Origin: Siphonodentalium dalli
Lineage: Eukaryota; Mollusca; Scaphopoda; Gadilida; Siphonodentaliidae
DNA length: 64,000 nt
Reading direction: 5' to 3'
NCBI GenBank assembly: GCA_032622095.1
Contig: CP136069.1
Location: 101,708,278-101,772,277 of the forward strand
Shown: positions 1 to 64,000 of the stretch, in pieces
How the letters are laid out: the number at the start of each line of letters is the position of its first letter
Position numbering within the stretch: position 1 is the first letter of the stretch
Notes under the pieces: model-generated
What the model was told of the DNA's origin: nothing
What the model saw: only the letters and a program-made list of their open reading frames with translations
Databases searched by the model: none
Program-made: the position numbers and the translations under genes

Positions 1-862
1 AAAATGAACAGAAGGTTGCAATTAAGTGAGGCATACCATTACCTATGAATATTCCAACTCACTGGAACCAAAATTTTTACTTTGGCTCAAAATGGCTGCC
101 AAAATGGCCGCCAAAATATGGAAAATGGTAAATATTGCTGTAGGGTGTCCTGCAATCGCTTACAAGTTGTGAATGATGTACAAAATTGGCTATTATGCCT
201 TCTATACATTGAATACTAACATGTCTGCTGCACCATGGTTAATTGTTACTGTTGTCACCACTGACATCACCAAAAATATTGGACTTTTCTCTCAAAAACT
301 TGACATAAATATCGGCAAAAATTTACTTTTCAGGTTTGGACCATTTTTTCTAGTAATATGTAACTATCTTTGGATTGAAAGGTGTTTATTGTATTGGTTT
401 ATCTTAAATGTGTCACACCACTGTGTTTATAGACCAAATTGCTCAAGATGGCTTCCAAAATGGCAACCAAATTGGTAAAAGTTATTTTTTTTACATATAT
501 CATTATAACATTATATATAACATTATTCTCTGCGTTATCCAAAAATGTAGCAAATTGTGACTCACTTGGTTATTATACGTGTTAGGTAATTAACTGACAA
601 CTAAATGTTCTATCATGGTTGTCCTAGTTCCGTATGGGGCATGACAAATTCATTTTAAAGTATGGAAATTTGCGGAGAACCTCTTTTGTGAGTCTGACCA
701 TATTATTGAAAGAAAATGGGCAGAACTTTGAGACGGAACTGAGATGAACCATAATATGTGGCTCTTCTGGTCCATTATGATAAACCAATATCAACTGGAT
801 ACAGGATGGATGCCAAGATGGTAGCCAGGGAGTTACTCTATGATCATAGGCGAGGTGAATAG
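1..862. other. Intergenic/intronic sequence with degenerate module repeats
   Basis: No gene recognised. The stretch carries short phrases such as CAAAATGGCTGCC and CCAAGATGG, which recur in the F1 module families elsewhere in the window. The last roughly 25 bases (838-862) match the minisatellite that continues after 3783, so the hAT-like element at 863-3783 split that minisatellite. Confidence 0.5.
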
Positions 863-3783
863 TAGGGCCCTGCGAACCGTTCGAGGTTCGGTTCGGTTCG
901 AAACCGCTGTGATGATTCGGTCCGGTTCGAAACCTTAGACGGGATTCGTTTATATCGAACCTTTTCTTTAGTCCCGCAAAATGGGCAAATTTTGCGTACT
1001 GGGAATTGTTTATTGATTATATACCGTCTATTAATTGGTTTACATACAACTGTGTGATACTATGATTTTATGTTTACATTGGACATAATTACTTTGATCA
1101 TTACTCGGGCGGGGTAACTGGGTGATATTTCATTGAACGGGTCTTTTGGCATAACTTTATTCCGCTCCTGCTAAACGGTCCAGTCGGACATGTCAAATTC
1201 GTGATAATTAATTAGTCAAACTATAACATTTCTATCTCAGTCAAAGTTCTACCTCGTCAAAGTTTGTTTTATTCTCCATATAACTTTACTAATAGACATA
1301 ATTATACCTAACAAACGAGACAATAAGTTATGATTATTGATGAATACAGATCGAACAAGCTTTTTTGAATTCCGTAAACTGGCTGAAAGTGAATAGGTAT
1401 TTCCGGCAGCCTTCTGTGTCAACAATTGGAGTCAACCAATCACAGTGAGGAGAAGGTGTGGCCATTGTTTATGAGCATAAATGATTGACATGATTATGTA
1501 ACCCGATGTGCTTTGTCTTGTGACACTTAATTGCTACAACGCGACGTCGGCACGCTTTGATCTTTGTCATGTGTTGTCGCAGTTACAGATTGACGAGTCT
1601 GTTAATAGTTACCGAGTTATGCCACGTGGCGCGTTCATGCTGTCAGTGTGTTAGGAGTTCAATGCGTCGTTTATCGCGTTGTTTACATTGTACAGTACTC
1701 TCCCCTGCCTAATAATAGTGATGGCCAAATAATAGTGATGGTGCACATTTTCGGGTGTTATTAATAATAGTGATGGCGCACAATGATGGCATTTTACCAT
1801 ATTTCTACTATAAATGAAGCAGAATGTAGGCCTTAATTAATTTGGCATTGTTGGGCAAGTTCCCATGCATGCAAGTTGTTCTCATTGGCTCCTTTAATAA
1901 TGACAGTAAGTAATTTGGTAACAGTACCAGTCTGAGTAAGGTAAAGTACTGTGGTGATTGTAGCCAGGTTGGGTGGAAGCAGGCACGGCTTTCTCAAAAT
2001 CACAGCGAGGCTGCCAAGGAGGCCTCGCTAAATAATTTGCGAGGCTGCCTCACCTTTTTTGGGGCTGATTTTTTATAAACTCTAAAGATAGCCTTAAATT
2101 GGCTATTTTGACTAATTTGCTTTACTTCAATACCTTAGTGCTTATTTTGCAGGTTCTGATATTATAAGTTATGCTTAATATATTAAATATAATTCATAAA
2201 TTGATATTTTTACACTGTTTGACAATAGGTGAACTTTGATACTAATAGACTACTAACTAGACTAACTGACCCAGTGTTATTATTAGAAGCTCAACTTTAC
2301 TATAAAAATAGTTGAACAATGATCAATCCATATTATGAGTGAGTAATTAATTCAGTTAGTTAGGTATATAGAATCTCATATAAAAGACAAACACAATGAC
2401 TTGATGCATCATTCGGCATTTTGATCAGTGACAATGAGTAAAAGGTGGAACTTGCGGGAAATTAGTTGGCATATCGGTTGCATCATCCATCAATATTTCG
2501 CTCGAGATGTAAATTAGAGTTATCTTTCTTATGTCGCACATCGGCTATTTAAAATCCGACATAAAACTTAAATCCGACATAAAACGTAAGTTGTGGTTAA
2601 TAATGTGGAACTGTTGCCAAGTCATCGCATTCATAATTAAACTGTGCTTTGAATACACGGACATGTTATTGTATTGCTTTATTGCATAGATTTAAATACA
2701 TGTTCCTGTGTACACACAGAAGCTACTGCGGTGTCGTAACTTTCCATTTATAGCCAAAACCAGTCACGCATGTGTGCACACGACTCACAGCTTCTGTGTC
2801 TTCATGATAGCGCATAATTGGGTCACGATAACAGTATTGTTTGGAGAAGTCGGCCACGTCAAGTTAAATTAGTTCATCAGTTGTCACTCAGATTAGTTTC
2901 ACTGATTATTTTATAATATAAGCCTGGTGATGTGATTTTAGCATTAAGTCCCGTTTTGATAGTAGAAGTCGGTTCCGTCCCAACGATAATTAGTTGTCAC
3001 TGTGTGATTATAAGCTTTGACGAGTTGTAATTAACTGCGATAATCCGTCTGTTTATACACGGACATCATGATCTAGAGGCCTAAATCCTGTTAGGAATGA
3101 GATTCTCCCACATTCCTGTCAACTTGTCAAGTGCACTTCTATTTTTTTTAGTGAGCTGCACGTTTTTTCTAACTTTTTGACTGAAAATTCCGCGACTTTG
3201 CAAGAACTTTAAATAATCGTGATGGCGCCTAATAATCGTGATGCTGTCGTATTTTTCTTTAAATAAATAAACGTGACGTCACGTTTATTTGGCAGGAGAG
3301 AGTATATGTACTACTGGAAGCTTGACCGATGATTCAATCAGACATCTGTCTCACTTACTGTTAGAATAAGTCATAAGTTATGATTTTTCATGAGTGATGC
3401 TCAGTGAGCGGACGCGGGTATATACGGAGAATGATAATCGGATATTTGTTTTAATCGGGGTTATGTAATATAATGAATGGACATAAACGGAACATAAAAT
3501 CAACGTTTTATCGGATTGTCATTCATCTCCAATATAAAATAATTCTTCAACATGTAATTATCTTATATCGTATACGATAAATTTGTATATAACACGTTGA
3601 TTGTACTATTATAATGATCCACATACGTTCTAACTGGCTACTAGTATTATGAGTACGTCGCTTGGACTCTCTTCAATGACACGGTCGGTAATTGGGTTCG
3701 AGATTCGGTTCGATTCGAAACCAAGACGATGATTCGGTTTCAAGGTTCGGTTCGACCTAAATTATAAGGTTCGCAGGGCCCTA
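863..3783. mobile_element. hAT-like non-autonomous DNA transposon, copy A1
   Basis: Terminal inverted repeats TAGGGCCCTGCGAACC and GGTTCGCAGGGCCCTA bound the element. A perfect 8-bp target duplication GTGAATAG flanks it (855-862 and 3784-3791). hAT elements make 8-bp duplications and often start YAG. Both ends carry arrays of GGTTCGGTTCG-type units inside the TIR. No transposase reading frame was recognised, so it is probably mobilised in trans. Its terminus matches that of the element at 44469-45508. A second element appears nested inside at about 1697-3304. Confidence 0.88.
1697..3304. mobile_element. Putative element nested in hAT copy A1
   Basis: The ends are inverted copies of each other: ACTCTCCCCTGCC near 1697 and GGCAGGAGAGAGT near 3303. 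Just inside are repeats of AATAATAGTGATGG (three on the left) and AATAATCGTGATG (two on the right) in the same orientation at both ends. The right end also holds a palindrome around ACGTGACGTCACGT. No clear target duplication was found and there is no coding sequence. Superfamily unknown; it could instead be internal structure of the hAT element. Confidence 0.45.
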
Positions 3784-5235
3784 GTGAATAGGTATACATG
3801 GAGTTAGTGTATGTCATGAATGATGTGAATATGTATACAATGAGTGACTATATGGTTACGAGTGTGTTGTCCATAGTGAGATTTATAGGTATACAGGGAG
3901 AGGTCATGGTCAGGTGTGGGGTGTATTGGTGTGCATGGAGTCACTGTATGGTGTATGGTTGTGTGTATCCCGTACGGGTGCACCTGGTGTGCCTGTATGG
4001 ACATTGATGTGGTGTATGTATATAGCTACATGGTCATCTATATACCCACACGATAATGTCCACCCAGCTTACTCCAGGTATGCATATACACTTCAATCAT
4101 GACAGTACAGTCATTCCACGTATACCACACACATTACCCGTAACCATAAAATCACTCACTATTTAGCCACACACCCCATCCATGATCATACAGAAAACAC
4201 ATGTACATCCCACCCATGACCTTACAGTCCCTCCATATATATACATAATCAATACATAGATGACCATCTAGCTATATCCATACACCACATCAATGTCCAT
4301 ACAGGCATTTGTGTAGGGATTAGCTGTATGATCATGGATGGCGTGTATGATTATACAGTGCGTTGCTGAATTGTCATGTGTGAGGTGTATATGCAAGTAT
4401 GGATGGTACGAGTGGTCGTGTGTGCAGGTTTTTGTATATCTGGAAGGACTGAATGACCAGTGGTGAGGTGCATATGTATACCTGGAGTGACTCTATGGTC
4501 TAGGGCGAGCTTCATATGTATACAGGTAGTGACTGCATGGTCAATGGTGAGATGAGTAGACCTGTATACAAGGAGTGACTGTATGATCATCAATGTAATG
4601 AATATCTATGCAGGAAGTGACTAAATGGTCATGTGTCAGGTGTGTGAGTATACCTGGTGTTCCTGCTTGTATGGCGGTATGGTCATGTGTAGGTTATGCG
4701 GGTATACAATCGTGTTGCTATATGGTCATGGGCGAGGTGCATGTGTATATAGCGAGTGGCTATATGGCCATGTATGATGTGCATATGCTCACATGGAGTG
4801 ACTATACTGACATGGCTGGGGTGTATTAGTATATCGTTCGTGGCTATTCGGCTATGGTGTGACAAATAAGGATACAGTGAGTGACATGGCCAATGGTGAG
4901 GTGAATATGTATACCATACACATTACCCCTAACCATAAAATCACTCACTATTTATCCACACACCCCATTCGTGAGCATACAGAAACACATGTACATCCCA
5001 CCCATGACCTTACAGTCACTCCATATATACATAATCAATACATAGATGACCATGTAGCTATATCCATACACCACATCAATGTCCATACAGGCACACCGGG
5101 TGCACCCGTACGGGATACACACAACCATACACCATACAGTCACTCCATGCATACCTATTCACCCCACACCTGACCATGACCTCTACCTATACATCTCACT
5201 ATGGACAACACACTCATAACCATATGGGTCATTCC
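3784..5235. repeat. Minisatellite block folded into inverted repeats
   Basis: Degenerate units of about 40 bp (GGAGTGACTATATGGTCATG followed by GTGAGGTG and TATGTATAC) run on the plus strand, flip to the reverse complement near 4060, return near 4290 and flip again near 4900. The segment 3840-4050 is closely matched as a reverse complement by about 5030-5220, including the palindromic core CCCGTACGGG. A second segment (4203-4306) is repeated directly at 4988-5092. ORFs predicted here on both strands are by-products of the repeat. Confidence 0.85.
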
Positions 5236-5318
5236 ATGTCACGTGTGTTACATTTTGCACGAAATTTTTGTGCTATTTTCAAGCAGCATTTGGTGTGCAT
5301 TCAATATAATATAAAATG

Positions 5319-7656
5319 AAAGTGTCAATGACACTGTAGCTCAACTTAGGTAGGGGAATAATTTAATGGTCGACAGTAAATGGAGGAATAGGAAAAGTGC
5401 TAATTGAAATGTCTAAGTAAGACTAGATGTTCATGTCAATATCAACATTCATAACAGGTTTCATAATGATCGGATCAGGGATGTGGTGATTATGGTGAGA
5501 CAAAGGATTTATTGATGCAAAGAGTAAATTCTAAAATGGCCACCGGCAGCCATGTTTTTTTTCCGAATTACCCCAAAATGACTTGTTCCCATCTACAGCC
5601 TTTACAAATCTCATAATGATCTGATCAAAGGTATGACCTGTAGCCTGTGCCAATGGATTTAGTCATGCAAAGAGTAAAATCCAAGATGGCTGCTGGCGGC
5701 CATGTTTTTCGGCTGAACGACCCCAAAATAACTCTTTTCCCATCTACATGTCATTGTTAACATACATGACAAATTTCTTGAAGTTCCGACCAAAGCTACG
5801 ACCTGTAGCCCGCACCAAAGGATTTATTCATGCAAAGAGTAAAATCCAATATGGCTGCTGGCGGACATGTTTTTTAGCCAAACGACCCCAAAATGACTCG
5901 TTCCCATCTACATGTTAATATTAACATCCATGATAAATATCATGATGATCAGACAAACAGTACGACCTGTAGCCCGTGCCAATGGATTGAATTTTGAAAT
6001 CCAAGATGGCTGCCAGCGGCCATGTTTTTTGGCCGTATGACCCCAAAATGACTCGTTCCCATATACATGTCAATATCAATATTCATGACAAATTTCATAA
6101 AGGTCAGACCAAAGGTACGACCTGTAACCCGCGCCAAAGGATTTAGTCATTGAAAGAGTAAAATCCAAGATGGCTGCCAGCGGCCATGTTTTTTGGCCGA
6201 ACGACCCCAAAATCAATCGTTCCCATCTACATGTCATTGTTAACATCCATGACAAATTTCATGAAGTTCTGACCAAAGCTACAACCTGTAGCCCGCGCCA
6301 ATGAATTTAGTCATGCAAAGAGTAAAATCCAAGATGGCTGCTGGCGGCCATGTTTTTTGGATGAACGACCCCAAAATCACTCGTTCCCATCTACATGTCA
6401 ATATTAACATCCATGACAAATTTCATGATGATCAGACGAACAGCACGACCTGTAGCCTGCGCCAATGGATTGAATTTTGAAATCCAAAATGGCCACCAGC
6501 GGCCATGTTTTTTGGCCGAATGACCCCAAAATGACTCGTTCCCATCTACATGTCAATATTCATGACAAATTTCATAAAGATCAGACCATAGGTACGACCT
6601 GTAACCCGCGCCAAGGGATTTAGTCATGCAAAGAGTAAAATCCAAGATGGCTGCTGGCGGCCATGTTGTTTGGCCGAACGACCCCAAAATCACTCGTTCC
6701 CATCTACATGTCATTGTTAACATCCATGACAAATTTCATGAAGTTCTGACCAAAGCTACAACCTGTAGCCCGCGCCAAAGGATTTAGTCATGCAAAGAGT
6801 AAAATCCAAGATGGCTGCTGGCGGCCATGTTTTTTGGCCGAACGACCCCAAAATGACTCGTTCCCATCTACATGTCAATATTAACATCCATAACAAATTT
6901 CATAATGATCAGACGAACAGTACGACCTGTAGCCCGGCGCCAATGGATTGAATTTAGAAATCCAATGGCCACCAGTGGCCATGTTTTTTGGCCGAATGAC
7001 CCCAAAATGACTCGTTTCCCATCTACATGTCAATGTCAACATTCATGACAAATTTCATAAAGATCAGACCAAAGGTACGACCTGTAGCCCGCGCCAAAGG
7101 ATTTAGTCATGCAAAGAGTAAAATCCAAGATGGCTGCTGGCGGACATGTTTTTTGGCCGAACAACCCCAAAATCACTCGTTCCCATCTACATGTCATTGT
7201 TAACATCCATGACAAATTTCATGAAGTTCTGATCAAAACTACGACCTGTAGCCTGCGCCAAATGATTTAGTCATGCAAAGAGTAAAATCCAAGATGGCTG
7301 CTGACGGCCATGTTTTTTGGCCGAACGACCCCAAAATGACTCGTTCCCATCTACATGTCAATATTAACATCCATGACAAATTTCATAATGATCAAACGAA
7401 CAGTACGACCTGTAGCCCGCGCCAATGGATTGAATTTTGAAATCCAAGATGGCCACCAGCGGCCATGTTTTTTGGCCGAATGACCCCAAAATGACTCGTT
7501 CCCATCTACATGTCAATGTCAACATTCATGCAAAATTTCATAAAGATCAGACCAAAGGTACGACCTGTAGCCCGCCCGCGCCAAAGGAAATTGTTGACGG
7601 ACACACGGACGCCAAGCCATGGCAATAGCTCAAACTTACAAAAGTAAGTTGAGCTA
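5319..7656 (+). mobile_element. F1 element: tandem-module, hairpin-ended non-autonomous TE
   Basis: The 5' end is a small hairpin (AGTGTCAATGACACT) followed by TAGCTCAACTTA (5337-5348). The 3' end is TAAGTTGAGCTA (7645-7656), its exact reverse complement, which also closes a terminal hairpin with TAGCTCAAACTTAC at 7626-7639. The body is about 13 tandem modules of roughly 150-165 bp, each with the phrases CCAAGATGGC, GGCCATGTTTTTTGG, CGACCCCAAAATGACTCG and GTACGACCTGTAGCCCG. Two module subtypes alternate (GATTTAGTCATGCAAAGAG and GGATTGAATTTTGAAAT). A GACGGACACACGGACG spacer precedes the hairpin. This layout resembles bivalve pearl/Helentron-associated elements; the family assignment is inference. 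Confidence 0.8.
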
Positions 7657-8414
7657 ATAATTGCATATTTAATTGCTCCAATGATCAGTTAATATTAAAA
7701 ATACAAAATAACGTCATATTACTCAACCAGTTCCAAACATCATGAACTGATCTAGAAGATATTTGTGAAAAAATATCATATTTTCAACTTCCGGCAGCCA
7801 TTTTGGTGGCCATCTTGGATGGTGAGTTTCAATTTTGGCCCAAAATAGTGTCATTATCTTATGTGGGGGATATTCTGGAGCATAGACAGGAAATATATAA
7901 ACTTGGTTTTATCTCAAAAATGTTATAGAAATGAGTTTTATTCCTTTCCAAACAGGCATAGACCATTCAAATTAAATTTATAAACATATCCAGTGATAGT
8001 GATGGTGATATCCAGATGTGACAAATTTTCTGAGGATGAATTCTTTGAGAATTTTAATGTTTGTGTATTTGAAATATTGTGTGCAGTTAGTAAATATCCA
8101 GAAAACAGCTTGTCTCTGATGATAAAAATCACAATGGAGGCTAAATTGATTACTCTAACTCTAGCGATAATGAACTGTCTGACCTGGATTCAGAGCATGG
8201 AAGTAAAAGAAGTAATTACTATATAGTGTAGAATGTGACCGTGATTACAAGGATATCTGGAACATAATTGAATACACAACTTGTTCATATATAAATACCT
8301 ATTTGTTGAGTTTATATACGTTTCCCCAGTTGATAAGGAATACCTTCATTGATAATGCTACATTGGCAAATTGTTTTATACACCAAACCTGTGAAGGTAT
8401 GTATATGTATTTAT
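7657..8414. other. Unassigned sequence
   Basis: AT-rich, no gene recognised. A fragment with CAGCCATTTTGGTGGCCATC (7796-7815) resembles the module phrases of the neighbouring elements. Short ORFs on both strands around 7940-8226 overlap each other and match nothing I know. Confidence 0.4.
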
Positions 8415-9329
8415 AACAAGAGGTGGGCAATCGAGTGCTAGCATACCCCCACCGTGGCACATTCAACCCGCATTATCCGTAAACCCAACATAAAATATTT
8501 TTAACTTTAAAGAAAAATTTGGATTAATAATTTTGATATTGGTTCAATTTCCAACTAGAGGTGTGACTGTCCCAATGGGACCACGGATACCCCCCTGTTT
8601 TTAAAATACTAAGATGTTTCACATGTCACTAAACATTTAGTTAAAATAATAAAATAACAGTTCCCATTGCAGGTGTACAACCATAACCCTACTCTTAAAC
8701 CTATTGATAAAAAAATGTAGGAATAAAAGCTTGGACAAAATTATGTATGTTGCGAAAAAAATTCTAAGTTGAAAAAGGGGAATAACTCCACACAAAAAAT
8801 GTCGGACAGACGTCATAATCGCAGGTGCACAGGTTCCCATGGTACTAAATATCAGTGCCAAGATTAAAAAACATTGACCGAAAAATGTAGGAATAAAAGC
8901 TCGGACAAAATTATGCATGTTGCAAAAAAAGTTTCTAAGTCGAAAAAGGGGGATAACTCCACCAAAAAATGTCGGACAGACGTCATAATCGCAGGTGCAC
9001 AAGTTCCCATGGTACTAAATATCTGTGCCACGTTTTTAAAAAATTGACGGAAAAATGTAGGAATAAAAGCTCGGACAAAAGTATACATGTTGCGAAAAAT
9101 TTCTAAGTCGAAAAAGGGGGATAACTCCACCAAAAAAAGTCTGACACACGTCATAATCGCAGTTGCACAGGTTCCCATGGTGGTTGATGTCTGTGCCAAG
9201 TTTCACGGAAATTGATCAAAAAACGACTGAGAAAAACTCCGGACAAATTTGTGTCCACGGACGGACGACGGACGGACGGACAAGCTGACTCCAGTATACC
9301 CCCCCTAACTTCGTTGCGGGGGGTATAAT
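8415..9329 (+). mobile_element. F3 element with 170-bp tandem modules and 3' hairpin
   Basis: It begins AACAAGAGGTGGGCAATCG and has GCATACCCCC close to the 5' end, matched in inverse by GGGGGGTATAATT at the 3' end. The 3' hairpin is ATACCCCCCCTAAC / GTTGCGGGGGGTAT. The phrase GGAATAAAAGC recurs at exactly 170-base intervals (8721, 8891, 9061), so the body is about 3.5 modules. A GACGGACGACGGACGGACGG spacer precedes the hairpin. Minus-strand ORFs of 61-121 codons here only reflect the repeat lacking stops. Confidence 0.75.
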
Positions 9330-9963
9330 TAAACAATCCAAACTTGAGTTATCATCCGGAAACCAAAGAAAAAAAAGAAAATTGAATTTTCTAAGTCGAA
9401 AAGCCCATAACTCAGAAAAAAATCATCGGATCAAACTCAAATTCGAACTTGACCTGTATTTTGATATCATTGACTCACACACAAACTGAATTTTCAATTG
9501 AACAGTCCAAACTTTAGTTATCATCTGGAAACACCCAAAAAAAAATTAAATTAGAATTTTCTAAGTCGAAAAAAGTCCATTACTCTAGAAAAAATCATCG
9601 GATCAAACTCAAATTCGAACTCAACCTGTATCTTGATATGACTGATCTACAAAAAAACGGTATTTTCAATTAAAGGATCCAAACTTGAGATATCATCCGG
9701 AAACCGAAAAAGTGAGAATTTTTTCAAGTCGAAAATGAGGCGTAACTTTTAAAAAAAAAGACGGACCAAACCGCAATTAGCATCATGCGGTCCTAAGGAG
9801 ATTGCATACAAAAAATTATTGAAATTGGTTCATAGTTGTTCGAAGTTATGAGGTCGGACGGACGGACTGACAGACGGACACACGGAGGGAGAAAGCGTGA
9901 CGGACAGAAGCAGTCAATCCAGTATACCCCCCATTTTCTTCGAAAGTGGGGGTATAATTATAG
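9330..9963 (+). mobile_element. Second hairpin-ended module element, 3' part
   Basis: Two to three diverged modules contain TTTTCTAAGTCGAAAA, CATCGGATCAAACTCAAATT and TCCAAACTTGAG. A GGACGGACGGACTGACAG spacer follows, then a hairpin GTATACCCCCCATTTT / AAAGTGGGGGTATAATTA at about 9921-9960. No separate 5' head was found. The preceding F3 element may have landed at its edge. Confidence 0.6.
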
Positions 9964-10045
9964 ATGATAATTTGTCTGACCAATTGATTACATGGAGGAA
10001 TATCATCTGTGATTTTTTTATTGTTGATATCCAACCAATCTTGAA

Positions 10046-11007
10046 AACAAGAGGTGGCATCAGAGATGATGTGTCTCATTTTCGGTGGCTTACCGCCGGT
10101 GGCTACCGCCAATTGGTGTGCATCAGTATCGGTAGACTAATTAATAGGTAAAATCGGTTAATATTTGTTCAAGTTATCGCGCTAACGGCCTCAAAATCGC
10201 GAAGAATTCACAAATGACTAATTAAGGGCCATAACTCTATCAAATTTTATCGGGCCAGGCTGGTTTTCGAACTCGTCCGAAATATTCTTGGCAAGTATGT
10301 CTATTCCAAATTTTAAACAAATCGGAGTCCGTTTGTTGAAGTTATCGCGCTAACGAGCTAAAAATTCATGAAAAATGACTAATTAAGGGCCATAACTCTA
10401 TCAAATTTTAATGGGCCAGGCTGGTTTTCGAACTCGTCCAGGATATTATTGGAAGACACTTATATACCAAATTTTAGTTGAATCGGATGACGTTTGTTGA
10501 AGTTATCGCGCTAACGAGCTCAAAATTCGTACAAAATGACTACTTAAGGACCATAACTCTATCAAATTTTATCGGACCGGGCCGGTTTTCTAACTCGTCC
10601 GAGGTATTCTTGGGAGACACCTATATATCAAAATTTCAATCAAATAGGATGATGTTTGTTAAATTATCGCGCTAACGAGCTGAAATTTTTTGAAAAAATG
10701 ACTAATTAAGGGCCATAACTCGATCAAATTTTATCTGACCTGGCCGGTTTTCGAACTCGACCGAGATATTCTTGGGAGACACCTATATACCAAATTTCAA
10801 TCAAATCGGATAACGTTTGTTGAAGTTAACGCGCTAACGAGCTGAAAATTCGTGAAAAATGGCAATAAATGAACCCGATTTTTTGTCTGCAGCTTACGGG
10901 CATGGATATGTACTCACACACCAAATTTTGTTTTAATCCGTCCGCCGCCCGCCCGCCCACCGTCCCTCATCAAACTATAAGTCGAGTTTTGGAAAAAAAC
11001 TTGACTA
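10046..11007 (+). mobile_element. Tandem-module element with five 161-168-bp units
   Basis: The head AACAAGAGGTGGC (10046) is the same type as in F3 and F4. The phrase TATCGCGCTAACG recurs at 10175, 10343, 10504, 10665 and (as TAACGCGCTAACG) about 10827. Each module carries GACTAATTAAGGGCCATAAC and GGTTTTCGAACTCGTCC. After the last unit comes a GTCCGCCGCCCGCCCGCCC spacer and a terminal hairpin AAGTCGAGTTTT / AAAACTTGACT ending near 11007. No coding sequence. Confidence 0.72.
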
Positions 11008-11590
11008 AAAATGTGTGGTATAATATATATATATATATACACCAAGGACTTTTGTCACATGTGTCCATCTTACCTGCAATAACAACATTGTCCAATGTAT
11101 TTGCCAAGCACATGTACATGCATAATATAAAAGGTTATTGTAAGTCCCTAACTAAACTGAAAATGCAATAAAACATTTGAAATTGTATGGCTTTTCAAAC
11201 AGACTCAGCCAATATTTGTGAACTTTGAAATGCACACATGTATATTTTACCTGTTGTCATGGCACAGTAAATCACAGGTAAATGGACTATAGGTTCCAGG
11301 AGGTTTAGTAGAACATCAACGTAAAACTATATTAGAGATGTAGTATTCATATTGCACCACCAATAACAGAAAACAAGATGTAAAAAGCGATTTTACTTAA
11401 CGAGACGAATTGACAGTCACACAAACATACTCATTTGATACTTCAATATCTCCCGAAGCGGAATACATAGATTGCCATAGGTATCAATTACTATTATAGT
11501 GTATAGTACACATAACATGCACATACTATTTTCTAAAATATTATTGCCAGATATTCAGGGTTGTGGGATATATGTAACTATGATATTCAG
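11008..11590. other. Unassigned sequence
   Basis: AT-rich sequence with a (TA)n run near 11020-11038. No gene, repeat unit or RNA recognised. If the host gene's next exon lies close to 12242 it would be expected to be Ser- or Lys-rich on the minus strand; nothing of that kind is visible here. Confidence 0.4.
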
Positions 11591-11599
11591 TGATGAAAG

Positions 11600-12012
11600 A
11601 GTTAAATAAAAAAAAAAAAAAATTTTGTTTTGAGTTTTGTCCCTGGTTCCACCCACATTTGACCCAGTGCCCACATTTGAACCCCAGTCACCCAAGGACT
11701 CTTCAGACAAAATATGAACCCATTCGACCCGATGGTACAAGAGAAGAAGTCATTTTAAGAAATACTATGGAGGTAAAGAGTTATGGCCCTCACTTCGCAA
11801 CTATTGGTCCAGGTGACCTCATTTGAACAAATCTGAATGTGAGTCACCTAGGGAACATCCACACCTAATATTGATCCCAATCTGTCTTATGGTTCTGGAG
11901 AAGATGTTTAAAGAATTGTTGATGGACAGTCGGATGGACGGATGGATAGATGGATGACGGACAAGGAGTGATGACTATAGCTCCATCGGAGACTTCCTCT
12001 CAGGTGAGCTAA
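11600..12012 (+). mobile_element. F2 element, 3' portion with terminal repeat
   Basis: After an A-rich run come F2 modules (GTCCCTGG, TTTGACCCAGTG, CACCCAAGGA, ACTATGGAGG), a GGACGGATGGATAGATGG spacer and the end CTCCATCGGAGACTTCCTCT followed by CAGGTGAGCTAA. The same end occurs at 14960-14997 and 56910-56943. GGTGAGCT is the reverse complement of the AGCTCACC near the F2 heads (43386). Confidence 0.7.
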
Positions 12013-12241
12013 AAAAGGGGTATAACTACAAGAAAGTTCAACCTTGTACTGTTATTTGGAACTCAAAAGGGTACATTCAAGCATCAACTGATTGACACAA
12101 TAACACTTAAATATCCAATCAAACATGGTAGATATATGTAAAGGAAATCGAAGAGTTCCTTAGTAGTCAATGTGTTGCTGAAATATTTAAGAGTGAATTG
12201 AGAGAGATGAGCTTCCTAACTGCCTGATATATAGTCTTTAC

Positions 12242-12373
12242 CTTTCCTGTTTGCCTTCTTGGCTGACCCTGATGTGTTATTTAGTTGACCTTGCACTTGT
12301 TGTAACCTTTGTTCTAACTCTTCTTTCTTCTCTTGGTTGAGCTCTTGCTTCGTTTTCCCTTGTTTAATTTTTG
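12242..12373 (-). CDS. BET bromodomain protein, post-ET exon
   Basis: Minus-strand exon of 132 bp bounded by an acceptor TTTTGTAG and a donor GTAAAG. Read with the one base carried over from the preceding exon, it encodes KIKQGKTKQELNQEKKEEL, then EQRLQQVQGQLNNTSGSAKK and ANRK. In BRD2 and BRD3 the ET domain is followed by a similar Lys/Glu/Gln helix with a KEEL..EKK.ELE.RL..V.GQL pattern, so the match is specific. The exon ends in phase 1; the next exon was not recognised. It is predicted to form a short coiled coil in a nuclear chromatin-reader protein. Confident in identity; the exact acceptor is supported only by frame and consensus. Confidence 0.88.
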
Positions 12374-12479
12374 CTACAAAATATAAATTGAACATAAAAA
12401 TTCCAATTCTGACAGTTTTGAAACATTTAATTATGAAAATTATGCAAATGAGAACCCTATTTTAAAGCATCTGATATTT

Positions 12480-12600
12480 CATGCATACAATATTATTCAA
12501 TGACCCCTCAACCCGAAAGATCAATATGAAGTTTGGTGATGAACGGATGAGGGATATATGGTCTGTAGGGTGTGCCAAAGGATTTAGTCGTTCCAGGCCT
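12480..12600 (+). repeat. Single degenerate F1 module
   Basis: One relic carries AGTTTGGTGATGA, GATGAGGGATAT, GTGTGCCAAAGGATTTAG, the F1 phrases seen at 15640-16260. It stops abruptly at GTCGTTCC, followed by unrelated sequence holding a hairpin. Confidence 0.6.
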
Positions 12601-12625
12601 TTAAAAATTGAACAACAGACAAAAA

Positions 12626-12670
12626 CGGTTAAGCAAGCAATTTTCTTAACCTTTTTTGTTTGCTTAACCG
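12626..12670. repeat. Short inverted repeat (hairpin)
   Basis: Arms CGGTTAAGCAAGCAA (12626-12640) and TTGTTTGCTTAACCG (12656-12670) pair with one mismatch around a 15-base loop that itself contains CTTAACC. It lies in the intron upstream of the 12242-12373 exon. Likely part of a small element; no function shown. Confidence 0.6.
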
Positions 12671-12875
12671 ATTTAGAATTTTCAGCAGACATGTTTCAGA
12701 AATTTCTGTCAATAATTATTAAAGTTTATATAATCAATGTGACTACAATTACATGTGTTATCTGTTATTTACTTCCCTCAACCTTGATGCCAGGTGTGTT
12801 GACAATAAGTTATGTGAGATTCACAGAGAATTGGTCACACTGACAGGATCCCCTTCCTACCAATATGGGAGATAA

Positions 12876-13870
12876 CTATACAAGACAGTCAAAGACTGAT
12901 AAGACTGGGACTCTTGAGACCATAACAGTCAGAACTTTTCATAACCACTTTAAAAGAAGTAGATCTAAACAGGATATGTGGCTAGAGAGGCTTCATGTCG
13001 ATCGGTGAATATCTACCTTTAATTTACCAATGGAACACTACAGATCCCCCCTCGTCAGCTCAACATATCCCCTCCTGACCGGGCTCTTAGGTTGGAATTT
13101 CACAACTGACATTTCAAACTTTCTCAATTGTTCGAAATTTCAAATCTCACAAGCACCTTTTTATAAACTATTTAGATATGTTTGAAGCCCAATTATCCAT
13201 GGACCCGAAAACACCATATATATATATGTCAGATTAATCAGTCAGGTAGTTCCAAGGTAGATGTTTTAAGTGAAGTCCCCATAGCCCCGTCATTTCTTAA
13301 CAGGTTGACCTCATGTTAACAAATCTGAATCTCAGTCACTAAAGGATCCTCCATACTATATGTAAGCTAAATAGTCCAACCTCTCTTGAGAAGACATTTT
13401 AAGTAATTACTATAGAGACATACAGTTATGTCCCTGGTCCCACTCTATTTAATCTGGTGACCCCATCTGAATAAATTTGAATCCCAGACACCAAAGAACC
13501 CTTCATACTAAATATCAGTAAATAGATGGCCTGTGTGAAGGAAGCATATTAAGAGGAAAACTGTCCTTTGCTTGGCCCCTAGTTGACCAGGTGACCCCAT
13601 TTAAAACAAATGACCCCATTTGAAAAAAATCTGAACTCCGGGTCACCCAAGGACCCTTCATACCAAATATGAACCCATTCAACCTGATGGTACAGCAGAA
13701 TAAGTAGTTTTTAAGAATTACTATGGAGGGCAAGAGTTATGGCCCTGCCTTCATAACCATTTGACAGAGTGACCTCATTTGAACAAATCTGAATGTGAGT
13801 CACCTAGGGAACATCCACACCAAATATGAACCCATTCAGTCTAGAGAAGATGTGAGCTCAAAAATTATAT
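12876..13870 (+). mobile_element. F2 element copy A
   Basis: The head region (AAGACTGATAAGACTGGGAC, GATATGTGGCTAGAGAGG) aligns with the heads at 22440 and 43380. Modules with CAGTCACTAAAGGATCCTCC, TACTATATGTAAGCTAAATA and GGAAGCATATTAAGAGG follow in the same order. The copy fades near 13870. No coding sequence. Confidence 0.7.
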
Positions 13871-13893
13871 TTCATTGAACAAATCGTAAATCA

Positions 13894-13912
13894 CCCCCCC
13901 CCCCCCCCCCCC
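13894..13912. repeat. Poly-C tract (19)
   Basis: Uninterrupted C run at the edge of F2 copy A. One of seven G or C tracts in the window; the length is likely uncertain in assembly. Confidence 0.95.
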
Positions 13913-14449
13913 AACACAGTAGGGACATCCCTGCAAGAATATAACATACATGATTTATTTGAATGTCTGACTATATTGGCTTAACAAAATTTCCATGACC
14001 TTGAAAGCCAGTGCATTCTCTTTTATATGGGAGGCTTCCCATGGGAGCACATATAAGAGAATGCACAAGCACAGGGTCTTCATTGCTCTCACCAGCACAA
14101 CTCTGGTCATGAAATGGTTAATATTAATAGTAAAAAATAAACTTTATCTGTCAAACAGGTAATTTGTATCTAAGATAAACATGGGATAAAATTCCATTCA
14201 TAAAGCCACTATCAGCTACCAGAATGTCTGGGAGACCTGTTGACATGGAGATAATTAATAATGGCACAAACATTTTGCAGTGCAATACCACTGTATTGTG
14301 TTACTCCTACAGCTGTGATCAAAACAAGGATTTTAATGGGGTGAAGTATGCAGAGATAATATGGTATGGTACAGCATGGTGTGGCAGGGACAGGAGGTGG
14401 GGTGGGTAGCTGTGATGTGTCTAAAAAAAAAATCAAAGATCAAAATGCA
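13913..14449. other. Unassigned sequence
   Basis: No gene recognised. A short foldback pairs TTCTCTTTTATATGGGAGG (14010-14028) with an inverted TCCCATGGGAGCACATATAA region around 14036-14060. ORFs of 61-74 codons on both strands at 14212-14436 overlap and look random. Confidence 0.35.
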
Positions 14450-14998
14450 AAAATGTAATTTTTTGTATTTAGAGTTATGTCCCTGGCTCTGTCCCTATTT
14501 GACCCAGTGACCCAATTTGAAAAAACTCCATGGACCCATTAGATCCATCCGTACCAAATATAAGCTAAATCGGCCAAACTTTTTTGAGAAGATGTTATTC
14601 TAAGAATTACTATGAGGAAGAGAGTTATGGCCCTGGTTTCTCAACTAATCAACCTGGTGACCTCATTTGAACAAATCTGAATCCTAGTCATTCAAGAACC
14701 CCTCATACCAAATATAAGCTAAATTGGACCAATGGTTCTATACAAGAAGTTGTTTTAAGATATACTATGGAGGGAAAGAGTTATGGGCCTGGCTTCGCAA
14801 CTATTTGACCCAGTGACCTCATTTGAACAAATCTGAATGAGAGTCACTTAGGGAACATCCACACCAAATATGAACCCATTCTGTCCAATGGAATCAGAGA
14901 AGATGTTCAAAGAATTGTTGACGGACGGATGGAAGGACGACGGACGAGGAGTGATGACTATAGCTCCGCCGGAGACTTCGTCTCAGGTGAGCTAATAA
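14450..14998 (+). mobile_element. F2 element, 3' portion
   Basis: Modules (AGAGTTATGTCCCTGG, TGACCTCATTTGAACAAATC, CCTCATACCAAATATAAGC) lead into a GGACGGATGGAAGGACGACG spacer and the end TAGCTCCGCCGGAGACTTCG plus CAGGTGAGCTAA (14987-14998). TCCGCCGGAG and the GGTGAGCT end are shared with the copies ending at 12012 and 56943. Confidence 0.72.
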
Positions 14999-15413
14999 AG
15001 ACCGATTCAAATCCAAACAATTAATTTTCTAAACAAATAACAGTGAACACATTGAAATAACAACCAATTATCAGTATTTTAGTTCACATGTTTCTTTATC
15101 ACCACACTTTACAGTGACACTGAGTTAAACCAAACAGTGACACCAAACTGTCACACCTCACACAAAACTTTGAAGTATTTCATTATAGTAATCAGTCTTC
15201 TATTTCTTAGCAACAGTACTGTCACAAATGAAGACATTCTACTACTATATTTCATTATTATTAACATTTTAATTCAACCGCGCCTGCAACGGTTTTATTT
15301 GTACTGCGCAATTCATAGAGACGTGCTTGACAACACTGCAGCAGAGCATGTATGTTATATGCTTTATGCAGGATATACGAATATAGTTATGCTCGGAAGT
15401 ATTTGATGTTTGG
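14999..15413. other. Unassigned sequence
   Basis: AT-rich with several AGTGACA / TGTCAC motifs near 15110-15165. No convincing gene: the open frames on the two strands around 15137-15451 overlap and match nothing known. Confidence 0.35.
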
Positions 15414-16335
15414 ATGATGGAATTTAGGTCAAGTTGTTTAGAATTTGGCAAGAAAGGGAAAAACAGTTATGCTACGAGGACTTTGCCCGAACGAAGCTTG
15501 AACAAAACGCTTGTCGTGCAATTTTGTTTAAGGCCTGCGTGCAAAGAGTTAAATCCAAGATGGCCACTGGCAGCCATGTTTTCATCGAAAATTTGAAAAA
15601 ATTTAATGCCTCCCATCTAGTGGTCACCAAAAAGATCCATATCATGTTTGGTGACGATCGAAAGAGGGATGTGGTCTTTAGGGTGAGCCAAAGGATTTAG
15701 TAAAGAGTAAAATACAAGATGGCAGCTGGTGCACATGTTTTTCAATGAAATTCGGTCAAAATAAGAGGCTCCCATCTAGGATCACCCCAAAGATACATAT
15801 AAAGTTTGGTGACAATCGGATGAGAGATGTGGCCTGTAGGGTGTGTCAAAGGATTTAGTCATACAAAGAGTAAATTCCAAGATGGCCACAATGTTTTTCA
15901 ATGAATTTCGGTCAAAATACGGAGGCTCCCATCTAGTGGTCATCCTGAAGATCCATTTGAAGTTTGGTGATGATCAGATAAGGGATGGGGTCTCTAGGGT
16001 GTGCCAAAGGATTTAGTCACGCAAAGAGTAAAATCAAAGATGGCTACCGGCGGCCATGTTTTTCAATGAAAAATTTGATAGCTCCCATCTAGAGGTGATC
16101 CTAAACATGCCTGTAAATTTTCAAAACAAATCTCCAATAAATGTGGGCTGATGGCTTATGTGGATCTAGGTCACCGGAAGTTCCGAAAATCCAAATGAAG
16201 TTTGGTGATGAGCTGACGAGAAATGTGAAACAAAGGGTGTGCTAACGGAAATTGTAGATGGATCACAGACTCACATACGGACGACGGACACCAACCCACA
16301 ACAATATCTCAAACTTGATTGTCAAGTTGAGTTAA
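15414..16335 (+). mobile_element. F1 element, 3' part with terminal hairpin
   Basis: Four to five modules (CAAGATGGCCACTGGCAGCC, CTCCCATCTAG, TTTGGTGACGATCG, GTGAGCCAAAGGATTTAG) run towards a spacer (ACGGACGACGGACACC) and a hairpin TATCTCAAACTTGA / TCAAGTTGAGTTA at 16305-16334. This subtype has the GATCCATATGAAGTTTGG phrase that the 5.3-7.7 kb copy lacks. The plus-strand ORF at 15434-15700 is read through modules and is not a gene. Confidence 0.7.
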
Positions 16336-16616
16336 AATAGATAGTTATATGTATACACATTGAATAAATGCTTCCATGGATGCATTAATGCTGCATAATT
16401 GAAAATGTTTGACCATCCAACTCCATGTGATTGGAAATATTTTCCTATGCTTAGGTTTTGCTTCCACTTCCATGGAGCATAAATTTATAGGCGTACTAAA
16501 CAAGTAAACTATAGTCTTAAAACTGAAATAATGAGCTTTGATAACTGGACAATTGTTTACAGTGCATATTTTCACGTTGGAAATAGTAAAACAAGAAAAT
16601 ACAAAATGGTACTTAC

Positions 16617-16793
16617 ACTTACTGTAAGGCTTTCTGGGCTTCTTGGTAAGACAAGACATCACATATCGCTCTAATTCTCTTAGAGTGGAAGGTTTCAGAG
16701 TTTCAAAATCTATTTCGATTTCATCTGGATTTGAATCTCTGAGGGACGGTTCTCGAGACTGAATTATATGCACCACTCGACCAAGCTTATCGC
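16617..16793 (-). CDS. BET bromodomain protein, main ET-domain exon
   Basis: Minus-strand exon starting after acceptor TTCCAG with GCGATAAGC; the split Gly completes NKLPG from the upstream exon. It encodes [48 protein letters not shown] and TKKPRKPY. This is the signature of the BET extra-terminal (ET) domain, including the acidic EIEIDFE strand that in BRD4 contacts Lys-rich partner peptides. Two in-frame donors sit 6 bases apart (GTAAGTGTAAGTAC): use of the first ends the exon at 16623, the second at 16617 and adds two residues. Both leave phase 1 and join in frame to the exon at 12373. The ET domain recruits chromatin and transcription factors in the nucleus. Assigning BRD2, 3 or 4 is not meaningful for an invertebrate single-BET lineage. 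Confidence 0.95.
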
Positions 16794-16847
16794 CTGGAAC
16801 ATAAATTTACAATATGCAACAATCAGCCATGATTATCACCTAGAACA

Positions 16848-17235
16848 TAAATGGAAGTGTCAAACTTGTGTCAATGAAGCTCAACTTGTAGAGGGGCTAT
16901 TGTCAAATGTTATAGTACAGTTAATGGAGCAATAGGAAATGCAGAGTTGGTATACAATGTATGTCTGTAATCCTAAACACCAAACAAATTTAGTCATGCA
17001 AAGAGTAAAATACAATATGGCCACTGTCAGCCATGTTTATTTAATAGAATTTGATAATGACAGTGCCAATGACACTGAAGCTCAACTTGGACAGGAGCTA
17101 TTGTCAAATGGTACAGTTAGTGGAGCGACAGGGAATGCAACAAGTTGATACATCTATGTATTACAAAACACCCAACACCCAACGGATTCAGTCATAGAAA
17201 GAGTAAAATCAAAGATGGCCAATGGCAGCCATTAG
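16848..17235 (+). mobile_element. F1 5' end, duplicated in tandem
   Basis: Two copies of the F1 head lie about 200 bases apart: AGTGTCAAACTTGTGTCAAT then AAGCTCAACTTG (from about 16856), and GACAGTGCCAATGACACTG then AAGCTCAACTTGGACAGG (from about 17057). Each is followed by CTATTGTCAAATG and a module with GAGTAAAAT and ATGGCCA. The copy is cut off at about 17235, where GCAGCC runs into CATTAGAGTTGAAAC. Confidence 0.65.
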
Positions 17236-18500
17236 AGTTGAAACAATTAGTTGACTAATCAACGTCGACGCCAATAGCTCCCAATGTTGACGCTGTATTT
17301 TGCCGTCGACTAGTCAGAACATTGTATATACAGATCCTCTCAAAATTAATGTCCCTCTCAACACGGTTCTCATGTTAACGCAACGCGGTGGTAATGTTAC
17401 TCCAACGCGGTGGTAACGTTATTCCAACACGGTCGAGGTAACCATCAACGCAAAATAACGCGGTCGGCATGACCGTCAACGCAACAAACGCGGTCAAGGT
17501 AACTGTCAACGAAATGGAACGTTGCCAACATAATACAATGTTGTTGGCGTGGTGGGAGGCACGGGTAATGCATGATTGATTGGTGTTAAATGTTTTACAT
17601 ATATACATTTAGAATTTTTCCGGAAAAAAAAACAACTAATAAATAAATGTAGATCACGTTGATCGCGATGCACGAATTAATGGAGATGTTATTGAGACTT
17701 CTAACAAACAAAAAACTATGAGGTCACGTCGCAATGTACATGTGTTCTATGAATGTTTAATATTCAGCGTCATATCCGATTAAAGGTTGATTACCTGTAC
17801 GCCCCTGTACGCCAAGGGTCCGATGTCATTTGAAATCTTCGTGAGGATATGATAACACATACATGTACACGTGTAATCGACGTGGTAACCAATGATTGTC
17901 ACTTTTACTGACAGACCGCGGATCAAAAGCCTGCCGCGAATGATTGACAGCGGTACCAATGAACTCAAATACAATATGGGGCGTGTCTTTGGTGAATATC
18001 GAAGCTTCCAAACGCAATGAATGTTTAACATGAAAGAATTAATTCAACAATGGTGGAAAGGCTGAGATGATGGCATGAAGCCGAATATGTGTACATGACC
18101 ACATGTACTTATCTACCTGGAGTTTTTAGGTCAACAAATCGGAAACACATGTTATTTAGTTTGCCTTATCCTATTTTATATTATCTGTGATTAAACTAGT
18201 GCATGAATATGTAACATTTATACCACGATCGCCTATCTTACTATATAAATAAAGCCATCTGTTTAAATTTTGCATTTAATCAACACCTGTTGATTAAACG
18301 TGCCTACTGTTGATTAAACTTCGCAGAGTGGATTAAACTTTCTCCATACAATTTGAACGGAAAAGTGTTTATCCATCGCATTGTAAAGATTGTGGCATAA
18401 ACTTCGCAGAGTGGATTAAACTTTCTCCATACAATTTGAACAATTTTATAATCGACTAATTGGCAGCTATAATCGACATTTGGTCGATTAATCGGTAATA
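17236..18500. mobile_element. Probable DNA-transposon relic with GCGGT-rich array
   Basis: The left edge has AGTTGACTAATCAACGTCGACG. At 17345-17520 a loose array of AACGCGGT units alternates with GTAAC and GTCAAC. Near 18275-18430 a phrase (CTTCGCAGAGTGGATTAAAC) occurs twice, and 18440-18500 holds TAATCGAC / GTCGATTAATCG units and TATGCGCCCTGTATTACATC, which matches the reverse complement of 56690-56720. These resemble ends of hAT-like families, but no matching target duplication was found, so the boundaries are uncertain. Confidence 0.4.
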
Positions 18501-18568
18501 TATGCGCCCTGTATTACATCCAGGTAAAAAAGTGATAAATGCGAAATTACGTTATAAACTGTCGATGC

Positions 18569-19655
18569 TAGAGATGGGCGGTTTTGATTTTTTACGTTCG
18601 GTTTCGGTTTTTCTGGGAGAAAAAACCTCGGTTTCGGTTCGGTTTTCGTTTTTTTTTACTAGATAGTGAAATTAGACTGAAATACATACAATTTGAGTAT
18701 ATACTTTCAAAGTAACCGTAATTAGAGTCAATAATGTCCCAATAACGTTGAATATTTGAGGAAGGAAATGCAATCACAGGTAAACAACGGGACAAAATGC
18801 CGACGCAAACTGAATCCAACGCGATAAGATGATACAATTCGGTATTTAAAAAAATAAACACCCCCATCTTCACTATTTATCCCTTTCTGACATGTTTAAA
18901 ACATATTTATCATATTATATGCATTAGTATCTGAGAATTCAACCGCAAACAGCAGCAAAATCACAACCAGTGGGCGTCCTTGACCTGACTAACAATTATT
19001 GACACGTGCATGATTGACCCACATTCAATGACTGCGGTGTGATCGCTTTGATGTTGCGACATAGTTTACAAGCTGCACATGGCTGCAAACTTCTACCAGA
19101 TTACGTCACATCGGAATGTACAGACGATCAAAGTGTTCACACCATTTACTTGGTTTAGTTTTCGAGTTAGCAGACGCTTCCATTTTTTTGGTTGGCAATT
19201 ATCGCCTTATTTGGACTTGTGTTCGGCACTCATATAGTTAGCCAGACTCTGGCTTAAGCGACGTTTTTATGACATATTAAGCAGCGACATTTCTTGGAGT
19301 CGTCTCCAGTTAGACGCATAAAATACCTCCAAACAGGGCTTTTTGTTGAACCATGTACGTTATTTTGTTCGGCCATGTTTGAAAAAGAACAAAAACAGTC
19401 GCCTATGATATTATAACAACACATATCTGAGACGAAATGGACACATTCCGATATAATATTGATCAGAGAGGCCGATAACTTGATAACAATATCAACTAAT
19501 AAGTACCTGGGGAGGTATAATAAGTCGATTTAAGTGAAAAATAAACATATAAAAAAAAACATAATGTCGGTTTGAGCAGAATCGCGTCGGTCGGTTTTCG
19601 GTTTATTGTTAAAAACCGAAACCGAGTTGTTTTCTCGGTTAACCGCCCATCACTA
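18569..19655. mobile_element. hAT-like non-autonomous element B
   Basis: Terminal repeats TAGAGATGGGCGGTT and AACCGCCCATCACTA (one internal mismatch) are flanked by a perfect 8-bp duplication GTCGATGC (18561-18568 and 19656-19663). Sub-terminal regions hold TTCGGTTTCGGTT units on the left and AAACCGAAACCGAG on the right. Internal sequence near 18960-19045 (CGTCCTTGACCTGACT, ACCCACATTCAATGACTGC) recurs at 28360-28432. No transposase frame. Confidence 0.88.
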
Positions 19656-19663
19656 GTCGATGC

Positions 19664-20309
19664 ACCGTGTTTTACACTGTTTTATTTCGTATACAAAAAG
19701 GAATACTCATGCCCTCATAGTCTCATTCTTCCGGATGTAGTTTTTATCAGGCCCTTACTATTAAATACTGCCAAGTGCCCATGTTTCTGGCAAAGTTAGA
19801 GCAAACTACATACACGACGTGACAGTAACTGTGCAAAATTGCACGAATAAAGCTAATCTCGATCGCGACTCCCATCAAGCCGCCGCTACGTATTTCGGCA
19901 GGTCACGTGCTTCACATTAATCGGTGAAATTGCGGCGAAAGGTGCGCGCTTATAATGAAGTTAACGAGGACATAGGTATACTTTGTGAAAAGTCGACGCC
20001 GACATCAGAGACAAAGGATGCCGCCAGCCAGCCATGTACTGTGTGAACATGACCGCCAAAAGGCGGCGACATCAAAGGCCGAGGACGTCGCAACGGAATT
20101 GTGCTGCATACGCGGTTAACAGTTACTTCCAGGCATGACATTGATGAAAAGTGCTGCTTACATGTACAAGTTACACAACCATACCCCCCCCCCCCCCCCC
20201 CCCCCCCTTCCCCCATCGGGCGATTAGTCGACGAAAGTAAATAACCGTCGACTACCGCACCTGCCGAAGGTTAGTCGATTAATCGAATAATCGTGGCAAG
20301 CCTAAATAA
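19664..20309. other. Unassigned sequence with TE-end-like motifs
   Basis: No gene. 20216-20305 contains GATTAGTCGACG, GTCGACTACC, GGTTAGTCGATTAATCG and ends ATCGTGGCAAGCCTAA, which resembles the right end of a hAT-like element such as that at 52971. Its left partner may be the edge near 17236, with element B inserted between. Confidence 0.4.
20184..20207. repeat. Poly-C tract (24)
   Basis: Uninterrupted C run. The minus-strand ORF that reads Gly-rich across it is an artefact. Confidence 0.95.
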
Positions 20310-20427
20310 AATATACGCATTGTGTTTCTGAATAACAAATTTAATCCACTCGTGGGATTGGTGATCTGTAAATCGCCAATCCCACTCGTGGATTAAATTT
20401 GTTATTCAGAAACACTATGCGTATATT
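20310..20427. repeat. Near-perfect palindrome with 52-base arms
   Basis: The left arm (20310-20361, starting AATATACGCATTGTGTTTCT) and right arm (20376-20427, ending ACACTATGCGTATATT) are reverse complements with a single visible mismatch and a 14-base spacer. Both arms carry AATCCACTCGTGGGATTGG or its complement. It may be a very short foldback element or a recent inverted duplication. Confidence 0.9.
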
Positions 20428-22092
20428 CTATATATATAACATAATGTTTCCTACTTATATCCTGACAACGTTGTTATTCTGTATTGTACGCGTTTCAAGA
20501 AACATTCCATCGAGAGCCCCCGGCCCTTGTATGTGATCAAGCGACAAAAGCACGAGTTCATTATCACGGAGTCAAAGGCTGCGTGAAATATGCGGAAAGG
20601 AAGATTATATGTAGAAACCGATAATTGTCCGGTAATAGTTTTCACCCACGCAAAAATACACGTCAATTAAAATAGTACACATGAGGCTACTTTCATCTTC
20701 GCGTATTTACTAACATTCTGGGGGCGATGGGGGTAGAATACGCAAACCGATTAACAGAGCTGCAGGTGTCTCAGATTATTGTTTTCGCTGTTTGAAGCAC
20801 ATAAATGTACGGAACCACACATTGTCTCCTTTTATTGTGTCAGTTCCGATGTCCGCCGAAACTGTATTCTATAGCATGTGACAATAAAGAGCGTTCATAT
20901 ACTCTACACCATGAACAAACGCCATGAAAAAAACTAGAATTTTTCCAGTCGTTTTAAAATTTTCACACACGCTCGTTATTCATACCTCCATATAGCATAT
21001 ATTAAATAAACCAATAATCATTATAAAATAAATACGATTTGTGACTTATGCTCAAGAATACCAGGACTTGATTATTCGGACTTTAATTAGCCTTTCGTCG
21101 GCAGTTCATAAAATATTATTTAGAGATGGGTGCCCTTTTGCATGGAAAACCATAACTTCCCCATTGTGAACCTTTATTTGACCATGCATGCGCGTGACAT
21201 TGTCTCATCTTTTGAAATTATTATTAAATTAAGGTCAAAGGCCTTTCTGCATCCACATATTTCTTTGGCAAGATATTTTATTACCATGTAGCAATTTGGT
21301 GAAGATGACTCCTCCTACCAGCTTGTCTTCTATATTGATTGACAGTACGTCAAATTTGGATATTCAATATCTGTGGCGCACACTGAAATTGATACGCTGT
21401 GATTCAAACACAGAATTCTCGATTGAACACGTGCCGTCATAACTTCGTCGGTTTTGATTGGCTGGTGGACAGCGTGCACTGCAATGATCACTCGATGAGG
21501 TCATGTTACTTCCATGATGATGAAATAATGAAATCGTATTCAATGTAGCTTTGAAGAGATACATGTATACAAGATCTACATTTCAGTATTTGTCCGCTAT
21601 TGCATAGACAAGCATATGATAAATATTAACTTACTTTTTACCGTAGTATATATAAGTTTAATAATTCAGTTAAATTCTGTTTTTCTTACCAGAATTAAAT
21701 CACTGCAATTCAATTATTTATTTGTCATCTCATCAAATATTTAAAAACAAAACAATTACATTTGAAGATCCAAACGCGGTCCCACGCAGTCAATACCAAA
21801 TTAGACAAAATTGTATTTTTCTAGCATTCCGGTAGCACACCAGGTTAAAAGAAAACTTTAAAATAGTCACCATCACTTATTATGTCAGACATCGTGAAAA
21901 CACACAAAAGTGCACCGTTTTACCCATCTATATTTACATACGTCAGTGGTTTTAGATTGAAAACGAGTACAAACTATCATAATTTAAACGCTCTTTATTA
22001 CTACGTTTCGGTGGAAGTACCGGGTATGGACACTCTTTATTAGAGGCGATAATTGGAATTTTTGCAAGACTGACAACAAATGAGTCAAATTT
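20428..22092. other. Unassigned sequence with scattered repeat fragments
   Basis: No gene recognised. The stretch near 21316-21347 (CCTACCAGCTTGTCTTC, ATTGATTGACAG) is the reverse complement of 49297-49330, so both belong to one unnamed repeat. Short frames on the minus strand (20451-20666, 21364-21564) match nothing I know. Confidence 0.35.
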
Positions 22093-22351
22093 ATTCTCTT
22101 GAAAACCGATATCTGGCCATCAAAACCTCATATATGTCAATTATAGAAACTTTTAGTTCATGGTATGATAGTTACAGTAGGAATTGAACGACACACATTG
22201 TGCACAATAACCACATTAAGATATTCTCTTGAAAGCCGATATCTGGCCATCAAAACCTCATATATGTCAATTATAGAAACTTTTAGTTCATGGTATGATA
22301 GTTACAGTAGGAATTGAACGCACACATTGTGCACAATAACCACATCAAGAT
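22093..22351 (+). repeat. Direct tandem duplication, period 130
   Basis: ATTCTCTTGAAAACCGATAT starts at 22093 and, with one substitution, again at 22223. Both copies run through TTAGTTCATGGTATGATAG and GTGCACAATAACCACAT, with about a one-base deletion in the second. A diverged single copy lies at 50162-50220, so the unit belongs to a dispersed repeat. Confidence 0.88.
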
Positions 22352-22439
22352 AAACGTGCAATGATATCTTTTACACACAGGGGTCCGGGAACATTTTTTT
22401 TATCATTTTATGATATTAATTTTAAAAAGACAGTCAATG

Positions 22440-23157
22440 ACTGGGGTCGCTCACCAGACTGCAAAGCCTGATAAGACTGGGACTCTGGAGACCACAAGTC
22501 AGAACTTTTCATAATCACTTTAAAAGAAGTAGATCTAAACAGGATATGTGGCTAGAGAGGCTTCATGTATGTAGATCGGTGAATATCCACCTTGAAATTA
22601 CCAACAAGTCCCCTCCCAAGTCTTGGGTTGGAATTTCACAACCGACATCTCAAACTTTCACAATTGTTGGAAATTTCCAATCTCACAAGCGCCTTTTTAT
22701 AAAACCATTTAGACATGTTTGAAGCCCAATTATCCATGGACGCAAAACACCATACATGTATGTCAGATTAATCAGTCAGGTAGTTCCAAGGTACTAGTAG
22801 ATGTTTTAATGAATTTGGTATTTCAATGATTTTATTAGATACAAAAGTGTTAACTCCCCATAGCCCCGTCATTTCTTAACAGGTTGACCTCATGTTAACA
22901 AATCTGAATCTCAGTCACTAAAGGATCCTCCATACTATATGTAAGCTAAATAGTCCAACCTCTCTTGAAAAGACATTTTAAGAATTGCTATAGAGACATA
23001 CAGTTATGTCCCTGGGGACTCCATCTGAATAAATTTGAATCCCAGACGCCAAAGAACCCTTCATACTAAATATCAGTAAAATAGACCTGATGGTCCTTGT
23101 GAAGGAAGCATATTAAGAGGGAAACTGTCCTTCGCTTGGCTCCTATATGACCAGGTG
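22440..23157 (+). mobile_element. F2 element copy B, left part
   Basis: The head GTCGCTCACCAGACTGC and following GATATGTGGCTAGAGAGG align with copies at 12876 and 43379. Modules continue to CTATATGACCAGGTG, where the sequence breaks. It resumes at 26992 with ACCCCATAAAAAAAATCTG, exactly as the uninterrupted copy C reads at 44188-44220. Confidence 0.75.
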
Positions 23158-23969
23158 AGGCCACCGCAATGACTTGGTTTACGAACATGAGTGGAAAAAT
23201 TTCCTAGATGGAGGAGGAAAAAATAAAATAAAATCTTGGGCATGTTGTTTGACAACAATTTTGACACTAATGTACATTATTTCGATCAGCCAGGGTAAAT
23301 TAATGAGTCCGTATTGGGGAAAACATATAACGCGAAAATTATTTGACACTGAAAAGTAGCCATTTCCTTGCACCCCGAGTGTCCCAAAAAGCAATCCAAA
23401 GCTTCGTTTATTACGCAAGTCGATAATTTTCCGTGGGTGCATTAATTATGTTGATGGTATCCGTCTGCCGTCTGATTGAATACTATATCAAGCTACAAGT
23501 TAGTGTTTAAAAATTTATAACTTACAATAAGATTCCGTATAATGAAACTAAACACTAAAAAGCATCTATGCATTGTCCAATACTATCTAGCTGGGAGAAT
23601 TGAATTAAGTATTTCCTAGAATTTCAAGTAGCTTCCGTGAAAATGAAACTGACTTTTCCATGTATTCTGTCAATCGTAAAACTATTTGTGCACTGTGACT
23701 TCATATATACTGCAGGGTTTGTCTGCAGGAGATATTTATAGCGGCGAAATACGAATGGTAGCCAAATCTTTCAAACTCGGAACGCACAGCTTGTCAATAG
23801 TCTGTATTAGTCCAACAACTGACGACCGCTGCTATAGAGTTTTAGCCAACGTGTTATAAAATATAATTGAGTTTTGGCGGAAAATGGGAACATGTGTGCC
23901 GTTGTTTGTGTTTGGGGACCCAGGCGGGACAACGAAACTATTACCGTACTTTGACTTTATCGCCATATT

Positions 23970-23981
23970 GGGGGGGGGGGG
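23970..23981. repeat. Poly-G tract (12)
   Basis: Uninterrupted G run inside the 23158-26991 element. Confidence 0.95.
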
Positions 23982-24462
23982 CATGTTTTTGTGTTTATCC
24001 TCCATGCGTGTAATATGGGTCAAATGAATGATTTTGTCACTATGAATTCCCGCTATAAAGACTGATTTGGGACGGTTCCGTATTATATCAGTACGATAGC
24101 ATGGGATCTCGGAGGTAGATACCTCATTTGGTAGGAGAACCGGGGCCGCATTTTGATCCCTACTCTGCCTAACTCAGCAATTCGGCATGCTTTGATCAAA
24201 TTATGTAATCATACGATAGCACGGGATCTCCGAGCGTGAGTAGTTTCAACCACAGAAATCACGTGCAAAAAAATATCCGTACTCAGCAGTTCGACATTCT
24301 TTGATGTTACCGCGACATTTATTACGCTGTATATAATGTCGTTATTTCAATGCACACCAAACATTACGTTGTAGTTTTGGCGCTTTGATTTCAAAGGGTT
24401 ACGCTGTACTGGTAACACACTGTGCTCAATTGACCCGCTTTTTCACCAGTATTCTGTTTAAC

Positions 24463-25090
24463 GAAATAGTGAGAAACTTGAATCAATTAAAAAAGCAAAA
24501 AATAGAAATTCTCGGGAATGCCTTAACACCATGCAAGATTTTTTACCCAATTATTCTTAGACAATATGCTGAAACACCTTCCCACATACAAAAAAAATGG
24601 TCTAATAGACTTGGAATAGCTTTATGTGATTTGGATTGGAAACAAAATTAATCAAGACATACTTTATACAAATTCAAAATTATTCAAGTGTAAACAGTCA
24701 GAAACAGAATTATGCTCTTTTTGTGGGAACACGAAAGAAACAATTATACATCTCTTTTGGGATTGCCCCATTTCAAAATCAGTTCTACTTCAACTCCAAC
24801 ATAAGTTAAAAGAAAAGTGTGATATTACATTCGAATTAAAACCAGAGTATACTGTCCTAGGTATGCATGGAGATATACATCCCAATGATACCCTTGATAT
24901 CTGTACAATGCTGTATAGAAAATGTATATACTCATGTAAGATGAGGGCTACCAACCAAACTATAAATGGACTTCTTGAATTTTTTAAATATTATAAAAGA
25001 ATTGAAAATCTAAACACATATTCCTTGAATGATAGAAGTAAAAAATATGGGGAAAGATGGGAAGCTCTGGAAGCAATTCTCAGCAATTGA
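24463..25090 (+). pseudogene. LINE reverse-transcriptase C-terminal fragment
   Basis: The first frame (to 24651) encodes NEIVRNLNQLKKQKIEILGN, then TPCKIFYPIILRQYAETPSH and LGIALCDLDWK. Reading then shifts to the frame starting near 24626, which encodes ETELCSFCGNTKETIIHLFW and DCPISKS and stops at 25088-25090. The CX2CX8HX4C zinc knuckle and the LDWK motif are typical of the region after the reverse transcriptase of L1-type LINEs. Some sequence between the two motifs appears missing. No RT or endonuclease catalytic part remains, so it is dead on arrival. Confidence 0.85.
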
Positions 25091-25442
25091 AAACAAGGCA
25101 ATATCTACTTCTCAGTGAAGCTATTACTCAAACATGCTCATAATATGGATTTAATAACTTCCCCCCACGACAGTTCAGAAATAAGTGATCATAAGTATCC
25201 ACGTTTCACAAATACACTGATTATCCACAAAAAAAAAAAATTACGTGTTTTATATTTTGTTACTTTATATCTACAAATTACATTTAATTATATATACATG
25301 TATGTTCATATATACCTAAAAATATTTGAAAATATTATACAATACTGAATAAGACTAATGTCACATGATGAAATTTAAAAAATGATCTGAATAAAAAAAT
25401 ATTAAAATAAAAAAATATTAAAAAAAAAGAAAGAAAAAAAAA
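24463..25442 (+). mobile_element. 5'-truncated LINE (L1-like), 3' end
   Basis: A 15-base duplication AGTATTCTGTTTAAC at 24448-24462 and 25443-25457 exactly brackets this insertion, and its 3' end is A-rich (25390-25442), as expected from target-primed reverse transcription. It carries only the C-terminal part of a LINE ORF2. The target lies within the 23158-26991 element, so the LINE arrived later. Confidence 0.92.
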
Positions 25443-26991
25443 AGTATTCTGTTTAACCCCCGCCGAACTCCCGTTGCAGCCGGATTTTTTATGACATATT
25501 GCTACTGACTTTTGGTACATGTATGAATCAAACAGATCATCTGCGAGGGGAATGGGTCCGTGGGACGGACCCGCAGCCGGCCTGGCGGAAACCCTGGATC
25601 AGCAGACATGCTTTCACAGTTTAAGTTTCGATTTCAGTAATTAACTACCGGTACGGAAGTGAATTAGACCAAAAAAAAAAACATCTCTGTTTTCGATAAC
25701 ATGGGGAAAACATGTATTAAAGAGTTTTTTAATATCACACATATACTTACAGAGGTATATCATTTTCCTTGAAGCAGGTGTACAGGTATATATCAGTTCA
25801 CTTGTTCCAATAAAGTTTCAGAGACAACTTCCAATGTATATATTGTCTGCCGGCACTTGAATGTGCTCCAGTGTGAAGATTCAATGTATTATTAGGCTAA
25901 TATTCCTCTTGCACATTTATCTCTCTGGTGCAGGTTGGGCTTGAGGTTAAATACACATTTTATGCCATTCTATTCATTTCTTCCTACGCAATTTTCTAGC
26001 CGTTGGTGTTGAAAGAGAGATCGTTTTAAGGAATAAATAATTGCCCATTCAATCAAACCTATTGTATTTTCATCCCCTCTTATTTCTCTTCATGGATGAT
26101 CATTATTTTTCAGTGACAACTTGTCCATTTTACCAAATCACTAAATTGTATTGTGGTTTAAAGTCACCTATTTCCGACCTATTTCGTTTCAATCCCAGAA
26201 AGTTTTAATTAGCAGAATTTATTACCTGCTAACTTTAAGTGCAATTAACAGCAAGTTATTGCATATTCCTTACAGTACATGTATGAATGCACAACATATA
26301 TCAGAAATGCGTGTGTCCATGCAGTGTGAGTTGTTACTATTGTACCCGTATTTTCTACTTGGTCAGTAACATCAAAGAGCCTGCCGTAAACAGTTAAACT
26401 AAGTTGATTCGCGTGACCGTTGATTCGCGTGACCGGCACGTGTTTGGTTGGCGACACAGCGACCAAGTTATATAGTGTGTCATTCATAACAGACAGTTGT
26501 TTAAACTCGGGTTTCTGCATGTGAATGCTCAATGATGCCCTGCCGGTATAATACATTGTAATTTTTAAAATACACAGCCCACAAAAGACGGGGGGATTTT
26601 CGAAGTGACTCGCCAGGGTATAGTTTGAATTACGCCACGATATTCACTGCGCAGCATGGCCGACCGGGCTGTCTTATTTATATCTTGAATGCGCGATCGC
26701 ATACACCGGCCTACAGAATGATGCGTCATTTGTGTATGCGATGGGTGTTTAGTTCTGCTGTTGAAGTAGGAATCCGGACTCAGCAGATGTCGCCATTCGC
26801 TACACGATACATAAAAAACATTGAACGTGCGCCTGAATGAGAATCCAATGCCATAATAAGTCACATATCTAACAGATAACTGTCGGTAATTACTAGATAT
26901 GCAATAGATCAAGAATTAATTTGTTTTTTTTTGCGAATTTCCTTAAAATTCGGCGGGTTCGTAAACCAAGCAATTAAATTGCTGTCGCCTG

Positions 26992-27362
26992 ACCCCATAA
27001 AAAAAATCTGAATTGCAGTCAAACAAGAACATTCCATGCTAAATAAGCAAACTAGTTCTTGGCTCTAGCAAACATATTTTAAGAATTACTATGTGGTGAA
27101 ATAGTTATGTCTCTGGCTCTGCCCTTATTCGACTTTGTGATCCCATTTTCACAAATCTGTCATCCAAGGTAATTTCATACCAAATATAAGCAAAATAGGC
27201 CATATGATTCTTGCATAGAAGACATATCATGAATTACTATGGAGAGAAAGAGTAATGTAGCTGGCCTTGCACCTACTTGACTTGGTGACCCTGATTTAAC
27301 AAATCTGAATCACACATCACCAAAGGAGCCTCAATATTAAATATGAGCTAAATAGAGCTGGT
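26992..27362 (+). mobile_element. F2 element copy B, right part
   Basis: Continues copy B after the 23158-26991 insertion: TCAAACAAGAACATTCCATG, GAATTACTATGTGGTG, CTGCCCTTATTCGACTTTGT match copy C at 44219-44345. It stops at GAGCTGGTG, where copy C (45600-45608) continues into GCTTCTTTC, so another event broke the copy at about 27363. Confidence 0.7.
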
Positions 27363-28440
27363 GAGACAAACACCACGTACTCATTCGAGGTAGGAAATTC
27401 CACTTAGCTATCTCACATGACTTCATATAGGCGCACTGGATTAGTGGGGGAGAAAGAACGATCTATTTGGTAACTTACCCTACATGTTGGACACGGCGGT
27501 CGCGGATTATTGTTAACTATTTGGGGAAAATGCGGGCGATACAGGCCTTTTATACAACGATTCGAAATATCCCAAATCACACGACCACTTTCGAATCGAA
27601 TCGAATCGGGTAGCAAGATTCGAAATCGAATCTTCGTCGGGCCCCAATTCGCGGTAACCCACGGTATATGACCGCGATCGTGTTGGAAGTCCACCGCGGT
27701 AATCTAGTCCATTATCGGCGTGCACTGCATTTCTCGTGTCAACCGCGATAGAAATATCTGCTGATAAGAATATTTTTTCACTGTTGTTTTTGAAGACACA
27801 AGGCTTTGCAAGATACAACGGAAATTTTCGATCAGTCTTGTTCAATTTTTCCTATAATTTGCCTTAATATATGAAGAAACTGATGCTTCCATTCATTACT
27901 CATGTGAAATAAATTTATTTTACAGTATTAACGTCTTCAATCATTACGGTCGACGTCCCCCGCGTGATTCATTTGGAGTCGCCGATTACTGGCGTACGCC
28001 ACGTGCAAATAGTTAATAATGTGCTGGGATCAATATTCAGACATACTACCAAGTCTACTAGTACGTAACCCAACAGGAATATTCGGATAGCAGAGTTTTT
28101 AGCGGAATTTTGCAGAATAAACGCGACCACAGGTAAGCCAATGAGACAGAGAATCTGCAAATTCAATTCCAAATACATGTATGACGACACAAGCTACTCC
28201 AAGGCGATAATAAAATCAGAGATAAAGAACTAAACACCACCTCACAGTGTCTTTATTTTATTCTCTGCCCCAAATGTTTAAGAAAATATTTATTAGTATT
28301 TGAAAACTCGACACATATAAGCACGATAGCAGGTCACGATGTACTGTAAACAGTGCGCGTCCTTGACCTGACTCACTGCATGGGTGGCACGTGCATGATA
28401 GACCCACATTCAATGACTGCAGCTGCCTGTTTGTGATATA
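27363..28440. mobile_element. Mixed hAT-like end fragments
   Basis: 27590-27643 reads TTTCGAATCGAATCGAATCG and ends CGAATCTTCGTCGGGCCCCA, resembling the right terminus of the hAT copies at 3783 and 45508. 27650-27715 holds CGCGGT / ACCGCGG units like those at 28915-29430. 28360-28432 matches the interior of element B at 18960-19045. No complete element or target duplication could be resolved. No gene. Confidence 0.4.
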
Positions 28441-29010
28441 TTAAAAATTAGATAAATTAATAGAGAATATAATTACAACAATCATTACTGAATTTCATGT
28501 TTATAATTTAGAAAATGCTGATCGAGTCAGCTCACTTACTAGTATGTATTAATGACACATAGGCATACCTGCTTTAGTTTCCAACTAATATATGTATACC
28601 GGTATATACTTATATAAATGATGTTACCTGCATTTCTGCAAACGAATTCAACATTTGAGGGTTTAGCAACTGGTACCGAAATTATGATGTCCCATTAGTT
28701 AACACATTTACTGTATACTACTAACAAATACAACTGTACAACGGCATTGTAACAAAAGGTTATCACCACATCGATTACCATGGCACTGGTGATTGCCGTG
28801 GATAATTTTGAGGTCTGTTCTATTATAGTTAAATCATGATTAGGTGCACATAACACAATGCAGTTTTCCATCGCCAGCTCTTCCAGTCAAGAAGTTATTA
28901 GTCATGAAATTCATTACCGCGGGTCACTGCGGTACCCATAACTCGAATATCGCGGTTTCAGTACTGCGGCTAACAGTCTGACCGTGGTATTTCACCGCGG
29001 ACGTACCGCA

Positions 29011-29284
29011 TGTCAACCTTATTAAGGAGGGTCGATTAATTAGAGCATAGCTGTACTCTGATTGGAGGCGAGGTGAGCAGAATAATTACTCAAACCTAGT
29101 CAGGTTAACTACAGCTATCAATTCTTAGTATGGCGATACGGTGAAAAGACATCAGGTCAATTGATAAAAATTATTTCCGTTGACCAATTACATATTTAAG
29201 CTTAAATAAGCGATAAAACGACTCTATCCAAATCATAATTACAGCTGTGCTCTAATTAATCGACCCTCCTTAATGAGGTTGACA
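29011..29284. mobile_element. MITE with 44-bp inverted repeats at the palindrome centre
   Basis: Begins TGTCAACCTTATTAAGGAGG and ends CCTCCTTAATGAGGTTGACA; about 44 terminal bases pair with about three mismatches, including GTCGATTAATTAGAGCA. Length 274. No coding capacity. Because the surrounding sequence is itself palindromic, a target duplication cannot be read with confidence. Confidence 0.75.
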
Positions 29285-29814
29285 AGCGGTATTACTGCGA
29301 TGTAATACCGCGGTCAGCCGCGGTACAGAAACCGCGAAATACCGAATGGTCGCGGTTGAGTTTTGGTGACCTGCAATAGCGCACCTCATGACCGCGGTGA
29401 CACGTGGTAGCGATCGAGGTGACATGCGGTAGCGCACTTCACGACCATGGTTGTCTTACGCTGCAACGAACTTCATGACTAATAACTTCTTGACTGGTTG
29501 ATCTGGCGAAGGAAATCAGCACTGCCACGGTAATAGATGTGGTGATCACCTTTTGTTACAATGCCGTGGTAAGGGTGTATTTGTTAGTATACAGTAATCG
29601 TGTAACTAACAGGACATCGTAATTTTCGTACCAGTCAGGCAGCCCTCAAATGGTGAATAATGTTAGTGATGCACATTGTAAAAATGCAGGTAATGTCATA
29701 TACATACTTATATATACATGTATATATGATAGGCCTACATGTAGGTGGTATTCATACATACTAGTAAGTGACCTGAGTAGATCGGCAATTTGTATGTAGT
29801 TTGTGTCGTCATAT

Positions 29815-30180
29815 TGAACCGGATAGACGGTATCCCAACAGCAAATAATAGCTGCAATACACGCAAGTATAAATTGTACATATACATTTGCCGATCGCAA
29901 GTGGGCTCCATTTGAGCGAAGGACTCTTTATTTATAGATAAAAACGACCTTAGATCACTTCAGAAAAAAAAAATTCTCGCGAAAATTCCCTCGACATTTT
30001 TCCTCTTCAAATGTCATTTTAACACATATACAGCATATGTCGGAAATCCAACTATATCGCAACGGAAAGGTCGTTATGTGTGCAACATATATTGACATTA
30101 ACTTGGCTCGGGTGTATTCACAATCTGAGAGTAGAGATTATCTATTTGGACAACCCACTCGTCATTCTCTGTATGGTAGC
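29815..30180 (+). repeat. Inverted repeat arm, partner at 32400-32760
   Basis: GATCGCAAGTGGGCTCCATT, GAGCGAAGGACTCTTTAT, CATATGTCGGAAATCC and TATATCGCAACGGAAAGG occur here and in reverse complement at 32400-32735. A shorter direct copy lies at 30828-31000. The copies are diverged by scattered substitutions. Confidence 0.8.
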
Positions 30181-30827
30181 GGTTGAGTTTTGGTGACCTG
30201 CAATAGCGCACCTCATGACCGCGGTGATACGTGGTAGCGACAGCGGTGACATGCGCATATCACTGAATATCATGTGCATTTAACTATAATAAAACAGACC
30301 TCAAAATTAGCCGCGGTGATCAGCACTGCCACGGTAATAGATGTGGTGATCACCTTTTGTTACAATGCCGTGGTACGGTTGTATTTGTAAGTAGTATACA
30401 GTAATCGAGTAACTAACAGGACATCGTAATTTCCATACCAGTCAGGCAGCCCTCAAATGGTGAATAATGTTAGTGATATACATTGCAGAAATGCAGGTAA
30501 CATATATATAATTATATATACATGTATATATGATAGGCCTAGGTGGCATTCATACATACTAGTAAGTGAGCTGACTTGATCAGCAATTTCAAAATTCAAA
30601 ATATGAAATTCATGAATGATTATGTGATAATTAAATTCTGTATTATTTTATATAATTATTTATATAGATCACTAACAGAGTGATGCTATTTTTAAAATTC
30701 ATAAAAGCTTCAGATTTGATAAAATAGTACGTTGATATGCATTCACATTCCATATATAGACGTCATGCAATAAACAACCGAAAACGCACTTGGGGGTGCA
30801 CCGTGTGTTACAAATGGAAACCCCGGG

Positions 30828-31000
30828 AATGTCATTTTAACACATATACAGCATATGTCGGAAATCCAACTATATCGCAACGGAAAGGTCGTTATGCGTG
30901 CAACATATATTGACATTAACTTGGCTCAGGTGTATTAACAATCTGAGAGTAAAGACTATCTATTTGACAACCCACTCGTCATTCTCTGCACGCCTAGTTG
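30828..31000 (+). repeat. Direct copy of the 29815-30180 repeat (part)
   Basis: TGTCATTTTAACACATATAC, TATATCGCAACGGAAAGG and CAACCCACTCGTCATTCTCT follow in the same order as at 30011-30170. Confidence 0.8.
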
Positions 31001-31252
31001 TGTACAACGTTGTACATAAATCGTACAGGAATGATATGTTCCTTTTGACCCATTTAAACATAACTATATCTTCGAAATGTCATGCCATTGAACTTATAGA
31101 CTCTGTCTGAATCAATCAAGGTATTCTTATTAACATTTAGCGACTTTTATTCGACTCCGCAAGTAACAAACTGTATATGGGGGTGGGGGCTATATGTTAT
31201 ATTTTGTGATGAAATTGTGTATACATGGGAATTTACTAATAAAACATACAGG

Positions 31253-31453
31253 TCATATGTGCACCATCACCTTATATTTATGGTGATGTGACGAAGGGGT
31301 CGTGACTGCGAGTGCCTCCTTGGGTATCACTAAATGAATATCGACTGGCCAGTCCCGAAAAGTCCTAGCTTCGAGTTGCACCTCTTGAGTTGGAATTTTA
31401 CGGCAGAGACTCACGGACAAATGATTGGAGAAAATTAACCCCACCCTGCCCAT
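31253..31453 (-). pseudogene. Possible BIR-domain (IAP-like) fragment
   Basis: The minus-strand frame includes EVQLEARTFRDWPVDIHLVI followed by PKEALAVTT. The N-terminal part of a BIR zinc-binding domain in inhibitor-of-apoptosis proteins reads like E..RLRTF.NWPV....TPEALA.AGF; the resemblance stops at EALA, and no AGFYY, CxxC or downstream His/Cys follows. IAP genes are strongly expanded in bivalves, so a dead fragment or isolated exon piece is plausible. The match is short and could be chance. No splice context was established. Confidence 0.25.
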
Positions 31454-31494
31454 TGGTAGTTGGATTTAGATTCATGTAGAAAACCCAAAACAGT

Positions 31495-31522
31495 GGGGGG
31501 GGGGGGGGGGGGGGGGGGGGGG
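31495..31522. repeat. Poly-G tract (28)
   Basis: Longest homopolymer in the window, followed by TAGATAGCGCTCGCGC. Length likely unstable and uncertain. Confidence 0.95.
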
Positions 31523-32399
31523 TAGATAGCGCTCGCGCATTAAAAAGTCCCTGGATACAGGACTATATTTGCCCACATTTTAGTGTCTCCAATAAAACCA
31601 TATATGTCCACATAAGTAATCTTGGCTAAGATATGTGTGGATAAGCATATTGTGTCACAACTGGGACGACAATATCGCAATTGTCAATGTTCGTTAACTG
31701 GGGAGATAGACTGTATTTTACAGTTCACTGTGCCTAAATATGTCTTCTGATCATAATATCGATCTGAAAAAGTGTGTTATGTACGGAAGTACCCCGTTAA
31801 GAGAGATGTCATGCGATGGTGATTTTGGTTGTACATGCATATCTCCGTTTCCTGTCGCTTAATCAACAAATCACCCCAAGTGCTGATAACGAACATTCAA
31901 GATCTGAGGTTTTATGTTTTTCAATAAGTTTAATTCTACATTATTATATTATGTTTACATAATTCTATTTGAAATGGTTTTGGTACTTATATTGAAAAGA
32001 GAGTTTCATCTCTTGAGTCACCGGAAAACAAGAAGTAATATGCACGATATGTATATACATGTAGAGCAGAAGTATTCAATTACGTACATTGCTTTTCGAT
32101 GAACTACATGTACATCATTTAATTCAATGTGATAACACATTTTAAAATAGATTTCAAATAAACAAAGATTTCAGCACGGTATCTATTGATACATATAGTT
32201 ACGTTCGGTGGTTGAACATATATAAACACATTTTGTTGAGAAAACAGATGTGGAAGGGAACAGTGGCTTCATCGTGTGACTGAAGGTTAATAATGACAAT
32301 CAGGAGGTGGAATATGGAAACCTAATTCATGGTTTCGTCTTTGCACACAAATCCCATCATCACAACTTGACATACATATTTTTGACAACTAGTGATCAG

Positions 32400-32760
32400 C
32401 AACTTAAACAACTACATGTAGGAGTACAGATAATGACAATGTGGGGTGTCCAAATAAATAGTCTCTACTTTCAGATTGTGAATACACTTGAGCCAAGGCA
32501 ATGTCAATATATGTTGCATACACAACGGCCTTTCCGTTGCGATATAGTGGGATTTCCGACAGATGTTGTATATGTGTTAAAATGACATTTGAAAAGGGAA
32601 TTTTTGCGAGAAAATTATTTTCTGAAGTGATCAAAGGCCGTTTATCTATAGAAAAAGAGTCCTTCGCTCAAATGGAGCCCACTTGCGATCGGCAAATTAT
32701 GTGTATGTACAATTTATACTGACGTTTATTGCTGTTGGGGAAACAGTCTATCCGGTCTAA
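32400..32760 (-). repeat. Inverted repeat arm, partner at 29815-30180
   Basis: Reverse complement of the 29815-30180 arm (CCTTTCCGTTGCGATATA, AATGGAGCCCACTTGCGATC), extending through the TGCTGTTGGGGAAACAGTCT region that pairs with GGTATCCCAACAGCA at 29830. The roughly 2.2 kb between the arms could form the body of a foldback element. Confidence 0.8.
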
Positions 32761-32944
32761 TAACTTGTTTTTATGGTGTTGTTTTGATTCTTCTGTAGTA
32801 TTTATGTTCTAAAAATAGAATTTTTCGTCTTGGCGAAAGCAACTTCCGATTATATGTTTGTACGGTTTAGCCCCTGTGCTGGTGTGGGCATACCAATAAC
32901 ACATGGCTGAGATCTTTGGGCAGATGGATAAAAGAAATCAGCAT

Positions 32945-33240
32945 TTTCAGATAAATAAAGATGAATGACTCCAGAATGGAAAACCTGAACAAAACTATTG
33001 AACACTCCATTGACTGTGCTTATAGTGGAGAACAACCATATCAAATTTCATGGAGATATCTGCTCAGACGGACAAAACACAAACATTGCTAGATATAAAA
33101 CAAAGATGATTAACTCTAGGGAAAACAGGAAAACCTGAACAAAACGATTGAACACTCCATTGAATGTCCTCATAGTAGTGAACAGCCATATCAATTTATT
33201 TTAGATCGGACAACTGGTGGTCTAGATATCTGCTCCGATT
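32945..33240 (+). repeat. Two-copy tandem repeat
   Basis: GGAAAACCTGAACAAAACTA, TGAACACTCCATTGA, CATATCAA and GATATCTGCTC occur in order twice, the second from about 33100. Module-like in structure, with a CAGACGGACAAAACACAAAC phrase after the first unit, recalling the F-family spacers. Confidence 0.7.
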
Positions 33241-33480
33241 GATTGATTTATTAGCAAAAGTGCATACATTATACACATATTATCAAAATATGTGTCCTAG
33301 TCATTCAGACCATGTACCTCGCCAGTACCAAATCGGCAGGAAATTGTGACCTATATCACAAGTAAGAGTACTAAATATATAGTCAAACTAGCGTTGATAG
33401 AAATTTCAACTCGGTAGTTTTACTCATATAAACGCTGTCTAAATATTGTATATTATTATTGGCAGTTTTATCCTTCCATA

Positions 33481-33831
33481 GAGGATTCATTTGACGTTGC
33501 AATAAGAGCAAGCGATGCAGAGATGTCAAAACTACGGAACCCCATCAAACGTCTTCACATCACAAAATTGGTGATTATCGGTGCATCTGCATTATTGGTG
33601 TCCATGTTTACACTCCTCTGGTCACAGAAATGACGGCAGTTCCGACTGGACCGTATGCAGCTGACAATTATGAACGCTATCTCGGCTATTCTGCAGACAA
33701 TGTTTGCAGATTTCGACACATGTCTGGGTGGGCATATACAGGCCAATAATGTTTTAGCTAAAATTTGGAGCTTTAGTGATATTTCGTTTACAAACATCGG
33801 CACCAAAACAGAAACAGTACTGTATGTGTGA
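33481..33831 (+). other. Candidate interrupted reading frame with a membrane-like segment
   Basis: In one plus frame 50 codons run to a TGA at 33631-33633 and include DVAIRASDAEMSKLRNPIKR then KLVIIGASALLVSMFTLLW, a plausible membrane helix after basic residues. The same frame continues past the stop for about 65 codons to TGA at 33829. I do not recognise a family. It may be chance in AT-rich sequence; the opposite strand is also open here (33555-33839). Confidence 0.15.
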
Positions 33832-33990
33832 GTGGGCATTGGAGACCTATATATATTATTCTAAACGAAATATCTTCATTAACTGCCAAGCACTGATATT
33901 TGTTATATTCGCAATCTAGGCCGGCAGCCGTCCTGCAAGACTACATTAGCTATGTATATCGTGATCCGTATACTCTTGGGCTCCAAATAA

Positions 33991-35087
33991 CAGGGTTCTT
34001 GCAGCTATTTTCATATGAAGAATGGTTTTCAAGGAGTATTCGGGGTCAAAATTCAAGGGTTTTCAAGGAGTTATAAATATGCTAAAAATTCATGGGTTTT
34101 CAAGAACCTGCGGGGCGGAAAGCCTGTAACCTGGAAAAAGTAGGGTTCTGTGTTAACAGTATTTATTCAACATGTGGGCATGAGACACATGTATTCAATG
34201 GATAACAACCAATGAATACATATTGTTGTATACAGAGGAACACAAGCCATAATGTTAACAATCCTCTTATGTGATGCACATCTAATTACTGGTTTTTCAT
34301 TAGCCATAAATCACAGTAAAGGTAGTTTTAGTATCAATGGTAGTCAGTCATTGATTGAATTAAACTTATCCACACAAGGGTGTGAAATTAATACAAAACA
34401 CAACTTGCATCATAATCTACAATCTTTTATCAAACTCTTTGCGGAAGGCACATATTCATAATTCACTCCAGCTCCGCTATCGTGAAATATATCTTGCACT
34501 GCCCACAACTCATTCGATAAAAGATTCTCGAATAGGATGCGTGTTGCGTTCTGTCTCTATGTGATAGAGTCCCATGTTTAGAAATGGTTCTGGTTGGAAC
34601 CACCATCTTCAATTATCATTGTTAATTTGAGCTATATAGTATAGATTTCATCAATAAAGTTCGAGCATTGGTAACGCGCTGTTTTTTCAGCCGACTTTGG
34701 ATATGTTACGCGCAATTTGATTTGTCAATAGCTGGAGGGGATAGTCATTGACCAATCACAATGAGCAATACGTAATTATTCGATCGATTGTTACTACTGT
34801 AAAAAGTGTGAAATTCATAGCGCGAAATAGCCACTATTTACATTCTATGTCAGTTGGTCATAGGTCGTTAGGTCACTGTGTTCCGTATGTTTCAATGCGA
34901 GTTGACATCGTGCGTTCGCATTGCGTTATAACCTGGTGTACACCTTCTATATTGTGTTTATATATTAGGTTCACATTCAAGGGTTATCAAGGGCTGGTAC
35001 TGGAATTCAAGGGTTTCAAGGGCCCTTGAACAATGATTTTTAAATTCAAGGGTATTCAAGGGTTTTCAAGGACCCACGGGAACCCTG
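33991..35087. mobile_element. Probable hAT-like element F with TTCAAGGG arrays
   Basis: Starts CAGGGTTCTTGCAG and ends CACGGGAACCCTG; the outer 8 bases are inverted. AAATAA flanks both sides (33985-33990 and 35088-35093), a possible 6-base duplication. Both ends carry ATTCAAGGGTTTTCAAGG-type units in the same orientation. No transposase frame. Outside it, GGGCTCCAAATAA (33978) and TTATTTGGAGCCC (35426) are inverted, suggesting an older host element. Confidence 0.6.
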
Positions 35088-35390
35088 AAATAAACATGCA
35101 TAGTGCTTATCTGGGTTTGCACATTTATTAATTTTGAGGCTATGAAATTTGAAAGATTTCTATATGATTCTGATATCAAAATGATGAGCTTACTGATAAC
35201 TTTATGCATGTACATATGACATACATGTACATGTGAACATTTAAATATTGAATAAAACACCACTATGTTGACTCCTATACATGACCTGCAATAAAAATAA
35301 TTTCTTTAAACAAAGTTGGTGTTTTGCTCACAGTTCCCCCTGCACGATTATTTGGGTCTGCACTTTTGTTAACTTTCAATGGAATTCCCG

Positions 35391-35403
35391 CCCCCCCCCC
35401 CCC
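35391..35403. repeat. Poly-C tract (13)
   Basis: Uninterrupted C run between two CATTATTTGGG-like fragments. Confidence 0.95.
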
Positions 35404-35446
35404 ACTATTATTTGGGCCTGCAGTTTTATTTGGAGCCCGAGAGTAC

Positions 35447-36799
35447 TAGTGCTGAAACGGATATCCGGTTGACAACCGGCCACTGTCGGCAACCGGTTGA
35501 ACTACGATCAACCGGTTAACCGCTATGTAATACATACATGCAATGCCACTGATAAAAACTAACGTATTCAGGTCCTTAATCGGCATAGGCTGATGACAGT
35601 AGCTTTTAAACAAGGGTACTTTATCAATTTTGCTACAAACGTTATCACTCAGAGGGGTATACATTCGAAATTACGCGTATTAAAAGTCAAAATCTGGTGC
35701 CAGATCAAAAGTCTTTCCATGAATGGCAGATTACATAGTCTGGCATCGGCGGCTAAACATCACAGATGCATGACGTCATCTTTGATGTTCCGATGTCCGG
35801 TAAAACATGTGCACGGATGCCACTGGGTCATCGGCTAAGATCAATACAATCGTTTTCACTGCAGTACGGCATGGTCATTTGACATCTACTCTTCGACTGA
35901 CTACTTGTAGACAGTATCATGGATACCCAAGAAATGAGTAAATCAGATGTCTCGGCACATTTCAAAGAGAAATTGGCAGGATGCAAACTCTGAGAACCAA
36001 CCCTATTTACATACGCTCGGTCTATACTTCTAACATTACTGAGTTTGAGTAATCTCAGTCGATGAAGTTCAAATGAACTCGAATCAAAGTGGTGTTCCTG
36101 TGCAGTCGGACTTATTTGCATACTAATGACTAATTCTCAGAATTTGATTGTCTTCTAACAGAAAACACTGTTTTCAGAAGGTTTTCAGCTGTTTTTAAAA
36201 ATTTCATTTGTTAACTTCATAAAGTTCACAAACTTTATAATTGTGTTTATCGGTCGTCAGTCATCCTATCCATCTCAAATTGCCAAAGAACACCCAGCAG
36301 TTAAAATACCTGAGTCACATGACTTAATAATCAATAATCGGCCAGTCTCGTAATCGCTATAATGGCAATAAAAAACTGCCGATATTTGCATGTACGAACA
36401 TATGTATATACGTGTAGGTCACACAATATTCTTCCCAAAATAACAAGTCAGGTAGCAGTCGCAACTGCAGTACAAACAGGTCAAGCATGACATGATGACA
36501 CGTCTATTTATAAACACTGCGAGTTTTAGTTCACTGTGTTATCTGCCAAGTTGTCAAAACGTGGCTTTGTGACGTTCGTTTGGTTATTTACATTCGTTTA
36601 ATACAAGCTCTGTCTGTGTAAACATTACGCGAGTTTGCCATAAAGTTAATAATCAATAGTTATGCTGATATATCGGTACATATTATGGTGTAAATAATCA
36701 GTGTAAAGTCATAGGTTGAAAATAGCGGATAACCGGTTATGATCCGGTTACACGTCGCGGTTAACCGGCTACAAAAATAGGTCAACCGTTTCAGCACTA
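35447..36799. mobile_element. hAT-like non-autonomous element C
   Basis: Terminal repeats TAGTGCTGAAACGG and CCGTTTCAGCACTA are flanked by a perfect 8-bp duplication GAGAGTAC (35439-35446 and 36800-36807). Sub-terminal arrays of AACCGGTT / CCGGTTAACCG lie at both ends. Interior frames on both strands (35446-36121) are short and unmatched, so no transposase is retained. Confidence 0.9.
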
Positions 36800-36807
36800 G
36801 AGAGTAC

Positions 36808-36953
36808 CCCGAGTCCAAACTGACAAACATAATTATCGTGCAGTGCAATCCCACCGACTGTAAGGCCAAAAAAAAGAAGAGATTTGGTTCTCAAGCCCCG
36901 TCGCATTGAAAAAAATAGCCGCGTAGATCGTTTTTTATTGACATATCACCAGG
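36808..36953. other. Short unassigned flank
   Basis: CCGAGTCCAAACTG continues the sequence broken by element C. Nothing else recognised. Confidence 0.4.
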
Positions 36954-37750
36954 TAGTCCAAGTCTTCTCGTACTAAAACCAGCTAAGATATTGGGATGGC
37001 GAGATGCTGGATTTTAGTCCGAGTTCGCCTCCATAGGCTTTTTATAACACGAGTTACGCCCAGGGTTTGTGGCGGGAATTTGTGGTGTATTTTACTCGAT
37101 TTACCTGACAAATCAATACATGATGCTATATACATCGGAAAGAGTGACATCTTATGGTCATAATGGTGTATAATAATCTGTCATGTTAAATTACACATAG
37201 AATATTCCGGTTGATTGCCACTAACATCGCTAGTTTTTTGTTTGTTTATGTTTTAACTGAAAGCCGAAGTGTTCCGAAGAACTTCGGCCTAGTCTTGAGT
37301 TTGTTTTGGCCGAGACGAATTTAGATACAAACAAGATGGCAGCCCCCATATCTATTCTAATGCTCGTTGTGTTTACACTGGTTTAAACTGTGAGAGGGTT
37401 GTAATTCCCGTAATTTATTTAATGTATTACATTTATATCTTCAATGTTTACTTAATCTATTTATTTATTGACACACATAATTACGATTACAACATTGGAG
37501 AATTCATCGTCATGTGCGTGGTTACTAGTAGTCGAAAATATACGGAATATTTTCACCGGAAAATGCCGAACACAGTTCGCGAGGTTAACTGAGTTCGGAT
37601 ACTTATGTCAACACTGCGGTAAATGTATCTTTTCACATTAAATTACCGCTTTCAATTCACAACCGATGTGGGTTTCAGATCAAATATCATGTTTTCTGAA
37701 GAAAAAATCTGTTTATTGTCGCAATTGTGATATTTTATTCACAACGTATT
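36954..37750 (-). mobile_element. Truncated Mutator-like element (sister of 53364-54732)
   Basis: Begins TAGTCCAAGTCTTCTCG like both ends of the 53364-54732 element and matches its reverse complement through GATATTGGGATGG, GAAAGAGTGACATCTTATGG, CCGAAGAACTTCGGC and CAATTGTGATATTTTATT. The match stops near 37750, before the second TIR, so one end is lost. No coding sequence. Confidence 0.75.
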
Positions 37751-38300
37751 TATAGATACGAAAATACGGCGAAATCTTGGTCAATCATTTCCATCTGCAT
37801 TTACTTCCGGGTTGTATTTTACTTGCATTTTTTGAAAACTCGTTCACAGTACAGGAAAGTTGTCACTCTCCCGATGAAAGTAAGTTGATGAATGTAAGTT
37901 AACAAAGTTTGAGAACATCGTTAATGATTAGGCCTAGTCATTATTATAAGCCCACAATGAATACTTTGCAAGTTGCTCTCACAAATAAACTAATCATACA
38001 AAGCACATGTCATCCTGTGTTTATGTTTATTGACGTGACGTTGTTTACTAAATACGTAATTTGACGTCGTTTGCAAGCTGATTTGCCCTTGGCACTATAT
38101 AAATGTCAACAAAACAAAATGGATCCCAAACGATGAAAATATGACATGTTTACGAAAGAACAACTGGCAGCTATGGCCATTGAATACAAAAAAGAATATG
38201 ACAAGGACTGTGACAATGCAACCTTAGTATGGGATTCTAGGAAAAAAGACATGTAAGGAAGACACCAAAAGAAGGGTTTCGTCATGCATACCCACAACTA
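37751..38300. other. Unassigned sequence
   Basis: No gene recognised. A minus-strand frame at 38106-38297 (63 codons) with a hydrophobic stretch matches nothing I know. Confidence 0.35.
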
Positions 38301-40682
38301 AACGAGAGGCCGATCACGATCGGCAGATGTTTAACCCATACCTTGGCGACAGCGATGAGCTATTTTCATAAATCCTTACCCCATCCTGAGTGCAAAACTT
38401 TAAACAATTCACACCTTACTATTAAGTTCACAAGTGGAATCACACTTACAGACGAGGCTTTGATTTCAACCTATTAGTGACTCCAACACAGATATGTCTC
38501 GTAGAGTGATAAAGCTAATTAATTAAGCTCAATCCATAGTGGGAGAGAAGCACCATAGCTGTTAAATATAAAATAGTTAAGAAATTAAGTAGATGAACAT
38601 CATAGCAACTCAATTTATCTATTTATTACATTGGAACATGAGACATAACATATTGTGTGTTTTTCTTTTATCATTTCTATTTTTTTGTTTATTATATTTT
38701 GTGTCAGCTGCATATTAAAAATTCATAGCAACTTATTAATATTTCACCACAAAAAAAAAAAATCAACACCTGATCAACTATACAAGTGAGGGATGCATAG
38801 ACCTGGATATAAAATATGATTGCTAATGATTGGATATAAATGTCAATTTTCTTCTAAGTTGATCATTCTTCTGTTTGTGAACAGTTTAAATATAATTAAT
38901 GTTAAGGTTAATATTTTTAAAACCATTCGATCAATACAAACATATATACAGGTGAAGAATATGTCATGATTATGTGATTATAGAGTGATCATGCAAAAAT
39001 ATTTAGCTATCACATTGTGTCAACAGGATTGGTGAAGGATGTTAATATATTTAAGCAAATAAACCAAATGACCCTCACTATGCAGGTTAGAGGTGTGTTA
39101 TCATAAACAGTGCCAGAACTATAAACATAATCAATGGAAATATTTGAGTTATCAAATCGGATAGTAAGGGATTAATCTTACCCAAACTAATGAACTGATC
39201 AACACAGAGAAGTCAACAAAAAGCATGTCATTGGATTTAGAAACCCATACAATAAGTCAGTCTCAAGAATCCCAGCACTGTTAATATTATCCTGCAGCCC
39301 AAATGCAATTGAGGGAATTTCCAAAAAATACATTTCCTCTAATGATGAATATTCAATTGGTCATTTCTTGAAACACTGACTGAACCTGGCTCAAAGTTAA
39401 AGTTAAATATATGTCTATCGGATAATATGTGTCTATCAAATGGGTTAATTTTAATCCCAAATCCATGCAAGTTAAAAGTGGATCACCATCAACATGAACA
39501 TAGAATAGGTGAATGATCAAATAAAAAACATCAGTTCTAAGACCATATGATGTGTGCAGAGGGTTAATCATTTTCAATGACATCATATGATGGAACTAAG
39601 GAATGCCTGTATTAATTATTTTCTAAGATATGACAACAGTGTCTCTGTAAACAATAATGCCATGAACTGCATGGTTTCAACAGAGAACAGAACTGGAATA
39701 AAGAGTCTGACATCAATCAAAGTTTGACAGATGTTTATAAGTCTGCAGCCACCAGTGGTACTCAGGTGTCCAAAGCAATAAATTATCTCATTCCAATAAC
39801 ACAGGCATGTGTTGTGTCTTGTTCTATTCAAATTTAATAGTGTATGGAAAAGAGGTATGAATTATAAAGGGCCCATAACTCTGTTAAAATATACCTGATA
39901 CATGTATGTATTTAGGGGTCAGAAATTCATATACCAAAATTGGTGTCGATCAGATGAAAAATGTTTGAGTCATCCTGGCTTGGATGAATCCTATTTAAAA
40001 ACAAGAGTGGAAAGGGTTAACTAAACAATACCAAAATCCATACAGATGAAGAACGTGCTACTTAAGAAAGACCTAGATAAGAAATATGAGGCAGATCAGA
40101 AGAAAATTTTTGACTTTGATGCATCAGATAGCATTTGTAAGCAGGGTTAATTATTTTCTAAACCGATCAACCAACCGATACCAAAAACTATACAGGTGAG
40201 CCATGTGTCATCATAAACCTGCATATAAAATATGAACACAATGAGTAAAACAAGGAGCTAAATCTAAAAAAAAAATATAATTTTTTTTTCTGGAAAAAGG
40301 GTCATAACTCCTTTAAAATTAATCGGATCAAACCCATATTCGAACTCGATCAGTATTTTGGGCTGTGAAACTCACATACCAAATTTGGTTCCAATCAGAT
40401 AACAAATGTTTGAGTTATGGCAGAATGTGTGAATTCTAAGTCGAAAAAGGGCCATAACTCTAACAAAATCTTGGATCAAACCCAAATTCGAACTCGATCT
40501 GTATTTTGGGCTGAGAAACCCATATACAAAATTTGGTTTCGATTGGATAGAAAATGTTTGAGTTATCGCATTACTCGTAAAGTGTCTACGGACAGACGGA
40601 CAGACAGACAGACGGACGAACGACGAGTGGTCAATCCGGGCAACGACACTATGTTTACCATACTATGGTATGGGTAAACATA
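38301..40682 (+). mobile_element. F4 module element with 3' hairpin
   Basis: The head AACGAGAGGCCGATCACGAT includes a GCCGATCACGATCGGC hairpin and is followed by ATGTTTAACCCATACC, inverse to GGTATGGGTAAACAT at 40667-40681. The 3' hairpin is GTTTACCATAC / GTATGGGTAAAC. From about 39840 modules with GGGCCATAACTC, AAATTCGAACTCGATC and AAAATGTTTGAGTTAT repeat, and a GACAGACGGACAGACAGAC spacer precedes the hairpin. A second head-like AACAAGAGTGG at 40000 suggests a composite of two copies. No coding sequence. Confidence 0.65.
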
Positions 40683-42138
40683 AAAACTGCACAAATGATT
40701 CCCAAGAATTTAGGAAAAAAGTGATGGTGAGCCGGGCATATCATAGGAAATTAAACCAAGTGAACGAGCAGTGCCCAGTCCCGAAAGTCAGCGTAGCAAA
40801 GAACGTCTTCCGAGATGTAGGTGGTGGAAGGAAAACGAAGTGCACCAGAAGTTCGACAAGCGCTATTTTCGTGGTTCGTTAACGTAAAGACAAGTTTAAA
40901 AGGAAGACTGCCAAGGCGATTGTTCTTACTGGAGTGTCGCGAATTGTACAATAACTACCTTGATGAGAGAAAGAGAGCCGGTGAAGAAGTCCATTTGGAT
41001 GACCAAATCAAATTTTCAAACAAATGGATCAAGGGATGGATGCGTGAATACCGAGTTAGTTTGAAGAAACCGAACAAAAAATATGCATTGAAATATGAAG
41101 AGCGAAAAATAAGGATAAACGAATTCTTGAAAAATGTGTGGAGGGCAAGACGTTGATCCAATTATTTCTGGTGGTGACCAGATGCCGCTACATCGAAATG
41201 AGAGTAATGGCCAGAAAACATTTTCTATGACCGGCCAAGAATGTTTCGTCAAAGAAAATTATGCATTGTCACGAGAGCGCATCACCGTCTACACCCAGGT
41301 ATCGACTGACACCCGCTGTCCATTGCCTTTGCCGGAATTTCTGTTTAAAGGCGTCGGAACAAGAACCAAGCTGGACCCACATGTAGGAGTGCATGTTCAA
41401 TGGGCACCCAAAGGTTCCTACCGGTTGCAACATATGCTTGAAACGATAAAGCATCTTCCAAATCGATTCAATTTGTTCTCAATTAAGTCATACGGCATCT
41501 ACTTACTGGATTACTATTCCGTGCATGTGTCCGAAGAGGTAAGGAAGGCACTTCTCGCAAAAGGCTGGATTTTAGTGGTACTGGGAGGCGGTATCACTGG
41601 TGACTTGCAGGTGAATGATACCGATATACATCACGCCTTGAAATCAGAATATCGGGAGAAAGAGTCTCATCTGATGTTGGATTAATTGAGAGCTGAACCA
41701 AATAAAATTCCATCGCCTTCAAGGGACGAGATGATGCAGTTATTGACTGAATCGTGGAAATCGTTAAATGTTGACCCTGCTCTGGCATTTAAAAAAAATT
41801 TCATTACGAATTCTTTCAGTGGAGATGAGGACTATCTTGTACGTGGCGGTCTGTATTCCAGTGTGGGAGAAGAAATGGTAAAGTTTAACCAGCAGTTACA
41901 AAAATCAACCCCGCCATCTACAATTCAAGAGTTGGTGAAAACGCCGACACCACCGAAGGGGGTAAAATTACCTTGTGCTATCAATAATACAGTTCCAATC
42001 GACGAGGGTGCTGAGTTGATTGATGGTGATGAAACCGATCCGGAAACAGATGAAAGTGACGAGGAAGACGAGGAAGATCTGGACACCGATTCTGAAACCG
42101 AACAACAAGTCAAGTATTGGCCGACCAGTTTGGTTTGA
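40683..42138 (+). pseudogene. DDE transposase (pogo/CENP-B-like), broken
   Basis: Three frames in succession encode one protein. The first (to 40882) has HRKLNQVNEQCPVPK and SVAKNVFRDVGGGR. The second (about 40821-41156) has VRQALFSWFVNVKTSLKGRL and FSNKWIKGWMREYRVSLK, like the helix-turn-helix part of CENP-B-type transposases. The third (41134-42138) has DVDPIISGGDQMPLHRNES, TKLDPHVGVHVQWAPKGSYR, GIYLLDYYSVHVS and VLGGGITGDLQVNDTDIHH, consistent with a DDE_1 core whose acidic residues lie in GGDQ, LDYYS and GDLQ. A TAA at 41683-41685 interrupts it before LRAEPNKIPSPSRDEMMQLL; the C-terminus is acidic (DESDEEDEEDLD). Two frameshifts and one stop inactivate it. It starts immediately after the F4 hairpin, so its 5' part is missing. 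TIRs were not found. Confidence 0.8.
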
Positions 42139-43376
42139 ACATTGATAATGACGATTTAAGAAAAGATGTCGAGTTAGAGACCTAAAACTTTTTTTAAATA
42201 ATCAGAGGAAATACATCACCTCGGTAACTGCCATTCATCAGCCTGCTTGGAATTACTGTAAATAAAGCCCAAATCAGTTTGAAGAAAAGACTGCAAACCG
42301 ATCAGAATCTGACAGAAAAGTTGCTTGTAACACACGTAGTACCTGTTTTGACCGCCATCCAAATCATTACTACTTTACTAGTACAGTACGCAATACACAA
42401 CAGATCACATCATTCCATAAATAAACCATAAATGTTCACATTCCAACTTGGATTGATACATTTATAGTGTTACAAACTCACAATAGTCATAATTACACGT
42501 ATATTGAGTTTTGACAACAAAAATATAATTTAATTAATATATTAGTATACTAGTACCAGTAAATAATTTTTGCGGTGTCGAATAAGTACAAAATACTTTT
42601 TCTGTATGCAACTAATATAAAATATGCCCTGGAGATGACCCTGGATGAGTTTTAGACCTCTGATGTCCGATCAGTGATATTACACTGATATTAGCTCATC
42701 GCAGCTTTCATTGCAACAGGGCCCTGACACTGCAATAGGGAATCTTTTAAATCTACATTATGTGTGCTATAATACATCAAGTTGAATGCTACATCATATA
42801 ACATGTCTTATAAGGGAGTGTAATGACCAGTTACGGTGCAACAATGTTATCTGGGTTTCACAAACATTGCGGTACATAACTCAACTGACCATTACACCCC
42901 TTTGACACTACCTGACCGACCGCCCATTTAATTCTTACTTGTAAATTAAGTGACATTAATATGAGACTCACGGGTATTGCCAGTGGACCCCGGGGTAATT
43001 ATTCTGAGAGTCCATTATTCCGAGGTCACAAGCACCAAATTCATTAACACATTAATGCTACATGTGTATCACACTTTCAACTAATTAATTATTTATTAAG
43101 TATGGCTAATCCCAATATAGTATACAAAGTGGTAAAATGGTGTGTAATTTAGGTTATTTCTGTTATGTTTGTTTGATTCATTAGTCCGATCCCAAATTAT
43201 CAGCGACATGGGAATTTACTAGTATTCTAAGCCATATAGAAGATATCGGAATATTGAAATAGTCGGAATTATGAACCCTCATGGAAAAGCGGAATAATGA
43301 ACCCTCAGAATAATTAACCATCGGAATAATGAATGAACCATATATACCCGAAGACACCTAAACCTACAAGAAGAGA
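42139..43376. other. Unassigned sequence
   Basis: No gene recognised. Near 42810-42905 a palindrome-like pair occurs (AGTGTAATGACCAGTTACGG and CTCAACTGACCATTACACCC), suggesting a small inverted-repeat element. Near 43000-43335 ATTATTCCGAGG and GGAATAATGAACC units look like another element's ends. Confidence 0.4.
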
Positions 43377-44460
43377 AACAAGACAGCTCACCAGACTGCA
43401 AAGACTGATAAGACTGGGAGACCACAACAGTCAGAAATTTCATAATCACTTTAAAACAAGTAGATCTAAACAGGATATGTGGCTAGAGAGGCTTCATGTA
43501 TGTAGATCGGAGAATATCCACCTTGAAATTACCAACTACATGTATACACTACTGATCACACACCCCCCCCCCCCCCCCCCCCCCCTCCTCCAGCTCAACA
43601 AGTCCCCTCCCGACCGGGCTCCAGACTCCCAAGTCTTAGGTTGAAATTTCACAACCGACTTCTCAAACTTTTCAATTGTTGGAAATTTCCAGTCTCTCAA
43701 GCGCCTTTTTATAAAAACATTTAGACATGTTTGAAGCCCAATTATCCATGGACCCAAAACATCATACATGTATGTCAGATTAATCAGTCAGGTAGTTCCA
43801 AGGTATATGTTTTAATGAATTTGGTATTTCAATGATTTTATTAGACACAAAAGTGTTAACTCCCCATAGCCCCATCATTCCTTAACAGGTTGACCTCATG
43901 TTAACAAATCTGAATCTCAGTCACTAAACTAAAGGATCCTCCATACTATATGTAAGCTAAATAGTTCAACCTCTCTTGAGAAGACATTTTAAGAATATAG
44001 AGACATACATGTACAGTTATGTCCCTGGTCCCACCCTATTTAACCTTTTTTGACCACATCTGAATAAATTTGAATCCCAGACACCAAAGAACCCTTCATA
44101 TTAAAAACCAGTAAAATATACCTACTGGTCCTTGTGAAGGAAGCATATTAAGAGGGAAACTGTCCTTCGCTTGGCCCCTATTTGACCAGGTGACCCCATT
44201 TAAAAAAATATAAATTGAGTCAAACAAGAACATTCCATGCTAAATAAGCCAACTAGTTCTTGGCTCTTGCAAACATATTTTAAGAATTACTATGTGGTGG
44301 AATAGTTATGTCTCTGGCTCTGCCCTTATTCGACTTTGTGATCACATTTTCACAAATCTGTCACCCAAGGTAATTTCATACCAAATATAAGCAATATAGC
44401 CAATTGTTGCATAGAAGACCGATCATGAATTACTATGGAGAAAACGAGTAATGTAGCTGG
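43377..44460 (+). mobile_element. F2 element copy C, left part (most complete)
   Basis: Head AACAAGACAGCTCACC with AGCTCACC inverse to the F2 3' end. Modules follow in the order seen in copies A and B. A poly-C tract lies at 43563-43585. At 44460 it is split by a hAT element and resumes at 45509 after an 8-bp duplication. Confidence 0.78.
43563..43585. repeat. Poly-C tract (23)
   Basis: Uninterrupted C run inside F2 copy C; copies A and B lack it at this point. Confidence 0.95.
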
Positions 44461-44468
44461 CCTTGCAT

Positions 44469-45508
44469 TAGGGCCCTGCGAATCGGCGATTTCATTTCGA
44501 ATCGAATCTCGAATCGAATCATGAGAATTATTCGCGAATCGAATCAAATCTCGAATCGAATCTACACCTTTCGCGGACATCGAAATTTAGCATGATTTTA
44601 CCGGAGAAAAGTTGAACGAACACCATTAGATTCGTGTAAATCATAAACAACTCGACGTGTGTCTTAATTTCATTTCTTCTGCGTAAGAAATTAAGAATAT
44701 AATGTACTATTTTAGTCATTTGCATGGCTCGGGTTCAAACATCGGCGTTAACCATCGCGCAAAATAGTCATACTTTTCGATCAAATAATCAACAATGTTA
44801 CGATACAGACTCAAAAGGTCTCCCATCAACGACAACAAATGATAGAAGGGCTGCATCAAACTTTTTTTTGTGTCTGGCATAATTATACGTTTGGGGACGA
44901 AATGTTGGCCCATCGTGGACTGTTTCTTGGGTGCAGAATCATGATCACCTACTTGCGAATTTTCTGGAAGTTCAACTTTCATCTTTTTTGAATTTTCCGT
45001 TTGTGTCGTTCTCTCGAACAGAGCGGGTGCTTCTGCTGGACATGCAGCCTAAGGTGTGTTGTTGTTGTACCCGTGGGTTGAACAGACAAAAGCGTGGTGC
45101 AGTGCTTGCACACATATTTTTTCTCGCCTTTTAATAAATTGAACAGACAACGAAACTCAGCCATTTTGGTTTTGTATTATTTTGTAAACACGCGCCTCAT
45201 GAATTCCCAATTACATCCCTTCAATAGTCATTACGACATTACCTACCTTGGTTCTATTTATAGATTATTGGTCGACGCGGCGATCCGTTTGATCTCGATG
45301 TCTCGAGCCGCACAGTTATTTCTTTGTTCATAGGGCATAACAGTTGGGTTGTTTTCATCGGGTTATGACAGTTGAATGAGTTGACTGCCTATATATGATG
45401 TCTGATCATGAATGATTCGAAAATACTCGAATCGGACAGTCGAATCGAATCGAATCAGGACGACCGATTCGCGAATCGAATCGAATCTCGAAGCTTCGCA
45501 GGGGCCTA
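44469..45508 (-). mobile_element. hAT-like element, copy A2, with transposase remnant
   Basis: Terminal repeats TAGGGCCCTGCGAATCG and CTTCGCAGGGGCCTA are flanked by a perfect 8-bp duplication CCTTGCAT (44461-44468 and 45509-45516). Sub-terminal arrays of GAATCGAATC lie at both ends. The terminus matches copy A1 (863-3783) but the sub-terminal unit differs. It retains the N-terminus of a hAT transposase on the minus strand, so it is an internal-deletion derivative. Confidence 0.92.
44716..45164 (-). pseudogene. hAT transposase N-terminus with BED zinc finger
   Basis: Minus-strand frame 45164-44979 encodes MAEFRCLFNLLKGEKKYVCK, then HCTTLLSVQPTGTTTTHLRL and HVQQKHPL: a BED-type finger (CX2C...HX4H) at residues 18-50, as found at the N-terminus of hAT transposases. 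The next frame, overlapping at 44982, carries KKQSTMGQHFVPKR, the typical post-BED linker, then a hydrophobic stretch to 44716. The shift between frames and the missing RNase-H-like core and hATC domain show it is dead. Confidence 0.75.
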
Positions 45509-45640
45509 CCTTGCATCTACTTGACCTGGTGACCCTGATTGAACAAATCTGAATCACAAATCACCCAAGGAGCCTCAATATTAAATATGAGCTAAATAGA
45601 GCTGGTGCTTCTTTCAAAGAACACTTTTCAAGTTTGCCAA
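45509..45640 (+). mobile_element. F2 element copy C, right part
   Basis: Resumes with CCTTGCATCTACTTGACCTG and CAAGGAGCCTCAATATTAAA, matching copy B at 27265-27362. Confidence 0.7.
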
Positions 45641-45810
45641 ATATGTTCTAGTGAAGTGGTGGATGTTGGAGGGTTAAATGTCTTGTTGAAAGATTTGAAC
45701 AATGCATATTATAGATTGTTGTTGTAATTGGGAATTAATGACCTCTAGCAGATCTCCAGGGAATGTTTATAAAAATGTCAGATTTCTTGAGAACTTGAGT
45801 AAAGGGCCAA

Positions 45811-45831
45811 GGGGGGGGGGGGGGGGGGGGG
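45811..45831. repeat. Poly-G tract (21)
   Basis: Uninterrupted G run followed by a (TA)n run at 45837-45846. Confidence 0.95.
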
Positions 45832-45847
45832 CACAATATATATATAT

Positions 45848-46552
45848 ACTAGCAGGTGGACTCGACTTCGTCAGGGCTGTTTCCCACTCTGCTTTTCGGC
45901 GAATTGTGCGATTTGACCTTGAATTGACCCGTCCAAAACACTACCCGGACAAAAGTACCCATCGAAATCCATCCGGTTTTACCCGATTTGACCTTGAATT
46001 GATCATTTTGAAGGTCAAGGTCAGGACGGGGTCACGATTTGACCCGTCCAAAACACTCAGTGGACAAAAGTAACCCTATGTATCAAATTTCGTGGAAATC
46101 CCCATCAAAATTCGCGATTTGACCTTGAATTGACCCGATTTCAAGGTGTCACGTCCCACGGGCAAATGAATAGGCTTATGAGACTCCCCATACGAAAGTA
46201 TCCCTAGACACTAATTTTCATCGAAATCCCGTGATATTCGGGCGTTTGACCTTCAAATGACCCGATTTCAAGGTCAAGGTCACATCGCACAGGCAAATTA
46301 ATAGGCCTATGCCACTCCCCGGCCGAAAGTACCCCCACATACCAATTTTCATCGAAATCCCGTGATATTCGGGCGTTTGACCTTGAAATGACCGGATTTC
46401 AAGGTGAAGGCAACGTCGCACAGGAAAATTAATTCGCCTATGCCACTTCCCGGGCCGAAAATACCACCACTTACTAAGTTTCATCAAAATCGGCTCGGCC
46501 GTTTTCGAGTCCATCGCGAACACACACAGAGATTTCCCAAAATATATAATAG
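45848..46552 (+). mobile_element. RTE-like LINE/SINE tail, first copy
   Basis: Starts ACTAGCAGGTGGACTCGACT and ends AAAATATATAATAG. It contains about 120-bp modules with GATATTCGGGCGTTTGACCT, CAAGGTCAAGGTCA and ACCAATTTTCATCGAAATCC, and closes with AAGTTTCATCAAAATCGGCT. RTE-type LINEs and the SINEs they mobilise often have such 3' tails (ATCGG...CGTTTTCGAG, then ACACA and a TATA run). No RT sequence, so it may be a tail-only copy. Confidence 0.5.
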
Positions 46553-46930
46553 ACTAGCCGATGAGCCCGACGTTGTCCGGGCTATTCAAAAAACAAATTT
46601 CAAGTCGATAGCTCCACCCGTTTCCGAGATCTTGTCTCCGCATGCGCGAAGCTTGCGTCGCACGGGCTCGGCGACCCGATAAAATTTGTATCCGGGGCAA
46701 GATACATTCACATAGCAAATTTCAAGCCGATAGCTCCACCCGTTTCCGAGTTCTCGTCTGCGCATGCACGAAGCGGGCGCCGCACGGGCTCGCCAATACG
46801 ACAACGACGACCGCCTGGTCAAACTACACAAACATACCAAGTTTCGTCCCAATCGGTCGAGAATCGTAGATTTGTATAAATGACAGACAAACAAACATAC
46901 AGACAGACAGAGGTCTTCAAAATATATATG
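46553..46930 (+). mobile_element. RTE-like tail, second copy (two modules)
   Basis: Starts ACTAGCCGATGAGCCCGACG; a module with TTTCAAGTCGATAGCTCCAC, GCATGCGCGAAGC and GATAAAATTTGTATCCGGGG occurs twice. Ends AGACAGAGGTCTTCAAAATA then TATATGAG. ORFs on both strands exist only because the modules lack stops. Confidence 0.55.
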
Positions 46931-47443
46931 AGACTAGCCGATGAGCCCGACGTTGTCCGGGCTATTCAAAAACCAAATTTCAAGTCGATAGCTCCACCCG
47001 TTTCCGAGATCTGGTCTGCGCATGCGCGAAGCTTGCGTCGCACGGGCTCGGCAACCCGATAAAAATCGTATCCGGGGCAAGATACATTCACATAGCAAAT
47101 TTCAAGTCGATAGCTCCATCCGTTTCCGAGATTTTGTCTGCACATGCGCGAAGCTGGCGTCGCACTGGGCTCGGCGACCCGATAAAATTCGTATCCGGGG
47201 CAAGATACATTCACATAGCAAATTTCAAGTCGATAGCTCCACCCGTTTCCGAGATCTCGTCTGCGCATGCGCGAAGCGGGCGCCGCACGGGCTCGCCAAT
47301 ACGACATCGACGACCGCCTGGTCAAACTACACACACGTACCAAGTTTCTTCCCGATCGGTCGAGAATCGTAGATTTGTATAAATGACATACATACATACA
47401 GACAGACAGACAAACAAACAGAGGTCTTCAAAATATATATGAG
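46931..47443 (+). mobile_element. RTE-like tail, third copy (three modules)
   Basis: Same start ACTAGCCGATGAGCCCGACG and same end as the previous copy, joined head to tail at AAATATATATGAG. It contains three modules rather than two. Confidence 0.55.
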
Positions 47444-47470
47444 ATAATTGACCATGAAGTTAAATAAAAA

Positions 47471-47740
47471 AAAATATATATATATTTTTTGGAGTTATGT
47501 CCCTGGCCTCGCCCAAATTTGACCCAGTGACCTCATTTGAACAAATCTGAACCCCAGTCACCCAAGGATCCTTCATACCAAATATGAACCCATTTGGCCT
47601 GATGGTATTTGAGATGTTTGACCCAGTGACCTCATTTGAACAAATCTGAATGAGAGTCACCTAGGGAACATCCACACCAAATATGAACACATTCGGTCTT
47701 ATGGTTCCAGAGGAGAAGTTGTTTAAAGAATTGTGGACGG
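47471..47740 (+). mobile_element. F2 element fragment
   Basis: Modules with GAGTTATGTCCCTGG, TTTGACCCAGTGACCTCATT, GGGAACATCCACACC and GAATTGTGGACGGAC. It breaks at 47741 directly into an F1 module. Confidence 0.65.
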
Positions 47741-49066
47741 ACTAAATGTAGGACCTGTAGCCCTTGCTAAAGGATTTAGTCAGGCCTTCGATTATGAGGC
47801 GTGCGATCGTGCTCGCGCACTGAAATTAAATCTTGGCGAGTAATTAATCACACTCCTCGGCGATATTCGGCGCACGATTGAAAAAGGGTTTATAATAACG
47901 ATCAACCTTGTTTGCTGGAGAAGACTGACAGACATGCCGTATACGACGGAAGTAATTGTTTTAAGTTTTGCGCATGCGCTAGAACATTATTATAGTCAGG
48001 TGCGTTTAGCGATGTCGTCGCATTCGTATGCAGGTCTGAGTAATTCTCCGCTAGATATTGTTACCAACATGAAATATTTAAATTAATCCCACCATGCACC
48101 CCATCACCAATGCAACGTAATTTTGGTACCATGATTGTGTTGCGTTCTAAATGAAGCCGCCCCGATGGGCGGTGAAGATGAATAGAAATTGAAACTTGAG
48201 TTCGGGGCAATCAAACATTATTTTTTAAAATATCGATAGAGTTCACACAACAGGAAACTCTCACGTGGTTACATGGTCTCTGACCGCATTTCATAACAAC
48301 TTACATCCAACGGAAGCATTACGACGCAATTCGAGAATGGAGTTTTAATTACTTCAATGTGGAGAATACATGTGTACAAGATGAATCACAATGGTGATAA
48401 AATTGATTTAATTTTGAGTCTTCGTTTGTCATTTTATACCCCCGAAATATCCACCAAAATCACACGCCTGGGTTTCAGGTTAGGCGAGTGACCAACCACA
48501 CTCCTGCATTTTACAGAATCGAAGGCCTGATTTAGTCATACAAAGAGTGAAATCAAAGATGCCTGCTGGCGGCCATGTTTTTAGGCCGAATGACCCCAAA
48601 ATGACTCGTTCTCATCTACATGTCATTATTAACATTCTTGACAAATTTTATTATGATCAGACTAAAAGTACGACCTGTAGCCCGTGCTAAAGAATTTAGT
48701 CATACAAAGAGTAAAATCCAAGATGGCTGCTGGCGGCCATGTTTTTGGGCCAAATGACCCCAAAATTACTCGTTCCCCATCTACATGTCAATATTAACAT
48801 CCATAACAAATTTCATGACGATCAGACAAATAGTACGCCCTGTAGCCCGTGCTAATGGATTGAATTTTGAAATACAAGATGGCCACTGGCGGCCATGTTT
48901 TTTTAACGAATGACCCCAAAATTATCATTCTGGTCTAAATGTTGATGTCAACAGCTATGACAAATTTCATAATGATCCGACCAAAGGTACGACCTGTAGA
49001 CTGCATTGTTGACGCCTTACGTACACACGCACACACGGACGACAAAGCCATGGCAATAGCTATAAT
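47741..49066 (+). mobile_element. F1 element, interrupted by a hAT-like insertion
   Basis: F1 modules (AGGACCTGTAGCCCTTGC; later CATGTTTTTAGGCCGAATGA, ACTCGTTCTCATCTACATG) on both sides of 47782-48528. They end in the spacer CACACACGGACGACAAAGCC and CATGGCAATAGCTATAATAA, a degraded version of the 3' end seen at 7615-7656. Confidence 0.65.
47782..48528. mobile_element. hAT-like element E nested in F1
   Basis: Inverted ends AGGCCTTCGATT and AATCGAAGGCCT are flanked by GATTTAGTC on both sides (47773-47781 and 48529-48537); because of overlap with the terminus the duplication is 8 or 9 bases. The intact F1 phrase GGATTTAGTCAT elsewhere confirms the empty site. Sub-terminal GCGATCGTGCTCGCGC and TTGGCGAGTAATTAATCACA recur inverted (GGCGAGTGACCAACCACACT). 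No coding sequence. Confidence 0.82.
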
Positions 49067-49390
49067 AAGCCCTTTAAAGGAAACAAGTCGTCCTGTTCCC
49101 GGTTAATAATATATAAATACTTATGAGGAAGCATTGGAATGCCCAGACATGACAGAGAATCAACAACATATTAGCACACCTGTGCATTGTTAGGAAGAAA
49201 CTCGGAATGTCAATCTACTTGAGAGACGCCCACGTGTGCATATTACGCAATAGATTGAACATTTCTAACCAACACTCTAAATTGCCCATACTGTCAATCA
49301 ATACAGAAGACAAGCTGGTAGGAGGAGTGGTCAATCATGATGACGACACAATGGTTACCATACTATGGTATGGGTAAACATAAAACACTG
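49067..49390 (+). mobile_element. F4-type 3' hairpin end
   Basis: GGTTACCATACTATGGTATG GGTAAACATAAA at about 49351-49383 repeats the F4 terminus at 40655-40684, preceded by GTGGTCAATCATGATGACGA. Upstream 49297-49330 is the reverse complement of 21316-21347. The modules normally preceding an F4 end are absent. Confidence 0.6.
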
Positions 49391-50850
49391 GTTGTGAACT
49401 TGGGATCGATGACAAGACAAGACAGCGCCGGACATAAGCATGATTAATCTTCATTGTAAACGTCGTAATTTGATATGTGCAATGTTCAAAGTAAAGAAAA
49501 CAGGTGCAAGTTACTTGTGTCACCTTTAATGTATTGTTAATTGTCAATTGCATTTAATTTGAATTGATGTGAGTTAAAAGTGAAAATGCAAGACGAAACA
49601 TTTGGTTCCGTGCAGAAATAAACAAGTCGGTATTTTGAACTAAAGTTACTGTAACTTCATTCTCCTAACTAATGTGCCGATCAAATTGAACTCTTATCTA
49701 TAACTTTCAATGAGCCCAGTCATTCGCCGCGTGTACATGTGCAATTATTTTACATCTTGTTGATCGCAGTTATTTATGCGCGCAACTGTATCTCTCAACC
49801 CACAGCTGCACAAGAATTAGTCAGAAATTGGGCATGTGGACTGTGTTTCAATCAACATTTTTTGCTACATCATTGAGTGAATGTGATTACTTATTGTCAC
49901 TTTCTGTTTCATGATGCATGCTGCCGTGGCTTTGTTTTAACTATTCAAAAGCCGCATTTTCGCGGGTGAAATATACCTTTCAACACACAAACTCTCTTTA
50001 TTGTTTCATTCTGAAGAACATTCTGGTCCCGATTTTTATAGATTCATCAATTTCAAAGACCGGATAGTCAATTTCAAAGCAGGCCCACAGTGGTGGATGT
50101 AGTCAGTGGAATCTAAAACCATATATTATTATCTATTGACATTGTCTTACATGGCACAAATATAGAAACCTTCAGTTCATGGTATGATAGTTGTGCATAT
50201 TAACCACATCAATATAAATAATGGGAATTTTAGTCAATTAGATTATATATAGTGTTACTAAGCCTATTTAAATGCGTTCCTCATTCCATTGCAATGACAT
50301 GTACATGTTCACACTCCAACAGTACTGTAGCAGACATTTATGGTAATAATTTGGTGTACCGGTACTGTGTTTTACCAACACATTGGGAAACACAACCACA
50401 CGACCACTCCGTGTGATACACTGATACATGTAATTTTATATATTTAAAAAAGCCTAACATGATTCAAATCTTTAAGCTTAAAAATTGCAATAAAATGCCT
50501 GATTTGGAATGAACTAAGGGGTCGATATATGATTTCCGGTTGTTGTAAAGTGGGGAAATAACATATTAGTCAGAGGTGAACGTATAAAATTGACTAACGC
50601 GGCCCGTCGTCTGTATATAATACTGTTCGGCTCTGTGATCGTAATCTTATGTGTTGATCCTTAACGCAACTCGTTTAATGTTAAACTTCAACATGGTCCA
50701 CTGAATTTCAATGCGGAACTAACGTACACACAATGCATTATCAACGCAATGACCGCGTTGTGTTGACGTTACGACCGCGTTGTTACCGGCTGAGGACCAC
50801 ATTAAAAGGGACACTTACTTTCACAATATGTGTAGATATAGCATCTTCTG
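49391..50850. other. Unassigned sequence with repeat fragments
   Basis: No gene. 50162-50220 is a diverged copy of the 22093-22351 duplication unit. 50735-50800 holds CAACGCAATGACCGCGTTGT and ACGACCGCGTTGTTACC, inverse in style to the AACGCGGT array at 17345-17520, and probably the end of a related element. Confidence 0.4.
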
Positions 50851-51040
50851 GATGATTATTGTGTAGACATTTTAAGAATTAATATAGAGGGAAAGGACAG
50901 TCCAAGCTAAATATCAGCTTAATAGACCAGATGGTTCTTGTGAAGAAGACCTATTACATGGGGGGGAAATAGTCACATCTACCTTGAACTAGTGACCCCA
51001 TTTTAACAAATCTGAATTGCAGTTAGCCACTTGAGGATTT
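50851..51040 (+). mobile_element. F2 fragment
   Basis: Modules with CATTTTAAGAATTAATATAG, GCTAAATATCAGCTTAATAG and GTGACCCCATTTTAACAAAT, close to F2 copies; no ends. Confidence 0.55.
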
Positions 51041-51336
51041 TGCAGTATGCACTTAGGTGTTTTGTTTGCGGACAGTTGGTAGCATGCTCGCAGGTCGGTA
51101 ACATTTTTCCAGCTAGGCTAGAAAATCAGAAACAAGCATGTTTTTTATTGTGACCTTATCCTCTGAAACAAATGATATCAACAATATCAAATACATAATT
51201 TACATTTACAAGAAGAAATTAGCTGAAGGCGGAACCATACTTACACGGGTCTCCTTTCGAATCACAATATTACGGTAATCCAATAATGAAAATGATCTAC
51301 ACACATGATCACACTTAGCGAAACGATGAAACCTAC

Positions 51337-51757
51337 CTGGCAATTTATTAATGTCTAAACTAAGTTGTCGTTTTTCATCGTAAGTCATCGGCTTCGCATT
51401 GTCTTCATCGTCACTATCGGGATATGAAACAGACACAGTTGTTGAAGATGATGGCAACTGAGGTGCCTTTTTATGCTTTGAGCCAGATGAACGATTATTT
51501 GGTCGAATTTTTTTAGTAGAACCCGATGGAGATTTCTGTGCCTTCTTTTTCTTTGGTTTTGAGTCACTAGATGGCACAACAGTCACAGGGTTCGACATAG
51601 GAGCGGGAGGGGGTAATATGGGGGTTTCTGTAGTCCTTTCCTTCTCCTTTTCTCTCGGTTTTTTCTTTTTCTTAGTTTTTAAACGTTCTTTCTTTTCCTT
51701 TAATTTTTTCATATGAATCTGAGTGAGATTATCTAACTGATCTTGAATATGCCGCAA
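51337..51757 (-). CDS. BET bromodomain protein, linker and ET-start exon
   Basis: Minus-strand exon of 421 bp between acceptor CATTTCAG and donor GTAGGT. It encodes LRHIQDQLDNLTQIHMKKLK, continuing a helix from the upstream exon, then a Lys-rich block (KTKKKKKPREKEKE), a Pro/Ser linker (TPILPPPAPMSNPVTV), a second Lys/Ser block (SKPKKKKAQKSPSGSTKK), an acidic DSDDEDN, and the start of the ET domain KPMTYDEKRQLSLDINKLPG. BRD2/3/4 have the same order: EL.EQL..VHEQL, KKKEKKKK, then KPMTYDEKRQLSLDIN. It starts in phase 0 and ends in phase 1. The basic blocks are likely nuclear-localising. Upstream in-frame sequence to 51868 is intronic. Confidence 0.95.
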
Positions 51758-51973
51758 CTGAAATGACAGAAATATGTGACTGTTTTTTTTCTGATTGACC
51801 AAATTCTGAATAAGGTGAATTGGGAATTTCAAAAAAGAAATTAAGAAAAATGAAAGTGTCAATGACACTGTAGCTCAACTTGGGGAGGAGTTAATTTTTT
51901 GCCGAGCAATGAATAGAATGATAAAAGACAGTCAAAAAGTTACAGTAAAGGGCTTGTATTGTGTAGATGTAGT

Positions 51974-52971
51974 TAGGGGTGCCACATTCAATCGTATAAT
52001 CGATGAACCATTGATAAAGCCGATAATCGATTACAATTTCCATCGTCGATTAATCTCATTATTTATTTCAGTCGGAAAATGCATGGTGTTATTGAATACT
52101 GTGTTTGTTTTAAACAGTTTAATCTACAACCGAAGGGTTAACTACCTTTGATCATGTATCAATGAGCTTCCGAAAACATGAGTACTACTAACTTATGTTG
52201 CAAGCAGTCGCAGGTTCATTGGATGATGCGACATGATTACTCTTTGGGTCGTTGTATATTCTACAAATTGGCGGTACGGCAGCTTTGAACTTTTATTGTA
52301 TATTTAGGCTTGAAAGGCGGCACGATCTCTTTGAAATGTGCCGACTGTCACCGTGTTCAATGAACTGAATGCACTCGCCCTTGAATCTGATTGACCAATG
52401 GGGAGTTGACTGACATTCTCTGGAAACCAGGGAACCTACGGCATTTTAGTCAGCGATGTCATTTGTGAGTATACTGTTTGCAAAAGTATACTTAGATGTT
52501 ATTGGTACAGGCTATCGCGTATCATGCTGTGAGTGCTGAATGAAACTCGATATTATCAAATACTTAACTTGTTCTGCAATTTGCGAGTGGGGGGGCACAT
52601 CTTTGTGATTGTTATCCACGCTCTCGAAGTTTGATGAAACTTATAGTTTCCTTGTTTAGGAATCACCGGCCATCCATCGTGCATTCCTACATTTATAATG
52701 TTTGCATGTTTGGCTATTCATAACACTGAAATTAATCGCTACGTTCGTTCTAATGAACTCACAAATATTATAACATCGCCGAGAACTGCGCTGGTATTGA
52801 ATTCATTGTGTTCATTGGTCATTAACAAACAACCAGCGACAGTGCAGTTAACCAGCACCCAACATTATGGCCATATTATGGAATACTTCCACTGATGTTA
52901 TTAGGTATGATTAATCAATTACAGTCGATTATTGACTATCGATTTCAAAATCAATAATCGTGGCACCTCTG
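51974..52971. mobile_element. hAT-like non-autonomous element D
   Basis: TAGGGGTGCCAC on the left and GTGGCACCTCTG on the right form the TIR, flanked by a perfect 8-bp duplication GATGTAGT (51966-51973 and 52972-52979). Sub-terminal arrays of ATCGATTA-type units lie at both ends (TAATCGATGAACC, GATAATCGATTAC; GTCGATTATTGACTATCGAT). Interior frames do not resemble transposase. Confidence 0.9.
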
Positions 52972-53363
52972 GATGTAGTTTGGTGCAATTCAAATTTGAA
53001 ATCCAAGATGATTGCTGATGGCCATGTCTTTAACAAACTATGGAAATAATCGATGGTGTCCATCTAGAGGTCACCCTGAAGATCCATATGACGTTTGGTG
53101 AAGGATTTTGTCATGCAAAGAGTATAATCTAACATTTGCCGCTGGCATCCATATTTTTCCAACATATTTCAGAAATAATCAATAGCTCCCATCTAGAGAT
53201 CACACCGAAAATCCATATGAAGTTTTGTGATGATCGAATGAGGGATGTGGCGTGTACTGAAAGATTTTGTCATGCAAAGAGCAAAATCCAAAATGGCCAC
53301 TGCCAGCCATATTTTTCTACGAATTTCGGAAAAAAAATTGATGGCTCACATCTGGAAGTCACC

Positions 53364-54732
53364 TAGTCCAAGTCTTCTCGTACTAAAACTAGCTAAGATT
53401 TTGGGATGGAGAGACGCTAGTGTTTAGTCCGAGAACGCGCGCATAGCCTTCTTATGACATGAGTTAAGCGTTAATGACCCGCTCAAATAAAACCACAATT
53501 ATATGAAATAAAATATCACAATTGCGACAATAAAAGATATTTTCCGCAGAAGACATGCTATTTGATCTGAACCCCACATCAGTTGTGAATTGAAAGCGGT
53601 AATTTAATGCGAAAAGAGACATTTACCGCAATGTTTACAAATTTTTAAAAGTATGCGAACTCAGTTGACCTCGCGAACTGTGTTCGGCATTTTCCGTTGA
53701 AAATATTCCGTAGATTTTCGACTGACAACGCAAATTACGATGAATTCTCCATTGTAATCGTAATTATGTGTGTCAATAAATAAAAAATAAATAGATTAAT
53801 TAAACATTGAAGATATAAATGTAATACATTAAATAAATTACGGAGAATTACAACCCTCTCAAAGTTTAAAACAGTGTAAACACAACGAACATTAGAATAA
53901 ATAATATGGTGCTACATTTCCCACATTTGGTGGACTTCAGCGAAATTAAGATATATACTAAGCGAACAGAGCAATATACTGCTCTTGTTAAGCACACAAA
54001 AAAATCAAACAAAATTTGTATAAATTTTTAACCTTAAGTTTGAAAAGTCCCACTAAAACGGAAGAACTATATTTCGAAACTGTGTGATTCGGTTCTCCGA
54101 TTATTTTATCAACACAAAAGTCAAAATGCACATGGATGAAAATCACACGCATGGCAAGTCAGACACAAGAGTTCTAATTTGCTCCAATTTTGACAAGTTG
54201 CTTGCGAAAATTGTCAACAAAACTACCTTTCTGATCCTCCATTATGTCATTTTAGTTTTTAGTGCGGGAATTGTTCTCAAAGCACATTGGAAACTGGACT
54301 TTGCGGCGATCGGTTTTCACCATTTTGTTCGGAAAACACCGCGCTATATATAGAAACGGAAACTAGAATACTCAGAATAAACACCGGACAATGCCGAAGT
54401 TCTTCGGAACCTGAGTTCGGCTTTCAGTTAAGTAAACAAACAGAAAAAACAACGATGTTTGTGGCAATCAACCGGAATATTCTATGTGTAATTTAACATT
54501 AAAGTTAGATTATTATACACCATTCTGACCATAAGATGTCACTCTTTCCGACGTATATAGCATCATGTATTGCTTTGTTAGGTAAATCGAGTAAAATACA
54601 CCACAGATTCCCGCCACAGATCCTGGGCGTAACTCGTGTCATAAGAAGGCTATGCGCGCGATCTCGGACTAAACACTAGCATCTCTCCATCCCAAAATCT
54701 TAGTTAGTTTTAGTACGAGAAGACTTGGACTA
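53364..54732. mobile_element. Mutator-like element with about 100-bp TIRs
   Basis: The first roughly 100 bases (starting TAGTCCAAGTCTTCTCG) are repeated inverted at the end with about four mismatches. A 9-base duplication GAAGTCACC flanks it (53355-53363 and 54733-54741). Long TIRs and a 9-bp duplication are the classic structure of Mutator-like elements. The interior includes GCGAACTGTGTTCGGCATTT and frames of up to 89 codons, none recognised as MULE transposase. Confidence 0.85.
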
Positions 54733-55250
54733 GAAGTCACCCTGAAGAAACATAAAGTTTGATGATCCAATGAGGGATGTCGTCTGTAGGGTGTGCCAAA
54801 CGATTTAGTCATGCAAAGAGTAGAATACAAGATGGCTTGTAAATTGTTCAAATTTGACAGCTCCCATCTAGAGGTGATCGTAAACATGCCTGAAACATTT
54901 CAAAATATTTCTCCGATAAATGCGCGCTTCAGGGTGCCGATGGATTCAAATTTGAAATCCAAGATGGCTTCTGGCGGCAATGTTTCTTCAAACTTCAGAA
55001 CAAAATTGATGGCTCCCATCTAGAGGTCAACCCAAAGATAATTATGATCGTACAGGGAATGTGGCCTGCAGGGAGTGCTGAAGGATTTAGTCAATCAAAC
55101 AGTAAAATCCAAATTGGCTGCTGGCAGCCATGTTTTTCAATAAATTTCGGAAAAAACATTGATGGCTCCCATCTAGATCACCCATATCAAGTTTGGTGAT
55201 GATAGGATGAGGGATGTGGTGTGTATGGTGCGCCCAAGTTTTCAATCTGT

Positions 55251-56649
55251 ATTTTTGTAGTCGAAACGCATGCCCAAGCTCTTCTCATTGGCTGTAACTG
55301 CCATAATTCCATAGTTTCCTGTACAAATAACCAATCAAAATTGTTGTTCTGCCATTATATCGATGTCTCGATGACCATTGAAATTTAAAATCAATAACGT
55401 CATATTATATATAATTATATATGCATGTAATATGCAGGGTTTCTGCTTGGGGGGTAGTGGGTCCCTTTCAGTCAATATCCCCCCATCCATACATGATATA
55501 TCACATTCGTATAAAATGTGAACTACTGGTAGACATCGCATATGCCCCGAGTTAAATCAAAGTACCAATGCATGTGTAATCTAATCCTGATTACGTTGTC
55601 GACATGTATTCTGTCAAAGACACTGATTGTATTTCCTTTGATGTCGCTCGATTCTCTTTGATCTTGATTGGTTTGTTTAGCAACAATGACAGAATGCAGC
55701 ATGTGGACCTCGCTTCGACAATGTGAATACAAGTGAACGGTCAAGGCCGAAATATGTAGTCAACATCAGTGCCATGTCGCGTTTAAAAGCCAGTATGCCA
55801 AGGTATGTTAGAATATATGATGTGTGTGCATCTGAGTGTGAATGGACCCAGTACTTGGAGGATTCAACGAATGACTGGGACAGATAATTGACAATTTCAA
55901 GACGATGGCAGAAAGAAAGTTTGACTGATAAACATCGCAAAAACTCATAATGTTGTTCATTCATAAACAATGTGCATCACTCAGGACATGCCAAGTGATA
56001 TTTATATTTGATGACTGGGAAATCATCCATATTCAGAGGCACTGCACATTGCACTTTATATTAACTTTCTCTTTTTTGGTACTCAATGGTGATGTATGTT
56101 TTTTCACATTCGTTTAGCTTTTCATTTTCGAGAAATAACCCCCGATATCGACATCCCTACGTTTTCCATTGAGGCCTGGATGCATTCGCCTATATTTGTA
56201 ACTAACATAAATTACATGCTAGTATTGAATGACCCACAGTATGTGCCATATTCCTAATTTTGAAACTATGGTGAAATATGGGCAGCTCAAGTTAATTTGT
56301 GCATAGGCACCAACCTACTAGATTTTATAACCAGTCATAGAGTTCAGACAACATAACATCATACGTCACGTAATCGGCGAATACCGGAAAAATCAAGAAA
56401 ATTTTGCTTTTAATATTAAATTTTCTTATTCATTTTTGATAAAAACTGAAGAAATATTCTTAATCTTCAGAATAAAAACTGTGTATTTAACTATTTTTCT
56501 CCCATTGTAAATAGACATATCCATTATACTATACTGGCTGAGCAGTATTTAATAGTAAGGGCATGTTAACAGGACGAATGAGAGCATGAATATTCCTTGT
56601 TGTATATGAAATAAAACATGGAACTCTTGACAGTTTATAACAGTGTTCA
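55251..56649. other. Unassigned sequence
   Basis: No gene recognised. Minus-strand frames at 55335-55970 (68-97 codons) overlap and match nothing known. AT content rises after 56380. Confidence 0.35.
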
Positions 56650-56806
56650 GAATTGATGTAAAGTGAAAAGTAATCATCATAATTTCACATTTATCACTTG
56701 TTTACCTGGATGTAAAATAGGGCGCGTGTATATATATATATGTGATTAATTGACTAACCGTCGATTATAAAGGTTGATTAGTCAATTCTGAAAAGTCAGT
56801 CGTGGC
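56650..56806. mobile_element. hAT-like right-end fragment
   Basis: TAACCGTCGATTATAAAGG, TTGATTAGTCAATTCTG and the end CAGTCGTGGCAACC resemble the D element terminus. 56690-56722 (CACTTGTTTACCTGGATG, AAAATAGGGCGCG) is inverse to 18503-18535. The left end is not visible. Confidence 0.5.
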
Positions 56807-57065
56807 AACCATATATGAACCCATTCGGTCTTATAGTTCTGGAGAAGAAGACATTTGTTGACAGATGGATGGAGGATGGACAGAGGATGGATGAGGAGTG
56901 ATGACTATAGCTCCACCGGAGACTTTGTCTCAGGTGAGCTGAAAAAGCTCGGATCAAACCGATATTAAAACTTGATCTGTTTTTGGGCTAAGAAACTCGT
57001 ATATAACATTTGGTTCTGATCGGACAGAAAATGTTTTAGTTTCAAAAGGGCGTATAAAAAATTTG
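56807..57065 (+). mobile_element. F2 3' end followed by an F4-type module
   Basis: TATGAACCCATTCGGTCTTA, a GATGGATGGAGGATGG spacer and TAGCTCCACCGGAGACTTTG with CAGGTGAGCT (56934-56943) form an F2 end. 56945-57055 then reads like one F4 module (CTCGGATCAAACCGATATT, CATTTGGTTCTGATCGG, CAGAAAATGTTTTAG). Confidence 0.6.
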
Positions 57066-57108
57066 GCTGTCATAATCAAAAACGTGCCTGCCTTTAATTA
57101 AATCTCAC

Positions 57109-57339
57109 CTGATCCTGCAATCGGGCTATTTCTTTTTCTCGCTCTTCATCACTATCATCCTCACCACTTGAGCTCCCTGAAGCTTCATCACTCGATTCAG
57201 CAGTTCCTGCAACCATCTCCACTTTGGGATAGGATGACACAGCATTTATTGCTGCAGCCGCAGGGGGAGCCGGTGGCAGAGGTTCGGGAATCAACTCTGA
57301 ATCCTCAGGAATCACTAGAATTTTTGATTCAAAAACATC
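57109..57339 (-). CDS. BET bromodomain protein, exon after bromodomain 2
   Basis: Minus-strand exon of exactly 77 codons between acceptor TTCTCCACAG and donor GTGAGA. It opens with DVFESKILVIPEDSELIPEP. In BET proteins DVFE.R....PDEP directly follows the last helix of bromodomain 2 (KLQDVFE), so the preceding exon should encode that domain. Next come a Pro/Ala stretch (LPPAPPAAAAINAVSS), an acidic-Ser cluster (ESSDEASGSSSGEDDSDEER) like the conserved phosphorylated motif of BET proteins, and EKEIARLQDQ, the start of the helix continued in the 51757 exon. No bromodomain exon was seen up to 64000. Confidence 0.93.
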
Positions 57340-57488
57340 CTGTGGAGAAAATGGTTAAAGTGTCTTAAACTTTGAAGAGATAAGATCATTTTCATCCGTT
57401 ACTCTAGCTCTTCTAATTCAAATCAGCCAGTTTTGTAATCACAGGTGCACATGTTCCCGTGGTACTAACTATCTGTACCAAGTTACAA

Positions 57489-57640
57489 AACAAGAGGCCG
57501 ATCGTGGTGTTTAACACATACCTTCAACCATACCAACTCAATCTAGACTGAATATACTCCTACTCAGTAACTCATAAAATGTCCATGCTAAAAGTTATGA
57601 TACATCACTTCAAAATATCTGTATTATAAATAACAAGACA
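57489..57640 (+). mobile_element. F4-type 5' head
   Basis: AACAAGAGGCCGATCGTGG then GTGTTTAACACATACCTTC parallels the F4 head at 38301-38345. Modules and the 3' hairpin do not follow; piggyBac begins about 200 bases later. Confidence 0.5.
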
Positions 57641-57700
57641 ATTTGTGGTTATTAACGTCGTTTTTCAATTGGGCGTTAAGTAGTAATTGTATATATGGCA

Positions 57701-60540
57701 TTAACCCTTTACCCATCACATCGGCATTTGTCGGCATCCAGGTCTGCCATCACGTCGGCTTTTATCGGCTTTTTTTTTTACCAAGGTTACACTGGTTTTA
57801 GAAGCACTAATTGCATCATTGTTATACGATGAATCGGCATCAAACTTGCTATTCATATTGGTATGATTATAATTTGTGTGTTTTGGTGACTTTAATCAGC
57901 TTTAATGGTATTTTTATACCAAAATAATACACATTTAAAAAAAAATTGAAGACGCGATCGCGATACAACGGAAATCGAAACAGGAAACCAGCAGCCGGAA
58001 GAAATTTGCAATGTTTGATCTGACTATAGATTAATATTTGCTCAACTTGTCGAAGATTGTGATAAATAGTTAAAAGTAATAGATCAAATTCATTCAATGT
58101 AATACTTCTACAGGCAATTTTATGAATACAAATATAAATAATTGTCAAAATCCAGGGTGCTTGTTGACCAATTTGCTGCGTTTCCAGCGTGGATGCCAAG
58201 GACGCTATGTTGTTACGCATATTGTAATAAAGTGTTTATTACTTACTATTCATCTAAATAATTTAATACGCCAACCATATGTAGCAACAACATTGTTATA
58301 CCTCACATATATATCATTTTGTTTTTATTAATAAAGTTATTCGAGAGAATAATACATTAGTTTGTCTTGGAGATTGTATCTCTCACGGGCACGTTCAATC
58401 GATAATCAGCAAAGCGACATGCATCCAGCGTAACGTAAAGTCAGCCCAATTCAACTGCGAGTCGGGAGCGAACTGTCATGACGTTGCCGTAAATGGAAGT
58501 TTTTGTGAATGAGCTTTGATTTTTTAAGAATGAAATTAAAATGGCCAATAAAATTAAAGTTTTAAATGGCCTTCCCAGAGTTCAATTTGTTTTTGGGTTA
58601 AGTTTGAATATGGCGACTGGTGGGGGAAGTCACGATTTTTCCCCCGACGGGGAAAACCTGTTTCCAGATTTGGACGAATTATTTACATCGGACTCATCTG
58701 CTGATGAGTTCGATTGGTTTGTTGAAGGGCATTCGCCCTCAAAAAATTTCCCCAGTTATTTTCATGACGCTCCTGGGTAGCAACATGAGTTGGAAGTTTC
58801 GCCTATCTCCGGCATTGCTGACAGCCAATTATCAAGCATCAGAACGAGCCAATTGTCAACTTACTCATGTCTTGATATGAGCGACTTTGGTTCAGGCCTA
58901 AGTTTCAATGAGCTTAGCAGCAGCGCGAGTAATTGCTCCGATTCGGATTCTGATAGTGATACTGATAGTTCGGATGATGGTTTTGACGAAACTGATGATA
59001 TTCCACTAATACAGTGGGCCAGGTGGCGAAAGCACAGAATAACTCCTACGTCGTGCAAAGAATTCACCGAGAAAGAAGGGCCACAACTAACAGATGCCAA
59101 TATAGAGAGCATGACTCCGGCAGATTATTTTCTGCTCTTTTTTGCCGAGTCATATTTCGGTGTTATTACTGAGCAAACAAATATTTTCGCTCGTCAAAAT
59201 CAAGATGACAGAACGGATGACACTTGGTATGATACCACAGAAAACGAAATAAGAGCTTTCATATCCATGAACATCATCATGGGTGTTCATCCGCTTCCTC
59301 GTCTGGAAGATTATTGGTCAAGCGATGACCGGCTCCATGTCGCCGGTATCGCCAAAATAATGCCGATCAATAGATATATTAAATTAAATCAATATTTCCA
59401 CTTGGAAGATAATTCCAAAGACGACGGTAGTCGGTTGTTCAAAGTGAAAGGTATTATTGATATGTTTAACACCCGAGCACAAGACCGGGAGGTGTACGCC
59501 CCGATGCGTGATTTAAGTGTGGATGAGGCCATGATTGGGTTTAAGGGTAGAACTACCTTAAAACAATATTTGCCAAAGAAACCCACCAAGTGGGGAATAA
59601 AGGCCTGGATGCTTGCAGACAAAAAAGGTTTTTGCCTCCAGACTAATATTTATGAAGGCAAGCAGGACACTGACCCCCAGCGTTTGCTCGGGGAAAGTGT
59701 TGTGTTGAATTTCATCGAACCTTATGCCGCCAAGTCATAAAGACTTTATTTTGACAATTATTTCAACAGCATCACATTGATGAACGAATTGTCACGCATG
59801 GGGGTGTACGGCTGCGGTACTGTGCGGTCCAATCGCAAGGGGTTGCCAAAGGAGGTAAAGAACATCAAGAAAGCTGGAAAGTATTTATCCAGGGGTGACA
59901 GTATAGTTTACCAGAAAGGTAACCTATATGTCACCTTATGGAAAGATAAGAGGGAAGTACTGATGTTGTCAAATCATGGCAACAAGGATAAAGTGGACGT
60001 CGAAAGACGATCTGGTACGTGTAGAGTCAATGTCCCCTGCCCCAAGACCGTGGTACAATATAACCAGTCCATGGGCGGTGTTGACCTTTCCGACCAATTT
60101 AGGTCGTATTATACCGTTGGGCGGAAAGGTCACAAGTACATGGCCTGGTACATTATTGAACTCTGCCTCATAAATGGATATGTTATTTTCAAGGATTGCG
60201 GCACGGGGGGGTAGGAAGAAAAAGTACACATCGGAGGATTTCCGGTTGGGTGTTTGTACTGGGTTAACACAGGGATTCTCCTCTCGCAAGAGAAAAGCCT
60301 GCACTGGCAATAAAATCAATCCTTTGAAGGTAACAATCCCAGAGGCCAACAGAGGCATGCACAAGGTGGTCAAATTTCCAGGTAGGAGAAAAACTTGTGT
60401 TTGGTGCAGGATGGTGAAGGCTAGAACCCAAGGAGGTTATTTGAAAGAATCCAGCTATGGATGCGAGTTGTGTGGAGTGCATTTGTGCTGCCCAACGAAA
60501 AGCACATGTTTTAACGACTACCACAATTGAGCACGATCAC
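57701..60540 (+). mobile_element. piggyBac element (right end not located)
   Basis: TTAA (57701-57704) followed by CCCTTTACCCATCACATCGG fits a piggyBac left end, since piggyBac elements insert at TTAA and begin with CCC. Sub-terminal ATCGGCATTTGTCGGC and TCGGCTTTTATCGGC repeats follow. A transposase pseudogene occupies 58610-60530. I could not find a matching inverted end plus TTAA downstream, so the right boundary is open. Confidence 0.7.
58610..60530 (+). pseudogene. piggyBac transposase, lightly damaged
   Basis: About 640 codons, start chosen at 58610 (MATGGGSHDF) although an in-frame ATG exists at 58541. An acidic N-terminus precedes a DDE_Tnp_1_7 core: PADYFLLFFAESYFGVITEQ, ENEIRAFISMNIIMGVHPLP, DLSVDEAMIGFKGRTTLKQY, YFDNYFNS and QSMGGVDLSDQFRSYY. 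The three expected catalytic Asp are all present (codons at 59522, 59753 and 60083). The C-terminus has the Cys-rich zinc region CVWCRMVK..CELCGVHLCC. Lesions: TAG at 58778, TAA at 59738, and a frameshift at a run of seven G at 60205-60211. Everything else is open, so inactivation looks recent. It lies antisense in an intron of the BET gene. Confidence 0.93.
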
Positions 60541-61640
60541 GCTTTCACACCAAGATAAGGTCATTATTGCCACATTTTATCCATGGGTACTCAATATTCC
60601 AGGACATGCATGCATATTGTGTTTGTATTAAATGAAATTAATTAGATGACTTAGATTGGACATTCATACGTGGATTTTCGCTTTGAATTTACCGAACTGG
60701 TCACGTAATAATTGAGATAAATTTGAACTCCACTGTTCATAAATACAATTGCATGTACCATGTAACATGTGGCAATAATGACCCCCGTCTCATTTGCTAC
60801 TGAATATATAGGAAACTGGACTCTGCGCCATATGATTTCCATCAATTTACTGCATTGAACTTGATTAATTTCGAATCCCATGAAATATATGAAACATATG
60901 AGATTGAACAAAGACAATTATTTGTGATGGTGATGTTTTTACATTGTGATACCTGTAGTCCACTAATCATTGACGGTACTCGGTATAATTATATCAATGA
61001 AAGAATGTAAATGAACATGATACATAAATGATACATATGATCAACACAGATAGCCTATGTGCATGCTTTGGAAATAAATAAATTGTTATTAACATGCACC
61101 CGACAATTCGGTACATGTGCATCATGCACAATATACACAAATCGACGGGTAATGTATATACATAAGCTTGAAGCGTGATCGTGTCAAAATTTTATGGAAT
61201 ATACTGACCACCCGAGCTGCCTCTGTGACTTAATTGTATTCACGGTCAAGGTGTAAGGGGTAACCCAAGATAATGCCAAGCCTAGTCAGTACTCCGATGA
61301 AATATTGTTGACTATTAACAAATGGGCTTCATTTTATCCCAAAGTAATTTTGAAGCGGGCGTACAAACGGATAACACACGGTCAAAAATGAGTTGGCTTT
61401 TATGTGACCCGACGTGGTGTCAAACTTCAATTCAGCCCAAAATTATATGACGCCATGTTTCTATTTTAGTCAATTGGAATCCCCAAATTTATAATATAGG
61501 TCACACCATTGAGTACAACAATTCATTTATGAAATCTTCGACATTTACAGATAATTTTGCAGCGAAGAACATCATTTTACAAGATCTGGTTGAAACACAA
61601 TGAATTATATGGTTCGATAGTTAAATATGCACTCATGAAA
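60541..61640. other. Unassigned sequence
   Basis: No gene, module repeat or terminal repeat recognised. A minus-strand frame of 88 codons at 60651-60917 is unmatched. Confidence 0.4.
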
Positions 61641-61652
61641 ATTTCTAATTAA

Positions 61653-62310
61653 CACCTGCAGTCAGCATGGGCTTATCCGAGCTAAACTGCCAGAAATGGT
61701 GAGGATGGGGGACTGCTAGATCATGTCATGAATCTCTACCCTGGCTAACGCCAGTGTAGATATTCATGGCGTGATCTAGATTACTGCATGATGAGTGAGG
61801 AATTAACTGACCACTATATGATACAAATGGTGTGAAACACTAGGTCTTGGCATTATCATAATCATCCGTGGTTAAGTGGTCCTGCTAACTTCTATGGTGT
61901 TTGTGGATACTGCTGAATTGCTGCGATCATGGTAGGCAAATAAAATTCCTGTCAAATTGCAAGCACCTGAGCAGCTATTGTTGAAATATTTTAAAGTGCA
62001 TTAGTTCTTGAATATTTCACACAGATACTGGATTTTCTTCAATTCGTTCAGATTAATTACCCCAACAATGCAAAAATGAAAACTTTTTCTTAACAAACAG
62101 AACCCACCAATGGCATAGCAAATTAGCAGGACCTCTTAACCAGGGATGATAATGGGGTTTTGTCTCTACATTTACCACTTTGGCAACCTCTTAGCCCTGG
62201 ATTCATAATTGTTATGGTCATGACAAGGATAGTATTGTCTTATGTCTCATATTTTCTCTCGGTAAGATCTTCAGTCAGCATGGGCTTATCCGAGCTAAAC
62301 TGAGTCGGGT
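61653..62310. repeat. Dispersed repeat pair, hairpin and inverted repeat
   Basis: CAGTCAGCATGGGCTTATCC followed by GAGCTAAACTG occurs at 61657 and 62272. A hairpin at 61714-61783 pairs CTAGATCATGTCATGAAT with ATTCATGGCGTGATCTAG. GGTTAAGTGGTCCTGCTAAC (61871) is inverted at about 62123-62142 (TTAGCAGGACCTCTTAACC). This looks like a small foldback element with its flanks; no coding sequence. Confidence 0.6.
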
Positions 62311-62399
62311 GTATATATTGAACAATTGGGACAGTACTGATCCTTGTTTTTGCATCATCTGATCATAACAGCCATTGAAAAGACCGCTGTCACTCACAA

Positions 62400-63020
62400 G
62401 TATGTCAAACCTGGTGTGGTTTGAACTGTTTTGGTATATATTGAATTTGGAGAGTTTCTGTGAAACTAGTGACTTTCACTGTGTTGATGATAACTGGCAA
62501 TTAATTTTGGCGACCTTCATAATGCAGTGATAACTGGTAGTTTCATGGAAAATACTCACCATATTCAGTATATATCAAGTACAGTCCATACAATACCAGG
62601 ATTGTTCATACTAAATACTGGGTATGTCAAACCTGGTGTGGTTTGAACTGTTTTGGTATATATTGAATTTGGGGAGTTTCTGTGAAACTAGTGACTTTCA
62701 CTGTATTGATGATAACTGGCAATTAATTTTGGCGACCTTCATAATGCAGTGATAACTGGTAGTTTCGTGGAAAATACTCACCATATTCAGTATATGAATT
62801 TTTCATACTAAATACGGGGTATGTCAATTATCATGGGTCTATAGTTTGAACTATTCTGATAAATACTGTATTTAGGGAGTTTTCTGTTAAGCTAGCGACT
62901 TTTACTGCATGATTGAAAACTGGTAATTAATATTGGCGACCTTCATCGTGCAGTAATAACCGGTAGTTCAATTGATTGCACTCCCTAACTCCAGTATACA
63001 TGGAGTACAGACCATACAAA
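62400..63020 (+). repeat. Three-copy tandem repeat, 222 then 197 bases
   Basis: GTATGTCAAACCTGGTGTGG begins copies at 62400 and 62622; a diverged third starts at 62819. Each contains GATAACTGGCAATTAATTTT, GGCGACCTTCATAATGCAG and ATACTCACCATATTCAGTAT. Copies 1 and 2 are nearly identical; the second lacks about 25 bases at its end. Confidence 0.88.
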
Positions 63021-64000
63021 TCTAGTTGGCCTATTTCACTTCACTGCACTTTGATAAAAACTATAGCTTGCAGTTTAGTGGTCGAGTACTACATATAAAG
63101 ATGTATATGTACATGTAATGTATTTCAAATGAGACTGCAAATAATACATCAAGTATGACAATACCGCTCAATATATTGAGTAGACTCTCCAAATTTGTTT
63201 CTGGTCTCGGAATGAACTTTGCTATTGATCAGTAATAGAATTTTTTCGAGTTGTAATAATTTGAGGCATTTATCCGGTGCATCAATGGCATGTGGATTGA
63301 GTCACCATATTTGACTGAAAACCGAAAAATGAGATATGAAATAACTGATACAATCAGTGTATGCCTACTAAGCTTTTAGGACATTTATAGTTACATGTAG
63401 GTCCAGGGAGGTGCTCCCCACCAGGACTATTTGAGAGTGCATGCCCTGATAGTGCATGTTGAGGGTTGATGATGAATTATATTGCCCCCGCCCCCATTGC
63501 ATTTGTTGCATGTTAAATGCACACGATTCTACTTGCATTACACTACCAGGGGGTGGGTTGCTAAAACGAGTAGAAATATAAACTTAAAAACATTTAATTT
63601 TAAAATGAATGGGCCACTTTAAAAAACACGCACTTTGACACTCTAATTCAAAGTGGCGCGCTCATTTTTAATATTTTATAATATCTATTTTTACTGACCA
63701 TACACTAACCCATTAATCCCAACCACAACCAATATACATGTGCAGTAGCAGAGTTTACATGGGTACCGTTAATGACTGGGTCATCCATGAAACTCCCTGG
63801 TCCCATGTTTACCCTGCTGCATATATGTATAACTGAATGATGGTTAGTGGTTTCTTTCACTTGTACCATAGATTTTGATGGCACAAATAGTGTTCGGTAA
63901 AATGTACATGTATATAATGTTCATGTAGCTTAATTATCCCCATATTTGGAATTTATTTTGTTTTCTGCATAAAAGACATAAAGGTAAACACAAGTTATAC
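63021..64000. other. Unassigned sequence at the window edge
   Basis: No exon of the BET gene or other gene was recognised. 63590-63680 holds an inverted pair (TAAAATGAATGGGCCACTTT and AAAGTGGCGCGCTCATTTTT), likely another small element. Confidence 0.4.

Follow-up and report, generated by a model that had tools for sequence, protein, structure and literature searches.

The window analyzed here, a 64-kb stretch of DNA, holds several elements built of tandem modules that share one short terminal sequence, which raises the question of whether a common end was joined to unrelated bodies or was simply inherited. The sequence-only reading had described five elements starting with a common 5′ head, and a motif search of the window found all five positions again, with AACAAGAGG at 8415, 10046, and 57489, AACGAGAGG at 38301, and AACAAGAC at 43377. 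We consider the elements, with a probability of roughly 0.85, to be several non-autonomous Helentron-type rolling-circle transposons (HINEs, DINE-1-like) of a mollusk-like genome, all oriented 5′→3′ along the minus strand, with AACAAGAGG as the rolling-circle 3′ terminus (CCTCTTGT by a T-rich target).

Elements, Layout, and Polarity

Families carrying the full tag are those at 8415 (A), 10046 (A′), and 38301 (B), while family C has a partial tag and family D none. The features are as follows.

8416 to 9958, minus strand: element A; outer 5′ end 9958, inner 5′ end at about 9329, single 3′ end 8416
9922 to 9958, minus strand: A, outer 5′ subTIR and IR hairpin (ATTATACCCCCAC...GGGGGGTATAC), dG −8.2
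9293 to 9331, minus strand: A, inner 5′ subTIR and IR hairpin, a second 5′ end within A, dG −10.1
9259 to 9281, minus strand: A, GTCC microsatellite of the inner end (GGAC on the plus strand)
9327 to 9705, minus strand: A, tandem array 2, 172-bp units (2.2 copies), homologous to the B modules
8711 to 9203, minus strand: A, tandem array 1, 170-bp units (2.9 copies)
8416 to 8423, minus strand: A, 3′ terminal tag CCTCTTGT; 3′ subTIR from 8441 (matched part 8443)
10047 to 11012, minus strand: element A′; tag CCTCTTGT, weak palindrome CATCA/TGATG, 161-bp modules (4.3 copies), 5′ hairpin 10980 to 11006
38302 to 40682, minus strand: element B; 5′ subTIR and IR 40648 to 40684, microsatellite 40588 to 40617, 148-bp modules (two units); on its 3′ side a subTIR (38327 to 38342), palindrome, and tag CCTCTCGT
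49322 to 49381, minus strand: second B-type 5′ end (B49), 87% identical over 69 bp to 40622 to 40689; B modules absent beside it
57490 to 57540, minus strand: second B-type 3′ end (B2), adjoining an A-type module fragment (nhmmer, 57414 to 57500)
43378 to 45610, minus strand: C copy; tag TCTTGT, 3′ palindrome missing relative to the copy at 22428, hAT-like insert at about 44471 to 45508
22428 to 27363, minus strand: C copy with the fullest 3′ end; GGTGAGC, palindrome CAGTCATTGACTG, interrupted at 23159 to 26989
12880 to 13860, minus strand: C copy; subTIR/palindrome region of the 3′ end partly missing
11977 to 12010, minus strand: C-type 5′ end (AGCTCACC and IR)
14960 to 14993, minus strand: C-type 5′ end
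56907 to 56940, minus strand: C-type 5′ end
5317 to 7658, minus strand: element D, complete; 5′ subTIR and IR 7624 to 7658, microsatellite, array of about 164-bp units; on its 3′ side subTIR TAAGTTGAGCTA, palindrome AGTGTCATTGACACT, no tag
16306 to 16333, minus strand: D-type 5′ end of a second D copy
51851 to 55247, minus strand: D copy; 3′ end at 51851, inverted-repeat-flanked insert at about 53363 to 54733

Read on the minus strand, a T-rich flank is followed by the 5′ subTIR, an inverted repeat (IR), the GTCC microsatellite, and the tandem repeats, and then by the 3′ subTIR, in some elements a palindrome, and another T-rich flank, as published for DINE-1 and Cg_HINE. This succession of parts bears out the Helentron-associated layout that had been proposed, while reversing the proposed polarity: by the published HINE/DINE-1 layout, what had been called the 5′ head corresponds to the 3′ terminus, CCTCTTGT directly followed by TT, and what had been called the 3′ hairpin to the 5′ subTIR with its IR. 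The shared "start" is thus most likely the tail end of the elements.

A GTCY-type microsatellite stands on the 5′ side of A (two), B, C, and D, and in the opposite orientation in A′; at the B-type 5′ end at 49381 none is visible. Central repeat units measure 170 and 172 bp in A, 161 bp in A′, 156 bp in C, and approximately 164 bp in D, with two units in B. The tandem modules and the GACGG spacer noted earlier are both real, except that the spacer at 10046 is reversed (CCGTCC) and that no tandem repeats were seen behind the tag at 57489. The inner 5′ end of A matches its outer one (z=17) and fits the published tandem HINEs with truncated inner copies. Array 1 of A also holds two open frames, of 112 and 125 aa.

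With a slash marking the edge, the 5′ ends read T/AGCTC, A/ATTATACC, and T/ATGTTTACC, and the 3′ ends ...CTTGT/T, ...CTCGT/T, or ...TTCA/T. A canonical Helitron, with 5′ TC, 3′ CTRR, and insertion between A and T, was considered and rejected on these ends. Seven of ten 3′ flanks begin with TT and five of nine 5′ flanks end with it, against a background of 0.107, these counts being post hoc as the edges were placed partly by eye. They omit the 5′ edge of A′ (flank ending in AC; 5/10 if included), the D 5′ end near 49061, which has no hairpin, and a D-like 3′ end near 16850.

Inverted Repeats and Hairpins at the Ends

Each element had been said to pair its head with a hairpin at the other end. 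Scored against 2000 random pairs, the 5′ and 3′ subTIRs match in A (ATACCCCCAC, p=0.0125), in B (ATGTTTAACCCATACC with a 1-nt gap, p=0.0005), and in D (p=0.0025), that is, in three of the four elements having both ends; for A′, a pair was not demonstrable (p=0.59). Neither 57489 nor 43377 has a hairpin partner of more than 6 nt within 4 kb. The GGTGAGCT ends that match 43377 stand at 12003, 14986, and 56933 and belong to other copies, so that C pairs across copies only. The claim hence holds at 8415 and 38301, fails at 10046, and is unconfirmed at 57489 and 43377.

An IR adjoining and complementary to the 5′ subTIR is present at ten of eleven 5′ ends (A two, A′, B two, C three, D two), the one without being the D end near 49061. 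By eye, IR and subTIR differ by a 1-nt indel in nine of these ten, all except A′, which has a mismatch in its place. Compared with shuffles, the 5′ hairpins fold well in A (z −3.6 for the outer and −3.2 for the inner end), B (−6.3), D (−7.1 and −3.1), and A′ (−4.2), and, taken at full length, in C3 (−4.4), B49 (−2.5), and C2 (−2.3); the C1 hairpin folds no better than its shuffles (−0.6). Palindromes at the 3′ end fold in B (z −2.7), in the C copy at 22428 (−4.1), and in D (−2.5), weakly in A′ (−1.1), and not convincingly in A and B2 (−0.05 and +0.78). In four of the five ends compared, pairing of the 5′ subTIR with the far 3′ subTIR is more stable than with its own IR.

The Tag as a Plausible Boundary

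AACRAGAGG occurs four times in the window, always on the plus strand, where 0.60 occurrences are expected, and one of 100 shuffles reached at least four. Outside the tag, the four flanks have little in common but an A-rich edge, their mean pairwise identity over 20 nt being 0.32 where 0.26 is expected, and the tag is therefore a plausible boundary; the 20 nt directly inside are likewise dissimilar (0.27). One octamer adjoins different subTIRs in different elements, and a terminus common to elements with differing subterminal repeats, as first suggested, is upheld. The picture of five elements with one head is narrower than that: the full tag stands at 8415, 10046, 38301, and 57489, but 57489 is another copy of family B (3′ end, z=8.8), and 43377 shares only ACAAGA.

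Two unrelated 35-nt stretches share some 8-mer with at most one mismatch and in similar register in 9.4% of cases, and an 8-mer fixed beforehand in 0.7%. Given chance sharing between 0.7 and 9%, the tag on its own is evidence of moderate weight.

A candidate tag on the opposite strand at 53965 to 53992 (AACAAGAGC, then a palindrome) was set aside, as it sits within an inverted-repeat-flanked insert; comparison with the second copy of that insert at 36954 to 37739 gave no clean empty site. Literature searches returned no paper for CCTCTTGT together with Helitron, and none for either ACAAGAGGCC or GGCCTCTTGT together with mollus, while ACAAGAGG alone is too frequent in the literature to discriminate.

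Common Descent or Exchanged Bodies

The bodies behind the tag had been taken to differ. The modules of A, A′, and B are nevertheless homologous (z 4.4 to 34, and 4.5 to 31 for slightly different stretches), and nhmmer links the B modules of 38301 to both A and A′. The nhmmer profiles of 8415 and 10046 find no mutual match at E 1e-3, and the stated difference holds only in part. Since the modules are homologous, common descent is enough to explain the shared tag, and bodies swapped behind it are not what the full-tag families display.

It is improbable that one replication machinery recognizes a common terminal tag onto which unrelated bodies and opposite ends were swapped. Four tags where 0.6 were expected, with different subTIRs behind the same tag, would agree with such a model, and so would B2, whose tag lies beside an A-type module fragment, and the B-type 5′ end lacking B modules; yet B2 can equally well have inserted into an older A copy. 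Exchange of modules behind related flanks, which also speaks for the model, is evidently possible, as the 5′ flanks of C and D are related (C2 to D1, z=7.3; C1 to D1, z=6.8) and their modules are not (z at most 0.6). Related ends with unrelated modules thus exist in a pair that had not been named, C having a partial tag and D none, and not in the tagged families.

We hold it to be just as improbable that the tag is a chance likeness, A, A′, and B being separate HINEs with CCTCTTGT placed coincidentally by T-rich targets. The 9.4% sharing in random pairs, the end of identity on both sides of the tag, and the 5′ flank of A′, unrelated to those of the other families (z −1.0 to 1.9), would fit this, whereas tag and subTIR are similarly far apart in A and B (17 nt, or 19 in A when matched bases alone are counted), the 3′ ends of A and A′ are related (z=4.3), and the tagged families have homologous modules as well. 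The 130-nt 5′ flanks of A and B (z 4.7 to 5.4; B49 about 0), A and C (1.6 to 5.3), and B and C (3.3 to 4.5; B49 0.2 to 2.7) also score, but no homology is claimed for them because they hold the microsatellite. Foldback or MITE-like cut-and-paste elements with subterminal repeats are very improbable: hairpins lie close to both ends, and DINE-1 itself was formerly classed as a MITE, but the ends are asymmetric, the flanks T-rich, and the GTCY microsatellite stands in HINE order.

Further Searches

Compared with Rfam at gathering cut-offs, the window gave no match, leaving a hammerhead-type reading of the tandem modules unsupported. Five patterns searched in viral contigs gave 0, 0, 1, 0, and 0 matches (the three module and end scans among them 0, 1, and 0), and the sole matching contig, L015, did not match the window at E 1e-3. 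A scan of genome contigs yielded 14 matches, all in prokaryote-titled records and taken as chance with an estimated 15 or so expected.

The 87 module matches all lie on one strand, mostly within a BET gene. Poly-A signals are a weak candidate for the cause of such a bias, with AATAAA found 7 times gene-sense and 16 times antisense in 14,096 bp of 16 element stretches, and 60 and 79 times, respectively, in the whole window. For the piggyBac-like element behind which B2 might continue, no second end was found; its left-end motif is exact at 57705, and the three two-mismatch matches lie elsewhere, none of them downstream.

Proposed Transposition Mechanism

For the Helentron-type elements, a Rep/helicase supplied in trans would nick the T-rich 5′ edge and peel off one strand, which would end at the 3′ palindrome and tag and be joined into a TT site without target duplication. 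A Pfam scan of eight window frames, all outside the elements' own sequence, gave no Rep/helicase. The tag would have persisted in A, A′, and B because these three share a common origin and because Rep probably contacts the bases next to the 3′ nick, with the subTIRs drifting faster than the tag and the repeats drifting or, between C and D, being replaced. More speculatively, CCTCTTGT beside TT might be an invariant Rep contact of molluscan HINEs, by which one Helentron Rep mobilizes families with differing subTIRs, combined with a bistable 5′ subTIR whose pairing with the distant 3′ subTIR might keep both ends in contact until strand transfer; we regard this wider proposal as rather doubtful.

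The corrected polarity bears on where replication starts and stops, and it ties module-rich mollusk-like repeats to DINE-1-type Helentrons. If general, the terminal octamer would provide a short searchable signature for the 3′ ends of HINEs and an aid in the search for their autonomous partner.

Comparison with Known Elements

The idea is not new, as elements with shared ends and unrelated repeats have been described in both oyster and Drosophila. Cg_HINE group 2 of Crassostrea gigas has common flanks and unrelated tandem repeats, and Cg_HINEs resemble the elements of the window in their subTIR, IR, GTCC-type microsatellite, repeats of mostly 140 to 180 bp, second subTIR, and palindrome, in insertion at T-rich/TT sites, and in double-array elements (PMC7492417). 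This likeness is one of layout. Descriptions of DINE-1, from another phylum, give a TATACCC-type subTIR by a TT site, a partial or interrupted IR, a 3′ stem-loop, a (CCGT)n(CTGT)n microsatellite, a conserved 90-bp core, and shared flanks with unrelated central tandem repeats that differ between types (PMC2374699, PMC4067079); DINE-1 subTIRs such as TATACCCTTGCAG are similar to that of A (TATACCC...). Eight C. gigas families (Helitron-N3/N4/N28... _Cgi) are reported to have common start and end segments, Box 4 and Box 5, of 53 and 42 bp (PMC8268682); in the window, the shared part is 8 bp long among A, A′, and B, and a diverged 5′ flank between C and D. Pearl elements CvA, CvE, and CvG of bivalves are likewise described as modular, with tandem repeats. 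SubTIRs are also reported for 257 of 751 intact C. gigas Helitrons, which keep the canonical TC and CTAG ends and mostly insert at AT (PMC7992393); the elements in the window lack such ends.

Polarity and plan of the elements

DINE-1 and oyster Cg_HINE elements (Helentron-associated non-autonomous elements, HINEs) follow one plan: T-rich site, 5' subterminal inverted repeat (subTIR), complementary inverted repeat (IR), GTCY/CCGT microsatellite, tandem repeats, 3' subTIR, palindrome and 3' end (PMC4067079, PMC7492417, PMC2374699). Written on the minus strand, the following elements fall into this order, and their GACGGACGG spacer becomes a GTCC microsatellite.

8416-9958, element A
10047-11012, element A'
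38302-40682, element B
49322-49381, B49, a B-type 5' end
57490-57540, B2, a second B-type 3' end
43378, 22428 and 12880, copies of family C
11977-12010, 14960-14993 and 56907-56940, C-type 5' ends (C1 to C3)
5317-7658, element of family D (5' end D1; D49 is the 5' end of another D copy, near 49061)

The polarity of the sequence-only reading was hence reversed: its common 5' head is most likely the 3' terminus CCTCTTGT beside T-rich DNA, and its 3' hairpin the 5' subTIR plus IR, both read on the minus strand. DINE-1 subTIRs, TATACCCTTGCAG among them, are similar to the subTIR of A (TATACCC...). TT was found at seven of ten 3' flanks and five of nine 5' flanks against a background of 0.107, with edges placed partly by eye and a tally leaving out the A' 5' edge (not TT), a hairpin-less D end near 49061 and a D-like 3' end near 16850. 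The flanks are compatible with TT insertion.

Among the four elements with both ends, pairing of the 5' and 3' subTIRs was significant in A (p = 0.0125), B (p = 0.0005) and D (p = 0.0025), but not in A' (p = 0.59). An inverted repeat joining every head to a hairpin had been proposed; it stands for A and B and fails for A'; for B2 (57489) and the C heads, no partner longer than 6 nt was found within 4 kb. For C, pairing is visible between copies only, and parts of the 3' end present in the 22428 copy are missing from those at 43377 and 12880. B, C (22428) and D have a good 3' palindrome and A' a weak one; A and B2 have none. A complete HINE of the same plan, D (5317-7658), lacks the tag, the terminal octamer discussed below. 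One D copy (49000-49064, compared by eye with 7600-7659) lacks the 5' hairpin, two AGCT repeats bordering the gap in the manner of hairpin slippage.

In element A, a single 3' end is preceded by two 5' ends, at 9958 and about 9329, and each of these comes with a microsatellite and an array of its own. This fits a tandem HINE that has lost the 3' end of its inner copy; tandem HINEs with truncated inner copies are described for oyster (PMC7492417).

By eye, a one-base indel separates IR and subTIR in nine of ten IR-bearing 5' ends (two of A, two of B, three of C, two of D), with an additional mismatch in B49, C1 and C2; A' shows a mismatch without indel. The 5'-3' subTIR duplex is more stable than the 5' subTIR-IR duplex in four of five ends (−13.4/−10.9, −15.2/−11.7, −11.2/−10.2 and −13.0/−12.3 kcal/mol), the inner A end being the exception (−10.7 versus −12.7 kcal/mol); these energies exclude loop costs, and the C value borrows the 3' end of another copy. 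Since the DINE-1 authors already call the IR partial or interrupted, the indel and stability pattern is a lead and not a discovery.

Module relationships and the terminal tag

The bodies of the five elements had been described as different; this does not hold among A, A' and B, whose modules are homologous. Smith-Waterman scores against shuffles were high for A array 2-B (z = 34; 31 on repetition), A'-B (26; 31) and A array 2-A' (9.9; 11.9), and lower for A array 1-B (6.5; 7.7) and A array 1-A' (4.4; 4.5). With nhmmer (E 2e-5 to 3e-19), B was linked to A as well as to A', while the A and A' profiles gave no mutual match at E 1e-3. The modules of C and D are unrelated to those of A, A' and B and to one another (z ≤ 2.8). 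From these comparisons, A, A' and B seem to be relatives that have diverged and share one terminal tag.

All five motif starts lie where they had been reported; these loci and the remaining modular arrays were inspected, and repeats of this kind point to a mollusc. AACRAGAGG occurs four times, always on the plus strand, against 0.60 expected from dinucleotide shuffling (at least four in 1 of 100 shuffles). Between the tag and the start of the subTIR there are 17 nt in A as well as in B (19 in A counting matched bases alone), and A and A' have similar 3' ends (z = 4.3). No conservation past the tag was found on either side, and some common 8-mer at one mismatch is expected between unrelated 35-nt stretches in 9.4% of cases (0.7% for a preset 8-mer). 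Evidence that the tag exceeds chance is moderate, and a common terminus is credible because the modules are homologous. No paper was found pairing CCTCTTGT with Helitron or the two tag strings with "mollus"; published end sequences are in figures and supplements, so this says little on novelty.

Related ends with unrelated modules

C and D modules are unrelated (z −1.8 to 0.6), but some pairs of 130-nt 5' flanks resemble each other (C2-D1 z = 7.3, C1-D1 z = 6.8 and C2-D49 z = 4.1), with the remaining six C-D pairs at −1.5 to 2.5. The C2-D1 alignment spans GAGCTAT before the microsatellite and GTCAACAATT after it. From flank comparison, this common stretch (GAGCTAT...GTCAACAATT) lies at:

7580-7659
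11890-12010
14890-14993

Likeness between the C and D 3' ends is weak, with p = 0.02 and 0.016 when two of the D copies are compared and 0.19 with a third.

Genomic setting and neighboring transposons

The two halves of a BET (bromodomain extra-terminal) domain are encoded in minus-strand ORFs, two exons of a BET-family gene:

16345-16806, minus strand, BET domain half (Pfam E 7.6e-18)
51206-51874, minus strand, BET domain half (Pfam E 4e-5, just under the curated cut-off)
about 12.2-12.4 kb and 57.1-57.3 kb, further plausible exons (by eye)

Given these positions, elements located from 12.4 to 57 kb occupy large introns of a single gene; D, A, A' and one C, at 5.3-12.0 kb, are past the last visible exon. 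Profiles of six module sets, those of A, A' and B overlapping, gave 87 matches at 5317-57500 in families A, A', B, C and D, all on the plus strand and none on the minus strand. Merging reduces them to 21 loci, and to about 18 once the copies that later insertions had divided are rejoined. On the opposite strand, self-BLAST (E 1e-6) detected no copies of the modules. In HINE polarity, all elements are sense to the BET gene and most lie in its introns.

Other transposons were also observed:

58781-60214, plus strand, PiggyBac-like transposase (DDE_Tnp_1_7), divided by a stop into two open stretches

Its possible left end is CCCTTTACCCATC after TTAA at about 57701-57705; a right end was not found. 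A transposon with inverted ends of about 107 bp (95%) sits within a D element (53363-54733) and has a second copy on the opposite strand (36954-37739, 87% alike). An insert inside a C element (44471-45508), with similar ends AGGGCCCTGCGAA / CTTCGCAGGGGCCT, is presumably hAT-like, the family name being a guess. The insert splitting C 22428-27363 contains a zf-RVT domain of a non-LTR retrotransposon (24620-25090, plus strand, E 4.3e-6). A modular repeat is duplicated in tandem at 46538-47440 (380-bp spacing, GCCCGACGTTGTCCGGGC near the start, ACAGACAGAC tail).

Comparison with known elements

What is left of the proposed superfamily of swappable bodies behind one head is three related families (A, A', B) with one tag, plus the C/D pair, whose 5' flanks are related and whose modules differ. 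This has precedents. The C/D pair matches oyster Cg_HINE group 2, in which unrelated repeats stand behind common flanks, here with a partial tag or none (PMC7492417). Eight oyster Helitron-N families have common start and end boxes (PMC8268682), and common flanks with unrelated repeats are likewise in print for Drosophila DINE-1 (PMC2374699, PMC4067079). The elements of the window are further members of the HINE/DINE-1 group, ordinary in kind.
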